This document shows, piece after piece, positions 1 through 64,000 of a DNA stretch of 64,000 bases. The notes below the pieces were generated by a model. The model was not told where the DNA came from, ran no database searches, and saw nothing but the letters and a program-made list of their open reading frames with translations. A program made the translations under genes and the position numbers. The stretch is taken from NCBI GenBank assembly GCA_037349105.1, contig JAYJMM010000039.1, forward strand, positions 3,516,001-3,580,000. The letters run 5' to 3'. The DNA comes from Limnomonas spitsbergensis (Eukaryota > Chlorophyta > Chlorophyceae > Chlamydomonadales). Positions within the stretch are counted from its first letter, which is position 1; every line of letters starts with the position of its first letter.

Positions 1-558
1 GCAAGTCACCTCACCATGCATGTGCAAGCCTGACAGGGTCGAAATCACACAGCAAAAATGGAATCCAGGGCATTCATCTGAGCATTCATGCCGTCAGCAA
101 GCAAGCGGCTCAACAGAAATAAGCGGAGCTGTTCAGTGCAGACTGTGAACCCTGCATAATCATCAGGGCGGCTCATTGCTTATCAGCAAGGTTTATTTAG
201 GGTGCTTCAGCTACTTTTCAGCTACAGCAACCTAGATTATTGAAGTAAACAGCAGTCCTCCGACCTGGCACGAACGGACAGCCACAAAGGGCATAACGGC
301 CGCACCAGGGGACAGCGCCCATTACGGGGCGTAGCTGCCACGACATGATACAATGCCCATTTCGGGGCGTAACAAATGCAGTAGGGTCCATGGGGCAGAA
401 ATGCCGCTACAGGGAACGGCGCCCATTCCAGGGCAGATGACAGCTGCGACAGGAATAGCAGCTGCGACGGGGTACAATGCCCATTGCGGGGCGTAAACAC
501 CCAGCCAGAGCAAAGAAAGAGATTTAAGATGAGGCACAGAAAATGTGTGCCCGAGCTA
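1..558. other. Region downstream of the pherophorin gene
   Basis: I see no gene here. It is the 3' flank of the minus-strand pherophorin gene. From about 312 to 500 an imperfect repeat recurs four times, with a core like GCCCATTNCGGGGCGTA separated by unrelated 20-50 base spacers. The rest (1-311) shows no recognisable structure. Short open frames on the minus strand here are low-complexity by-products of the repeat. Confidence 0.5.
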
Positions 559-3500
559 TCAACTCAAGCTGCGCCGCGACTTGCGGGGCGCTGCGGTCTG
601 GACCACTGGATTCGCTGCGGCAGGCTGCGTGGAGCAGCACAACAGGGGCATGCTGGTTGCATCCCTCATGCCCGCTAGGGGGAGCGGGCCGCCGCACGTG
701 AAGGCCTGCGTTAGCCCGTTGGTGGGCGCCGGCGTCAGGAGCAGCGCCGAGCCGCAGTAGTTGGGGAACAGGCCCGCGTTGTAGACGAAGAAGGGAATGG
801 ACATGGCGACCGTGTTAGCCATGCGCTGGGAGTACAGCTGGGTGTTGAAGGTGAGCTGCAGCTGAACGCCTGCTGGTGTGTTGAGGCACCGCACGGGCCC
901 TTGCTGGTACTGGGATTGCATCGCCGTGTCAACGTACAGCTGCAGCGCGGCTTGCAGCGGTTTGCAATCGAAGTTCACCTGTGCGGTCTCGGTCTGCATG
1001 ACGTCAAGGGTCATGAGGCCGACAGGGGGCGGAGGAGGGGGGGAAGGGGGGGAAGGGCGGGGAGGAGAGGGAGAGGGAGGGGAGGGGGGGAGGGGGGAAG
1101 GGGGAAGGGGGAAGGGGGGGTGACGGAGGGGGAGGCGGTGGGGGCGATGGGGGCGGGGGAGGCATCGGCGGGGGTGGAGAGCAGGTGCTGGCTAAGAGGT
1201 TCGTGCTGCTGAAGGTGGAGTACTGGCCAGTGCATCCGTTGAAGGCGAAGAATGTGTCGTTGCAGCCAAGGTCGTAAACGGAGGCCAGGATGGTGGAGAA
1301 GGTGGAGGACTCGAAGTTGAACATGAACTTGCTCCCGTCGCTGACGGAGGCGGCGACGGCGGAGGCGGTGATGGTCAGGTCCTTGATCGGGGCGGGGCTG
1401 GAGCATTGGAACCCTGTCAGGTATTTCACACCTAGGCTGAAGATGCCGCGCACGTTGTTGGCAAGGTTGGTGCAGTCGGAATATACGAACGGGGAGTGGG
1501 GCTGGGAGTTGCGCGTGATCGTCACCTGGACAACACACACCGGCGGGGGAGGCGGGGGAGGCGAGGGAGGGCCGGGGGGACTGGGGGGGCTTGGGGACGG
1601 GGGCAGGGGCACCGGGAGCGGGGGAGGGCTGGGAGGGATGGGGGGGCTTGGGGACGGGGGCGGGGAGGGGGGCAGGGGAGAGGGTGGGGGCGGGGAGGGG
1701 GGCAGGGGAGAGGGTGGGGGCAGGGAAGGGGGCGAGGGGGACGGTGGGCGGGGGGGCGGAGCGGGGCAGATCATGCCAGTGACCACCAGGTTGCCGTTGC
1801 CGCTGTTGGCCCCGCCAGCGGTACCGTTGTTGCAGTAGGCCGTACCGCCGGTATTAGATGACAGGGTGGGGAACTGCAAAAGCACACAGGGTGGGCAAAG
1901 GCAGTTATAAAGAAAATGCGATAAAGCAGAATAAATGCGGTGGGCCCAGGGCAGGCAAGTCAGCACCAGTCAGCTCTCCGTCAGCTTCCATCAGCTTCCA
2001 GCCAGCTGCCTGTCAGATCCAGTCAGCTCCCAGTCAGCAACCAGTAAGCTCATCACAGAGCTTTGTCTCACAATCAGAAGGCAGACAGGGCTGCATCTTT
2101 TTATAATCACCTACGAAAGCAAATTTGAACTGTACCCCAAGGGCGCAGTAAGATGTGCAGCAGCAGCGGCAGCAGCCCTAATCCCTAAACCCTAGCAGCA
2201 GCAGCAGTAGCAGCAGGGGCCATGGAGAAGAAATAAGCCACAGAAAAATAGGGGCGGCGGGGTCTTGTTGAGAATCCAAGTGGGACCAAATAATGTACCC
2301 TCTAGCTTGTACCCTGTTGCTTGTACCCTGTTGCTTGTACCCTCTAGCTTGTACCCTCTAGCTTGTACCCTCTAGCTTGTCCCATCTAGCTTGTACCCTC
2401 TAGCTTGTACCCTCTAGCTTGTCCCATCTAGCTTGTACCCTCTAGCTTGTACCCTCTAGCTTGTAACCTCTAGCTTGTACCCTCTAGCTTGTACCCTCTA
2501 GCTTGTACCCTCCAGATTGCACCCTCTAGCTTGTACCCTCTAGCTTGTACCCTCCAGATTGCACCCTCTAGCTTGTACCCTCTAGCTTGTACCTACCGGT
2601 ATGTTGGTGTTTTGAGTGCAGACATACATCTCGACGGCCGACGGCATGGAGGCAAGCGGCAGGCCCTCCGAGTATGAGGCGTAGGCACCACACCCAAGGT
2701 CCAGCACCTTGAAGAGGTTCTGCCAGAAGAGGCGGAAGTTGAGGGAGGCGGTCAGGTAGGTGACGCCAGATGGCATGTAGTAGAAGCCAGTGAAGGTGAG
2801 GACGGACACGGCGGGGGAGGAGGAGGAGGCGTTGGTGCTGGAGGCGCAGGTGGTACGGTACATGCCGCGGCCTGTTGTGAAGCTGTTGAGCGCGTGCAGC
2901 AGGGATTCGCAGTCTGTGTCAGAGTCGAAGATACGCTGCGGGCTGGACTGGAACGTGAACAGTTTGATGGTCGCGAAGGTGTCCGTGGCAGGGGGGGAGG
3001 GGCTGGGGGGAGGTGGGGGAGGGGAGGGCGGCAGCGGAGGGGGCGGGGAGGGGCGGGGAGGAGAGGGGGAAGGCGGCGGCGGGGAAGGGGGCAGCGGCGG
3101 CGGGGAGGGGCGGGGAGGTGGTGGCGACGGCGGTGGCGGCGGCGGGAGTGGCGGTGCCGGCGGCTTCATGCGGTCCGAGCAACGGGGCGGGACCGTCGCG
3201 GAGATCAGGCCGAGCGTATTCTCCTTGTCGAAGGCGCCGAGCGTGATCGGCCGGTTGGTCACCATGTTGCCGCATCCGCGGCCGTACCCGTAGTCGAATG
3301 CGCCGTCGGCCGACATGGACCCGAGCGTGCCGTACAGGTCGGCCGTGAAGTTGAGGTAGAGGTGCCAGAGGTCGGCGTCTGAGCGGTCCGTGGCAGGGCA
3401 GTTGGAGCCGTCCTGGCGGCACTGGCAGCCACTGTTGATGGCTTGCGCGATGGGCATTGCGGAGTGGGTGCTGGTGTAGGGGTTGCAGCTCTGCTTGGTG

Positions 3501-5324
3501 TTGACCTTGTAGGTGAGGCATGAGTACCTGACATTGGTTCAGGGTGTAAAAAAGGTTAGGGTTGAGTGTCGACCTTGTAGGGTAGGCATGCGTATCTGAA
3601 ATGGGTTTAAGGTTAGGGTTGGTGTTGACCTCGTAGGTGAGGCATGAGTAGTACTTGACATGTACAGGGGAGGAGGGAAATGAGGGATAGGATTTTGTTG
3701 TTGGTGTTGCCGCTGCTGCTCTGAATTGTGTTGACCTAAAAGGTGAGGCAGGCACTCATGTCTGCCTCAACTTTTAAGCCATGAGTGCCTGCCTGTCTGG
3801 CGGGTAGCAGGTGGATAGAAATTGGGGGAACAGGGTTGGAATGGTGTTGCTGTTTTTGAGGTGTGATTCATCCACCAAGCAGCCTATTTCAATAGCGCCG
3901 CGCAAGGTTGGGTCGTTACATCCCCTGGTAGCACTGACTGCTGCTTAGCGCAAACAAGGGGTTCGGGTTTGCACTGTTAACAAATAAATTGCCAGGGAAT
4001 TGGAATATACCCTTTCCCTGACATACGGTATATACAGTACTGCTCATTGTAGACTGTACCAGACTGTCAGCTGAAATTCAGCTGACACCTGGCCTCTTGT
4101 GGACAGAGATATGTGCATCAATCCCGGCTGTTGTGATTATTTAGTACAGACTAGGTCACATTCGGCAGGCCATTGGTCAGCCGCCACTGGACCAATAGGG
4201 ACAAAAACTTGAGCAACCTACGCCCGTTGGGCGCTGGCCCCCTAGCAGCAGTATGGCATGCATGCTGCACCCAGCCCGTAGACCAGGTTTAAGGGGGCTT
4301 TTCGCTGACGCACCTTCAGTAAGATAAAGAAGGAAGACGCTAAAAAGTGTGGCTTTTAAGGAAGTACCATGGTAGTGAACAGGGCAGGTTCCGCCCGACC
4401 GCACTGTAGCACGGCTTAAACGCTGGCCTGAGGCCGGGGCCCAGTGGGGTTAGAGGCATGCCTAGTCGCCTTACCAAGACTAATGTGGTCCAGCCAACCC
4501 TAGCCTTGTGTCGCTGTTTGCCCCTGCTGCCTACCTGCCGGACGCCAGTTGGTCGTTGTAGTTGGTTTGGGTGGTGTACACACTCCCGTTCAAATCTGGC
4601 CAGGCGAACATGCTGGCGCCAAACGCGGAGTTGCCCAGGTTGGGCAGGGTAATCAGTGGGAACCCGGGGTATTGCTCAGGGTAGTCTGGACCGTCCAAGG
4701 CGACCGTGACATACAGCTGGTCTGCATAGTCCTTGAAGACGTAGATTGAGCCGTATGTGCTGAAGTTCACGCTGTCGGTGAGGTTGATGCGTGTCACTTC
4801 GCCGTCGCACACCTCGTTGGTGGGGAAGTTGGCGTTGCTGCCGGTGCTCGTTAATGAGCCGGGGATGAGGCAGGAGTTTGTGTCCGAAAGCCAGGCGTCC
4901 TTGGTCTGTGAGAGAGTGGGAGGTGCGGCGTATGTGTCAGCTGCTCAGCATGGACGCGTCAGCAGAAAGTGGGCGAGAGGAGCAGCAGCTTCAGCAAGAG
5001 ACAGCAGTGTGACTTCTTTGCGTGTACCCCTACACCATCCTAGTGGTTCTTCATTAGATCCAGCCTTATCAGCCTCAGCATGCATCGATGCGAATATTGA
5101 GCGATGTGGGGACGCGGTTCTGTCCTTACTGTGCATGCGGTTTGAGCGAACGGTGTTCCATCAGCGTTGCACGGCTGCTTGAAAGCCTGGTGATTGTTGC
5201 CTTGCGGCCATGAAGACGACATGGAGCACCATTGCTTGATACCAGGCGCGGGCTGCGTCCAAGCTGGAACCAAGAAGGCGCCCAGCAGGGTTGCCAATGC
5301 TAGGATTACCCTGGGACGACGCAT
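559..5324 (-). CDS. Pherophorin-like extracellular matrix glycoprotein, four exons
   Basis: Exons read from high to low coordinates: 5324-5130, 4905-4535, 3527-2597, 1873-559. All introns are GT-AG (donors GTAAGG, GTAGGC, GTAGGT) and phases match. Exon 1 starts with MRRPRVILALATLLGAFLVP, a typical secretory signal peptide. The mature protein alternates Cys-containing globular segments of pherophorin type with three Ser/Pro and poly-Pro linkers (in exon 3 near 2990-3160 and exon 4 near 1540-1760 and 1030-1190). Pherophorins are hydroxyproline-rich secreted glycoproteins of the volvocine cell wall and extracellular matrix. The last globular segment (559-1014) is in a different frame from the upstream linker. 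Exon 4 has one base too many for a single frame (1315 nt), so there is a one-base shift in the C-rich coding run at about 1045-1145. Sequencing error, a tiny intron or a real frameshift are all possible. With that base removed the protein is about 936 residues. The gene is sure; which paralogue it is cannot be told. Confidence 0.85.
1020..1145 (-). other. Frame change inside a poly-Pro linker
   Basis: The frame carrying the linker ends in a stop at about 1004. The frame carrying the C-terminal globular segment is open and proline-rich back to about 1110. The shift must therefore lie in the runs of G on the plus strand here. Homopolymer miscounting is the simplest explanation. Confidence 0.6.
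2294..2596 (-). repeat. 14-bp minisatellite starting at the splice donor of pherophorin intron 3
   Basis: About 21 tandem copies of a 14-base unit (GTACAAGCTAGAGG on the gene strand) occupy the first 300 bases of intron 3. The array starts within a few bases of the donor GTAGGTACAAGC, so the unit is made from the donor region itself. Variant copies (CTGTTGC, CCATCTAGC, CCAGATTGC types on the plus strand) are interspersed, as expected for an ageing array. Confidence 0.9.
3528..3780 (-). repeat. Ladder of decayed exon 3 edges in pherophorin intron 2
   Basis: The 5' edge of exon 3 (residues YSCLTYKVNTK with its acceptor) recurs as degenerate copies at about 3565-3600, 3625-3660 and 3730-3760. 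Each still reads like SCLTY..VNT in the minus direction and is followed by a broken acceptor-like stretch. The outermost copies are more degraded. Confidence 0.75.
3781..4534. other. Remainder of pherophorin intron 2
   Basis: Intron sequence of lower GC than the exons. No exon, RNA gene or transposon was recognised. Confidence 0.5.
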
Positions 5325-8300
5325 CTCTCAAGCTGGAGCCCTGCGCGAGACGGAGGGTGGGAGGGGCATGGCGGGGACAACGTCAGCAGGCTGTCGCTCT
5401 CACAAAAATCTGACTGTCAGAGGGTCGGTGCATGGGTAACATTCGACCAAGCTAAGGACGGAGCTTCTTTGCCCTGGACAGGCCGACACATCGATGCCAT
5501 ACATGTATCCCAAAGTGAGGACGTATTGGTACATGGTTGTTGGACAGCGAGGTTCGCAAGTTGTCGAAGCCACGTGCATGTCAATCGGAGCCTAGGGTGT
5601 CGGGACGCCATATAGATGAGTTGTGTATGGGCGGGAAACCCGCAAACTACACGTTGCGTCGGCCGTCGGTGTGACAGCTGATGACACAATGCTGTGGACG
5701 AGTGAAATTGTCACTACTTCGATTCTCATGTACCCGCCACCCCCTTCTATCCATTGTGCTCACTGCGTGCGATCGGAAACAAAAACCCGTGCATGGAACT
5801 TCTCCCACCTGCTCGGTTCCGGTGCGATGCGGTCGGGGTCCTCGTGACTTCTGTGGAGACACACACAGCCTGATTGCGAGCTGGCTGGTCCTTGATCCGC
5901 GAGAATTATCCAGATGTGTGTGCTGGGACAAGCGGCTACTGCTCGATTTTACCCCGGGAGGGCGTGCCCTTTATAAGGCTTGCGCCCACCTCTCCGATGT
6001 TCTAAGCGCCCGCCCACACACCGCCCGTCCCCCTTCCTTCACACCTTCCTAGAAGTTCTCTTTATTTCTTATCATTTTCGGCATTCGCGAGTCTATTATG
6101 CGCAGAAATATCTGTGACAAGTGCGATAACTCTTACCAAACGTCGTATATATACTGCTGCTACTGCACACTAGGAAGCGTGCATGTGCGGTATGTGCGGA
6201 ACAGAAGGCCCGGCAGAAGCGCGGCGGTACTGCATGGCTTGGCGAGTTCAGTTCTCGACGTCTACGGGCGCAATGAGGCACAGGGCTACCGATGCTTACA
6301 CAAGGCGCATGGGCGATCTCCTGATTTGAATATTTGAGGTGTGACATCTTGGACTGTAAGCTGTGAATGGCTATCCACCCACTGGGTAATGCGGCATTTG
6401 CGGCACTACCAACCATAGACAAGAATGTTAGTTGCGTGATATCTTTCCTCCCTCCCTACGTTCTTGCTTGCGACAATGGGGCATGATGACACTTCTTGAA
6501 GTGAAGAACGGTTGCTTTGGATGCATGATGCAACATATACCGTAATACCGGTACCGGAATGGCGGAATTTGTCTCTGGGCCCCACTCATGCAAATTCCGT
6601 TTGAGTGACAAGGCATCATATTTCAGATTCCGACAGGACATCATGTCTTTTAATGAGGGCACAAGGCAAAGCCTACCATATACATTTTCCTCAACATGAA
6701 CTTGCCATGTGTAAGGAGGTGGCCCACGGTTCATGCCTCGAATGATGCTCCATGTTTTATTCATCAGGTAAAACGCAACCCATATGTTATGACATATGGT
6801 AGTGTAAGTAAGGCACTCTTCCCGACCTCTTTCCTTCACCAGGGATGTGCAGGTTTTTCTCTTCCAGGGCTGGGGAACCCAGCTCATGGACAGCTTATTA
6901 ATGATGACGTTACACATCTGGGCCTTGCTTAAATAAAGCTCGGCCACGTCGGCAAACATTAAGTCAGGTAGAAAAGTAATCGGTAAGGGGGAGGACACAA
7001 GAGGAAAGAAAGGAAAGCAAGTTCACTTTCCAAACAACACGAACAACAGCAAAAAGGTCGTGCAAACCGTATCCCCTGCCCATGAAGAGACTAGCCTTCA
7101 AAAAACTCAACTACATGTTCCACAAAAGCCAGTGCCTCCCACTCCTGCCTGCGGGATATCCTAGTTCCTGTCCCCTGGACAGGTTAAGAACCGGTGCTGT
7201 GCAATTGTGCCGTAACTCAGGAATTGTGTGAGTAACGCCCGTCCCTTACTGGTAAAATAGTTGGCTTTGCCGTACAATTACTGTGGCTGAAACGCAGGTA
7301 CGTATTGCAGCCACCGTGAGGATTGTAATCCGCACACCACTGTTTAGAACGGTGCACAACTGCACACCGGCTAGGGCCTGCTGAACATTCGGCCGTAGGG
7401 GGCTGGTAGGGAATGCCTAAGCCCAACTCCTGTTACTTTGCGCAGACAGGACTCTGGTGCAGCCGAGCCACCCTCACATGGGAGGGGGCAGAATGTCAGG
7501 AACATGGAACCCGGCGATCTAGACGGGGAGAGTGGATAGTTTGTGCCGGTTCGATCCCTTGACCTTCAGCAATGAGTTTAGATACCACTAGCGTTATGCC
7601 ACTGGAATAATGTTACCTCCTGGACAGGGGGGAACCCTGAATACCCCCCCCCCACCCCACCACACACACACACAGAGGGCGGTGGTGTCGCCCTGTCCAA
7701 CCGTCTTCATCATCTAGCCTAGTACACAGCAGGGTGAAGGTCAAGTCTTGTCAGAGGTGCATGGACTTTGCTGCCGGCCCCAGTGTTTACTGAGGTATAG
7801 AGGTTTGAGAGCGTGTGACAATAAAATGCCACCGTGCTCGGTCAAAAGCACTGGGCGATCATGCTGCGGTAGACGCGTGCTTCAGGGGAGCAAAACACTC
7901 ATGTGTGAAATGTAGTCATAAGTCATGATAAGCTTCATGGGGAAGAGAAGTCCCGTGGAAAGCTCGTTGGTGGAGAATTATCCGGAGTTTGATGATATGA
8001 CATCCATTTCAAGCTCTTCAGTCCGATAGTCACGACGAAGGCGTACATAATTCAACACCACACACCAGTGCATAAACCATTTCTCGTGCCCACAGCACGT
8101 TGGAGGGCTCAGGACCTGTGCTTGTTACACGTCTAGGCTTATCTAGCTATCTGAGTGAGACGCCCCCTCTCCCCATTATTTATATTTAGGTTGTTGTTTC
8201 TGCCATGCTCCGGCCACAACCCAGCCTGTCGCTTGCAGGGATAGGTGCATGAAGCCCTATTGCTTAAGGCGTGAAGATTTGGTCACAATCGACCCATTGT

Positions 8301-9061
8301 CGCCCGGCAGCCCCCTCAAATTGGTCTGCCGCACGCTACCCGTAAACTTATCTTAATATTCATTTGGGAAATGACATCCTCCATTCCTCAGGCCTCATTC
8401 AATAAAAATACCCGTTTACACACATATCATAACCCATGCGCACCATGTCGTGCGCAATTCCATCGCAGTGTCTGGCCACTTTGCAGCACGACCAGCAAAT
8501 TTAAAGGAGTTCATGGACTAGGTCAAGCAAGGCATAAAAGCACACAATCACTGCTCCGGCAAAATTAAGAGAGCTCGTCCACCGAGGTAAGCTCTGCCAC
8601 CAAGGATAGTCTGCGGGTGTACTCCATACTCTGTACTGCTTCATAAGAAAGATGAAAGATTCGGGAATGGCGTCACAACCGGCAACATCGGCAGCAGCCT
8701 CACCATGATGAAATAGTCAGTTCAAAATTCAAACTAAGACAGCCCGTCCAGAGCCGCCCAAGCTGCCTTGGCCACCAAGCGCGCGGCAGGAGAGATATTT
8801 CACCCCTAGGTGGAGTGTGAAACACTGACATGAGCATGCTGCAGATGCAGCAAGAACACAGATATCTCGTTATTTTGTAGTTTTCAAAATACCTCTCGCC
8901 TCACTTCACAGTAACTCCCGCGACTCGAGCGCGCGCGCAGCCCCAAAAAAAATCCAGCGGGTAGTCCCTTCAGAGCCCCCCCTCCCCACCTGTCAATCTT
9001 ATGAAAGTGAGCACAATCAAATTCGAGCCAACTCGGTAAACAGCAGCAGACCCCAGTCACA
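5325..9061. other. Intergenic part of the duplicated unit
   Basis: This holds the presumed promoter of the minus-strand pherophorin gene next to 5324, then about 3.5 kb without a convincing gene. A minus-strand open frame at 6456-6998 (180 codons; 179 in copy 2 at 10942-11481, through a frame-preserving 3-base deletion) has no recognisable domain, and I do not call it a gene. A short C-run plus CA repeat lies at 7644-7676. A fragment resembling the fold-back element of the P450 introns lies near 7195-7331. Confidence 0.5.
5971..5978 (+). promoter_or_regulatory. TATA-like box, copy 1
   Basis: TTATAAGG within GCCCTTTATAAGGC, a near-palindrome that could serve either strand. It is repeated exactly at 10457-10464. 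No transcript is known on either side, so a promoter role is only suggested. Confidence 0.25.
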
Positions 9062-9190
9062 ACACCTCTTCAGCACAGCAGCTGCCAGCTGCAACATCTG
9101 CACAGCACAGCAGCAGCCAGCTGCAACATCTGCACAGCACAGCAGCTGCCAGCTGCAACATTTGCGCAGCACAGAAGCAGCAGCAGCAGC
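9062..9190. repeat. Three-copy CAG/CTG-rich repeat (copy 1)
   Basis: About three tandem copies of a roughly 45-base unit built on GCCAGCTGCAACATCTGCACA, ending in a run of CAG triplets. The same array is at 13545-13673. It lies downstream of the P450 last exon and its orphan copy. Confidence 0.8.
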
Positions 9191-9316
9191 AGCAGAGGCT
9201 CCCCAGAGTCAACCCAAGGCTGCCCTCCGAGGTCACAGCTGAGAGGTGGCCCCAGTGCGACAGGACACGAGGGGGAAAAGAAGCGTCTACACATCTTGGC
9301 CGCCTTCCGATGTACA

Positions 9317-9502
9317 TGAGCATGCCCTCTGGGGGCCCGATCCGGCAAACGAGCACCCACACATCGTTGCCAAAGTCACGACCAGACCACGCAGATGGCC
9401 ATGCCTTTCGGCGGCCCGATCGGGCTGACCGCCCTACACATCTTCACGGCCAAGACTCAATCGATGTTCATGGACATGCCTTCCACGATGACAGCTCAGT
9501 CG
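9317..9502 (-). repeat. Echoes of the P450 C-terminal codons (copy 1)
   Basis: Downstream of the stop of the orphan P450 exon, the minus strand shows two or three degenerate versions of the terminal coding motif GPLKGMPMYID (for example GPPKGMAI and GPPEGMLMYI). It is the same structure as at 13800-13985. Confidence 0.6.
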
Positions 9503-9645
9503 ATGTACATGGGCATGCCCTTCAGCGGCCCGATGGGGATGACCGTAGGGTGCTTGACGCCCTGAGAAGCGCCGTTGACCGCCCGCCACTTGAACCGCTT
9601 GCAGAGCAGCGACAGCACGACACGCGCCTCGAGCATGGCCAGGTG
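9496..9645 (-). pseudogene. Orphan copy of the last exon of the P450 gene
   Basis: Identical in layout to the true last exon at 13979-14128: acceptor TTTAG, 49 codons starting HLAMLEARVV, ending GMPMYID and a stop. It has no upstream P450 exons, because the tandem duplication copied only this exon together with a stub of intron 8. Immediately upstream on the same strand lies the orphan pherophorin signal exon (9686-9810), so a chimeric transcript is possible. Confidence 0.85.
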
Positions 9646-9685
9646 CTAAATGGAGAGCCAGGGGCAAGGCGCCGGTCAGGGTGGG

Positions 9686-9810
9686 CCTTGCGGCCATGAA
9701 GACGACATGGAGCACCATTGCTTGATACCAGGCGCGGGCTGCGTCCAAGCTGGAACCAAGAAGGCGCCCAGCAGGGTTGCCAATGCTAGGATTACCCTGG
9801 GACGACGCAT
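9686..9810 (-). pseudogene. Orphan copy of pherophorin exon 1 (signal peptide)
   Basis: The start codon at 9810 and the first 41 or so codons (MRRPRVILALATLLGAF...) are identical to 5324-5200. At the duplication junction the frame leaves pherophorin sequence and meets TGA within three codons, so only a secreted peptide of about 45 residues could be made unless splicing intervenes. The upstream region is duplicated with it. Confidence 0.85.
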
Positions 9811-10456
9811 CTCTCAAGCTGGAGCCCTGCGCGAGACGGAGGGTGGGAGGGGCATGGCGGGGACAACGTCAGCAGGCTGTCGCTCTCACAAAAATCTGAC
9901 TGTCAGAGGGTCGGTGCATGGGTAACATTCGACCAAGCTAAGGACGGAGCTTCTTTGCCCTGGACAGGCCGACACATCGATGCCATACATGTATCCCAAA
10001 GTGAGGACGTATTGGTACATGGTTGTTGGACAGCGAGGTTCGCAAGTTGTCGAAGCCACGTGCATGTCAATCGGAGCCTAGGGTGTCGGGACGCCATATA
10101 GATGAGTTGTGTATGGGCGGGAAACCCGCAAACCACACGTTGCGTCGGCCGTCGGTGTGACAGCTGATGACACAATGCTGTGGACGAGTGAAATTGTCAC
10201 TACTTCGATTCTCATGTACCCGCCACCCCCTTCTATCCATTGTGCTCACTGCGTGCGATCGGAAACAAAAACCCGTGCATGGAACTTCTCCCACCTGCTC
10301 GGTTCCGGTGCGATGCGGTCGGGGTCCTCGTGACTTCTGTGGAGACACACACAGCCTGATTGCGAGCTGGCTGGTCCTTGATCCGCGAGAATTATCCAGA
10401 TGTGTGTGCTGGGACAAGCGGCTACTGCTCGATTTTACCCCGGGAGGGCGTGCCCT

Positions 10457-10464
10457 TTATAAGG
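10457..10464 (+). promoter_or_regulatory. TATA-like box, copy 2
   Basis: Exact duplicate of the TTATAAGG at 5971-5978. The same caveat applies. Confidence 0.25.
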
Positions 10465-13400
10465 CTTGCGCCCACCTCTCCGATGTTCTAAGCGCCCGCC
10501 CACACACCGCCCGTCCCCCTTCCTTCACACCTTCCTAGAAGTTCTCTTTATTTCTTATCATTTTCGGCTTTCGCGAGTCTATTATGCGCAGAAATATCTG
10601 TGACAAGTGCGATAACTCTTACCAAACGTCGTATATATACTGCTGCTACTGCACACTAGGAAGCGTGCATGTGCGGTATGTGCGGAACAGAAGGCCCGGC
10701 AGAAGCGCGGCGGTACTGCATGGCTTGGCGAGTTCAGTTCTCGACGTCTACGGGCGCAATGAGGCACAGGGCTACCGATGCTTACACAAGGCGCATGGGC
10801 GATCTCCTGATTTGAATATTTGAGGTGTGACATCTTGGACTGTAAGTTGTGAATGGCTATCCACCCACTGGGTAATGCGGCATTTGCGGCACTACCAACC
10901 ATAGACAAGAATGTTAGTTGCGTGATATCTTTCCTCCCTCCCTACGTTCTTGCTTGCGACAATGGGGCATGATGACACTTCTTGAAGTGAAGAACGGTTG
11001 CTTTGGATGCATGATGCAACATATACCGTAATACCGGTACCGGAATGGCGGAATTTGTCTCTGGGCCCCACTCATGCAAATTCCGTTTGAGTGACAAGGC
11101 ATCATATTTCAGATTCCGACAGGACATCATGTCTTTTAATGAGGGCACAAGGCAAAGCCTACCATATACATTTTCCTCAACATGAACTTGCCATGTGTAA
11201 GGAGGTGGCCCACGGTTCATGCCTCGAATGATGCTCCATGTTTTATTCATCAGGTAAAACGCAACCCATATGTTATGACTTATGGTAGTGTAAGTAAGGC
11301 ACTCTTCCCGACCTCTTTCCTTCACCAGGGATGTGCAGGTTTTTCTCTTCCAGGGCTGGGGAACCCAGCTCATGGACAGCTTAATGATGACGTTACACAT
11401 CTGGGCCTTGCTTAAATAAAGCTCGGCCACGTCGGCAAACATTAAGTCAGGTAGAAAAGTAATCGGTAAGGGGGAGGACACAAGAGGAAAGAAAGGAAAG
11501 CAAGTTCACTTTCCAAACAACACGAACAACAGCAAAAAGGTCGTGCAAACCGTATCCCCTGCCCATGAAGAGACTAGCCTTCAAAAAACTCAACTACATG
11601 TTCCACAAAAGCCAGTGCCTCCCACTCCTGCCTGCGGGATATCCTAGTTCCTGTCCCCTGGACAGGTTAAGAACCGGTGCTGTGCAATTGTGCCGTAACT
11701 CAGGAATTGTGTGAGTAACGCCCGTCCCTTACTGGTAAAATAGTTGGCTTTGCCGTACAATTACTGTGGCTGAAACGCAGGTACGTATTGCAGCCACCGT
11801 GAGGATTGTAATCCGCACACCACTGTTTAGAACGGTGCACAACTGCACACCGGCTAGGGCCTGCTGAACATTCGGCCGTAGGGGGCTGGTAGGGAATGCC
11901 TAAGCCCAACTCCTGTTACTTTGCGCAGACAGGACTCTGGTGCAGCCGAGCCACCCTCACATGGGAGGGGGCAGAATGTCAGGAACATGGAACCCGGCGA
12001 TCTAGACGGGGAGAGTGGATAGTTTGTGCCGGTTCGATCCCTTGACCTTCAGCAATGAGTTTAGATACCACTAGCGTTATGCCACTGGAATAATGTTACC
12101 TCCTGGACAGGGGGGAACCCTGAATACCCCCCCCCCACCCCACCACACACACACACAGAGGGTGGTGGTGTCGCCCTGTCCAACCGTCTTCATCATCTAG
12201 CCTAGTACACAGCAGGGTGAAGGTCAAGTCTTGTCAGAGGTGCATGGACTTTGCTGCCGGCCCCAGTGTTTACTGAGGTATAGAGGTTTGAGAGCGTGTG
12301 ACAATAAAATGCCACCGTGCTCGGTCAAAAGCACTGGGCGATCATGCTGCGGTAGACGCGTGCTTCAGGGGAGCAAAACACTCATGTGTGAAATGTAGTC
12401 ATAAGTCATGATAAGCTTCATGGGGAAGAGAAGTCCCGTGGAAAGCTCGTTGGTGGAGAATTATCCGGAGTTTGATGATATGACATCCATTTCAAGCTCT
12501 TCAGTCCGATAGTCACGACGAAGGCGTACATAATTCAACACCACACACCAGTGCATAAACCATTTCTCGTGCCCACAGCACGTTGGAGGGCTCAGGACCT
12601 GTGCTTGTTACACGTCTAGGCTTATCTAGCTATCTGAGTGAGACGCCCCCTCTCCCCATTATTTATATTTAGGTTGTTGTTTCTGCCATGCTCCGGCCAC
12701 AACCCAGCCTGTCGCTTGCAGGGATAGGTGCATGAAGCCCTATTGCTTAAGGCGTGAAGATTTGGTCACAATCGACCCATTGTCGCCCGGCAGCCCCCTC
12801 AAATTGGTCTGCCGCACGCTACCCGTAAACTTATCTTAATATTCATTTGGGAAATGACATCCTCCATTCCTCAGGCCTCATTCAATAAAAATACCCGTTT
12901 ACACACATATCATAACCCATGCGCACCATGTCGTGCGCAATTCCATCGCAGTGTCTGGCCACTTTGCAGCACGACCAGCAAATTTAAAGGAGTTCATGGA
13001 CTAGGTCAAGCAAGGCATAAAAGCACACAATCACTGCTCCGGCAAAATTAAGAGAGCTCGTCCACCGAGGTAAGCTCTGCCACCAAGGATAGTCTGCGGG
13101 TGTACTCCATACTCTGTACTGCTTCATAAGAAAGATGAAAGATTCGGGAATGGCATCACAACCGGCAACATCGGCAGCAGCCTCACCATGATGAAATAGT
13201 CAGTTCAAAATTCAAACTAAGACAGCCCGTCCAGAGCCGCCCAAGCTGCCTTGGCCACCAAGCGCGCGGCAGGAGAGATATTTCACCCCTAGGTGGAGTG
13301 TGAAACACTGACATGAGCATGCTGCAGATGCAGCAAGAACACAGATATCTCGTTATTTTGTAGTTTTCAAAATACCTCTCGCCTCACTTCACAGTAACTC

Positions 13401-13544
13401 CCGCGACTCGAGCGCGCGCGCAGCCCCAAAAAAAATCCAGCGGGTAGCCCCTTCAGAGCCCCCCCTCCCCACCTGTCAATCTTATGAAAGTGAGCACAAT
13501 CAAATTCGAGCCAACTCGGTAAACAGCAGCAGACCCCAGTCACA

Positions 13545-13673
13545 ACACCTCTTCAGCACAGCAGCTGCCAGCTGCAACATCTGCACAGCACAGCAGCAGC
13601 CAGCTGCAACATCTGCACAGCACAGCAGCTGCCAGCTGCAACATTTGCGCAGCACAGAAGCAGCAGCAGCAGC
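13545..13673. repeat. Three-copy CAG/CTG-rich repeat (copy 2)
   Basis: Duplicate of the array at 9062-9190, lying in the 3' flank of the functional P450 gene. Confidence 0.8.
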
Positions 13674-13799
13674 AGCAGAGGCTCCCCAGAGTCAACCCAA
13701 GGCTGCCCTCCGAGGTCACAGCTGAGAGGTGGCCCCAGTGCGACAGGACACGAGGGGGAAAAGAAGCGTCTACACATCTTGGCCGCCTTCCGATGTACA

Positions 13800-13978
13800 T
13801 GAGCATGCCCTCTGGGGGCCCGATCCGGCAAACGAGCACCCACACATCGTTGCCAAAGTCACGACCAGACCACGCAGATGGCCATGCCTTTCGGCGGCCC
13901 GATCGGGCTGACCGCCCTACACATCTTCACGGCCAAGACTCAATCGATGTTCATGGACATGCCTTCCACGATGACAGC
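13800..13978 (-). repeat. Echoes of the P450 C-terminal codons in its 3' flank
   Basis: After the stop at 13979-13981 the minus strand repeats degenerate forms of the last codons (GPLKGMPMYID): GMSMNID directly after the stop, then GPPKGMAI and GPPEGMLMYI farther down. This looks like tandem duplication of the coding tail followed by decay. Confidence 0.6.
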
Positions 13979-16900
13979 TCAGTCGATGTACATGGGCATG
14001 CCCTTCAGCGGCCCGATGGGGATGACCGTAGGGTGCTTGACGCCCTGAGAAGCGCCGTTGACCGCCCGCCACTTGAACCGCTTGCAGAGCAGCGACAGCA
14101 CGACACGCGCCTCGAGCATGGCCAGGTGCTAAATGGAGAGCCAGGGGCAAGGCGCCGGTCAGGGTGGGCGGGTCAGGGTGGGCAGGGCCAGGTGCTACAT
14201 GAGAGCCGGGGACAGGGCAGCAGTCAGGGTGGGCCGGTCAGGGTGGGCAGGGTCAGATGCTGCATGGGAGACGGGGGCGGGGCGGCGGTCAGGGTGAGCC
14301 AGTAAGGGTGGGCAGGGCCAGATGCTACATTAGAGCCGGGGACGGGGCACCGACCAGGGTGGGCAGGTCAGGGTGGGCCGGTCAGGGTGGGCAGGGTCAG
14401 GTGCTGCATGGGAGACGGGGGCGGGGCGGCAGTCAGGGTGAGCCAGTAAGGGTGGGCAGGGCCAGATGCTACAACGGAGCCGGGGACGGGGCACCGTCCA
14501 GGGTGGGCACGTCAGGGTAGGCAGGTCAGGGTGGGCCGGTCAGGGTGGGCAGGGTCAGGTGCTGCATGGGAGACGGGGGCGGAGCGGCGGTCAGGGTGGG
14601 CAGGGGCAGGTGCAGCATGGGAGACGGGGACGGGGCACCGGTCAGGGTGGGCAGAGGCAGGTGCTTCATGGGAGACGGGGGCGGGGCGGCGGTCAAGGTG
14701 GGTAGGGGCAGGTGCTGCATGGACAGCCAGGGGCGGGGCGGCGGTCAGGGTGGGCAGGTCAGGGTGGGCAGGGTCAGGTGCTATATGGACAGCCGGGGGA
14801 AAGGCGCAGGTCAGGGTGGGCAGGGTCAGGTGCTTCATATGGAGCCAGGGGCAAGGCGCAGGTCAGGGTGGGCGGGTCAGGGTGGGCAGGGGCAGGTGCT
14901 GCATGGGAGACGGGGGCGGGGCGGCGGTCAGGGTGGGCCGGTCAGGGTGGGCAGGGGCAGGTGCTGCATGGGAGACGGGGGCGGGGCGGCCGTCAGGGTG
15001 GGCAGGGCCAGGTGCTGCATGGACAGCCAGGGGCGGGGCGGTGGTCAGGGTTGGCGGGTCAGGGTGGGCAGGTGAGGGTGGGCGGGTCAGGATGGGCAGG
15101 GGCAGGTGCTGCATGGGAGCTGGGGGGCGGGGCGGCGGTCAGGGTGGAATCAGGAGAGTGTGTGCGGAACGTGTGAATCAGGAGGAATGTAAAGACCAGG
15201 AACTTGTGTTATCCGGTGGGATGTGTGAACTGAGAATACGAGGAACCAGGTGGCATGTGTGGGATCACAAGGGATCCAGTCAGGCGAGCGGTTTCAGCTG
15301 TCCATTGCAGGGTGGTTCAGGGTGGTTCCTCTCTCTCTACTGACCCAGCCAGTTGCAGGGCCCCACATTTTTGAAGTTCTCTCCCCCTCTCTCAACTGAC
15401 CCAGACGGTTGCGAGGCCCCAGGGTTTGAGGTCATCTCCCTCACCTGACCCAGGCAGTTGCGAGGCCCCTGGATGAATGGGACGAACATGTAGGCGCGGA
15501 CAGACTCGTCAAACTTATCGTACTCTCCATCGGGCATGAAGCGGTTGGGGCAGAAGGCGTCCGGCTGGTCGTACATGTCATGCGTGCCCTGCGATTGCAG
15601 GGTTAGGGCTCACAGGTCAGGAGCGTATGAAGCGGTTGGGGCGGAAGGCGTCCAGCTGGTCGTACCGTATGTGTCGTCTGTGCGGTATATTGCCTGGGTA
15701 GGAGCAGTCAGCAGGCCACGCTGGTCAAAATGCAATGAAGAAAACATAGTCTCTGTTCGTTCGGAATCTGGATTAGTCCATATTCCTTTTCCTTCAATAA
15801 CTTTGATTCGTGGTGTAATTAATCTGAACCACGACCTTTGTTGGAGCTGCGGCAAGCCCTTACTGTTTTTATGGGCAGGAAACTTGTTGTTTCTTCACCT
15901 GTCAATTGCAGAGATAAGAAGCTTCGTTTAGCGCTAATTACCGTGAGTTAAATGTGTTTTCAATGCTCTGTCAAACCTCTTCAGTACCGTCCCACCCACC
16001 CGATTCGGTGACTAACTTTGTGCTTCTGTTGCAGGCACTTTCACGCGATAGACTAGAAACCCTGAGTTTCTCACATGCATCATGACGACGAAGACAATTT
16101 CCATGGGATTTTTACTGCGGCTTCATCCTCCTACAACCCTCTACTGTCGTACATGCAGAAAATAAACCCTAGCCTTTACCTTAAGGATACAAGCCACCAT
16201 TGTCCCCGCCGGGACCTTGTGCCCCAGCAGCTCGTCGTCCTTGGCCAGCGTCCGGGTCACCACCGGAACCACGCTGTACTTGCGTAGCGCCTCCTTGAGC
16301 ACGCTGAGCGTGTACGTCATGCCGTCCACCTCGCGCCGGGTGGGCTCTGCCTCGGCCTTGCCGAAGGTGGACTGTGCCTCTTCACGCACCTGCACGGCAG
16401 CAGAGAAGGATAGGGAAAGGAACGTAAGGAGTAGGGGGACGAGAGGAGTGGAGGGACGGGAGGAGTGGGGGGACACCCCAATTAATTTTCTTTTGTCCAG
16501 CGCCCATACGCCGCAAGCAGGACAATCGGCCATACATTTTCCCTCCCTCCCATTTTTGTTGGCAAAAAACGGGCTGTGACTCTCCTGGCAGGTAGGAACG
16601 TGGCAGCAGAGATGACGGGGGGACGGGTAAGCAGAAGCATCCGAGTGACGCAGGAAATGGGATGGGGGGCGGGTCTGGGGCATTCGAGTGACGCAAGAAA
16701 TGGGATGGGGGGCGGGTCTGGGGTATCCGAGTGACGCAGGAAATGGGATGGGGGGCGGGTCTGGGGCATCCGAGTGACGCAGGAAATGGGATGGGGGGCG
16801 GGTCTGGGGCATTCGAGTGACGCAGGAAATGGGATGGGGGGCGGGTCTGGGGCATCCGAGTGACGCAGGAAATGGGATGGGGGGCGGGTCTGGGGCATTC

Positions 16901-19900
16901 GAGTGACGCAGGAAATGGGATGGGGGGCGGGTCTGGGGTATCCGAGTGACGCAGGAAATGGGATGGGGGGCGGGTCTGGGGCATCCGAGTGATGCAGGAA
17001 ATTGGATGGGGGGCGGGGCTAGGGTAGCCGAGTGACGCAGGAAATGGGATAGGGGCGGGTCTGGGGTTTGGGGACGACTGCAGCAGGTGGGATTCAAATG
17101 CGGGATAATGCAACAGGAGAGCAATTAAAGCGCGGAGGAGGAGGTGCGGGAGAATCAGTGCTGTGCCAATTACGGCCCTTATCGTGGCTGAACTACGTAG
17201 CTGAGTTCCAGTTGCCGAAATTTCAAGGCAAAGTCAGCTACTTTACCAGTAAGGGACCGTAATTATTGACACCAGTTACACGTTTCTGAATTACGGCGCA
17301 CTTGCACAGCGCTGAGGAGAATGCATGAGCAAAAGGGTCGAGGCGTTGAGGAGCGGGATAATGCAGCAGTGGAGGGGGCTGGCGAGGTCAGGAGCGGGCG
17401 CCGGAGGCGTCCGAGAGGACACCAGACAATCCTTCCTTGAATCCCCCAGGTGGCGCATTCAGTCCTTCATTTATTAAATCATTTATTTACTGAATTTATT
17501 CCAGTTATTTACCGTTGTATTCCAATTATTCATGGCATTTACGGTACGGTAGCCCAGAGCCCCGCACCTTATCCATATACCCCCAGGTGGCGCATTCATT
17601 TATTTATTTACTGCATTTAAACAAACAGTATTGACCGTTTGTACTCCAATTATTTCTCGCATTTATTCCAGAGCCCCGCACCTTATCCATGTACTCCTGG
17701 GATTGAGAGAGTTCAAACATCGACCAGGTCAGCATGGCCGCCGATGTCTCGTGGCCGGCCAGCAGGAAGGTCTTGACCTCGTAGCAGAGCTGCAGCTCCA
17801 GTGCCGCATCCCACACAGTGCCTGCCTCCTGTGAAGAAGCAGGACATGCGGCAAGGGGGCGGGGTGAGGGTCGGAAATGGGCACAGCAGGGATCGTTGGA
17901 AGGTCTTGGCCTTGAAACAGAGCTGCACCTACAGGGCCGCATTTTCGAATTTGGCACTTCTGTCCCCCCACTCACCTGTCCTGCCGAACTACAGGCTGAA
18001 ACCCCCCCATGTCCATGCTAGACGGCTACCCACCTCAATGGACTCATTCCATTACTCTGTATTTTCCATGCACGTTCAAATTTTACTCTGCTGCCCCTTG
18101 CCCTGCCCCCCCCTCCCCCCCCTCTGCCTGACCATAGGCTGGATACTATCCAAGTTGGGCACAGCTACCCACCTCAAGCGAGTCCATGATCCGGTCCAGA
18201 ATCAGTATGGTCACTCGAGTCCATGACCACAGGCTGGATACCATTCCAAGGCACCGCTACCTACCTCAAGCGAGTCCATGATCCGGACCCTAAACCCACC
18301 TCAATGGAGTCCATGATCCGGTCCAGGATGTCCTTGCGCTCCCGCTTAACGCCACTCTGCCTGGAGCTCCACCGCGCCCTGTCAGTAAGAGGGAGGAGGG
18401 TTGCAGATTTAAGTATCCACCCTTGGATCCAATGCACCCTAAGCTCCAACGCGCCCAGGTATGGCAGGCCCTGCTGTCAGCAGCTACAGCCATGGCAAGC
18501 CCTGCTTCTCACAGCTACAGCCATGGCATGCCCTGCCTCTTACAGCGACAGCCATGGCAGGCCCAGCTGTCAGCAGCAACTGTCATAGCAGACCCACTTT
18601 TTGTCAGCTACAGCCATGGAAGGCACTGCTGTTGTTAGGTTGGTAAAGGTCCCTCTCAGCCTGCCTGGTTTTCGACAATGAGCCCACCTCAGACCATCCC
18701 ACACTTGCAAAGGCCCAATTGGGATCAAATCTTTCGCGGCGTACAGACTACTGGTGGTGTAGTTTAGCGTTAGACGTTCAGTTTTTAGGCTTAAGCGGCT
18801 TACAGAGACAGCTTTCAGCATGGCTGGCGGTGCATGTGGCCTCATGCCAGAGGCCAGATCGGTAGAAGAATGGTGGCCAGACCATGAAGAAAGAAAACAC
18901 AGGCCCATGCACCTGGAAGAAGCTGAAGGGGAACTCTTTGGTTTATCGAGTTACCCTTCGGTTACCGAGGAACTCTTCGGTTACTCTTAGGTTTACGAAG
19001 TTACTCTTTGTTAACCGACTTTGGCAGGCCACCGGGCAGTCACCCCTTGACGCCGATGGGGACCCAAACTTGACCGGCCATCCGCCGTAAGCCCAAGCGG
19101 CAGGCACAGTATTGTGCCAATTATGGTCCTTACAGTGGCTGACATACGTACCTGAGTATCAGTCCCCGTAATCTCAAGGCAAAATATCAGCTACTGTCAC
19201 CAAAAAGGGGCCGTAATTACTTACATGGTTTTTGAATCACAGCGCAATTGAACAGCAATCATTGCAGGGGCCATCCCAGCCGTAGGCCATGATGTGGGCG
19301 AGTTACAGCACAAGCACCGTCAAACGATCAGCGGAAACGGCATTCAGTCCCTGTCAGTCGCACCCACACCTGAAGAAGTTGACGAGGTACTCATTGAGCT
19401 GTTTGATGCGCGAGCGGAACTGGAACCAGGCCGGGGTGGGCAGGTACTGGCGGTACGGTCGAAGTACGCGGATGTTGGCCTCCTCCATGACAGGCAGGTA
19501 CAGCATCGGGAACACCTAGAGGGACACAGAGGGGAGGGGGGGTTACGTGTTCAGGAGATGCAGGTACCTCGGGAACACCTAGAGGGACACAGGGGGGAGG
19601 GGGGGTTACGTGTTCAGGAGATGCAGGTACTCTGGGAAAATTGGGATAAAGGATGGGACAGGGCGTGTTAGTGGTGTAAGCAGGGAGGGACAGGGTGTTG
19701 ATGAGGGGCATGACACTAAACGGGGTACGGGTTACAGGTTCAAGTATTGCCAACCCTGCACATTTGTATACAAAATATGAGAGCCCACATCTTACCTTTC
19801 CATCTCTAGCCGAAACCACAATACCACACCTGGAAAAAATACCCACCCCCTCCTCCAACCGCACCCCTTGCAGGGTGTTGGGTTTATGCCAAGGTTAAAC

Positions 19901-21577
19901 CCTACACCCTCGTCCACACCTTGTCACACTCTTCAGGCTCCATGCTGAGCACGGCCTCTCCGATCACCTGCAGAAGTGCATAAAGGAGCAATCGGGTTTG
20001 GGGTTCAGGGTGTAGGGCTTTGAAACCAGAATTAAGGCAGGATCGAGTCCAGGGACCATTTATGCTTTCAGTTGCCGAAGCCGGGGTGCTGATATCCACG
20101 GTTTCAGATAAATGGGGGCGAATGGGTTATTTGCACAGCTTAAGCTTGGGATTCATAGCTTTGAGGACCCCCCTCCCACGACAGTATCACACCCATCAAC
20201 CCTCACTGGTCAGTACCCCGCCCATCACCCATCCCCAGGCAGTACACCGCCCATGGGCAGTACACCGCCCATCACCCTTCACCGGGCAGTACCCCGCCCC
20301 TTCCCCCCTCCCCCGGCAAATCCCACCCACCCCGATGCCCCGGGCAGTACCCTAGGGATCCCCTCTCCCTGGGCAGGACATCCCCCCATCACAACCCTGC
20401 CCAAGCAGTACACCACCCATCACCTGCAGCGTCAAGAGCCGAGACTCCTCGTAAATGTCCACAGGCTGCTCCTTGCCCTGCATCGGCCGCAGCTTCTCGC
20501 ACAGCCGGTCGACGCTCCGCTTGGCGATCGAGATGATGTCGTCCAGCACCTCCACCTTGAGCGCGGGTCCCATCAGCGAGCGCTGCTTCTGCCAGAGCTC
20601 GCCGTCGGCCGTCACCAGGCCCGACCCCAGGATAGGGAGGAACGGGTGGTAGGAGAGCTGCGTGCAGTGGCCGTTGGGTGGGTGAGTGGGTGGGGCAAAA
20701 CGGTGATCGAGTTGAGGCGGCTAGTCGTAGAATCCCAGGTGTCTGCGAGGATGGGGAGGAACGGGTTGCACGAGAGTTACGTGCGGTGACAACAGGGTGG
20801 GTGGGTGGGTGGTAGGAGAGCTGCGAGCGGCATCGGCGGAGTGGGTGGGTGAGGGGGCGGGTGGTACGAGAACTACGTGTGGTGGCGGCGGGGTGTGTGT
20901 GGGGGGGAACCAGTGATCTAGTCGGGTCAAAGGAGTCGGTTATGTGCGGCTATCTGCGGGGGGTGAATGCTTCCTGGCTGCAGACGGGGAGGCTCGGTGA
21001 AGCAAGAACCTACTGCCCCGGCCATCGGCCATTGGCTTTTCAAAGTGTAGCCCATATCTGACCAGAGGTGGCCCAGCCCAGCCGCCTGCCGAAGGTGTTC
21101 TGGTGCACACTAATGCACACATCCAGTGACAGTGATGATACTCAGATCCTGGATACTGACCTTCAGATCCTTCATGTATATCTTGTAGTGCGTTTGGAAC
21201 ACGCGCTTCATGCCAGCTGGGTCACAGAAGGCCACCGCGTGCGTGTTGAGGATGCGGAACTTGACCAGCTTGCTGCCACCCTTGCCAGCTACGTCCACCC
21301 ACTCTGCGATCTGGTCCCATGCACCCATGCCTTTGCTGACGCATGTGACCATTGGCATGACATGCCCGATCAGCCAGTGGGCGCCTGGGGCTGAGGGCAC
21401 TGATGACAGCACCATGGTGCGGCGCAGAAACGCCTGGAAAAAGGCGAGCAGCCAGCCGACGACCAGTATGCATGCAAGCGTGGCAGTCGCCGCCACGGCC
21501 ATGCGCATGGAGCTCATGCCATGCGCACACTCGTCGAAGAGCAGGCGCAGCTTTGTCATGGCTGCTGAAGTATCCAT
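13979..21577 (-). CDS. Cytochrome P450 monooxygenase, nine exons, 524 residues
   Basis: Exons: 21577-21161, 20657-20424, 19967-19920, 19515-19370, 18378-18300, 17828-17682, 16389-16180, 15588-15445, 14128-13979. All junctions are GT-AG with consistent phase and the sum is 525 codons including stop. Landmarks: hydrophobic N-terminal anchor at residues 26-50; helix C WQKQR (W161, R165); oxygen-binding helix I AGHETS (332-337); helix K E390-x-x-R393; heme loop FIQGPRNCLGQ with the thiolate ligand C472. Length and motifs are those of a complete microsomal-type P450. Family: the helix I and heme-loop wording resembles the CYP4/CYP97-type groups of plants and algae, but I cannot assign a family or substrate. 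It is transcribed away from the AT-hook gene, sharing a 736-bp upstream region. The last exon lies in copy 2 of the tandem duplication, and the introns are filled with minisatellites and copies of exon edges. Confidence 0.88.
14129..15160 (-). repeat. Minisatellite of P450 intron 8 built from the exon 9 acceptor
   Basis: About 15 further copies of a 50-65-base unit containing GGCAGGTGCTGCATGG and GGTCAGGGTGGGC fill the intron. On the gene strand each unit reads ATGCAG/CACCTG, which is the acceptor and first codons of exon 9 (TTTAG/CACCTGG). Each copy therefore carries a potential 3' splice site. Confidence 0.88.
15335..15475 (-). repeat. Three copies of the exon 8 donor edge
   Basis: The heme-loop end of exon 8 (GPRNCLGQ plus donor) at 15443-15470 recurs at about 15339-15365 and 15395-15422 as CTGACCCAG.CAGTTGC.AGGCCCC on the plus strand. 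The outer two are non-coding echoes in intron 8. Confidence 0.8.
15615..15690 (-). repeat. Decayed copy of exon 8 start in intron 7
   Basis: Reads YDQLDAFRPNRFI on the minus strand, against YDQPDAFCPNRFM in the true exon 8. It lies immediately upstream of exon 8 and has lost a usable continuation. Confidence 0.8.
16620..17075. repeat. 43-bp minisatellite in P450 intron 6
   Basis: About ten tandem copies of a 43-base unit containing GAGTGACGCAGGAAATGGGA and a GGGGGGCGGGTCTGGGG tail. The proline-rich open frames it produces on the minus strand in all three frames are artefacts of the repeat. Unlike other arrays here I cannot derive it from an exon edge. Confidence 0.9.
17168..17264. mobile_element. 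Small fold-back (MITE-like) element in P450 intron 6
   Basis: Ends are inverted: AATTACGGCCCTTATCGTGG at the left against CCAGTAAGGGACCGTAATT at the right. A relative sits at 19119-19217, and a further one in the duplicated unit near 7231-7331 and 11714-11814. There is no coding capacity. A target duplication could not be defined. Confidence 0.55.
17550..17600 (-). repeat. Copy of the exon 6 donor edge in P450 intron 6
   Basis: The stretch around AGCCCCGCACCTTATCCATA at 17558-17577 repeats the true exon 6 end and donor at 17671-17690. Both are followed on the left by the same ATTTATTTACTG-type AT-rich sequence. Confidence 0.75.
17860..18295 (-). repeat. Decayed exon 5 and exon 6 edges in P450 intron 5
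   Basis: At about 17890-17945 a degenerate copy of exon 6 (the LQLCYEVKTF region) is visible. At about 18165-18200 and 18255-18290 copies of the exon 5 end (CGAGTCCATGATCCGG plus a donor-like ACCTAC or ACCCAC on the plus strand) precede the true donor at 18294-18300. Confidence 0.7.
18460..18640. repeat. About 33-bp repeat in P450 intron 4
   Basis: Five or six imperfect copies containing CAGCTACAGCCATGGCA followed by a variable GCCCTGC tail. Non-coding. Confidence 0.75.
19119..19217. mobile_element. Second fold-back (MITE-like) element in P450 intron 4
   Basis: Diverged relative of 17168-17264: left end AATTATGGTCCTTACAGTGG, right end around AGGGGCCGTAATTA, with the shared internal words GTGGCTGA, TCAAGGCAAA and TCAGCTACT. 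Both are embedded in introns of the same gene. Confidence 0.5.
19507..19637 (-). repeat. Two 65-bp copies carrying the exon 4 acceptor
   Basis: The sequence GGGAACACCTAGAGGGACAC and the following 45 bases occur twice in succession. The unit covers the exon 4 acceptor (TCTAG/GTGTTCCC on the gene strand), giving two consecutive candidate acceptors. The inner one (exon start 19515) keeps the frame. Confidence 0.8.
20200..20430 (-). repeat. Minisatellite at the exon 2 donor of the P450 gene
   Basis: About ten imperfect 18-25-base units of the CAGTACACCGCCCATCACCC type run up to the exon 2 donor, whose own flank is CAGTACACCACCCATCACCTG. The array therefore grew from the donor region. Confidence 0.75.
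20640..20905 (-). repeat. Ladder of exon 2 acceptor edges in P450 intron 1
   Basis: The exon 2 start with its acceptor (GGGAGGAACGGGTGGTAGGA on the plus strand) recurs at about 20750-20785, 20808-20835 and 20858-20885 with increasing decay. Confidence 0.75.
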
Positions 21578-22313
21578 GGCTGCGATTGAATGCAGAGTAG
21601 ACAGGGGGAGGGCGGGATCAGAGTCAAAGATGTCTCTTTATGCGTGTGTGTATGCTCGCCTAGCTCCTACTCCCTTGTTGAGGGGATAGTCAGATCCGGT
21701 TTGAGGACAGGTTGCGCGCTTGCCAGGCGCTAAGTTGGGGTGCTCATATGAGGCTGCTCATGCCCAGCGCAGAAGGAAAGCGGTGGGAGCAGGGATGGGC
21801 AGGGCAGAGATTGGGGGGTGTCGTAAAACTCACCGGAACCTCACTTCCTATGTAGGCTTCGATCCCAAGTAGATGCCGCGGGACGGCTATGGCGCGAAAC
21901 TGTGAGGCCTGCCAACCAGATAGTTGATGATTGAACTAAACCCCACTCAGCTGTTCGCCGATTTTGGAGTGAAGAACCTGAGGTGTGCTGAGGCCTTCAC
22001 CGCAGATTCCCCTAATTTAAAGCGACAGGCCCGGTCAGGCAAGCTCCACTGAGGAACTGCTGTCGGTGGGTGCCGTAGGGGTCGTGGCGTGGTGAAACTA
22101 CTGGGGGCGAGAATAAATGAGTGCGTTGAAAGGCGAGTTGCTGAACAGGCGATGCAAATTTGACGCGGAACGTTAAGGTTTTGATGTTGGGTTAGGGGTT
22201 TCGGAGGGAGTGTCCAACGTGGGGAAGAGACCATCGCGGTCCGCTGACGCCGCTGATGCTGCCGATCGCGCTGGTCGAAATCTAAATCGAGGCGACAAGG
22301 TGGATTTTAAATT
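21578..22313. promoter_or_regulatory. Divergent intergenic region between the P450 and AT-hook genes
   Basis: The 736 bases between the two start codons must hold both promoters and 5' UTRs. I could not point to a convincing TATA box or other element. Confidence 0.5.
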
Positions 22314-25300
22314 ATGCGGCCATGCAGTCTATTCTGCCCGAGCCGCAATCAGGCCCTCCCGGCGGGCCCAGCGACTGCATCATCATCACATGGAATCCAT
22401 AACGCAGTGCTGCAGCCTATGCAGCGAATTCAAATTCGATGCTCTGCGCCGCGATTGCCCGTCTCGCTGAGAGCTCGGAAGGCCGCTGTCGTGGATGAGT
22501 CAGGCGAAGCTCCAGTCAAGAAAAGAGCATCGAGGAAGAAGGTAGCTGATCCTGAGGCATCAGAAGGCGCCGATGCAGTGGTAAAACAGAAGCGGACTCG
22601 CAAGCCCAAAGCAGCCGTGGAAGAAGTGGAACCAGAAGCGGACATGGAGGAGGAGGAGGTGAGGACTGCAGCAACGCCATCATCGCCGAACTTTCTTTCT
22701 TAAGTGCATTCTTCAGTGATTGTTGCTGCTGAAGGGACCCATGCATGCGTGCGTGGGTACCGCATGCGTCCAATACAATACCCTCTCCATGCAGAGCGGT
22801 TGCTAGATGCGCTCCGCCAGTTGCAAACTAGGAGATACCATAAAATACGCACCACTTTCGAATGGTAGTTGTAACAATAGCCTTGATGGCCAAGATGCTG
22901 CAGCACCATGCTACTTAAGCCACAGGCCGTTTGGTAGCTGAGTTCATGAGTTGTAGCTGAAGCTTGCAAAAATGGACACCATAGCTACGTCCTGCTGTCA
23001 TCTGCATGCGGCCATATCATGCCGTGGTATACACGACACATCCCATGCCATGCATGCATGCACCTGACCATGTATGCATGGGCAACGCATCTACGTGACT
23101 GCACACCAGAAGCGTCCTTACTCCTGTATCTGAGACCGTACAATCTCTTATGCGGTACAGACGTACTATATGAGGACTGTGTAAGAAGAGAACATCAGAG
23201 GCACTTAACGGAGACATTGACAGTACAGAGCGAGGCGGGGCTCTTCACACCGGTTTAAAATACGATATACTGAGAGTGATGTATCACCAGACCAATCTGG
23301 TCAGGCTGGTGATGTACCTTAACTGGACACATGGGGACCAAACCTTAACCGGACTGCGGCTGGTGGCCCACGGCAACGGCCCGGGAGTGGCTTCGGCCCA
23401 GGCTGCGCTGTTTCCTTAACTCTCACGCCCCTCACGGGGCGTAGCTTTCTTTCTTCTTTCTTGGCGGCCCAATCAGCAGGGCTTGCTGCAACAGGCCCCT
23501 CCGGCTGTAGGCGATCGGTACCGACCATGCAGGTACCGACAAAAAATCTGCAGAAGATTCTAGCAAAAAAGAAGGTACACCATCCTTTTGGGATCATCTT
23601 CTGGAATAGAATCGCTAGGAGAATTAGGGGCTGATAAGATAATATCTGTGTCTATTGATTTACCTAGCCAATCAGAAGTAATAGGGATCAGAGACCCTGG
23701 GTCTGAAGGGCGAGTTCGGGAAATATCAAAATCCAGAAGGTGGAGGTATTATAGCATGAGCTCCCTGAAACGGATAGTGCTGAGGAAGCCGTGGACCTCT
23801 GTTGTCGCGAGTTCAGCACGCATGATGCCCAGCCATGCCGCTCGAAAAAACAGGATGCTGTGTAAATCTTTAAATGCATCACTGCTGACTGATTATTAAT
23901 CAGGCCCAACAGAGAGGTCGCCGGTTCCTTTTTGCGGCGACCGGGCTCAATCTGAAATGCCATTTTTTATCTCAAAGATGCATGGATGCAGCCCATGTGG
24001 CACCCATGCGCTGCCCATGTCGCACCCATGCCCTTCCCATGCGCTGCACAAGCTGCCCCTCCCCCCCCTGAACCCTCCCCCCAATTGCGGGGCAATCAGC
24101 TACATCCTCGCCCCCATGGTTGTAGGCGACCGGGCTGACATCTGTACTGGGAGTTCTGACACGCCCCCTTCCCTCTGCCTGCCCCCCCCTCCCATGCACA
24201 CAGCAGCCCGGCCCGGCTCCCCCTCCGCTGACCTACGTCCAGCCCATGGAGCCCCCTGCCGGACTAGACACCGCAACCTCCGTCCTGGAGCAGTCGGTCA
24301 TCCGACGCAAGGCCGGCCGGCCACGCCAGGCGGACGTTGACAAGCAGGCCGCGGACGAGGAGGCGGCGCGGGCGGTGGCGGCTGAGGCTGAGGCCGCCAG
24401 GGAGATCACGGGGATGGAGAGCGACGATCGCACGACGGTCTCGGAAGAGGTCAAGGCAGGGCTGCTTATCGTGGAGCCGACGGCGGGGTTTGTGGCCACG
24501 CTCCCGCCACAGTTCTACGCGACAAACTGGGCGGACCAGACGTATATTGATGCCCTGGTGGGTTTGGGTGTTCATGTGGGACTGGTAGAATCATTTACAT
24601 GATCTTTGAGGTACGGCGCAATGGCGCAGCACTGGATATAATGCAAGCGTTTGTCGCCCGTTACCCTTCACAGGAGAGCCAGCACTACTGGGAGACGCGG
24701 CGGGCCGAGGCCAAGGTGCTGGAGGAGTATGCGTGGGAGGTGCAGCACCACCAGAACAGGTAGATGGGTCAACCAGTACGCGATGGTCAAACCAAACCCT
24801 AAACCCTAAACTTAAACAGGTACACAGTCATCCGGTGCGCTATGGTCCACCAAAACCCTAAACCCTAAACCCTAAGCAGGTACACAGTCAACCAGTATGC
24901 GATGGTCAACCTAAACCCTAAATTATGCCCCTCAACCCCACATCATAAAACCTGAGTTCGTAACCCTATATCGCAAATCCTACATTCTACACCTTAAATA
25001 GGTATGCAGTCCACCGGTAAGCAATGGTCGGCTTAAACCCTAAACCGTAAACCCTAAAACCTTGACCCTAAACAGGTACGCTGTCAACCGGTACGCGATG
25101 GTCAACCGCGTCGCCCGTATCATGGCAGAGGTGGAAAATCATGACTTTGCGCGGGGCATCGACGCACCCCAACACGTGCCACCGTGGGCGAGGGCAGAGG
25201 TGAGACTGGACCTGACGCGGTGTCAGGGTTAAGGTCTTGACCTAAAACTTCCAGACCTAGCCCTGGCTAGCCACTGTTCATTTTAGGGCGCTTCAGCTAA

Positions 25301-28300
25301 AATTCAGGTACATCACAGGGGAGGGAGGCCTAGTGCTACAAGCCCTGGCAAGCTTGGCCTCATGCCGCCGGCCGGTCAAGTGTTGGTCCTTATTGTGCCT
25401 CAGTGGTTGCTGCTCACAGGCAGTCCAGTGCGCTTTAAATAAGCGCTACAATAGACAGTTCAAGCCCCCTGCTGCGCGGGCCCACCTTACCCGCCCGCCT
25501 TGCTTCTCACATCTTGAGTCCCCTGCATTTCATAATCGTCTGCCCTGTTGTCCTTCTCCTCATGCCCTTCCCCTCACGCCCTGCTCCTAATGCCCTGTTC
25601 CTCATGCCCTTCTCATGATCTGCCCCTCATGCTCCTCATGCATTTCTCCTCATACCCTGCTCCTAATGCCCCGATTTTTCGCCCCGCTTCCCATGCCCTT
25701 CACCTCATGCCCCTCTCCATATTCCCTGAATTGCCTGTAGATCATGTTTGGGAAGGAGTTTGACGCCTTCAACGATTACCTAGCAGAGAACATGGACAAG
25801 CTGACCAAGCAACTGCCCAAGGAGGTGCGTGTTTCATGACCTTCACTCATAACAATCTCGGAACCCTTAACCCTTCAAAGTATGCTCTGCAAGAGCATGT
25901 AGAAAGTGAGGAAACACTTCCCCCAGGAGGTGCGTGCTTCATGACCTTCACTCTCAGCCCCATAAACCCCTCCACAATGAGCTCAGCGAGAGCATGGAAA
26001 GGCTGAGCAAACAGCTCTCTGAGGAGATGCGTGCTTGATGACCTTCACTTGAAATCCTATAAACCCATCAGCAACAAGCACGGCGAGAACATGGAGAAAC
26101 TGACCTAACAGTTGCCCAAGGAGGTGTGTATTGGGAATTTTAGTGATGGGGCTTGCTTGCTTGATTTACATAATCCACGGACCAGGGCGTTTATCTTGCT
26201 TTTTTTTTAACCTGGTTTTTTCCTTGAGGGTGTAGGAGATGGTGCGGCTGTCATGAGGTGGTGGGGCTAGATCGGTCGACATAATCCGCGTCCTAGAGCG
26301 TTCATCTTTCTGTTTTCTGAACCTCTTGATTTCCTCGAGGGTGTGGAGGAGGTGCGGATTTTATGAGGTGGTAGACTCGTGGGGCTGTCGTGTGGGTGGG
26401 CAGCTCGGGGCGGCTCTACCTATCTCGTGTACTGTGCCAAGGAGGGAGGGTTGGTGTGCTGATGTGTGGGGCTTCAAGACTGCAACTCTTCCTCTGGAAA
26501 CCTCTGGAGGTAGGTTTGACAGTGTCGGAGGGGGTTGAGGGGTTTGGGGGGTTTCCAAACATGGGGTGGACATTGTAGCGTTGTGACTGGGAAAAGAATG
26601 GGGGGCAGCTTGTTTTTTCAAGACAGCAACTCTTCTTATCCTCAGGAGGTGTGAGAGTGTCAGAGGTGGGTCGATGGGGCTTGAATATTGACGTGGAGGA
26701 ACTGGAGGTTGTAGGTTTGACTGGGGCATGGAAGGGGGCTGACTCCTGATTCCTAGGAGTATTCGACTGTATGCATGTTGATCGTGTGAAAGTAGGGTTG
26801 AGGGGTTGTCTAGGGGGCTCGAATAGACGAATAGTGACGTGGAGATTGTAGGGGTGACTACTTGACTGAAAGATGGATGGACGCTGACTCCTGATTCCTG
26901 GGATTGTTTGACTGTGTGCATGTTGATGGTGTCAAAGGTGGGCTGAGGGGTTGTTTAGGGGGCTCGAATAGACGAATATTGACTGTGTGCATGGTGACTT
27001 CTGCTCCTCCCCTGCGCTGACACGCTTTTCCGCTCCACTCCCCCCCCTCCTCACTGCTGTCATACTTTCCTGCTCCACTCTCCCCCTGTTTGTTGACACA
27101 CTTTCCCATTCCACTCTTCCTCCCCCCCCCCTCCCATCTGTTCAGCTTTCAAGCTTCACTCCTCCTCCCCCCTCCCCGTTTTCCAACTTTCCTGTATCAC
27201 TCTTCCTCCCCCCCTTCCCCACACCTCTCACACACTTTACACTGTTCACCTCTGTCCCCTGTCAAACCCTCACACCTCCCTCCCAGTTCACACTTTTCCG
27301 CTCAATATCTCCGTCCCCGTCACACTTCAACACCCTTCCTCCTATCTCACACTTTTCCACTCGTCAACGTCCCTCCGCTATTCGTATGTCTCAATCTTCA
27401 CCGCCCCTCCGCTATTACAATTTCCCACTCTTCCTTCCCCGCTGTTTCCGCAGGCCGAAGAGGCGCAGCTTGACACTCTGGACGATACGCTGTAACCCTA
27501 AACCCTTAACACTCAACCCTTCCTTGCTTAACACTTAACCCTTCCTTGCTTCCAGGCTGAGGAGGCACAGCTGTATATCCTGGTTGATGCGCTTTAATCT
27601 TAAGCCTTAACACTTAACCCTAAACCCTTCCCCGCTGTTTCTGCAGGCTGAGGAGGCACAGCTGGACACTCTGGACGGTGCGCCAGATGATGCGCTTTAA
27701 CCCTCAACCCATACCCCTCACCCCCTTCATCGATGTTCACGCAGGCTGAGGAGGCACAGCTGGATATCTTGGACGATGCGCTCTTCCTGCTCAGTCGAGA
27801 GGACGACAACAACGCCGTCAACCGCAGGGTGGATCAGCAGACCGAGGACCACCTGCTGGTGGACCGGTATCTGGACAACATCCTGCCAGGTGCGTGTTGA
27901 GCCTAAAGCCCTTAGCCCAAGCAACATCCTGCCAGGTGCGTGTTGAGCCTAAAGCCCTTAGCCCAAGCAACACCCTACCAGGTACGTGTTAAGCCTGAAG
28001 CCCTTAGCCCAAGCAACATCCTGCCAGGTGCGTGTTAAGCCTAAAGCCCTTAGCCCAAGCAACATCCTACCAGGTGCGTGTTAAGCCTAAAGCCCTTAGC
28101 CCAAGCAACATCCTGCCAGGTGCGTCTTTAAGCCTAAAGCGCTTGGCCCAAGCAACATCCTGCCAGGTACGTGTTAAGCCTAAAGCCCTTAGCCCAAGCA
28201 ACATCCTGCCAGGTGCGTCTTTAAGCCCTGAACCCTACACACTTAATCTGGACCGTAAACACTTAACCTAAACCCTGAACACCTAACCTGAACCCTAAAC

Positions 28301-28787
28301 ATTGTACCTAAACACTGAACCTGAACCGTTATCCTGAACCTGCCCCTCTCTGCCCTCCAGCCAACCCAACCCTGGCCAATGGCCCCGAAGGCGGCTCGGA
28401 CCACCTGCCTCGGACCACCTGCCTCCATCCCTCCTACCCTGAAATAAATGCACAGGGCAGTCAGACGCCATGCCTCCACCCTAACCAACCTAATCAACCC
28501 AACCAACCCATTCCCTGAAACCTAATCAACCTACCCCTACGGCCCTCTCAGGTGTGAGCCTGTCCTCCCTCTCCGAGGCGTACGCGGACGACATCTTTGC
28601 AGGTGATGACGAGGAGTATTTCCCGGACGATGACATGACGGGCGCGGGTGTGAAGGCAGGCGCGGGCTCTGATGACGACATGGATGCGGAGGCCAGCATG
28701 GATGAGGATGGGAAGCCAAAGAAAAAGGAGAAGGGCCCAAAGAAGGGTAGAGGCCGGCCGAAGAAGGCTGTTGAGGTCGAGGAGTGA
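22314..28787 (+). CDS. Acidic AT-hook protein of unknown function, seven exons, 457 residues
   Basis: Exons: 22314-22658, 24204-24557, 24674-24759, 25076-25199, 25741-25824, 27745-27889, 28552-28787. Junctions are GT-AG with matching phases, summing to 458 codons. The protein opens with a basic Ser/Arg-rich N-terminus of about 50 residues that could be an organelle transit peptide (inference). It then has Lys/Arg-rich and acidic segments, AT-hook-like cores (KRTRKPKA in exon 1, KAGRPRQ in exon 2, GRGRPKK near the C-terminus), a conserved-looking helical middle (ETRRAEAKVLEEYAWEVQHH, then AVNRYAMVNRVARIMAEV), and an acidic tail before the last AT-hook. This suggests a nucleic-acid-associated protein of the nucleus or an organelle nucleoid. 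I do not recognise the family. The start codon is the first in frame in exon 1, but a longer 5' exon is possible. Confidence 0.75.
22659..24203 (+). other. Intron 1 of the AT-hook gene
   Basis: A 1545-base intron with donor GTGAGG and acceptor CACACAG. No exon copies were recognised with confidence. Around 23990-24050 short CCCATG-rich words repeat. Confidence 0.5.
24760..25075 (+). repeat. Ladder of exon 4 acceptor edges in intron 3 of the AT-hook gene
   Basis: The exon 4 start (ACAG/GTACGCTGTCAACCGGTACG) is preceded by earlier echoes at about 24771-24785, 24818-24846, 24877-24910 and 25000-25030. Each has the same CAGGTACACAGTC.ACC..TA.GC.ATGGTC pattern and is followed by CCCTAAA heptamers. 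Only the last copy leads into an open exon. Confidence 0.85.
25500..25735 (+). repeat. Pyrimidine-rich short repeat in intron 4 of the AT-hook gene
   Basis: Imperfect repetition of CTCATGCCCTTCTCC-like and CTCCTAATGCCC-like words ends just before the exon 5 acceptor at 25740. The pyrimidine tract may serve the acceptor. Confidence 0.65.
25885..26130 (+). repeat. Ladder of exon 5 donor edges in intron 5
   Basis: Three decayed copies of the exon 5 end (LAENMDKLTKQLPKE plus donor GTGCGTG) lie at about 25890-25940, 25985-26040 and 26080-26130. Each ends in GAGGTGCGTG, GAGATGCGTG or GAGGTGTGTA, so donor-like sequences are repeated about every 95 bases. Confidence 0.82.
26330..26990 (+). repeat. 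Long imperfect repeats in intron 5
   Basis: Several copies of a roughly 110-170-base unit containing GTTTGACTGTGTGCATGTTG, GGGGGCTCGAATAGACGAAT and GACTCCTGATTCCT. Non-coding. Confidence 0.65.
27000..27440 (+). repeat. Polypyrimidine repeat tract in intron 5
   Basis: About 440 bases of C/T-rich imperfect repeats (CACTTTTCCGCTCCACTC.. type) lead to the first echo of exon 6 at 27454. The strand asymmetry is strong. Confidence 0.7.
27450..27744 (+). repeat. Three decayed exon 6 starts before the true one
   Basis: The acceptor plus AEEAQLDTLDD or AEEAQLYILVD coding start occurs at about 27454, 27557 and 27646. Each runs into a stop within about 20 codons (GCTGTAA or GCTTTAA). The fourth occurrence, at 27745, is exon 6 and stays open. 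Unit length is about 90-100 bases. Confidence 0.88.
27876..28222 (+). repeat. 46-bp minisatellite carrying the exon 6 donor
   Basis: The unit spans the last codons of exon 6, the donor (AACATCCTGCCAG/GTGCGTG) and the next 25 intron bases (AGCCTAAAGCCCTTAGCCCA). About eight copies including the true one are nearly identical, so this is a young array with eight almost equivalent donors. Confidence 0.92.
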
Positions 28788-30117
28788 GGTGCTCATGGAT
28801 CTGGGATCGTGGATCTGGTGCTTATGGATCTAGGATCCGTGAGGTGCTCATGGATCTGGGTATTGGCAGGCCGCCCAGCGCGTATTGCAGCTTGCGGGAA
28901 ACCACCGTAGGCGGCCCGCTGGGCGTCCGCCAATTGGCTGATGGGTACCAAACTTGGATCGTCCGGCCGCCGGTCGCCCGTGTGGCCGGCGTCTTGCTGC
29001 ACCAGGGTCTCCTTGGCGGGGTAGTCTGCGATGTAGCTGAAGCGTAAAGCTGTGGCAAGCTAAAAGTAGCAGCAATGCGGCCCACGCGTCACCCTGCAGG
29101 TCCCTCGACTTTTCGTTGCTGGTGTCATTCACGGATACAGAAGCTGCAAATGTGGAAGCCAAAGATTCTGATGCGTTCAAGCGTTGCTTCCTAGCCTTTT
29201 GTATCCTCAGACCATCTGACTTGTGTTTTGTGCGCGACCTACATGTACGCTTTTGTTTATGTTAAAGACCCTAGGGTCTTGACCCTCGGATGTGTGAACA
29301 CGGGATTGGGCGAATGGTTTTATGGCCTGAACCCTCCTTCACGGGGACGTGAGGGGCCCATGCCATGGTTTATAAGCTGGTGTGCGGTTACAAGTATTAT
29401 ACGCCATTGTTGTGCTCACTGGACTGAATAACTTTGCAATGGATCTCGTGGTTGAGGCTCAAGATACCTTTCCACCAAAAAGATCCCCACATGACCTTAT
29501 CATTCTTGCCTTGGAAGGTTCTCAAGAGGTCAATGACGCACACACATCTGGGCCCTGCTCAAAAAAGTTCCAACCTATGAAAAGGTCAAGAGGTACGACT
29601 GCTCTGCATGAATGGGTGTGCAGCCCCAATTTCCAGTTTCCACCAATAAGCTCCCCACGGTACCTCATCACTCTTACCTTGGAAGGTTGCCAAGACGTAC
29701 GACTGCTCCGCATGAAAGGGTCATTGACGTCACACCTCTGGGCCCAGCTCAAATAAGGCTCGGTCGCGTGGGCGCCTAACTGAAGAGTTAGAAGGGCATG
29801 AATGGGTGTGCAGCCCCGCTTTTGCAGTCCTTCACCGCGAAAAGATAACTCTCTGATCTCTATGCTTTTTGACCGCTAAGGATGGCATTTCCTTGCCATG
29901 TGCTCAGCTGCTTGCATCCCTTTGTGTACAGTGGGTCCAACAGCGAAGTCTATGACACCTCTGGGCTCTTGTTGGGTGCCCACGCGGCCGAGCTTTCAGC
30001 GGGCCCAGAGGTGTAACGTTATTGACCTCTGGGCCCTGCTCAAACAGGCTCGGCCGCGTGGGCGCCCAACATAAGTCCTACAGCTAAGTATGTGAACCTC
30101 TCAAGTGCCCTCAATGG
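28788..30117. other. Intergenic region left of the retrotransposon
   Basis: 3' flank of the AT-hook gene. I see no gene. Between 29530 and 30075 a word like CACCTCTGGGCCCNGCTCAA followed by GGCTCGGCCGCGTGGGCGCC recurs three or four times in both orientations. A relative occurs in the duplicated unit at 6908-6955 and 11390-11440. Confidence 0.55.
29971..30070. repeat. Inverted repeat (fold-back) of about 44-bp arms
   Basis: Left arm 29971-30012, right arm 30025-30070, with a 12-base spacer GTAACGTTATTG. The outer ends read GTTGGGTGCCCACGCGGCCG and, inverted, GTTGGGCGCCCACGCGGCCG. It is probably a MITE or a compound of two dispersed-repeat ends. It lies 50 bases from the retrotransposon insertion site. 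Confidence 0.75.
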
Positions 30118-30121
30118 CTTG
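30118..30121. other. Target-site duplication, left (CTTG)
   Basis: CTTG directly precedes the element end TGTCGCACC. The same CTTG follows the other end at 49965-49968. A 4-bp duplication fits a DDE integrase. Confidence 0.82.
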
Positions 30122-30366
30122 TGTCGCACCATAAAGCAGTAATCGTGCCAAAATGGTGTAAGCTGTCCTTACTGCCTTAGAGAGGCTAAAACTACTCACA
30201 ACTAAGGTTCAACACCTGTACATACGTGCCTCTTGTACTACACTGCTGAGGTACAAGGGCTGTAAAGGGGTAACTTGGTACAGCGTACCGCATAAGAGCT
30301 AAGGCTGGGATAAGGCTGGCCTGCCCGGGCGCCCCTAGCTGTGGGTACCGCCCCTACTTTACTCGC
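30122..30366 (-). repeat. Terminal repeat B2 (245 bp), outer end of the element
   Basis: Direct repeat of 31008-31252 with a single difference found (AAACTACT context, 30187 against 31073). It starts TGTCGCACC on the plus strand and abuts the target duplication. It overlaps A2 by three bases (CGC). Confidence 0.9.
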
Positions 30367-31005
30367 GATGGTTGCTTCGGGTCCGTGGTGGACTTCTTCC
30401 CCACTGAGTGGCGGACACCTACGGGCGGACTCAGCGTCTACACGCTGGCCGCGAATGCGCGGCGCGTTAAGCTGTGGTTGGAACTTCTAGGTGACAGGCG
30501 TGGAGCTGGTCGCTTGTAGAGCTGCGACTAAAGGCCTGTCGGGTAGCGAACCCTGCAGGTCGTTATGAGTCACTTACCGCGTGTAGCGGGCGAAACCGTA
30601 GCCGTAGACTGCGGACGACGTAGTCCTAGGCAGGGCTGGGCTTCGGGTTAGGTGTTCTCGTGCTTGCTAGATGGCGGGGTCGCTGTTCTAGGCTTGACTG
30701 GCTTAGTGGTACTGGCTTTGATGCACTTCACTGGGTAGGTCTCCGAGATCTAGCCGGTGCTGGTTACAAATAGAGGCCTGTCCACTTAAAAGGAACGAAG
30801 TGAACGTCAAGCGTGCAAGCCGGGATTCAAAGGTCCCGGCAAGCCCTATGCACTGAGTACGGGAAACCCTGCCTCAGACCTTCCCGAAAGTGGGAAGCTG
30901 GGCTCCTAACCCTAAAAAGGGGCTCCGCAGGGAAGCTGCGGAGTCTACGGGGACGCGTCAGCGGTCCCTACGGTTTTGGCACGTATACTGCATTATACCG
31001 TGACA
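30364..31005 (-). repeat. Terminal repeat A2 (642 bp)
   Basis: Direct repeat of A1 at 49323-49964, offset 18959, with no difference found by reading. It contains a perfect 8-bp hairpin (CTCCGCAG, loop GGAAG) at 30923-30943 and the sequence complementary to the primer-binding site at 30779-30802. Confidence 0.9.
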
Positions 31006-31007
31006 GC
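31006..31007. other. Two-base spacer at the A2/B1 junction
   Basis: A2 ends GTGACA and B1 begins TGTCGC on the plus strand with GC between them, giving the 10-base palindrome GACAGCTGTC. Both flanking ends equal the outer ends of the integrated element, as in a circle junction. Confidence 0.8.
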
Positions 31008-31252
31008 TGTCGCACCATAAAGCAGTAATCGTGCCAAAATGGTGTAAGCTGTCCTTACTGCCTTAGAGAGGCTCAAACTACTCACAACTAAGGTTCAACA
31101 CCTGTACATACGTGCCTCTTGTACTACACTGCTGAGGTACAAGGGCTGTAAAGGGGTAACTTGGTACAGCGTACCGCATAAGAGCTAAGGCTGGGATAAG
31201 GCTGGCCTGCCCGGGCGCCCCTAGCTGTGGGTACCGCCCCTACTTTACTCGC
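31008..31252 (-). repeat. Terminal repeat B1 (245 bp)
   Basis: Inner copy of B2. On the coding strand it directly follows the purine tract, the usual position for the start of a 3' LTR (U3). Confidence 0.9.
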
Positions 31253-31266
31253 CCCCCGCTCCTCAC
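31251..31266 (-). other. Candidate polypurine tract
   Basis: On the minus strand GTGAGGAGCGGGGGGC runs directly into B1. Position and composition fit the plus-strand primer of reverse transcription, though one T and one C interrupt it. Confidence 0.6.
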
Positions 31267-32160
31267 GAAACGCACACCGGGCGTGCGTGGGGAGCCGGAC
31301 TAGGGGTGGTACTGAAACTGAGATCGGAAAAATATGTACACTCAGAACTGGTGAGTTCCCTAACACGGAACCCTCCTAAACACCTGACTGCAATCCAACC
31401 AGTCGGTTTGAACAAAAGAAATCCACTGAAGAAAATCCACTGCAGGAAATTAACACAAGGAAATTCACCAAAGGATACTCACTGAAACCCGTGGCGAACC
31501 CTAGGTCCAACCAAGGTACCGAAAACTCGACTCAGGCCTCTGGGTTCCCGGTCTCTTTCTGGCCTGATCAGGGCATACAGAATCCGGTACCTTCACCATT
31601 GTCATGCTTGTTTGGAAGTCAAGAAAGGGTCAGAACCCCTGAAAAGCCATCAGAACTACGGGAAGCCAGCGGCCATCAGAATCCATCAGAAATCAGAAGT
31701 CAGAAATTATCAGACATCAGAACGCATCAGACCATCAGGAATTGTCAGAATTCCTCAGAAACCATCAGAAATCAGAAGTCAGAAATTATCAGACATCAGA
31801 ACGCATCAGACCATCAGGAATTGTCAGAATTCCCCAGAAATCAGAACGCATCGGAAACCATCAGAAACCAGAATCCCACAGAAACCATCAGAAATCTACA
31901 GCGGGTCGCATGAGAATGACCCGAATCTTCAGTGGGGCTGATCCGGGCCTACAGACTTCTCCTGTTATTCAACCCTGAGCTCTGCATAGGAACACGGAAA
32001 CCCGCTGCTCTCGCCCCACTGCACCGTTGACACCTGGCCCTAAGCTACAGGAGACGTGTGCAGTAGCAGCGGTGCTTCTCCCAACCCGCCTCTACAGGTG
32101 GCTGGCCCTGTGGCGGTTCTATGGCTATTATCCCGCCCTGTCCCCCTTGGCTGTCTGCCC
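31267..32160 (-). other. 3' untranslated region of the retrotransposon
   Basis: No coding potential of note. At 31680-31900 a tandem repeat of about 78 bases (twice, then fragments) built of CATCAGAA and CAGAACGCATCAG words is present. The TAG stop of the long frame is at 32161-32163. Confidence 0.7.
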
Positions 32161-35100
32161 CTAGGCAGCTGTCTCCTCCTCTGCTCTGGCTGCGTCGGTG
32201 GCCGCTTTGGCCCTGCGCTGAACTGCCCTGGGGGTGACGTTGGCTTCTCCTCTGCCCGTTGTGTATGAAATGTCATACAGCCCGTTGGGCATGGGCCTGG
32301 CGATGCCCCGCTCCATCTGTTTAGTGGCCGGATTGGTGGCCATGACCTCCACCTCTGGCTTGTCCATGGCTCCTGTCTCCTGGGCTGCTCTGGCGGCTGC
32401 CCTGGCTGCTCGGGGCGCTGTCTCCTCGTGATGGGCTGGTTTGTTCGGTACTGCTGCTGCGGCCGGGCCCGTCTCTTGGCTGGTCCTTGATGCTGGCTCG
32501 CACCTGGGGCACATCCAATCGCCCTCGGGTATGGCGTAGAGCGCTGGCGTGAGGCAGTCCATGTGCCAGCCGGTGTTGCATGCGTCGCACAGGAGCATGA
32601 CGTCCCCCCGGTCGGGTAGGCGGCAGGCTTCGCAGGACAGGCTGACGTTGGGCCTGGAGGTGCTGAAATCCACCCTGCCTTTCAGGTTGGGGAGGTGGCA
32701 CGGGGAGCAGTTGACTGCGTTCTCTGTTACGGTCAAGCCATCGGCGCCCTCCAGCACCAACGCCCCCGTCTCCCCCAGCCTCTGCACCCGCAGGATTTCC
32801 GGCCTGGCTTTGGGGTCGAGGCTGCGCCGCTCCGAAGCGTACCGGACGTACACGTAATCCCCAACGGCGAACCGCCTGACCTGGGGTACATATCCTCCTC
32901 CGCGGATCCTGGCGTAGCGCAACTTGTCCCGGTGCTGTGCGATCTTCAGGTGCTCTCCCGCGACCGGAAGGGCCTCCTTGATCCTGGCCACCCTGGCGAG
33001 GAGCAGGTCTGCGGCCTCCTCCACTGTTGCCACTCGCGCTGTACTCCACAGGTCTGCCCCGACCTTGGAGGGGAACACTGGCTTCTGCCCGTACAGGACC
33101 TCGTAGGGAGCCATGCGCGTAGCCTGCTGAGGTGAGCACCGGAAACCCAGCGCCACCCACGGGACCATCCTGTCCCACGAGTCGTCGCTGCTCCCGTCCC
33201 CGCAGCACTTGCGCAGGCCCGTCTTGAGGGTCTGGACAGCCCGTTCGGATAGCCCATCCGCCTGGGGATGGTTGGCGGAGGTGGTGCGATGGTCAATGAA
33301 GCAATCGAGTAACATGTCTTGGAACTCTCCCTGGAACTCTGTCCCCTGATCGGTGACCACCTCTGCGCATCCCCCAAACCGTGCAACCACGTTTTGGAAG
33401 AATGCCAAGGCCGTCACGTCAGACGCCTTGCTGGGGATGGGGATAAGCTCCACCCACTTGGAGTAGTGCTCTACACACACCATGACGTACCGGTTGCCCC
33501 TAGGCGTGGTAGTGAACGGCCCGCACAGGTCCACACCCCAGCGGAAAAATAAACCCTCAATAGGGAGTGGGTGCAGGTCTGGCTGCGTGTGATTGAACGT
33601 GGACGCCCTTGCCCTGTCGCACACCCCGCACTCCTGGACAGCCTTCCTGACCGCTGCTCTAAGCCCTCTCCACCAGTGCTGTTGCAGGATCATGAAGGCC
33701 GTGCGGTGGCTGCCGAAGTGACCGGTGCTAGCGTGAGCTTCCCTGATTACTGCCTGTCTGTCCTCGGGCCTGGGAACTACACACCGCCGTCCGTCTGGCA
33801 TCACCCTTATCAGCACGCCCCCCCTCTCTGGTTCCCACTGGAAAGGTGCGGCTCTGCGCTGCACCCTGGCCTGTTCCCCTGCTTCTGCCCCAGGGGGGTG
33901 CATTTTTGATTGCAGGTAGTGCAGGACTGGCACGTCTGTCCATACGTCCACCCGGGCTGCAGGCCCTGCTGCGCACCCTGGCGGGTCCACGACCTCCCCT
34001 GTTTCGTCGTCAGCTACCCGGACGGGATCTGGGTCTGGGTCAGACTGCCCACCTGGTTCCTGGGCTGCATCCGCCCAGTCTGCTGCCGCTGACTCCCCCA
34101 AGCACTGCCGATATGTTGCTGCCGCTTCGTCCTCGCCGGAGCATGCTTTGCCTGCACTGGCTAGGGCGCAATGTGTGGACGTCAGGGTCATGCCGATAGC
34201 CGGGTCGCGGTCCGGGCCTGGTAAGCCAGCCCTGCGGGCCAGCTCCCTAGGGATGATCTTGGCCGCCTCGAGGGCTATGGTGAGCCAAGCCTCGAGAGCC
34301 CAAGCATCCATGCACCTGCCCAAGGCGGCCCTCCTATCTCCCTCAGGGAAGTCTGGGCGGGGCAAAGTGGACCCCACTGCGTACCCCATGGCCCTCTCCC
34401 TTTCATTTGCATTTGGTTCCTGCAGGCCCCCCATGGGCCTGAAAACCATGCCGCTCTGCCCGTTCCGGAAAGCGTAGGATGCGGGGGTGGCCATGAGGCA
34501 GGGCAGCGCCCTCCTTGGTTGCCCAGACACATTGATGCGGTACCTGCCGTTATCGGGGCAGGCCACGACCTGCGCCCTACTACCCTCGTCCAGGATGTCA
34601 TCCACAATACCGTCGTGCGGCCTATGCGATGCCTGGATAACAAACTCAATGTCTGCAGCTGGTGCTAGGTTGCCCCAGTAGTTACGCGTGCGGTGGGCAT
34701 AGGAGCCCACTTGCGCTGCATCAAACAGGGAGGGCCTGCCCAGCATCCTGCACACCTCGCCGAAAGCCTCTACACTAGCCTTCTCGCTCCTCTGGTTTAG
34801 CTGCATAGCGACATTTTCAATCAGGTATGCTGGCGGCTTGGCCCTCTGCAGGATCTGCAAGGAGCCGAGCAGCTTGATAAGGGGGAAGAAAGACTTGCTC
34901 CTGGCCCCCTCGAGCCCCTTGCCCTTGCCTGCAGCCGACAAGTCATGGCACTCCCATCCTGCTACCATAAACCACTGGCGACCCTGCTGTGCCCCAGCCT
35001 CTATGAAGTGCTGGGCAGTAATGGAGTACACGTCCTGGGGTAAAGCCCTGAACGCCCCCTCGACAGCAGGCGCTGGGAGCAATAGCGGGTATTGCTTGTG

Positions 35101-38100
35101 CAGCTGCACCAGTCTCCCCCCTGCGATCTCTCGCATGGTGGCACTGGTGTCGGCATACAGATACTGGATGACCGGGATGCCTGCTCTAAGCACCATCTCA
35201 AGCCCGGAGCACATACCTCCGAAGGGCTCGAACAGGACCACTCCCTTCTGCTCCAGGGCGTACACCGCCGCTGTCGGTAGGCATGCCGTATCCACCCCTG
35301 CATGGAGGTGGGCCGGAGTCGAGCGGGGCAGATCGGTCAGCACATTGTTGATCAGGTCCCTGGCCCGGGCCCTGCTATTGAAAGCTCTTTCTGCAGTACT
35401 GGCAGGCTGTGCCTGCTCATCGTCCTCATCCTTTGCGCTGGAGATAGCCTGGCCGCACGGGGCCACTGTACATGCCGTCTCAGCGGCCCGCAGGCGGCGC
35501 ACGCCTCGTCTGCCCTCTTGTGCCAGGCGCACCACCTGATCTGCGTGCCACTGGTTTACCCTGCCTAGGCCTGTGAGTATAGCGACCTGAGATCCGCAGG
35601 TGGTCCCACTAGGGGTGTGTGGGTCAGGGGCGACATCGTCTAGCCTCGCTCCTGTGCGGTCGTCAGATGACGGGAGGGGTGACCTAGACGGGATATCTGC
35701 GTTCTGGTGGCAGGCCCCTGACCGGTGGACAATGGTAATGTCAAGCTCCTGGAGCATGAGTGCCCAGCGTGCGTGCTGCCCCACTAGGGCCTGGTTGTCC
35801 ATGAGATAGGTGAGGGGTTCGTGGTCTGTGACCAAATGCACCTTGCACCCAAAGAGCATATGACGGTACGTCCGGGCAGCGTACACAGCGGCGAACATTT
35901 CCCCCTGAAATGACGAGTAGTTCTTTTCGCTTTTGTTCAGGGAACGGGAAGTGCAGGCTACCATGTACTCCCTGCCGCTGTCGTCGCACTGCCCTAGCAC
36001 CGCCCCTATACCCTGTTTAGAGAAGTCGGTGTACAACAGGAATGGCCTTGGTGGCCCCTTGCCATCTGGACCCGTTCCGCTGTAGTCAGGTCTGCGTAGC
36101 ACCCTGCCTCCTTCGCACATCTCAGTTTTGATCAGCTGAAACGCATGGGCCTGCTCGGGACCCCACACAAACGGGACCCCCTTGACAAGCAATGCGTTGA
36201 TGCATGCTGCTTTGCGAGAGAAATCCGGGATGTAGCACCGGTAGAAGTTAAGGAATCCCATGACCTCCTGAATGTTCTTGACCGATGCGGGTTCGGGCAG
36301 AGCCATGACGGCCGCTATTTTGGCTGCGTGCGGTGTGAGGCCTTGGGCCGAGACGTTGTGGCCTAGGTACTCCACCGTGGCACACCCAAACAGGGACTTG
36401 TCAGGATGCGCTCGCAGTCCTACCGCGTGGAGCATGTCTAGCATGAGCTCGACATGCCTGATGTGATCTGCAGGTGTGTCACTATACACCAGCAGGTCGT
36501 CAATGAAGGCCACACAGAAGGAGCTCAGGCCCGCCCTGGCTATCTCTTCCTCCATCATACGCTGGAAGAATGGAGGCCCGTTGCGCAGTCCAAAGTTCAA
36601 CTTTGTGTACATCCATAGTTCTGGGCCCATCCAGAAAGCCGTTTTGGGCTGGTCCTCGACCTTGATCGGGATCTGCATGAATCCTGACCTCAGGTCCACC
36701 TTGCTAAATACTTTAGCTGTGCCCAGGTTCTGAAAGATAGTTTCCATCCTGGGGATAGCAAACTCCTGCTTGGCCGTGCGGAGGTTCATTCTCCTCATGT
36801 CATGCGCAATGCGGTGATCTGACCACTCGCCTGTCTCGGCACACTTCTTGGCCGCTACGACCGAGTTGGCCGCAAACTTGATGGGTCCTCCCTGGGGGAC
36901 CCTGACAATAATGCCTGCCTCTATCATGGGCTGGCACTTCTCTTTGAAAATGGCTGCTTTAGGGGGTGGCATGTCCCTTGCTTTCTGAAAGCACGAGCTG
37001 TGCTCGTCCTCTAGGGCCAGCGTAAACTCACCCTGTGCACCGCAGTAGCCTGGCAGTTCAAGCATGGAGTAGGCGAACGCCCCCTGACGGTCCCGTAGGC
37101 TCTGCTCCAGCTGCTCCTGCTGCTCCCCAGTAAAGTCGGGGTGCTTCCCGAGCAGCCACCCCTCCTCAGTTTTGACGTACTCGGAGGGTGCGTGCACCAC
37201 CCCTCCGGGCTGGAACATGTCGATGACTCCCCCTGCCAGCGGCTCCCCTGTGACTGCCTGTGGCCCTGCGCTGGATGTGCCCTGATCCCAGGTGCTTTGC
37301 GGACGGGGGGGCCGAGGGACGGGCATATCCACTGGGGGTCGCAGCCAACCAGGCTCCAGCTTGGCAGCTGCCTCCCTGCTGCAGACGAATGCTCCTTGTC
37401 CGGCAGTGAATCCCCCTCCTCGCACGCCCCTTCCGCTGGCCTGTGCCCCAGGGAGGCAGGAGAGCAGGAGCCACACCAATGCCAGGTGGCACAGGCAAGC
37501 TAGAAGGCCCCTGAACGCTGTGCAGGGAAGGAGACCCTTGCAGGCCGGCTGCTGTCTGGGGCTGGGCTGTGGTCCTGCAGGGGCTGCCGGTGACGGCGCT
37601 GCTGGCGGGCCCCGGTCCTCTGGGCCCTCCCGCCAGGAGATTTCCAGCTCCACCTGGCTGAACCTGGTGGGCGGCGATGGGCACCCTGTGCTGTTACTGG
37701 CGTCTTTTGCCGCTGCTTTCCTGCGTCGTTGGCGCGCGCGGGTCCTGGCGTTCCTTGCCCTTCGCGCTGCTGCGGCCCTGACCTTGGAGGAGTCCGCTGG
37801 TCTGTTTTCGCCCCTGCTGGTGGGGGTCTGATGTCCCTCTGCCGCTGTTGGACCTGTGCAGCCTGCAGCGGATCTGTAAGCGCCTTCCGGGCTGACAGTC
37901 TGGGCTCTGGCGCTGCTGCTGCTCCTGGCTGCGCTGCGCGGCTGTCTGCCCAGCTGGTGGGGCTGGAGCATCGTCCGCTGGATGGCCTGGTAGTTCCATA
38001 GGCTGGTTCTCTCCGGAACCCCCCACTCCACCGGCCAGTTGTCCAATGGTTCGCCTGCCTCTGGCCACCGCCCCTCGTCATTGGCCTTGATGAGCTCTGC

Positions 38101-41100
38101 CCCGATGGACAGGATCTGGGCGTACTGGACCGCGTGCATGGACGGCTGTAGGGGCTGGTCTGCTGTCTCCCTGTACCATTCCCTGAATGGCACTGGGCGC
38201 TGCTCCCCCCTTCTAGCCTGGTTGGCCTCGTCCTGCCTTCGCTCCTCGATGGCCTGCCTTACGTCGGAGATGGTTGCCCTGCTGTGCGCTGCCTTGAACA
38301 CCACCTCCCTTTCACCTGGCAAGGCTTCCTGCACGCTGCACCACCATCGCACCCCTAGCCTGGAGTCCTCCTCCATCTGCCATTGCCTGATGAAACCCAG
38401 CGACTGGTTCCTCTCGGGGCATGCCATGGCTAAGTGCCCCTGGTGGAAGCAGATGGCGCATCTGCCCTCTCGCAGGCGTGGTGCGGGGCAGGCGTGGTAG
38501 TCGTGCCCCTTTTTTCCGCAGCGCTCGCACGGCTCGCTGTGGACGGAGTGGTGGCCCCACGCCGGGGGAACTGCATCGCTGCAGCCGCAGCAGGCCCACA
38601 CCCCCCGCCGGGTACCTCCTATGCCCGGCTTGTCCATGCAGGTGCCGCATGCCTTGGCGTGGCACCGACAACAGCGCCTGCTGGGCTGTTCTGTTGGGCT
38701 AATGCTTTCTCCGCATCCCAAGCAGCTTGGCAGCCTGGCCTCGGGGGTCATGCAGAACTGGCACACTCTGGCTGCCCCTGTCCGCGGTGTTCTCATGCAC
38801 AGGTCATGCCATGCCATTCCGCATGCGCTGCACCAGATCAAGCGTTCGCCTGCACGGGCCTGGTCGCACCCTGCGCACGGCTCCCTGCGCTCTTGGCCGG
38901 ACCCAGAGGATTGGCCTGAGGTCCCGGCGCCGTCTGTGCCTGGGTCCCCCTCAAGCTCTGGCGGCTGTGCCTCGCTGAGGGCCCTTAATCGGCCGCGGAA
39001 TGCCTGCCGCAGCTCCTCCGCTGCCTGGTTGCGTCCCTGCAGCCTGGGGTCGGGGCTGGGGTTTGGGACCATGCTCAGCCTGTAACGCAGGCTGGCCTCG
39101 ATGCGGCCGCCCCTGGGCTCTGGGCCTCCCTGGGGGACTGGCCATGGTGCCCCGCCCTCGAGCCGCTGCCTGTCCCGTTGGGCCACAAACTGTCGTAACT
39201 CGTCGTCCCACTGCTCCTTGCTGAGATCTACACTCCTGTGATCGGGCTCCCCCTCGGCTGCCAAGCGTGGCGCGCCAGGGTCCTCAGGATCAGGATTGCT
39301 GGCCTCGCTGTTGGTGTCGCTGAGCCCCCTGCTCCAGCTGGGTGAGGTGTCAGCCTGGAATCCCAGGGTTGCTGCAGGCTCTGGCCGCCCTTCTGTGGCT
39401 CTGCTCTGCTGGCTGTCCCCTTGCATATGCCCGGCTGACGGTGCAGTATGCTCGCTGGGCACTGCCACCCTCCCCTCTGGTGGCGCGGTGTGCCCTGCTG
39501 TGGCTGCTGGTTCCTCCTCGGAATCTGAGTCCTGTAGGAGCTGCGGCAGTCCTGCCAAGCTGTTCTCCTCGTCTGACTCGGGCCAATCCACCTCGTAGTT
39601 GCCCCCCCTCAGGGAGGTGAAGAAAGAATGCTCCCTGCTGCCTGGCTGCATGTTGAGGGTAGTTTCGTCGGGGCTGTGAGTGCTGCCTGGGCTGGTCGTC
39701 TCCCTGAATGCTCCCCAACGCCCCCGCGGCGTCTCTTGGCGGTCCGCTATGCCCCTATCCAGCAGGCCTGTCAGGTCCCTCAAGGCCTCATCGTGATTGC
39801 TACCGCTGAACAGGGGGTGGAGCGTGACGGCTCCCCTGGGGTGCCTTTGCCACCAAAGGCGGACAGTGGCCGCCGGTGCAGACCAGTGGGGCAGCAAGAT
39901 GGATGGGACGCCGTTGTAGTAGGCCGCCTGTTCCACCCGCATCCACTGCTGTAGGCAGCTCTGCAGCCTGCCTTGAGCAAAGGCTGAGAGGGTGAGGGCC
40001 TGCTCGCCCTGCCATGCGGTGGCGCCCGCTGCTGGCGCGCAGTGCGCTGACACGTGCGGTGGGCAGTCGGCTCTTTCTTGGGGTGCCCAAAGCTCGTCCA
40101 CTATCTCGATGTTGTGGACAGCTGCTGACATCTGTCCTGGCAGCAATGTCCTGTTAAGGGCCATCATCATGATGGTCCACACCGCCGGGTCTGTTCCTCG
40201 GAAGGTGGACACCGCGTGCTCCTCTGCCCGTTCTACGGAGGGAAACCGGTCACTCTGCACCTGGGTAGCTGTCTTGAAGAAGAACCACACGGGCTGGTCA
40301 TCGCGTGTGGCGTGCATGTGTATCCACGCCCGCGGTGCTGGGTGCGTCCACTGCCCCTCCAAGTCCTCGTGGTAGTGTGCCACCGCCAGCCGAACCGGGA
40401 TAGCGACCCTGGCGTCACCTGGCTCGTACCCCCAGGGGACCGCCTGGCCCATGACCTCTCTGGCGATGTCTTGCCCCCTCTCGACGATCTCGGGGCATTG
40501 GCGAGGCGTTCCTGGGTGGAGGATCCCGGCACCGTCGTACCCGCTGTGGTCCCGCAGTGCCGCCAGGGCGTACGCCTGCCTGGCTGCTGCTTGTGTGGGT
40601 ACGCAGACGGCTTGGTTGGCCAGGCACGGGTGGCGAGCGAGAGTCATGACGCAGTTCTCTGCCCATGGTGTCCGCATGAACCCGTCGTGGGCGTGCTGCC
40701 ACATGCCGTATGCCTGTGCCGCGTCTGGTATCTCTTGGCTGGTCCTGAACTGCTCCTCTGCTGCGGTAATCCCCTCCTTGACGACGCTGCCCAGGAGTTC
40801 GCTGACGCAGTTGGCATAGAGAGGAGTTGGCCACGTGGAGCTCATGAACTCTTCCATGGCCGTGCTAGGTCTGATGTGACCTTTAATGGCCGCAGCCAGG
40901 AGCCCCGCTGTGACAGCGTCCATGGGAAAGACCAACCTTGCTACTGCCTGCATTGCTGCCTGTCTGTCAACACAGATGACTTCCCCCCGCGGTACGCACC
41001 AATGGTTTTGCAACCTGCACAGGCCGTCCGCGCCCGCTCCGGGAAGGGTGATCATGGCCGCTGTGGCGGCTACCTCTGGCATGTCTGTTCCTGCCGGGTA

Positions 41101-44100
41101 CCACTGCACGAAGCAATGCCTAGGCCAGGGCTCGCCAGGCCCTGGGCCCGGTGCGTCGAGGTCCTCTGCGTCTTCTACTGCGCTGAGGTCGCTGTTTCCC
41201 CAGTGGTCTGGGTTCTGCGGCTCCTCTGGTTCCCACCACTGCTCTCTTTCGCTGGGTACTTCCTCCTGCGTCCCTGTCCTTTCTGTTGGTCCGTGCTCTG
41301 TCCTGCAGCTGCGGTGCCCGCTGCCTGCGGCTGGGGGCCGGCTGGTGACGCCCCCTGTGGCCCCATGGGCCTGCAGCGTGAAGCTGCTACCGCCTCCTTC
41401 CGCGGAAGCTGCCGGCCTTGGGCCTGCGGCGGGGGCCCCTGCCTCCGGGGTACCTGGGCACAACACGTCGGGGGGGTCGTAAATGTCCTGGGAAAGGTCG
41501 TCTGACTCTCCCTCCTGCCCTGAGGCCTCCCCTGATATCTCAGGGTCCTGTCTGTGGGCGCTGCCCTCTGACTCGCTGTTGCCCTGGTCTTCCCTGGCCC
41601 TGAGCGTGACTAGGAAATTTGCGAGCAAGGCGAGCCACCCCTCTTGAGGGGCTGGTGCTCCCATGCGTCGCAGGTAGTCCAGGAGTTCTAGGGCATGGGC
41701 TGTGCTCTTAGGGGCGTCTGCGGGCATGGTCAAGAGGCCATTGGTGGCAATTGCTTCCACGGCCACCCGCCAATGATGGATTTGCTGGGGCACCTCTCCG
41801 TTCCGTGCCTCCGTGGCCATCCCCTCTGGGTCCAACCCTGGCTCAGGCTCACGTCTTTCATGGAGGCCCCATGGTTGCCTTGCCTGCTCTTCCTGCCCTT
41901 CTAGGTATGCGTCATCCCACTCCTGTTCAAACCAGGTGTCTGGTTCGTTGAACCCTGGGTCGTGCCCCCTGGGGGTGGTGGCGAAGCACCCATGGGCCCC
42001 TTTGCCCGCCCACCTGGGTCCCTCCGGTGGTCCTGGCAGGAAGTTGGCGGGCGGGGCGCCTGCCTGCCTGGCTGCCCATACCTCGAATGACTCGTCCTTG
42101 GCTGCCTCGAACAGGTCGCGGAGGTGTTCGCGCTGCTGGCTGCCGCTGGGGGGTTCCTCCTGCCTGAAGCGACTGTATCCCGGGTTGTCCTGGGCTGGTG
42201 CTCGGCCCTCGTCCCCGCCGCTGGGCCTCCAAGGCTGGGCCTGCGGCTGGTTGCATTCGAAGGCTAAGTGGCCGCTACCTCCGCACTTGTAACATGCTTC
42301 CTTCTGGGTAGGGGGTGCTCTGCCAGTCCTGCCCCGGGCAGAGTCCTCCAGCGGCGCCCACCTGACCATCCTGTTCTCCCCTGGCTCCTCGGCTGTCGAA
42401 CGCCTTCCGGGGCTGTGGGCCTGGCTTTGCCGAATGGGGCTTCTGGCTCTGCCCTGCGGCCAACGCTCGCCGCGGGGGCTGCGTGGCGCCTCCCCTTCCC
42501 AGCGCCTGCCGCTCCCGCCCTCGGGTTCTCTGCTGCCGCGGTTGGGTGGGTTCCCTGGGGTAACGGGACTGCGGCTGCGGGTTCTTCTGTTCCTGCCTCC
42601 GCCGTCTGGGCTGAGGGCCTCCCTGCCCCTGGGCCGCTGGTTGCCACCGCTGGTGCCCTGCGGGGGTGGAGGTGGCCTTCTGTTTGGTGACCTCGCCCGA
42701 GGCTGCTGTGCGCCGTTCCTTCTCTCTGTCAGTTCCCCCGGCCAGCGCCTGTCCTGGTGCTGCTCGGTGCTTGGAGCCCGCCGCTCCCTGCTGTGGCTAC
42801 TGCGCCGTGGGCTCCTTTCCCTTGGCTGACGCTCTGCGGCGCTGGCGCTCCTGGGCGCCCTGCCGCTGTCGGGGTTGCGGCTAGGGCCGCTGCCTGACTC
42901 CCTTGCCCGTGGAGAGGGGGTGCGGCTGGCCCTTGCCTTGGGCTGAATTCCCTGCTTGGGCTGGGCTCTGTTGTCCCGTAGAGACTGCAACAGGTCCTCC
43001 GGGTAGTCCCTTAGGCCAGGGTCGTCGAGCTCACTCAGGACCTCCTGCACCTCAGTGGGCTTACCCCTGGGCGTTCCTTCTTGGCCGCCCTGTCCTCCTC
43101 CCCTGGCTTCCTTGCCTGGTGCCGCGTCCTGCTGCTGGGGCTCGACAGTTGTGTCTGCTGCAGGCTGCTGCTGCCTGGCCTCCCTGGCCCCGCTGCAGTC
43201 CTCCTGCTGGGCTCCACAGGGGCGCTGGGGGCCCGGCTCGGGGGCTGCCTCTGTGCCCTTGTACTCCTCCTTGTACCTCCTTTTGAGATCATCCACCTCT
43301 ATGATCCACTTGGCGCATTCTCCCTTCCACCGTGCCATCTCCCTATCTGAAGCGCCGTCCGCCATTGCCCGGGCCTGCTCCATTTTGAAGGAATAGATGT
43401 CTGCCTCCCTGCTGGCGATTCTCTGCCTGGCTGCGACCCGGATGGCCCTGTTCAGGACCTGGACCTGGGTCTCCAGGCTGCTGACGACGTCTGCCCTGGT
43501 AGCGTTTCTGTCTGCCTGCAGCTCAGACTCTGAATCAGTGGTTCCTTCATCGCTGTGGCTGGTGTCCTGAGTGTGCGCAACCGGAGAGCCTGGCTGGCAG
43601 CTGCCTCTGCTGTACGTGTCTACTTCCCGGCCCGGCTCGTTCTCCCGGAGCTCCCCTAGCCTCCGCTCGCATTCCTGGTCCGTATGCGATCTGCGCATGT
43701 CGCAATACGCGCAGGGGCCGTCCCTGTTGCGCAGGGCATTCCTGACCTCCTGTCGGACTGTGTGCTCCTGCTCCATGGCCAGCCTCGCCTTGTCCCGCGC
43801 TGCTACGGGAAGGTCCATGGCTTTGCCTTCCTTGTCCCGCGCTGCTACTGAGGGGCCCCCGGCTTCGCCGCCCTTGTCTCCGCTGATGGGCCGGCTCCCG
43901 GTACCCCTGGTACCGTCCGGATCCGCCGGCGCTGCGTGAGCCTGGGTCCGGGCTACTGGGTCTGCCTCTGGCGCTGCAGCAGGGTTGGTTCCCTTTTGCC
44001 CTGCTTGCTGGCGCGCTGCCTCAGTACCTGCGCCACGGGCCCCTTTGGTCTTGGCCGGCTTGGCCCCTTCTGGTGCTGCCGCAGGTGCCTCTGCCGCGGG

Positions 44101-47100
44101 CAGACGGGTGACACGGTTTGCGGCGACTGTAGTTTGCGTCGCAGGGCCGCCTCCTGTACCTGTCACCATGGCACATTGTGGGGTTAAGTCTGGGTTCATC
44201 TCGCCCCAATCTGCCGGCCACTCTTCAGGCACCCAGGCGGGGTCGTCCAAGCCTGCCCAGGTTGCCGCGGCCGCCTGGTGGGATCCTGCTGGTGATATCA
44301 GTTCTAGCGGCAGGGTGAGCCCGTCGGCTCCTCCTTGAGGGAACAGGGTGAGGCGCCCTGCGGCTTCTAGGACTCCCCCATACTTGAGGAATTCGGGGTT
44401 CCCTACCAGGTGCTCATACGCGTCAGGAGGCGTCTTGACCACCCTGACTGCTGCCTTCTCCACGATCGCATTCGGGCTTCCATACCCGTACACGACGTAG
44501 ATGAACAGAATCCCGTACAGGTCTGCTCCTGCATTATCGGTTGTCCTGATCTTTTCATCCGTCCTCACCAGCTTGGCCCCCATGGCTACCAGCTGTTCTG
44601 CTATGTTGACGGTGATGACATGGCATGAACATGCCGTGTCCATTAGTGCCTTCTGGGCCACCAGCACCTTCCCTTTCACCATGAGGCCTACGCACTGGCT
44701 GTAATCTCGCCTGTCGTTTGTGAAGTATTGTAGCCTCGGGCTGATGGTGATCTTACGACCCTGACCTATCCAGCCCGGCTCACCACGGACCGGCGTGACT
44801 CCCATGGGCATGGTGGTGTGCGCCAGCGCTGTAAGTCGTTCGTTGATGTAGCCCACCTGCGCACGGACATCGCACAGGCCGTCAGCTAGTCGCCTAAGAG
44901 CAAGCCTTTTCTCTCCCTTCCTGGAAGGGTGTTCAACAGCCAGTGGCTCCTCCTCCTCCTCACTGCTAGAGGAGGGTCTAAAGGACCGCGGCCTGGCGTT
45001 GTGGGCTGCCTGCTTGTACTCTCCAGGCTTGGGTGCCAGCCCAACCTGCGTCAGGAGGGCCACGGACTCGCTGAGCATTTCGGCCACCGTTTGGTGCCAC
45101 CCATCCGGCTCAGCGAGCTCGGAGGGGCCAGAAAGGTGAGACAGATGAGCGGACTGCTGGCCATGCCCCGCCTGCCCCTGCGGCTGCCTCTGGGCCGGCC
45201 TGCCTCCTTGGTTCCTGTCGTAGGTCCTGTTCACGGGTGGCCCCTGCGGTCTTGGAGGCGGTGGATACTGCTGTTGAGGCGGCCGTGCCTGCCCCGTGGT
45301 GATGTCAGTGGCCAGGGGGGCAGGGCGGCGTTCATCTCTAGCCCTGGGAGTCCTGCAGTCCCTTGCCAGGTGGTCCAGGCTGCCGCATTGGAAGCAGGCT
45401 TTGGGGGCGCCCCCAGCGCTGTGGGTGCTGGTTGTCAAGGCTGTGGCTTGGTCGGCCCACGTGACGCCCTTGGCCCTGCTTTCCTGCCTGGCAGGCTGGC
45501 TGCTGTTCTGGTATGGCGCAACTCCTGGTCCATCCCCTCTGGGCCTGGCTTCCCACTGGCTGGGCCGATCTCGCCTGCCGCGCCCCGCCTGTTGCTCCCC
45601 CTGGCTCCTCTGCTGATGGTCTCCTGGTCCTTGCCTGGAGTCCATGGCAGCCAGGTCCCCCAATTCCAGGGCGAACCTCTCCCACAGCAGTACCTGCTGC
45701 GTCAGGACCTCTACCTGGGCCTCGTCTGTCATGTGCAGGTATCCTGGCACGGTCATGATGAACGCTGTCAGCTTCACCCTGACTGCCTCTGGCAGCCCTT
45801 CGTAGAACATGTGGGCTACCGAATGCCTCCTGCCGAAGTGGTCCACTGCGTCTCTGGAGATTTGCAACAGCTCTGCTGTAGACATGACTCGGAAGGCGAA
45901 TGCCTCCACTGTCTCCTCTGGCTTGACGCCTGGGTCCAAGGTGGTCTTGACCCCGAGTTTCAGGCCGGTGATTGCTGCCCTCTCATCTGAAGTCGGCTTG
46001 CCCACCTCCCTTTGGACCACCCTGATCCACAGGGTTAGCAAGGATACCTCACAGGTCGGCTCCTCCACTGGGGCTCTCCATGCTTCCCGGATCCGCTCGA
46101 CCTCCCTGGAAGCTTTGTCTCCTTGCGGTGCTGATCGTATGGCGACCACCAGTGGGCCCACGCAGGCCGGCTTGGCTGTCCACATGTCCACCAAGGAGCG
46201 GACCAACAGGGCCATGGCTGAAGGAGACTGGCAAGACCCTGCAATCTCGCCAGCCACCACAGCCAGGGCTGGCGGCTCGTCCGATAAAGCCAGGCGGTTG
46301 TGCGAGCCCCAAGAGCTGCAGGCCTGGCAGTATTGCCTGGCTGCGACTGCCCCCGGGTGGGACATGTCCAGCACTGGCACGTTGCCCTGAATGTTGGGGA
46401 TCTTGGTGAACCGCGTTCCCCCAGCCAACTGCAGGATCATCTGTTGCTGCAGCCGTATGTTTGTCTCCGCCTGCTCTTGGGCTATCCTTTCCCTTCTGCG
46501 CCTTGCAGATTCCCTGCTGGAGCCTGGGCCGCGCCCCTCTGTATCCTCCGAGCCTGACATGCTGGGGTCCGAGCCAGATCCGCCGCCGCCGTTCCTGGTT
46601 GGGCTCTGCCTGCGCCGATCCCGCTGGTCTCTGCGGTCTGCGCTCAGGTGGGATTGCCTTCTACCGGATGGCCTACTGCCCTCCGAAGGCTGCCTTGCCG
46701 GGTCCTGGCTCCTACCCCCTTCTGACTCTGCCTGCCTGCTGGGCTGGTAGCTGCTATGCCTGCTGGGCTGCGTTCCACCTGTGTACTCCCTTGCCTCGGA
46801 AGCTGACAGGCAGTCGTCCCTGCTTTCCTGTCTTTGCTGGTAGTCTCCCCCCGTGGGGCCTGCCGGGTTGATTTCCTGAACGACCCTCCTTCCTTGGCTG
46901 GGGCCTTGGCTCCTCTCCGGCCTGCCTCGTGCCTGCGCTGCTTGTCCTCGCAGGAACTCAGCAATGTGGTCCACCTGGCTTTCTTGGCCGCTGTGCTGAT
47001 CTACGAAGCGCAACAAGTCGTGAGATTCTTGCCTGCTGGCCCTCCTTGGCGCTGGGTCCTGCTGGAAGCTGGTTGCCCTGGGCTGTTCGCTGGCCGCTGG

Positions 47101-47115
47101 GCTGCTGGGTCTGGG
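32161..47115 (-). CDS. Retrotransposon pol-like polyprotein, about 4,950 residues
   Basis: This is a single uninterrupted frame from the codon after TGA (47115) to TAG at 32161. No early AUG was found, so it is probably made by readthrough of the TGA. Counting from the Leu codon at 47016, the domains are: capsid-like helical region about 190-450; CCHC knuckle C541-C554; protease-like DTACS at D793; coiled coil about 1180-1253; second CCHC 1575-1588; Arg/Ser-rich tracts; unknown folded domain about 1966-2424; zinc-cysteine cluster 2714-2866; hydrophobic segment about 3170-3190; reverse transcriptase about 3360-3600 with FIDDLLVYS at 3504-3512; RNase H about 3655-3776; C5-methyltransferase-like 3928-4255; integrase 4428-4680; PHD finger 4795-4838. 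Typical Ty3/gypsy Pol is 1,000-1,500 residues, so this one is exceptional in length. Intact catalytic residues suggest a recently active copy. Confidence 0.93.
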   Translation of the reverse strand, partial: PRPSSPAASEQPRATSFQQDPAPRRASRQESHDLLRFVDQHSGQESQVDHIAEFLRGQAAQARGRPERSQGPSQGRRVVQEINPAGPTGGDYQQRQESRDDCLSASEAREYTGGTQPSRHSSYQPSRQAESEGGRSQDPARQPSEGSRPSGRRQSHLSADRRDQRDRRRQSPTRNGGGGSGSDPSMSGSEDTEGRGPGSSRESARRRRERIAQEQAETNIRLQQQMILQLAGGTRFTKIPNIQGNVPVLDMSHPGAVAARQYCQACSSWGSHNRLALSDEPPALAVVAGEIAGSCQSPSAMALLVRSLVDMWTAKPACVGPLVVAIRSAPQGDKASREVERIREAWRAPVEEPTCEVSLLTLWIRVVQREVGKPTSDERAAITGLKLGVKTTLDPGVKPEETVEAFAFRVMSTAELLQISRDAVDHFGRRHSVAHMFYEGLPEAVRVKLTAFIMTVPGYLHMTDEAQVEVLTQQVLLWERFALELGDLAAMDSRQGPGDHQQRSQGEQQAGRGRRDRPSQWEARPRGDGPGVAPYQNSSQPARQESRAKGVTWADQATALTTSTHSAGGAPKACFQCGSLDHLARDCRTPRARDERRPAPLATDITTGQARPPQQQYPPPPRPQGPPVNRTYDRNQGGRPAQRQPQGQAGHGQQSAHLSHLSGPSELAEPDGWHQTVAEMLSESVALLTQVGLAPKPGEYKQAAHNARPRSFRPSSSSEEEEEPLAVEHPSRKGEKRLALRRLADGLCDVRAQVGYINERLTALAHTTMPMGVTPVRGEPGWIGQGRKITISPRLQYFTNDRRDYSQCVGLMVKGKVLVAQKALMDTACSCHVITVNIAEQLVAMGAKLVRTDEKIRTTDNAGADLYGILFIYVVYGYGSPNAIVEKAAVRVVKTPPDAYEHLVGNPEFLKYGGVLEAAGRLTLFPQGGADGLTLPLELISPAGSHQAAAATWAGLDDPAWVPEEWPADWGEMNPDLTPQCAMVTGTGGGPATQTTVAANRVTRLPAAEAPAAAPEGAKPAKTKGARGAGTEAARQQAGQKGTNPAAAPEADPVARTQAHAAPADPDGTRGTGSRPISGDKGGEAGGPSVAARDKEGKAMDLPVAARDKARLAMEQEHTVRQEVRNALRNRDGPCAYCDMRRSHTDQECERRLGELRENEPGREVDTYSRGSCQPGSPVAHTQDTSHSDEGTTDSESELQADRNATRADVVSSLETQVQVLNRAIRVAARQRIASREADIYSFKMEQARAMADGASDREMARWKGECAKWIIEVDDLKRRYKEEYKGTEAAPEPGPQRPCGAQQEDCSGAREARQQQPAADTTVEPQQQDAAPGKEARGGGQGGQEGTPRGKPTEVQEVLSELDDPGLRDYPEDLLQSLRDNRAQPKQGIQPKARASRTPSPRARESGSGPSRNPDSGRAPRSASAAERQPRERSPRRSSHSRERRAPSTEQHQDRRWPGELTERRNGAQQPRARSPNRRPPPPPQGTSGGNQRPRGREALSPDGGGRNRRTRSRSPVTPGNPPNRGSREPEGGSGRRWEGEAPRSPRGERWPQGRARSPIRQSQAHSPGRRSTAEEPGENRMVRWAPLEDSARGRTGRAPPTQKEACYKCGGSGHLAFECNQPQAQPWRPSGGDEGRAPAQDNPGYSRFRQEEPPSGSQQREHLRDLFEAAKDESFEVWAARQAGAPPANFLPGPPEGPRWAGKGAHGCFATTPRGHDPGFNEPDTWFEQEWDDAYLEGQEEQARQPWGLHERREPEPGLDPEGMATEARNGEVPQQIHHWRVAVEAIATNGLLTMPADAPKSTAHALELLDYLRRMGAPAPQEGWLALLANFLVTLRAREDQGNSESEGSAHRQDPEISGEASGQEGESDDLSQDIYDPPDVLCPGTPEAGAPAAGPRPAASAEGGGSSFTLQAHGATGGVTSRPPAAGSGHRSCRTEHGPTERTGTQEEVPSEREQWWEPEEPQNPDHWGNSDLSAVEDAEDLDAPGPGPGEPWPRHCFVQWYPAGTDMPEVAATAAMITLPGAGADGLCRLQNHWCVPRGEVICVDRQAAMQAVARLVFPMDAVTAGLLAAAIKGHIRPSTAMEEFMSSTWPTPLYANCVSELLGSVVKEGITAAEEQFRTSQEIPDAAQAYGMWQHAHDGFMRTPWAENCVMTLARHPCLANQAVCVPTQAAARQAYALAALRDHSGYDGAGILHPGTPRQCPEIVERGQDIAREVMGQAVPWGYEPGDARVAIPVRLAVAHYHEDLEGQWTHPAPRAWIHMHATRDDQPVWFFFKTATQVQSDRFPSVERAEEHAVSTFRGTDPAVWTIMMMALNRTLLPGQMSAAVHNIEIVDELWAPQERADCPPHVSAHCAPAAGATAWQGEQALTLSAFAQGRLQSCLQQWMRVEQAAYYNGVPSILLPHWSAPAATVRLWWQRHPRGAVTLHPLFSGSNHDEALRDLTGLLDRGIADRQETPRGRWGAFRETTSPGSTHSPDETTLNMQPGSREHSFFTSLRGGNYEVDWPESDEENSLAGLPQLLQDSDSEEEPAATAGHTAPPEGRVAVPSEHTAPSAGHMQGDSQQSRATEGRPEPAATLGFQADTSPSWSRGLSDTNSEASNPDPEDPGAPRLAAEGEPDHRSVDLSKEQWDDELRQFVAQRDRQRLEGGAPWPVPQGGPEPRGGRIEASLRYRLSMVPNPSPDPRLQGRNQAAEELRQAFRGRLRALSEAQPPELEGDPGTDGAGTSGQSSGSGQERREPCAGCDQARAGERLIWCSACGMAWHDLCMRTPRTGAARVCQFCMTPEARLPSCLGCGESISPTEQPSRRCCRCHAKACGTCMDKPGIGGTRRGVWACCGCSDAVPPAWGHHSVHSEPCERCGKKGHDYHACPAPRLREGRCAICFHQGHLAMACPERNQSLGFIRQWQMEEDSRLGVRWWCSVQEALPGEREVVFKAAHSRATISDVRQAIEERRQDEANQARRGEQRPVPFREWYRETADQPLQPSMHAVQYAQILSIGAELIKANDEGRWPEAGEPLDNWPVEWGVPERTSLWNYQAIQRTMLQPHQLGRQPRSAARSSSSARAQTVSPEGAYRSAAGCTGPTAAEGHQTPTSRGENRPADSSKVRAAAARRARNARTRARQRRRKAAAKDASNSTGCPSPPTRFSQVELEISWREGPEDRGPPAAPSPAAPAGPQPSPRQQPACKGLLPCTAFRGLLACLCHLALVWLLLSCLPGAQASGRGVRGGGFTAGQGAFVCSREAAAKLEPGWLRPPVDMPVPRPPRPQSTWDQGTSSAGPQAVTGEPLAGGVIDMFQPGGVVHAPSEYVKTEEGWLLGKHPDFTGEQQEQLEQSLRDRQGAFAYSMLELPGYCGAQGEFTLALEDEHSSCFQKARDMPPPKAAIFKEKCQPMIEAGIIVRVPQGGPIKFAANSVVAAKKCAETGEWSDHRIAHDMRRMNLRTAKQEFAIPRMETIFQNLGTAKVFSKVDLRSGFMQIPIKVEDQPKTAFWMGPELWMYTKLNFGLRNGPPFFQRMMEEEIARAGLSSFCVAFIDDLLVYSDTPADHIRHVELMLDMLHAVGLRAHPDKSLFGCATVEYLGHNVSAQGLTPHAAKIAAVMALPEPASVKNIQEVMGFLNFYRCYIPDFSRKAACINALLVKGVPFVWGPEQAHAFQLIKTEMCEGGRVLRRPDYSGTGPDGKGPPRPFLLYTDFSKQGIGAVLGQCDDSGREYMVACTSRSLNKSEKNYSSFQGEMFAAVYAARTYRHMLFGCKVHLVTDHEPLTYLMDNQALVGQHARWALMLQELDITIVHRSGACHQNADIPSRSPLPSSDDRTGARLDDVAPDPHTPSGTTCGSQVAILTGLGRVNQWHADQVVRLAQEGRRGVRRLRAAETACTVAPCGQAISSAKDEDDEQAQPASTAERAFNSRARARDLINNVLTDLPRSTPAHLHAGVDTACLPTAAVYALEQKGVVLFEPFGGMCSGLEMVLRAGIPVIQYLYADTSATMREIAGGRLVQLHKQYPLLLPAPAVEGAFRALPQDVYSITAQHFIEAGAQQGRQWFMVAGWECHDLSAAGKGKGLEGARSKSFFPLIKLLGSLQILQRAKPPAYLIENVAMQLNQRSEKASVEAFGEVCRMLGRPSLFDAAQVGSYAHRTRNYWGNLAPAADIEFVIQASHRPHDGIVDDILDEGSRAQVVACPDNGRYRINVSGQPRRALPCLMATPASYAFRNGQSGMVFRPMGGLQEPNANERERAMGYAVGSTLPRPDFPEGDRRAALGRCMDAWALEAWLTIALEAAKIIPRELARRAGLPGPDRDPAIGMTLTSTHCALASAGKACSGEDEAAATYRQCLGESAAADWADAAQEPGGQSDPDPDPVRVADDETGEVVDPPGCAAGPAARVDVWTDVPVLHYLQSKMHPPGAEAGEQARVQRRAAPFQWEPERGGVLIRVMPDGRRCVVPRPEDRQAVIREAHASTGHFGSHRTAFMILQQHWWRGLRAAVRKAVQECGVCDRARASTFNHTQPDLHPLPIEGLFFRWGVDLCGPFTTTPRGNRYVMVCVEHYSKWVELIPIPSKASDVTALAFFQNVVARFGGCAEVVTDQGTEFQGEFQDMLLDCFIDHRTTSANHPQADGLSERAVQTLKTGLRKCCGDGSSDDSWDRMVPWVALGFRCSPQQATRMAPYEVLYGQKPVFPSKVGADLWSTARVATVEEAADLLLARVARIKEALPVAGEHLKIAQHRDKLRYARIRGGGYVPQVRRFAVGDYVYVRYASERRSLDPKARPEILRVQRLGETGALVLEGADGLTVTENAVNCSPCHLPNLKGRVDFSTSRPNVSLSCEACRLPDRGDVMLLCDACNTGWHMDCLTPALYAIPEGDWMCPRCEPASRTSQETGPAAAAVPNKPAHHEETAPRAARAAARAAQETGAMDKPEVEVMATNPATKQMERGIARPMPNGLYDISYTTGRGEANVTPRAVQRRAKAATDAARAEEETAA
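32503..32634 (-). other. C-terminal PHD finger of the polyprotein
   Basis: Pattern C-x2-C (CEAC), then CDACNTGWHMDC and a final CPRC, giving the C4-H-C3 zinc ligand order with the conserved Trp two residues before the last Cys pair (DWMCPRC). PHD fingers commonly read histone H3 tails. Here it takes the place where chromoviruses carry a chromodomain, so a role in choosing the integration site is inferred. Confidence 0.85.
32977..33735 (-). other. Integrase domain (HHCC and DD35E)
   Basis: H4428, H4433, C4463 and C4466 form the N-terminal zinc site. The catalytic triad is D4496 (WGVDLCGPF), D4556 (VVTDQGTEF) and E4591 (LSERAVQ), with exact DD35E spacing. It continues into an FAVGDYVYVR-type C-terminal domain. 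It catalyses strand transfer with a short staggered cut, matching the 4-bp target duplication. Confidence 0.93.
34252..35235 (-). other. Cytosine-5 DNA methyltransferase-like domain
   Basis: Motif I LFEPFGGMCSGLEM (F3932); motif IV VAGWECHDLS with candidate catalytic C4023 (the usual Pro-Cys-Gln is Glu-Cys-His here); motif VI YLIENV with E4067; motif VIII AHRTRNYWGN (R4109, R4111); late motifs NERERAMGYAVG (about 4204) and a final helix. It sits between RNase H and integrase. The order and spacing fit the C5-methyltransferase fold. Activity is uncertain because of the altered motif IV. Confidence 0.8.
35689..36054 (-). other. RNase H domain
   Basis: Starts PFLLYTDFSKQGIGAVLGQ with D3664, then SLNKSEKNYS..GEM (the Glu) and LVTDHEPLTYL (the second Asp), typical of Ty3/gypsy RNase H fused behind RT. 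Confidence 0.92.
36217..36939 (-). other. Reverse transcriptase domain
   Basis: RT blocks in order: RRMNLRT, FSKVDLRSGFMQIPI (first catalytic Asp), NFGLRNGPPFFQRMM, FIDDLLVYS (Asp-Asp at 3506-3507), LFGCATVEYLGHNVS. The wording is that of Ty3/gypsy elements. Confidence 0.95.
37447..37509 (-). other. Hydrophobic segment of the polyprotein
   Basis: About 20 residues (LLACLCHLALVWLLLSCL) just upstream of RT, flanked by Pro-rich and Gly-rich stretches. It could be a membrane anchor or a processed leader. No counterpart is expected in ordinary gypsy Pol. Confidence 0.5.
38419..38877 (-). other. Cysteine-rich zinc cluster of the polyprotein
   Basis: A PHD/RING-like array begins CAGC (C2714) and continues WCSACGMAWHDLC, further CxxC pairs, then two CCHC-type knuckles, CERCGKKGHDYHAC and CAICFHQGHLAMAC. 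Likely nucleic-acid or histone binding. Confidence 0.7.
39745..41121 (-). other. Unknown folded domain of the polyprotein
   Basis: Residues about 1966-2424 are Trp/Cys-containing, low in Pro and rich in predicted helix, unlike the disordered sequence on both sides. It begins HCFVQWYPAG and ends near LTGLLDRGIAD. I recognise no family. Confidence 0.55.
42253..42294 (-). other. Second CCHC zinc knuckle
   Basis: CYKCGGSGHLAFEC, a perfect C-x2-C-x4-H-x4-C about 1,030 residues after the first knuckle. It hints at a duplicated gag module. Confidence 0.85.
44377..44664 (-). other. Aspartic-protease-like segment
   Basis: VAQKALMDTACSCHVITVNI carries D793-T-A in the position of the D-T/S-G active site of retroviral-type proteases, followed by a hydrophobic strand pattern. 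The glycine is replaced by alanine-cysteine or shifted, so activity is uncertain. Confidence 0.55.
45355..45396 (-). other. First CCHC zinc knuckle (nucleocapsid type)
   Basis: CFQCGSLDHLARDC, C-x2-C-x4-H-x4-C, behind the capsid-like region (residues about 190-450, 45667-46449). This is the normal gag order. Confidence 0.92.
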
Positions 47116-47118
47116 TCA
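47116..47118 (-). other. In-frame TGA between the two retrotransposon frames
   Basis: The upstream frame ends ..LDVER then TGA, followed by CCC AGA. The long downstream frame is in exactly the same register (102 bases from the TGA to the codon at 47016). It is either a programmed readthrough stop or a single nonsense mutation. Confidence 0.9.
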
Positions 47119-48657
47119 GCGCTCTACGTCTAGCCGCTGGTTTCGGAGGCTGGGCTCACTGCTGGCTTCCAGGCTCTCCCATCTGGCCTGTCGTGCAACA
47201 GGAACGGTCCCTTCCGTCTGCTGCTGCCATTGCCCCTCCCTGCGGTCATCTTGCTGTGGCCTGGATGCCTCGAACCCTTCCCACTCCTCGAGCTCCTCTT
47301 GCTCTGATTCGGGCTCCTCCCGATCCCCTGCTGTGCCGTTGCACCACTTGTCGGCAAAGGCCTTGACAGCCAGAGCCGCCTCTGGCCCTGCTGGTCCTCT
47401 GGACACTCTGCGCAGGGCCGCCAGCAGCGTTGCTCGGTCCTGTCCCGTGTGCGGGATGCCCATAAGGGCCTTTGTTGCCCATTCCGCCAAGTGGTGGCTT
47501 TGGAACTCCTTGATAGCCCGGGCCTGATCGCTGAGGTGGACGAAACACTTGGAGCACACCTGCTGCCATAGCCGCCCTGCCCATTGCAGGATGTCTGCCC
47601 ACCCAATGGGCTGGAGTCCTGGTGGCTCTGCTGCACCCGGCTGGCTTATGCTCCCTGCGCGTTCTCCCACTGCCGGGCGCCGCTCTCCTGGGATGGGCGT
47701 CCACTCTGGATTGCTGAAATATCCGTAAAGGCTATGGGCCTGGCCGCTGTCCTCCTTTTCCCTGCTGGTGCCCTCTGCCACGGTCTCCTGGCTTGGCCTG
47801 TTTGCACTGGCTGGGAACCTGGACTGGGGTGTGCCGTATGTTGACGCCTCTGTTGCTTCCTCTGCCGGGATACGGGGCGGCCTTGCCTGTTTCACCCTGT
47901 GCAGATCTGGCCTGGGCGGGATTCCCGTTGGCGCCTGCATTCTTCCGTGCTGATCTGGCGGCACTACCTTGGCGTGTGGATCAGCCTGCGGCTGCCATAT
48001 TCTGGTAGCCTGCATTGTCGTGGCTTGTGTGTCGCTGTATTTCTGCAGCTCCCGTGGCCTCCCTGTTGTTTCCGCTGACTCCCCTTGGGACTGCTGTTCG
48101 CTGGATCTCGTCCGCTCCATCCTGACCATTGTTGACTGGACCATCCCCTTGACCACTGTGGGTTCAAGCTGGGGCTCCTGGTCTGGTCTGGGCTCAGCCT
48201 TGCCTCCTTCCCTTTCTGCCTCCGCAGGCAGGTCATCCGGAGGTCGTGCTGGCCCGCCACCCTCTCCTACACCACCGGTCTGAGACCTCACAGTGGGTGG
48301 CTCTGAGGTCGGATCCAGGGACTCATCGTCGGGAACCGGCCATTGCTCGTCCTCCTGGCTTGGGCCAGGGGGGATGCGCGCTATGCCGCCTCGTCCGATA
48401 CCCCTGCGCGTCACTTGAACCTGCACCATACCCTCATCCAAGGCTAGGGTGCTATCGGCCCCTTGGACCTTGTTTTCCATTGTGCCTGCATATTCACCAT
48501 CTGACAACCCAATGGCAATTAGCCTAGCTTCCTCTGCTACGGCTGCATTGATGGGTGTCATGGGGTCATTGCCTGGTTCCATTCCTCTCACTCGTGCACT
48601 GCGTCTTGCAGCCTCTGGATGCAGGTGACGATCATGATCTACCACTGCGTCCTGCAT
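47116..48657 (-). CDS. Retrotransposon first frame, 513 residues
   Basis: Begins with ATG at 48657, the first after an upstream in-frame stop, and ends at TGA 47116. The sequence is largely acidic and Gln/Pro-rich with low complexity. A more ordered, Trp-containing helical stretch lies at about residues 350-445 (GWADILQWAGRLWQQVCS...). It carries no zinc knuckle; capsid-like and knuckle sequence comes after the stop. It is probably an N-terminal gag portion or an accessory protein. The function is not recognised. Confidence 0.8.
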   Translation of the reverse strand: MQDAVVDHDRHLHPEAARRSARVRGMEPGNDPMTPINAAVAEEARLIAIGLSDGEYAGTMENKVQGADSTLALDEGMVQVQVTRRGIGRGGIARIPPGPSQEDEQWPVPDDESLDPTSEPPTVRSQTGGVGEGGGPARPPDDLPAEAEREGGKAEPRPDQEPQLEPTVVKGMVQSTMVRMERTRSSEQQSQGESAETTGRPRELQKYSDTQATTMQATRIWQPQADPHAKVVPPDQHGRMQAPTGIPPRPDLHRVKQARPPRIPAEEATEASTYGTPQSRFPASANRPSQETVAEGTSREKEDSGQAHSLYGYFSNPEWTPIPGERRPAVGERAGSISQPGAAEPPGLQPIGWADILQWAGRLWQQVCSKCFVHLSDQARAIKEFQSHHLAEWATKALMGIPHTGQDRATLLAALRRVSRGPAGPEAALAVKAFADKWCNGTAGDREEPESEQEELEEWEGFEASRPQQDDRREGQWQQQTEGTVPVARQARWESLEASSEPSLRNQRLDVER

Positions 48658-49297
48658 TGTACTATTGCTGGGTGCTGAGCAGCCGTGCCGGCTCGCTGTG
48701 TGGGCTCACAGCAGCAGGTCACTGGCTCAAAGCCTGCTTCCGTTCTCCTCTACCTTCTGCAGGCTGGTTAGGCGTTGCTAGACAGGTCAAGCACGGGTAA
48801 ATTTTTTAACCTGGTTCTGGCGGGTATTTTCACCTTCTGGACTGCTGTCTCGTCCGCTATCTTGCTGGTCTCGTCCGCTATTCCTCCGCTGATTCGTCGC
48901 GCAGCTTCCTCCTCGATCTCCGCAGGGCCTGCTCAGGCTGCAATCTGCAGCTTCGGGTATTCCTGCACACAGTCTTGGGTTGCCTGCTTTTAAACTCGGA
49001 TCCCAGATCCTTGCTCACTTCTGTCAACACGCAGGCTGTGCACTCTACCACGGATGCAGGCCACGTGCACAGGTAATATCAGCTGGGTTTATAACTCCAC
49101 AGCCTGATCTTCAAGCTACGTCTGCTTCTGGGTTGCCACGCCCAGCGCAAGCAGGAATTGACTTGGGTTCTATGGAGAATCCTCTGCTAAGTGATTTCGA
49201 GCTGTCCAAGGTAGATCACTGCCTTCAAAAAGAAATTCAAGTTCACAGCACATGCACCTTTAGCAGGATTCGCTGGATCAAGCTGATCAGGCTTAGA
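48658..49297 (-). other. 5' leader of the retrotransposon
   Basis: About 640 bases between the primer-binding site and the first ATG, with no long open frame. It would hold packaging and translation signals. None are recognisable. Confidence 0.6.
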
Positions 49298-49322
49298 CCC
49301 ACTTCGTCCTTTTAAGTGGACA
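49298..49322 (-). other. Primer-binding site, self-complementary type
   Basis: The first base after A1 (49322, minus) starts TGTCCACTTAAAAGGACGAA, continuing GTGGG. Twenty-three bases are complementary, with one bulged base, to 49738-49761 inside A1 of the same transcript. The 3' end of that A1 stretch would pair exactly at the A1 boundary, as needed to prime copying of A1. No tRNA-type TGG start is present. Confidence 0.75.
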
Positions 49323-49964
49323 CGCGATGGTTGCTTCGGGTCCGTGGTGGACTTCTTCCCCACTGAGTGGCGGACACCTACGGGCGGACTCAGCGTCTAC
49401 ACGCTGGCCGCGAATGCGCGGCGCGTTAAGCTGTGGTTGGAACTTCTAGGTGACAGGCGTGGAGCTGGTCGCTTGTAGAGCTGCGACTAAAGGCCTGTCG
49501 GGTAGCGAACCCTGCAGGTCGTTATGAGTCACTTACCGCGTGTAGCGGGCGAAACCGTAGCCGTAGACTGCGGACGACGTAGTCCTAGGCAGGGCTGGGC
49601 TTCGGGTTAGGTGTTCTCGTGCTTGCTAGATGGCGGGGTCGCTGTTCTAGGCTTGACTGGCTTAGTGGTACTGGCTTTGATGCACTTCACTGGGTAGGTC
49701 TCCGAGATCTAGCCGGTGCTGGTTACAAATAGAGGCCTGTCCACTTAAAAGGAACGAAGTGAACGTCAAGCGTGCAAGCCGGGATTCAAAGGTCCCGGCA
49801 AGCCCTATGCACTGAGTACGGGAAACCCTGCCTCAGACCTTCCCGAAAGTGGGAAGCTGGGCTCCTAACCCTAAAAAGGGGCTCCGCAGGGAAGCTGCGG
49901 AGTCTACGGGGACGCGTCAGCGGTCCCTACGGTTTTGGCACGTATACTGCATTATACCGTGACA
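49323..49964 (-). repeat. Terminal repeat A1 (642 bp), 5' end of the element
   Basis: Begins TGTCACGGTATAATGCAG on the coding strand (a TATA-like GTATAATG sits here) and ends CCATCGCG at the primer-binding site. A perfect hairpin lies at 49882-49902. Identical by eye to A2. Confidence 0.9.
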
Positions 49965-49968
49965 CTTG
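49965..49968. other. Target-site duplication, right (CTTG)
   Basis: Matches 30118-30121 and directly follows the GTGACA end. Confidence 0.82.
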
Positions 49969-51012
49969 GCCTCCCCCCGATGTGTACTATGCTAGATGTA
50001 TGGGGGTGGGCAAAACGACACCACTGCAGCATAGCACTTGGGCCTAGGCACAGGTCAACGGCTTGTGTGATGCATTTTATCTCAGTAAAGGAAAAAACGA
50101 ATAGAAAAAATTAATAAAAGAATTTGAAGGGGGAAATTTGAGGCTTGACTCAAGTGGGCCACCTCCATACATGAGGCATCCTGATGTCGAGGCAGCTTGA
50201 TAGGCTCACTATATGCCCATCACAAAAACAATCCGGGGTGGTCCCATGTCGTTGAATGTCAGCTTCCGCACCTAGAGTTGTCTGACCTTGGGGACCCTTC
50301 ATTCTAGCTTGCAGTAGACCTCCTATGGGGACCACTGGGCAGCCAGGACTGGGCTGGTGGAGAACAAATCTCATCGGCTGGTGCCCGGACACCTAAGCAT
50401 AGGGGCTTGTGCTGTGCCAGACCACCTGGGCAGTGGGCTGCGACGTAGCTGCATTGTAGCTGAAGCCACCAAAGATTTACAGTGTCAGTCTGTACCGGTT
50501 TACGGGCACAAATCCCATGCAGTAAATGTGATGTTCTGCTGGACTGTAAAAACTCCACAGCAACTTCAGTGGTGTGAACCGTATCCGCACTTGTGGGGGG
50601 CACCATCTCAGCATGCAGTACACCTCCCCGTGCGCGTCATGACCGTGCCCAAGGGCATCTTTGAGGGATCATCGCCTTCATGAAGGCATGCCTTTCGAGA
50701 ACAGCCTGCTCTCCGGAGCATCAGAAGTCCACACAGCTCCGCCTGCTTCAGTACAACCCTGATCTGGCTTCACAGCTTTCAAGATCCGAGCCATCGAGGG
50801 CTTCCTTTGTTTTCAAAGCCCACCTGCGCTCTATCCCCCGCCTCCCTCGAGGGGTCTATCAGTTTTTTGGACGCCCCTTGCAAGGAATATAATAAATCCA
50901 AGGGGAATGGACTAAAAGCCTCAAAAGTCAAACCCTATTCTTCTGCGGGTTGTTAACATCGTCGGTTTATGCAATCTGTTAATATGCTGAACATTCCACG
51001 CGGATTTTTCAG
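49969..51012. other. Intergenic region right of the retrotransposon
   Basis: 3' flank of the MYCBPAP-like gene. No gene, RNA or repeat of note was recognised. Confidence 0.5.
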
Positions 51013-54000
51013 CTACAGGATGTTCGGAGGCCGCGGTGGGATGCCGAGCCGCGCCCACAGGCGCAGCAGCTCAAACTTGCGCCACTCGACGTCCTCCTCC
51101 GGTAGCGCGCCGCCACCGTCGACACCGTCGCCAGCCTCTGGCTCGTCCAGCGCCCGCAGCCGCGCTTGTAGAGCGTCCCCAGCCGCCTCGCGGTTCACCT
51201 CCCGCTCAGACTCTATCCCTGACGCGACCGACTGCTTGAGCAACGTCTTGGCCTGCGCGCGGCACTTGTCCGCGAGCCACCGTGCGTCGACCGAGCCGGG
51301 CGGCAGCGGACCAGCGGAGGTGTCGCGCCCGCCGGTCTTGACCGCCTTGGCGGCAGCGGCCTCTTCCCGCTGTTTCTCCTGCTCGGCAACGCGTTGGTCG
51401 TAGTCCGTATGGATCGACTTGAGCTTCACGGCCAGCGACTCGGCCACACGGCGGAGCATCTGACGCACCGAGTGGCGCAGGAGGATTTGCGCTGCGGACG
51501 GACGGGAAGAAAACAAGCAAACGGTCGTCAGCAAGCAGGTCGGCGGTTACGGCACTCGAATGGGGAGGTGAGGGTCTCTACTCCCAAAGGGCACTCCGCA
51601 CTCCTATCTTACTGAATAGCTCTATACTGCATCAGTGGCAACACACCTTTCTGACTCGAGAGTACAACATGAACATGAAACACTCCCGACAAAAGTGGTA
51701 ACCCCACCCCACCAAAAAAGTGTACTGTACCTACTCGATGTCTGACCCTTTTCGATGCCAAGGTAAACGCTCGTACATACTGGCACAATTACAGTAGGAA
51801 CCAGGAACCCTGCTGTGTGAAACAAAAATGCACATGCTCCAGGGGCAATAATCATCTGCAAGACACGAACACGCAACCACAGCCCTTCGTCATTTTTATG
51901 CTACGCTAGGGTTAAGGGTTGAGGGTATTCTTGTATTGATGACTTTGATGCATCGCGTAACTCACCGTCGGACGGCACCCGCATGGCCTGCATGGCGTCC
52001 TCCACCTTCTTAGCCATGGCTTCCGCAGAAGCGACGTACGGGCCCGGCGCCGGCTCCTGCCCAGCTGTGGCGGCTGCCGCCGCCGCCGCGGCTGCGGCGG
52101 CCACGATGGCCGCGGCGGCGGTCGCCGAAGTGCCCGGCGGCACCTCTGGTGGCGGTGCGGGCAGATTTGACAGATCCTCGATCATGCGCCGAAGGTCGCC
52201 CACGCTCCCGTTCCAGTTGTCAGGGAACGTCGGGGGGAGCGGAGTGACGGGCCTTGACTCCACCTTTTTGCCGCCGGCTGCTGCATCAGCGGAAAGAGGG
52301 AGAGAGACTCGTGAGGCGTTTGAAGGAGCTTTCGAGGGTGCAGGACAGGGGACTTCAAACACATGCAAATCACGTGTTCGTGAAATCGTCTGTCCTTCAC
52401 CAATGAGTAACGAGGTGCAAATGCGTCGCGACTCGCGTTGCCCCCATGCACCCTGTCAGGTTGCAAGGGGTAGAAGCCTGTTGAGGCCATCTTGACAGGC
52501 CCAGGAGGGCAGACAAGATGGCCTCAACAAGACCATCTGCCTGCACCGTACGACCCTTCCGAAAATGGACATTAGGGGGACGCGTAGATGGGGCGATATT
52601 GAGAGCAGGGCTCGTAAAAGGTCCCCCGTGCCCCATGAGAAGCAAGCCACACACCACAGGCAGAGACAGGCAGCAGCATCTATCATAACACGGTGGGAGA
52701 AACAGGGCGGCAAATTCACTCCCCAAAACCAAAATTCTGTTGCCGACTTAACGAACTGACTAGTTACGCCCCCCCCCTATATGGCCTAAAAGCTGCCTCA
52801 ATTCTGTACCGGTACCCCGCACTCCAATCGCGCGCAGTGCACCCATCCTTCTTCTTAGCATTGTAGTCCTCCGGCCAAAGGCCGATGGGTAGCTGAACTG
52901 TAGCTGAGCCACGAAGAATCAACTTAAGTAGCACCCACCCTTTTTCTTGGCAGCAGGGTCCTCCGGCGGTGGCAGCGTCGCAATCCTGACCAGTGCAACC
53001 GCCTCGATGTACACGGCTGCCAGCTCAGTGAACAGCACAGGATCGAAGTACACCGGGGGGGACGCATCGGCGTTCTCGCGGTCAAAGGCTTCATTGTCAG
53101 CGTCAAAGCCAGCGGGCCGCGGCGCCGGGCGGACGGGCGCTGCCGCCGGCTCAACGTTGCGAAGGATGCGCTCAAGCGACGCCTTGACCTGTGTAGGTAG
53201 ACAAGGCGGTGCATGGGGTGCATGGGGTCAGGGAGGGGGGGATGCATTGGGTGCATGGGGCGCATGAGGGATGTGCCTGGGGCCATGGGAAGCATGGGGA
53301 ATTGGGGAGCATGGGGTGAGTTGCATGGGGTGCATGAGGGATGTGCCTGAGGCCATGGGCAGCATGGGGAGCATGGGGTGAGTTGCATGGGGTGCATAAG
53401 GGGTGTGTCTGGGGCCATGTGGAGCATGGGTGCGGTGCATGGGGTGCATGGGGGATGTGCCTGGGGCCATGGGAGCATGGGATGAGTTGCATGGGGTGCA
53501 TGGGGGATGTGTCTGGGGCCATGGGGAGTATAGGGAGCATACGGCGAGGGGCATGTGGTTCATGACTGGTTGCACATCCCTCAAACTCACCCCACATGCA
53601 GCATGAGAGATGTGCATGGGGCCATGGGGAGCACGGGGGCAGTTGCATGGGATACATGGGCATTCATTCCACCACTGATAGGCTGCGGTTCTGAGATCCC
53701 GCAGAGCTCAGGGAACCCTGGACCCTAAACAGAGACCAGTGAAACCCCGCTCATGGATCCTCTGGATGCTTAAACCTTTTTGGTTTGAAGTGTCCACCAT
53801 AGGATCATGGGCGCATGTCCCTGAGGCTGAGAGGCCTGAAGCCTTACCATGCAGCCCCATGCAAAACCCCATGCAGGGCCCCATGCATAGCCCCAATGCC
53901 ATATGCAAAACCCCAGGGCCCCATGCATAGGCCCCATGCAGATCCCCATGCATAGGCCCCCTGCAGGGCCCCATGCATAGCCCCAATGCCCCATGCGTTG

Positions 54001-57000
54001 ATGACTCGTCGTCCCTTCCACACCTTCCGCATCTTCTCCTTCTGCCCAATGTCCTCCTCGATAGCCGCCCGCTCGACGCCCGTGGAGTCTTCGGGAAGGC
54101 ACATTGCACGAGCACTGACAGAGATCGGTCGCCAGTCTGGCATGAGCGGCGTGGTCGAGAGCACCCATTGCTGGGAGAAGGAGCCTGGTCAGTGGGGAGA
54201 GGGGTTGATGGTGTTGTATTGAGGGTGGTGTAGGGTTGATGGTGTAGGGTTGAGGTTGTGTTTCCGGGGTGAAGAAGGGCTGTTGGCAGATGGTGTGCGC
54301 ACAGAGGAGGGAAGGAGCTCTTGGGAGCTAGTGTAGGTGTGTGTGTGCGTGTGTGTTTGTGCGGGGTTGTCGGTAACTTGTGTTTGCGTGTATTTGTGCA
54401 TGTGTACGTGTTTGTGCTGGGAAATGGTGTGGGGGGGGGGGCTCCCAAAGTTCTGTGTGCGCATGTTTGAACCAAGGGCAGCCAGGGGTGTCAAACATCC
54501 ACGCTCTGGCTGGCATCTGAGGCCCGAGGGATGAGTCCCTGGGTTCACGTACCTGGCTTGGTCGGTCGGAACACGACCGTGAACTTCTCCGTCGACCCTG
54601 GAAGGATGACGCCTGAGGCTCGGCCTAGGCTGAGCCCGGTGGCGGGTGCGGGCCCCGGCCCTGCCGCGGCGGCCGAGGTCGAAAAGAGCGGCGGCTCCAC
54701 GGGCTGCTCAACCCATCTGTGGACATAAACCAGTGGTGGGGTGAGGGTGCAAACAGTTATTTTATTTGTTTAGGGCCTGCCAAAGGTTTGGCACCCACTA
54801 GCCCGGTGGTGAATGCACCACGGGCTGCTGGACCCACCTGTGGACATTGCCATTGGGTGTGGGGGTGGTGCGCAATTTATTTCTCTTTCAGGGCGCGCTC
54901 TGGCTACGGTTTAGCTACTTTGCGGCTGAAGGCTGTTAGGGCCTGTTAGAACACCTGCCTGTGGGCATTGCCAGTGGTGGTGGTGGTGGTGCGCAGTTTT
55001 TTCTCTTTCTTTCAGGGAGCGCTGCGGCTAAGGTTCAGCTGCATCGCATCTGAAGGCGGTTGGGGCCTGGTTCAGCTACATCGCGGCTATGGTTCAGCTA
55101 CATGGTGGCTGAAGGCTGTTGGGGCCTGGTTCAGCGCGCACTGGTGCTTGGGTCACAGGCCGTAGGGTCAGGGTTGGGTCCCCATTGGCTCAGCAGTGGC
55201 CGCTCAGCGGCCGGCCACAAAGGTTGGGTCCCCATTGGCCCGGGGATGGCTACGCCATGGGCAACTGGACCCACCTGTCAGTGTTGAAGTGTAGACAAAG
55301 GGAGAAAAGGCTCGAACGGTATATACTTATTTTGTAGGGGGCTAACGCGAAAGTAGGCCAAACTACGCTAAAACCAGGCCCACAATTATAAACGCCGGCG
55401 GTACGGTACCGGTACAGAAGTACGCACGTGTAGTATATGGCGGCGGTACCAAAGTGCTGGAGGCTGAACTCCGCCGTCGCCGTGGACGCGGCTGGCCGCA
55501 CCGTCGGCAGCAGAGGGGCCACCGAGGAGCTGCCGGGCGCCTGTGCGCACAGCTGCAGCTGAGAGTGCGACAGCAGCAGGTGCGGGCCGGGCTGCGGGCC
55601 GGCGGCGGCCGCCGCATCGGCTGCGTTCCGCTCTATGGCCTGGCGCTCCGCCAGTGCGGCCCGCCGCTCCTCCTCGAGGCCGCGCCTCACCTCCTGTCAT
55701 TTAGGGTTTAGGGTTTAGGGTTACAAGTCCAGGGGTGCAGGATTAAGGGATCAGAGTGTGAGGTTAAGAATCTAGGGTTTTGAGTGTCGGTCTAAGGGTT
55801 CAGAGTTCAGGGTTCAGGGTTCAGGGTGAAAAGTCTAGGGTCTTTTAGTGCCGGACTTAGGGCTCAAGATTTTATGACCGCCGCTCCTCCTCCAGGCCGT
55901 GGGACGCGGTGGTGACGGCAGCGGTCGGTCAGGGCTTCATGTGTAGGGTTAAGGGGCGAAGGTTAGGGTTTAGGGTTTAAGGGGCAGTACGAGTTGAGCG
56001 CAATATGAGTGCAACAACAGGCTGCAACATCCCAGGGAGCGCAACAACAAGCTGCAACAGCCCAGGGGAGCGCAACGACAAGCCGCAACATCCAAGGAGA
56101 GCGCAACAACAAGCTGTAACACCCCATGGGGCGGTTCCCGCAACATCTCACCCACATTGACCAACCCTCTCCTCAATTATACTGGCCCTTGCTTAGGCCC
56201 TTACCAACATGAGTCCATTCGACCCTTGCTTAGGCCCTTGCTGATCCCCCCACCGCGCATACGCCTCATATACCTGCGCACCAGGGTTTTGGGCTAACTA
56301 CACCCTTACCTTTCAAATGGCTCAGGCCCAACTGAACCTCAGCCCTGAACAGGGTTCGGGATCTAGTGGACCTGAACCCTGCTGCTGAATCCTTACCACC
56401 ATGCCCCGCACCCCTATGAGCCAGGCTGTCGGTTTTAGGATGTAGGGTTTAGGGCTGCCATTTTAGAGTTAAGGGTTGAGGGCTGTCGGTTTTAGGATGT
56501 AGGGGGTAGGGCTGTCAATTTTAGGGTTAAAAGTTGAGGGCTGTCGGTTTTAGGTTGAACATTACCAAACTGCTGCCCCCCTCACCGCATACACACATCA
56601 TATGCCCTTAACCCTCATGGCAGAATGAAGGGCTTGCCTTGACCCTAAACCCTGATCCTGACCATCTCGTTTGGGGTTCCAATCAAATTGATCCCCAAAC
56701 CCTAATCCCGACCACCTCATTCAGGGTTTCAATCAAATTGACCAATCTCCAAACCCTGCTCCTGACAGTCCCATTCCAATATCATGTGCCCTAAACCCTA
56801 ACCCCTCATGGCGGAGTGAAGGGCTTACCATGACCCTAATCCCTGATCCTGACCACCTCATTCAAGGTTTCAATCAAATTGATTCCCAAAACCTGATCCT
56901 GACAGTCTCATTCCAATATCATGTACATCTTGCATGCCTGCTGCGTTTCTGATGTGGCCAGCTGTTGCGCCACAGTCGACATGTTGGAGATGCGCACGCA

Positions 57001-60000
57001 GGCCTAATTTAGGGTTTAAATACACACAAACCTGGACCCTTAACCCTGCTGCTGACCGTCTTAGTCTCTCACCATGTATGATTCATACGCCTGCATGTCT
57101 GTGGCGGCTAGCTGCTGCTCCACCTCGGACAGCGAGATGGGCGTGTAGGCGAGGTCCTCCAGCTGCGTCTCCAGGGCCTGCCCCTTGAGCGCCAGGGCAA
57201 GCTGGTCGGGGTCGTGGGGGTACAGCTTGCGGATGCTCCTGCACCGAGGAGCAGGGTTGGGGATAGGGGGCGGAGGAGGATAAGAGGGACATCCGTTCAA
57301 AGAAAAAACGAAATCCATCATTCGATTTGAACCCTGTTCTATGGCTATACATGAAATCCATCATTTGATTTGAACCCTGTTTTATGGATAAAGCGTGAAC
57401 AGATTACAGGAATTGAAATCAGTGACTGTGTTTTACCGTCTGCAGTCACAGAGACAAATTAATTAATCATAATCACGGTGGTATGATCCGGCTAAGTCTG
57501 TGCCGTGTTGTGCCGTGTCGTGCTATTATTAAAAGAAGGCAGTGGGGTCTGCCACCATGGTGTTGTATCACTTATTTAAACCAGGCACCTAGTGCTACGG
57601 CCAAACGGGTGGCTTCCTTAACCCACGCCCCAGAGTATATTGATTGATTTCTTTTAAGCGAGCAGAGAACGGTTCCATTCATCATAGCCCTCCCTGCCGC
57701 GCCCACCTTGCATACTGCTCCGTCCTGAGCCTGAGCCAGTCGCTGTGCTGCCAGTCCCGGTTCCTGAGCGTCAGGCTGCGGCCGCTGCCCTTGGCCAGCC
57801 CCACCCCGGTCAGCGGGGCAAGCCCTCTGCCCGCACCGCCCAGCCACGTCAGCCCGCCCCCCGCTCCCGTCATCCCGCCGCTCGCTCCGCCCACCCCCGT
57901 CAGCCCGCCCCCCGCTCCCGTCATCCCGCCGCTCGCTCCGTCCAGCCCCGTCAGCTGCCCGCCGGGGCCGGTGTCGGTCCGGAGCATGGCCGAGGCGGTC
58001 TTGTTCAGCAGGCTGGGCAGCAGCTGCTGCTTGAGGCTGTGTGTGAACAGTGTGGAGCTGGCGGGTGCCATGAAGGGCGGGTCAAGCGGGCGCCCGATGC
58101 GTAGTTGGTCCTCCATCCTGTCGAAAGAGAGGGAGGTGCGAATAAGAGAGGGAGGTACGAATAAAAGAGGGGAAAAGAGGTCTGGGTAATATTTGACAGT
58201 ACCGGTACGATTACTTCTATTTTTTCACCTTTTTTGCGCTCCACAAAGGAGCTTCAGAACATGACAGAGGCTCCGTGACCACTGCCGCCCTTGCCATCGC
58301 CCATACGGCCAAATGATGCATCCCTTTTCGAGGCTTAATGCAATTGCGCCGTGAGGCAAAAGCCTACGAGACTCTTACTCAGTTGGCCTACCGATCCACA
58401 ATTGCAAAGAGGAGGGCATAGCAGGTTGGAGGGCCTCAAGGGGTAAGCGGCACGAGCACCCATCTGCATTTAGGCATCTCAAGGTCCACCCATTTATCAG
58501 GAACCCACACCCTCGCTTGTTCCGCCCCGCCCAACCATTCACCCTACTCTTCCCCACCCCACCCTGCCCTGCCCCACCCCACAACCCCACCCCGACCCAC
58601 CAGACCATCCACCCTGCCTCACCCCACCCCCTCATAACCTGCCCACAACCCTGACCCACCTTGCTACCCAGCCTGCCCTGCCTCCTCCCCATACTGCTCC
58701 AAACCCCATCCTAATCCACAATCCACACCATCCTGCTCCACACCCCATCCCCAAACTCACTCTCAGATCACCGTTGAAGCCCCCGAGAAAATGCTCCCTA
58801 TCATCCACAACCCGACCCACCCTGCCCCACACCCACCTCGTACAGCCACCGCCCGCCCTGCCCCGCCCTGCCGAACCTTGCCATACCTCGCCCTTTCCCC
58901 AACATCCTGCCCCACCTCGTCCCTGAGGTCAGAGTGAGCGTGCCGGAAACCACTCCACACAAACCCTGACCCACACTCACTTTACAGCAGGCTTCTCTTT
59001 GTAGACTGCTGAGAGGCCTGAGAACATGCTCCCCACACGCCCCGCCTCGCCCTTCCCCGCCCCCCGCCCCGCCCCCCTCGTCCACACTCACGTTGCAGCA
59101 GGCTTCTCTTTGATGACTGCCGACAGCCCTGAGAACATGCTGCCCACAGGGACTACTCGCTCCCATGCGTCGCTCATGCTCATGCTCCCGAAACCCACCC
59201 TCCCCCCTCGCCCCCTTCACCGCCCCCCTGATCCACACCCACGTTGCAGCAGGCTTCTCTTTGATGACTGCTGAGAGGCCTGAGAACATGCTCCCCACAG
59301 GAACCACTCGCTCCCATGCGTCGCGCAGGCTCATGCTCCATGCCTGCTCGCCGCCCATGCGGTCGTTGATCGGCTTGGCCTGCTCTAGGGCCTGGATGGC
59401 CTCCACGCGCTGCCGGAACTCAACACCTGGTGATGGGTGAGGGAGGGAGGGAGGGAGGAGGGGGGGGAGGGAGGGCAAAGCGACAGGCGTGAGTCAATTT
59501 GGGAGGGAGGGAGGGTGGGAGGGAGGAGGGGGGGGGGGGAGGGAGGGAGGGGAGGAGGGAGGGCAAAGCGTCAGGCATGAGTCAATCTAGGAGACAGGTA
59601 GGGAGGGAGGAAGGGAGGGAGGGAGGGAGGGAGGAAAAGAGGGAGGGAGGGAGCAGCGACAGGCGTGAGTCAATCCTTGACCCTGAGCATCTAGGCATCT
59701 TTGAGACAACCGGTCAGCGCTGAGATTTGGTCTGCAGGCCTCCATCAACAAAACAGAGGTGTAATGCCTCCGCATTCACACATCTCCGCGCCGCTTCACA
59801 CTATCCCAGATCCCTGATCTCCACTCCCCAACCCCACATGCTCCTTCCCGCCCCATCCCCCTCCGGCCCCCCCTTTCCTGCCCACCTCCTTTCCCTGCCC
59901 CCCTCCATACCCCTCCCAGCCCTGATCCCCTCCCAACCCTGATCCCCTCCCAGCCCTGATCCCCTCCCAACCCTGATCCCCTCCCAACCCTGATCCTCTC

Positions 60001-63000
60001 CCAACCCTGATCCCCTCCCAAGTCCCAACCCTGATCCCCTCCCAACCCTGATCCCCTCCCAACCCTGATCCCCTCCCAACCCTGACCCCCACCCAACCCT
60101 GATCCCCTCCCAACCCTGATCCTCTCCCAACCCTGATCCCCTCCCAACCCTGATCCCCTCCCAGCCCTGATCCCATCCCAGCCCTGATCCCCTCCCAGCC
60201 CTGATCCCCTCCCAACCCTGATCCCCTCCCAACCCTGATACCCTCCAAGCCCTGATCCCCTCCCAACCCTGATCCCCTCCCAACCCTGATCCCCTCCCAA
60301 CCCTGATCCCCTCCCAACCCTGATTCCCACCCAACCCTGATCCCCTCCCAACCCTGATCCCCTCCCAGCCCTGATCCCCTCCCAACCCTGATCCCCTCCC
60401 AGCCCTGATCCCCTCCCAACCCTGATCCCCTCCCAACCCTGATCCCCTCCCAACCCTGATCCCCTCCCAACCCTGATCCCCTCCCAACCCTGATCCCCTC
60501 CCAACCCTGATCCCCTCCCAACCCTGATCCCCTCCCAACCCTGATCCCCTCCCGACCCTGATCCCCTCCCAACCCTGATCCCCTCCCAACCCTGATCCCC
60601 TCCCAACCCTGATCCCCTCCCAACCCTGATCCCCTCCCAGCCCTGATCCCCTCCCAACCCTGATCCCCTCCCAACCCTGATCCCCTCCCAACCCTGATCC
60701 CCTCCCAACCCTGATCCTCTCCCAACCCTGATCCCCTTTCAACCCTGATCCCCTCCCAACCCTGATCCCCTCCCAACCCTGATCCCCTCCCAGCCCTGAT
60801 CCCCTCCCAACCCTGAACCCCTCCCAACCCTGAACCCCTCCCAACCCTGATCCCCTCCCAGCCCAACCCTGCTCCCCGTCCCTCCCCCTCCCCCTCCCAC
60901 CCTCCCACCCTCACCGCTCACCCCGCTGCATCGTGACCCCAAACCTTGAACCCTCTCCGCTCACCCCGCTGCATCGTGACCTCAAACCCTAAACCCTCTC
61001 TGCTCACCCTGCTGCATTGTGACTTCAAACCCTAAACCCTCTCCGCTCACCCCGCTGCATTGTGACCTCGAACCCTAAACCCTCTCCGCTCACCCCGCTG
61101 CATCGTGACCTCAAACCCTTAACCCTCACCGCTCACCCCGCTGCATCGTGACCTCAAACCCTAAACCCTCTCCGCTCACCCCGCTGCATCGTGACCTCAA
61201 ACCCTAAACCTTTTCTGCTCACCCCGCTGCATCGTGACCTCAAACCCTAAACCTTTTCTGCTCACCCCGCTGCATCGTGACCTCAAACCCCGGCCGGCGC
61301 GTGCGGTCCGCCAGCGCGGACACGTTGTGCGCCCACTCGCGCTCCGCCGCCTCAAAGTTGGCCAGCTTCCTCGGCTCCGAACCCTCTTTGATGACATCGG
61401 TCAGTGTCTTCCCCAGCAGTCCTGACGCGCCCGTGGCCGCAAACTTGGTACCCTTGGTCAAGCCTGCGCCGCCGCCGCCGCTGATGCCGTTCTTGGGCGT
61501 GGCCACGGCGTTGTTCTTGGCCTGCCTAGACGTGTAGATGTTGGAGAGCTGCGCCTTGTATTGGTCCCTGTGAGTGGAACAGATACGGGAAACAGGTGGT
61601 GGCATAGGTGGTGGCATTGAGTGTGGCATAGGTCATGGCATTGGGTGTGGCATTGGTCCATGCATGTGGAAACGATTCGGAAAACAGGTTAAAAAATTGG
61701 TCGTGGCATCAGTTGAGGCATTGGGCGTGGCGTTGGGTGTGGCACACTCAGTGCAGTAATGCAGTGCACTTGACCAGGTAGTGGAGAAGAATGGCTCCCT
61801 GCCCCCAGCTTTCCGCTCCAAGCTCCCCACTGTAGTTTCCGGTCGCCCGGGCCTAGCTAGTTTGGCATCCTGCCGTGCAATGCACACATTGGTCCTCCGG
61901 CTCAGGTGGCAATGCTTTTGACTTCAGAGGCCTCGCTACTTTGGCCATACTTTGAGGCCTCGCTACTTTGGCTTTGTTTCTGAGGCCTCGCTATTTTGGC
62001 CATGGTTTTGAGGCCTCGCTATTTTGGCCATACTTTGAGGCCTCGCTACTTTGGCTTTGTTTCTGAGGCCTCGCTATTATATCATCCTGCCGCGCAATGC
62101 GCACATTGGTCCCTCCGGCTTAGGTGGCAATGGTTTCGAGGCCCCCGGGCCCTCTCCAGCCCCGACGAGGCCACAGGGGTGGCCAGCTCACGAACATGGA
62201 TCATTCCGAAGCAGCTGCTACCCAGCGGCTGTTCTAGCGCACGCCCTATCCCGAGGAGGTGGCCGGGCGGCCGCCACTAGGCCCAATGGGATCAAACGCT
62301 GACCGACCTGCGTCCCGTGGCCCAAGCAGCAGGTACCTTGCTGCACCCCCCCTCCATGACCGCACGCCATGAGGTAGCGGTAGTGTAGCTGAAGCGCGCT
62401 CGAATCAGCAGTGCTGATAGTGTACAGATTGAACACGAACAGACCCACCCACACGGCCGGCAGACCCACCAATACGCCCAGCAGCATATCTGATGTCTCC
62501 CAAAAGATTCCTAAGTAGTTGGAAGCGCTCATTGCCATCACACTGAACCTTACCCGGTCAGTGGTATCTGCATGCGTGGCTCAAATCAGCAGTGTGGCTG
62601 GCGTGCAGATTTAAGAGGCAGACCCCCCTCACACACATGGCCGGCAGCAAATCTGTTGTCTCCCGAAAGGTCCCAAAGTAGTTATGATCGCACTGAACCT
62701 TACCCAGGCAGATGTATGACTACATGCGTGGCTCAAAGCACAAATGTGAGAGTAGCAGTCGGTGTCTTCCACCCAGGCCTGCATGCATGCATATCTTCTA
62801 CTTATGCGTGCATGCATGTATCTTAACCATGCGAGCATGCATGTATCTTAACCATGCATGCATGCATGTATCTTAACCATGCGTGCATGGATGCATGTAT
62901 TTTAACCATGCGTGCATGCATGCATATCCTCTACCCATGCGTGCATGCATGCATATCTTCTACCCATGCATGTATTTTAACCAGGCGTGCATGCATGTAT

Positions 63001-63934
63001 TTTATTCATGTGTGCATGCATGTATATCCTCTACCCATGCGTGCATGCATGTATTCTACCCAGGCATGCATGTATGTCTTCCACACAGGCGTGCATGCAA
63101 CATGCATGCATGCTTCACCCTAAACCCTTATCTAGATATGCATGCATGCATGCAACCAGGAGGTGTTTTCTCCGCCCACAAGAGGACAGTCCGAAACTGA
63201 CCGCAGGCCTCCTCTAAGTGTCAGCCCCCAGTTTGCCCCATTGGTTGCTGCTGAATGGCAGAGGCAGTCAAGTGTGCATTTAAACAAGCAATAAAATAGA
63301 CAGGACCCGCCCCTTCAGTGCGGGCTTAATCATGCAACCAGGAATGATTATCTCCCCCCTGATGAGAGGACAGTCTGAAACTGGTCAGCCTCCCCCTTCC
63401 TTTTTTAGGCCCGTGGCCATGCCGTGCCACGCCAGTGTCGAGTACATGCATCATGCTCCAGCCTTGACAAGTCATACGCCTGACAAGGCATGCACCAGTG
63501 CCCACATCATGCCCTGCAGCTGACATACCATATGTGCGACAGCCGACAGGGCATGCCCTGAAAAGGGCATGCGGCCATGCGAAGTTGGCCGGCATAAACT
63601 TGACAGGGCATGCACCTGACAGGGCACGTGCCCTTGGCTGGCATGCGCCTGACGGGCACGCGCCCCTAGACTAGGATAGCCCCTGACAGGGCACGCGCCC
63701 TTGGCCGGCATGCACACGTCCATTCCCCTTCTCGGGGCTTGTCCCTGACCGGCATGCATACGTCCATTCCCCTTGACCCAAACCTGGTACTTGGCACCTC
63801 CTCGTAGGCTTTCATGATGGCTCGGCCCCTTGACATGGCATACCCCTGGCCGGCAAGCACACATTCATACCCCTCGCCTCTCAACTTTTTGCTGAACACC
63901 GCCTGGCAGGCGTTGAGGGTGGCTGCGCCTGTGC
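51013..63934 (-). CDS. MYCBPAP-like ciliary protein, 5' end outside the window, eleven exons seen
   Basis: Exons: 63934-63784, 61567-61266, 59426-59243, 58117-57707, 57238-57073, 55693-55428, 54716-54553, 54184-54024, 53188-52939, 52280-51966, 51491-51013. Phases agree throughout (about 948 residues so far). The last joins give a beta-sandwich of ASH/MSP type: FGTAAIYYTWVEQP, GVILPGSTEKFTVVFRPTKP and GSFSQQWVLSTTP, followed by RILRNVEP..., DNWNGSVGDLRRMI and a C-terminal coiled segment ending RPPNIL. This succession is that of the MYCBP-associated protein family, associated with sperm flagella and the ciliary central apparatus. A flagellated alga would need it in the axoneme (inference). The exon at 63934-63784 joins in phase (..EEVPST-R-DQYKAQLSN) but is the least certain. 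Its start and earlier exons are beyond 64000 or unrecognised. Confidence 0.7.
51492..52938 (-). other. Two introns of the MYCBPAP-like gene (51492-51965, 52281-52938)
   Basis: Donors GTGAGT and GTGGGT, acceptors CGCAG and TGCAG. I see no exon copies or arrays here, unlike in other introns of this gene. Exon 52280-51966 between them carries a run of about 25 Ala codons. Confidence 0.5.
53205..53665. repeat. GCATGGGG minisatellite in a MYCBPAP-like intron
   Basis: Six to eight imperfect copies of a 60-70-base unit containing GGGATGTGCCTGGGGCCATG and TGAGTTGCATGGGGTGCATG. Non-coding. Confidence 0.8.
53840..54000. repeat. CCCCATGCA repeat next to the exon 54184-54024 donor
   Basis: About eight copies of a 17-25-base unit (GGCCCCATGCATAGCCCC) run up to within 25 bases of the donor. 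Confidence 0.75.
54717..55427 (-). repeat. Intron with copies of an exon acceptor edge and GGCTGAAGG repeats
   Basis: The start of exon 54716 (CCACGGGCTGCTCAACCCATCTGTGG on the plus strand in two overlapping halves) is echoed at about 54813-54851, 54945-54972 and 55256-55287 with acceptor-like CACAG. Between these lie 40-60-base repeats with GCTACATCGCGGCTA and GGCTGTTGGGGCCTGG. Confidence 0.7.
55694..57072 (-). other. Long MYCBPAP-like intron with exon echoes and TTTAGGG words
   Basis: A degenerate copy of the next exon's start (CCGCCGCTCCTCCTCCAGGCCG) lies at 55875-55900, and one of the preceding exon's end at about 56930-56985. Short GGTTTAGGGTT-type heptamer runs are at 55701-55730, 55970 and 56440-56550. 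Five CGCAACA(A)CAAGCTGCAACA-like repeats lie at 56000-56120. Confidence 0.65.
57239..57706 (-). other. MYCBPAP-like intron between exons 58117-57707 and 57238-57073
   Basis: Contains a two-copy repeat of about 55 bases with GAAATCCATCAT and GATTTGAACCCTGTT at 57310-57390. Otherwise featureless. Confidence 0.5.
57840..57960 (-). repeat. In-frame tandem repeat inside a MYCBPAP-like exon
   Basis: Two copies of a 54-base unit encode GGASGGMTGAGGGLTGVG-like residues, plus flanking partial units. It stays in frame, adding a Gly-rich loop to the protein. Confidence 0.8.
58118..58744 (-). other. MYCBPAP-like intron, 3' part
   Basis: Intron sequence. From about 58500 to 58740 it is rich in CCCCACCC words that repeat irregularly. 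No gene seen. Confidence 0.45.
58745..59140 (-). repeat. Three decayed copies of an exon donor edge
   Basis: The end of exon 59426-59243 (SMFSGLSAVIKEKPAAT plus donor) recurs at about 59090-59160 (the best preserved, also spanning the DAWERVVPVG codons), 58985-59035 and 58755-58800 (decayed). On the plus strand each begins with a CTCAC-type donor word. Confidence 0.85.
59440..59660. repeat. GGGAGG purine microsatellite
   Basis: Runs of GGGAGG on the plus strand are interrupted twice by a copy of AAAGCG.CAGGC.TGAGTCAAT. Likely to form G-quadruplexes on the non-template strand of the minus-strand gene. Confidence 0.85.
59911..60870. repeat. 17-bp satellite array, about 55 copies
   Basis: Tandem AACCCTGATCCCCTCCC units with few variants over 950 bases. 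The long Gly/Trp/Gln-rich open frames it yields in three minus frames are artefacts of the 17-base period being open in every frame. Confidence 0.95.
60910..61265 (-). repeat. 43-bp array carrying a splice donor of the MYCBPAP-like gene
   Basis: About eight copies of CTCACCCCGCTGCATCGTGA with CCTCAAACCCTAAACC follow the true exon end at 61266. The unit encodes the last residues FEVTMQRG and the donor GTGAGC, so the intron begins with nine near-identical donors spaced about 43 bases apart. Confidence 0.93.
61575..62085. repeat. Short repeats in the intron upstream of exon 61567
   Basis: At 61590-61745 GGCATTGGGTGTGGCAT-like words repeat. At 61925-62080 a unit of about 25-30 bases, GAGGCCTCGCTACTTTGGC, recurs six times. 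Confidence 0.75.
62450..62720. repeat. Two-copy imperfect repeat of about 170 bp
   Basis: The stretch ACACGGCCGGCAG...CTGAACCTTACCCGG at about 62450-62560 is repeated in decayed form at about 62635-62710. Both copies carry a CTGAACCTTACCC word. Confidence 0.6.
62770..63160. repeat. CATGCATG minisatellite
   Basis: About fourteen imperfect units of 25-32 bases, each with GCATGCATGTAT followed by TTTTAACCATGCG or CCTCTACCCATGCG. Alternating purine-pyrimidine sequence. Non-coding. Confidence 0.88.
63600..63780 (-). repeat. Repeats downstream of exon 63934-63784
   Basis: Imperfect units with GACAGGGCACGCGCCCTTGG and CCGGCATGCACACGTCCATT. The second resembles the middle of the adjoining exon (GYECVLAGQGY), so these may be decayed exon echoes. 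Confidence 0.55.
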
Positions 63935-64000
63935 CTGACATGCAAATACCGGTATCTGGCATGCGCACGCCCATGCCCGTTGCCTCGCACCTCGTGCTTA

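Follow-up and report, generated by a model that had tools for sequence, protein, structure and literature searches.

The 19,843 b retrotransposon at positions 30122–49964 (minus strand) of the window, the whole stretch of 64,000 nucleotides of Limnomonas spitsbergensis DNA that was analysed, appears to be a Ty3/Gypsy-type element that carries its integrase ends within its LTR, and comparison of its many copies suggests that the usual full copy was probably inserted from DNA whose LTR ends had already been joined to one another. The element lies inside a 4-bp duplication and has the plan A-internal-B-gc-A-B, with the following features:

49965–49968, minus strand: left copy of the target duplication, CAAG on the element strand (CTTG on the plus strand)
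49323–49964, minus strand: A1, 642 b, beginning TGTCACGG and closing CATCGCG, equal to A2
49738–49753, minus strand: 16-nt stretch of A1 able to pair with the primer binding site (PBS), a putative self-primer by its complementarity
49723–49727, minus strand: TGTAA, a putative poly(A) signal in A, from its sequence
49300–49322, minus strand: putative PBS TGTCCACTTAAAAGG..., directly 3' of A1
31250–31264, minus strand: polypurine-like tract GAGGAGCGGGGGGCG, from its sequence
31008–31252, minus strand: B1, 242–245 b, terminating GCGACA
31006–31007, no strand: gc spacer separating back-to-back integrase ends (GCGACA-gc-TGTCAC)
30364–31005, minus strand: A2, same sequence as A1
30363–30364, no strand: A2/B2 seam, CATCGCG/AGTAAAG, read as a fossil two-LTR junction
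30122–30366, minus strand: B2, terminating GCGACA
30118–30121, minus strand: right copy of the target duplication, CAAG on the element strand

The split-repeat plan that the earlier note had described is real, as A1 and A2 are identical at 642/642 b and B1 and B2 match at 244/245 b (the coordinates of A2 and B2 as given share GCG). Its target duplication and TG...CA termini are also present, with CAAG directly outside A1 and B2, and the end of B2 and the start of A1 form an imperfect inverted repeat (25/34). The integrase ends sit back to back inside the B-A LTR, where the GCGACA and TGTCAC ends of the palindrome GCGACAgcTGTCAC flank the 2-base gc spacer.

The element encodes the following proteins and predicted domains:

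47116–48657, minus strand: ORF1, 513 aa, no Pfam match at E 0.01
32161–47016, minus strand: ORF2, 4951 aa, open as read (start codon not established)
42250–42297, minus strand: CCHC zinc knuckle, residues 1574–1589
36352–36804, minus strand: reverse transcriptase, residues 3405–3555, E 2e-21
35746–36051, minus strand: RNase H, residues 3656–3757, E 6e-29
34237–35319, minus strand: Dnmt3-like C5 methyltransferase domain region, best match DNMT3A, E 6.5e-6
33265–33768, minus strand: integrase, H2C2 zinc binding and rve core, D,D35E
32500–32634, minus strand: PHD finger, C-terminal to the integrase, from Pfam

Judged by these domains, the predicted enzymes are of the Ty3/Gypsy type with the addition of a Dnmt3-like domain (weak in Pfam, E 0.001, below the cut-off) and a PHD finger; the order reverse transcriptase, RNase H and DDE integrase with H2C2 is that of Ty3/Gypsy elements (Metaviridae). 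The complete DD35E integrase in a Gypsy-type element claimed previously is borne out by the Pfam domains and by its best PDB match, Ty3 Gag-Pol (7q5b, E 6e-18), and at a threshold of E 0.01 neither ORF1 nor ORF2 matched a tyrosine recombinase.

The earlier note proposed a genome search for A and B units and their flanks, and the plan does recur genome-wide with duplications of its own. The 260 Mb genome holds hundreds of element junctions, with 303 A/PBS junctions and 295 A/B junctions (many of the latter inside satellites) at ≤2 mismatches. We chose 30 further copies by exact A/PBS and A/B junctions ~15–20 kb apart, and 29 of them have a complete A1 after foreign DNA and B-A-B/flank at the opposite end; C101 is the sole copy with a cut A1. 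Perfect 4-bp duplications bound 27 of the 30 (26 found by script plus one, C102 with TGTA/TGTA, read by eye), the exceptions being C9:4438344, C36:311053 and C101, so that PAT/TOC-like split repeats do occur together with a genuine target duplication, as had been claimed. Fifteen additional end pairs gave 14 matching duplications and one near miss (C116, TGGC/TGGA), and perfect duplications are thus present in 41/45 insertions with both ends paired, where the chance probability of one such match is ~1/256. The flank of C102 also contains part of an older A-B relative ~100 b upstream.

Copies selected in this way are unable to reveal an A-B-A-internal form, since the 3'-side seam was a selection criterion, and 5' ends were sampled separately as 40 sites picked by A/PBS alone among 100 listed. 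Thirty-six of these are flank/A/PBS/internal, representing ~32 distinct sites (L074/L075, L086/L088 and L095–L097 share flanks and are duplicates), and the remaining four are a fragment (L082), an odd site (L087), and L071 and L101, in which B-A ends are followed by PBS bases and then by inverted A or B. None of the 40 is A-B-A-internal. Ordinary flank/B-A...B-A copies, which the earlier note considered fatal to its reading, were found neither among the 30 junction-selected copies nor among the 40 A/PBS-picked sites (L087 being odd). The extra A-B is absent from 4/12 3' ends that were selected through the purine tract out of those without a known seam; these could have originated in one-LTR circles or by later recombination.

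The PBS adjoins A1 and the purine tract adjoins B1 in 31/31 copies (30 of them preselected by exact A/PBS and A/B junctions). The PBS is complementary to the element's own LTR over 16–24 nt, a self-complementarity of 16 nt was attained by 0/2000 shuffles, and the complementary stretch would sit within R. TGTAA, which we take to be the poly(A) signal, was seen in A and not in B, and the cDNA left end would be at AGTAAAG (31249). With a self-complementary PBS behind A1 and a purine tract ahead of B1, reverse transcription should yield ordinary B-A...B-A cDNA, and the PBS, purine tract and R-like region probably fit ordinary, self-primed LTR reverse transcription. Of the hybrid replication and integration route suggested earlier, hybrid replication is not upheld; what is unusual is integration, from DNA with its two LTR ends joined.

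Within-copy substitutions in the 30 copies number 59/19261 for A1/A2 versus 30/7271 for B1/B2 (Fisher p 0.19), and positions that differ identically in more than one copy number two in A (two copies each) and none in B. The length of B spans 226–246 b and is equal within each copy except one (233/234). This even divergence and within-copy agreement indicate that both repeats are remade every cycle from one molecule. Joining of different cDNA molecules is unlikely given the agreement of B subtypes within copies, and Ginger-like pure DNA transposition (inverted repeats, 4-bp duplication) was discarded because A1/A2 and B1/B2 are remade per copy.

The A2/B2 seam can be read as the relic of a two-LTR junction. 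Extra bases are present in 31/126 seams (two sets, 73 + 53) found by searches that demand exact flanks and a limited gap, which mutated flanks or longer inserts escape; they are T 13 (10 once arrays at C71 and C95 are collapsed), TG 6, TGT 1, A 6, C 2, G 2 and TGTATGT 1. All seven inserts of 2–3 bases are identical to the first bases of the primer site; the single extra A, C and G (10/31 inserts) are not primer remnants. A further seam, in L101, is one that escapes such searches and has ~20 PBS bases between A and B, near the length of the self-complementary stretch. Missing bases were found in 0/72 seams in a wider-gap search, and insertions at the purine-tract boundary in 0/100 listed of 285. 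Eight variant-seam copies could be paired, and 7/8 have their own perfect duplication. A seam carried in RNA was rejected on the seam-insert data, including L101.

The route we favour would proceed as follows. RNA would run from the R region in A1 to the poly(A) site in A2, and self-priming at the PBS, with the purine tract before B1, would give linear cDNA B-gc-A-internal-B-gc-A, as the positions of these sites and the repeat identity suggest. The U5 end (A, usually with 0–3 primer-site bases) would then join the U3 end (B) in a two-LTR circle or its equivalent; the joint is visible in the sequence and the circle is presumed. The DDE integrase would cut the 5' LTR at GCGACA^gc^TGTCAC, and its product would be A-internal-B-gc-A/B with a 4-bp duplication, which is the insert and duplication observed. 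A two-LTR circle has two identical B-gc-A sites, and if the other one were opened the insert would read A-B-A-internal-B; since A-B-A-internal is absent among the 40 5' sites, random opening at either site is rejected and the joined-circle route would require a hypothetical directional rule by which one of two equivalent palindromes is cut.

The one-sided outcome would be explained without a circle if the integrase cut the 5' LTR of linear cDNA at B-gc-A, favouring the site nearer the DNA end, held the released B and inserted both, the A/B break being sealed at the target. In both families of this genome, and apparently in the relative L145, B is the shorter of the two units, which agrees with this; but the short fragment would have to be retained and repaired almost without loss, as the 72 intact seams require (one second-family seam, L151, does lose part of its B'), and we consider this order of events unlikely. 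A PAT/TOC-like replication, in which RNA spans A1–B2, the seam is copied from RNA and the ends are completed on a B1–A2 template, has the repeat plan of PAT/TOC elements in its favour (PMC4157794). Against it, the extra seam bases fit the primer site and differ among insertions, B1/B2 are not significantly older than A1/A2, the TGTAA signal is confined to A as far as seen, neither scanned ORF encodes a tyrosine recombinase and a 4-bp duplication exists, all of which make it very improbable. Chance rearrangement or misassembly of a single ordinary LTR element, for which only the odd plan itself speaks, has a negligible probability and is refuted by the dozens of copies that share the structure, with duplications of their own, by a second family built on this plan and by the occurrence of the palindrome in other organisms; misassembly of 30122–31252, raised in the earlier note, is likewise excluded by the 29/30 other copies.

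In the second family, which has both the back-to-back palindrome and the same repeat plan, one of three seams (L151) is without ~30 b of B', and the A' end differs in L083. The back-to-back palindrome is present in three of five distant relatives (L144, L145 and L146), and the gc spacer is conserved in relatives; in L147 and L148 the sequence stops 420–511 b past the match, with no palindrome there, and no self-complementary pair of at least 10 nt was found in L144. Relatives occur in Haematococcus, Pleodorina, Chlamydomonas and Monoraphidium (among 120 listed of 933), and viral contigs gave 18 pattern matches and no relatives. Motif counts in the listed relatives are crude lower bounds; Pfam annotates PHD in most of the 120, and a simple PHD pattern finds it in 0/120.

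We think it somewhat probable that a green-algal Gypsy lineage integrates obligatorily from joined-end two-LTR DNA via an LTR-buried attachment site. If so, the two-LTR junction from which a full copy arose would be preserved, still legible, in every such copy, and the seams would record primer removal and end joining over many natural insertions. An element seemingly reliant on circular two-LTR DNA would show that DDE integrase can work so in nature, and the joined-end route would explain one repeat plan common to DDE and tyrosine-recombinase elements. These features suggest that such elements may be mishandled by LTR finders and by methods that date LTRs.

Among known systems, one close by description is KnitGypsy-Dnmt3 of Klebsormidium nitens, which has a DIRS-element repeat structure with Gypsy domains (de Mendoza 2018, Fig. 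4 legend, PMC5890265) and shares with our element the Gypsy domain composition, a Dnmt3-like domain inside Pol and DIRS-like repeats; the Dnmt3 gain was placed in the K. nitens lineage (PMC5890265). In the consulted part of that account no mechanism or target duplication was found, and "target site" is absent from its main text (PMC5890265), so that the earlier note's remark on a route not seen described is only partly right, the repeat plan having been drawn in 2018. PAT, TOC and Kangaroo elements (DIRS order), known from green algae, have A-internal-B-A-B split repeats like those found here, but use a tyrosine recombinase and leave the target unduplicated, where this element has a DD35E integrase and 4-bp duplications (PMC4157794, PMC3266345). 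The element resembles Ty3/Gypsy elements in its reverse transcriptase-RNase H-integrase order, in the placement (by sequence) of its PBS and purine tract, and in its TG..CA ends and a duplication within their 4–6 bp; it differs in having integrase ends inside the LTR instead of at the cDNA ends, and its integrated copy is permuted, without identical full LTRs at both ends. Tf1/Sushi and Tcn1 likewise have a PBS complementary to their own RNA and not to tRNA (PMC6317226). Foamy virus integrase cuts a two-LTR-junction palindrome in which CA and TG are 2 bases apart (PMC1180852); in that virus the LTR-LTR joint itself forms the palindrome, whereas here the palindrome is within the LTR, away from the joint. 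Finally, the circle-junction model of Panganiban and Temin (1984) had integration proceed from an internal junction copy engineered in a retrovirus, and was later rejected (PMC11054761), whereas the route here is apparently natural; if the lineage is as we propose, it would be the natural counterpart of that retrovirally rejected route, convergent with the PAT repeat plan.

The element occupies the minus strand of the window and is built of split direct repeats (A and B) as follows:

Whole element: 49964 to 30122, minus strand, 19,843 b, in the order A1, internal DNA, B1, gc, A2, B2
A1: 642 b, identical to A2
Internal DNA between A1 and B1: about 18 kb
B1: 245 b, one base different from B2
Spacer gc: two bases, between B1 and A2
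Target duplication CAAG: immediately outside both element ends
ORF1: 513 aa, no Pfam match
ORF2: 4951 aa, with CCHC knuckle, reverse transcriptase, RNase H, Dnmt3-like domain, H2C2 and rve integrase, and PHD finger

The integrase residues D, D and E are invariant across an alignment of 18 sequences that includes this element, the last two lie 35 residues apart, and the best solved-structure relative of the integrase is the Ty3 polyprotein. A TCAGAA-rich 79-b tandem repeat (2.1 copies, window 31676-31840) lies between ORF2 and the polypurine-like tract (the purine tract) that precedes B1.

The element is a member of a family and no accident: at ≤2 mismatches, this genome holds 303 junctions of A with the putative primer binding site (PBS), 1000 of B-gc-A (in the majority within satellite arrays, among the 100 listed) and 295 of A with B. 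Perfect 4-bp duplications flank 27 of 30 copies picked for having both end junctions (one of the 27 read by eye) and 14 of 15 further paired insertions, some of which belong to subfamilies with ends just 8–16 kb apart; a CTTT duplication also flanks a solo A-B. The structure described in the earlier note, namely split repeats together with a DDE integrase and a target duplication, is confirmed.

A-B units of about 885 b, which derive from the element's LTR, form long head-to-tail arrays at C15:1174556-1215570 (reaching to <1 kb from the contig end) and on C18 (10347 to at least 144520), and C69:955950-986319 is an array of about 547-b units, oriented both ways, that contain the purine tract and the beginning of B. 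Seven A|PBS junctions spaced about 4,650–4,666 b at C84:280231-308215 are perhaps tandem short non-autonomous derivatives. The element's flanks contain large simple tandem arrays of 17-b and 43-b units (window 59910-60864 and 16637-17066), whose long frames are probably spurious. Minus-strand proline-rich frames at window 1004-3538 have an apparent resemblance to the pherophorins of volvocine algae.

Since the putative PBS TGTCCACTTAAAAGG directly follows A1 and the purine tract GAGGAGCGGGGGGCG directly precedes B1, their positions say that the LTR produced by reverse transcription would be B-gc-A. From 16 to 24 nt of the former are complementary to a site about 212–227 b into A, and its 16-nt self-complementarity was reached by 0 of 2000 shuffles. 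TGTAA, which serves as poly(A) signal in Chlamydomonas and is a putative one here, stands just past the primer site in A and none was seen in B, so that the element RNA should end in A2, without B2; on these signals B2 would not be a product of ordinary reverse transcription. The A start and B end form an imperfect inverted repeat (25 of 34) and stand back to back in B1-gc-A2 as GCGACA-gc-TGTCAC, which places the ends used for integration, as read from the sequence, inside the LTR.

At ≤1 mismatch the 16-b palindrome occurs at 263 places, versus 3 for the reversed control. It also follows pol in L144, L145 and L146, contaminant contigs in bacterial or archaeal genome records whose proteins are 44–48% identical (the contigs L147 and L148 stop too early to include the region), and in L145 a purine tract, a short B, gc, A and a self-complementary PBS can be made out one after another. 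A second family in this genome has the purine tract next to a B' of about 55 b, then CTCGTGACAgcTGTCACGACG and an A' of about 800 b; its A'|B' seams were seen in two sequences (L149 and L083), and the seam of a third (L151) lacks about 30 b of B'.

On the signals above, B2 should come from the left LTR, its B having been joined to the A of the right LTR, and the seams support this. Of 126 A|B seams listed, 95 are free of extra bases and the other 31 carry one or more (T 13, TG 6, TGT 1, A 6, C 2, G 2, TGTATGT 1). All seven 2–3-base inserts match the PBS start (chance about 1e-9 given equal base use; two of the seven, at C111, are possibly one event), and two seams contain a near-whole primer site: L101 (C103) has a B-A end with about 20 PBS bases between its A and an inverted B, and L071 (C21) has a B-A end, about 25 PBS bases, then inverted A. 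Such bases are what an unremoved primer would leave. In 72 seams from a wider-gap search, the pattern of which excludes inserts as long as that of L101, neither side had lost a base. The purine-tract boundary, which is copied rather than joined, had an insertion at none of 100 listed places of 285 (41 of the 100 being C69 satellite); four of the 100 have one substitution.

Of eight variant-seam copies paired with 5' ends, seven are each flanked by a perfect duplication of their own (C39, C111, C95, C92, C103, C71 and C9; not C116). Within copies, A1 and A2 have not diverged to a significantly different degree from B1 and B2, and B length is the same within each copy except one at 233/234; most insertions therefore seem to have formed a separate joint each, inside one molecule. 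Among 89 within-copy substitutions, the same change is shared at two A positions (two copies each) and at no B position. The earlier note proposed a hybrid replication and integration route. Replication need not be hybrid; what is unusual is the way of integrating, whose joined-end step has good support from the sequence, and for the remainder we infer a circle, its cleavage and a choice of site.

The number of A-B units that follow B1 in paired insertions is zero in C19 and C58 (each of which has a duplication), one in the usual case, two in C20 and C95 and three in C71, the C95 and C71 numbers being from coordinates. A-B-A-PBS was found at 0 of 40 sites selected by A|PBS alone, which comprise 36 flank|A, two B-A ends, one fragment and one odd site; the C102 flank holds a fragment of an older A-B, which is not attached at the end site. 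Because a circle would have two equal palindrome sites yet the outcomes are one-sided, some factor would have to make the site nearer the joint preferred. We propose that distance from the joint may set the choice, B being the shorter repeat in each of the two families measured. The 5' end of L087 (C82:1464093-1466433) begins with an inverted B (TGTCGCACC) that doubles back on B-gc-A-PBS; it looks as though the left end of the cDNA snapped back before it was integrated. L141 (C123) and L139 (C28) are tandems (purine tract-B-A-B-A-B-A-PBS-internal, and B-A-B-A).

Among the matches listed, titles and abstract openings (subscription literature lying mostly outside the coverage) included no LTR element integrating via a site inside its LTR. 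PAT and TOC elements are described with the same repeat plan and a tyrosine recombinase (PMC4157794, PMC3266345), whereas none was found in ORF1 or ORF2, the two ORFs scanned, and this element has the D,D,E integrase instead. A Gypsy-Dnmt3 element with DIRS-like repeats is reported from Klebsormidium (De Mendoza 2018, PMC5890265). The Dnmt3-like domain in Pol here lies at window 34237-35319, and its WEC motif is present in 60 of 120 relatives among those listed (a crude lower bound), Haematococcus and Monoraphidium among them; the capture of Dnmt3 may thus predate the Klebsormidium lineage or extend beyond it. A 1984 circle-junction claim is described as later rejected (PMC11054761), cutting of a two-LTR palindrome is reported for foamy-virus integrase (PMC1180852), and self-priming is described as established in Tf1/Sushi and Tcn1 (PMC6317226).
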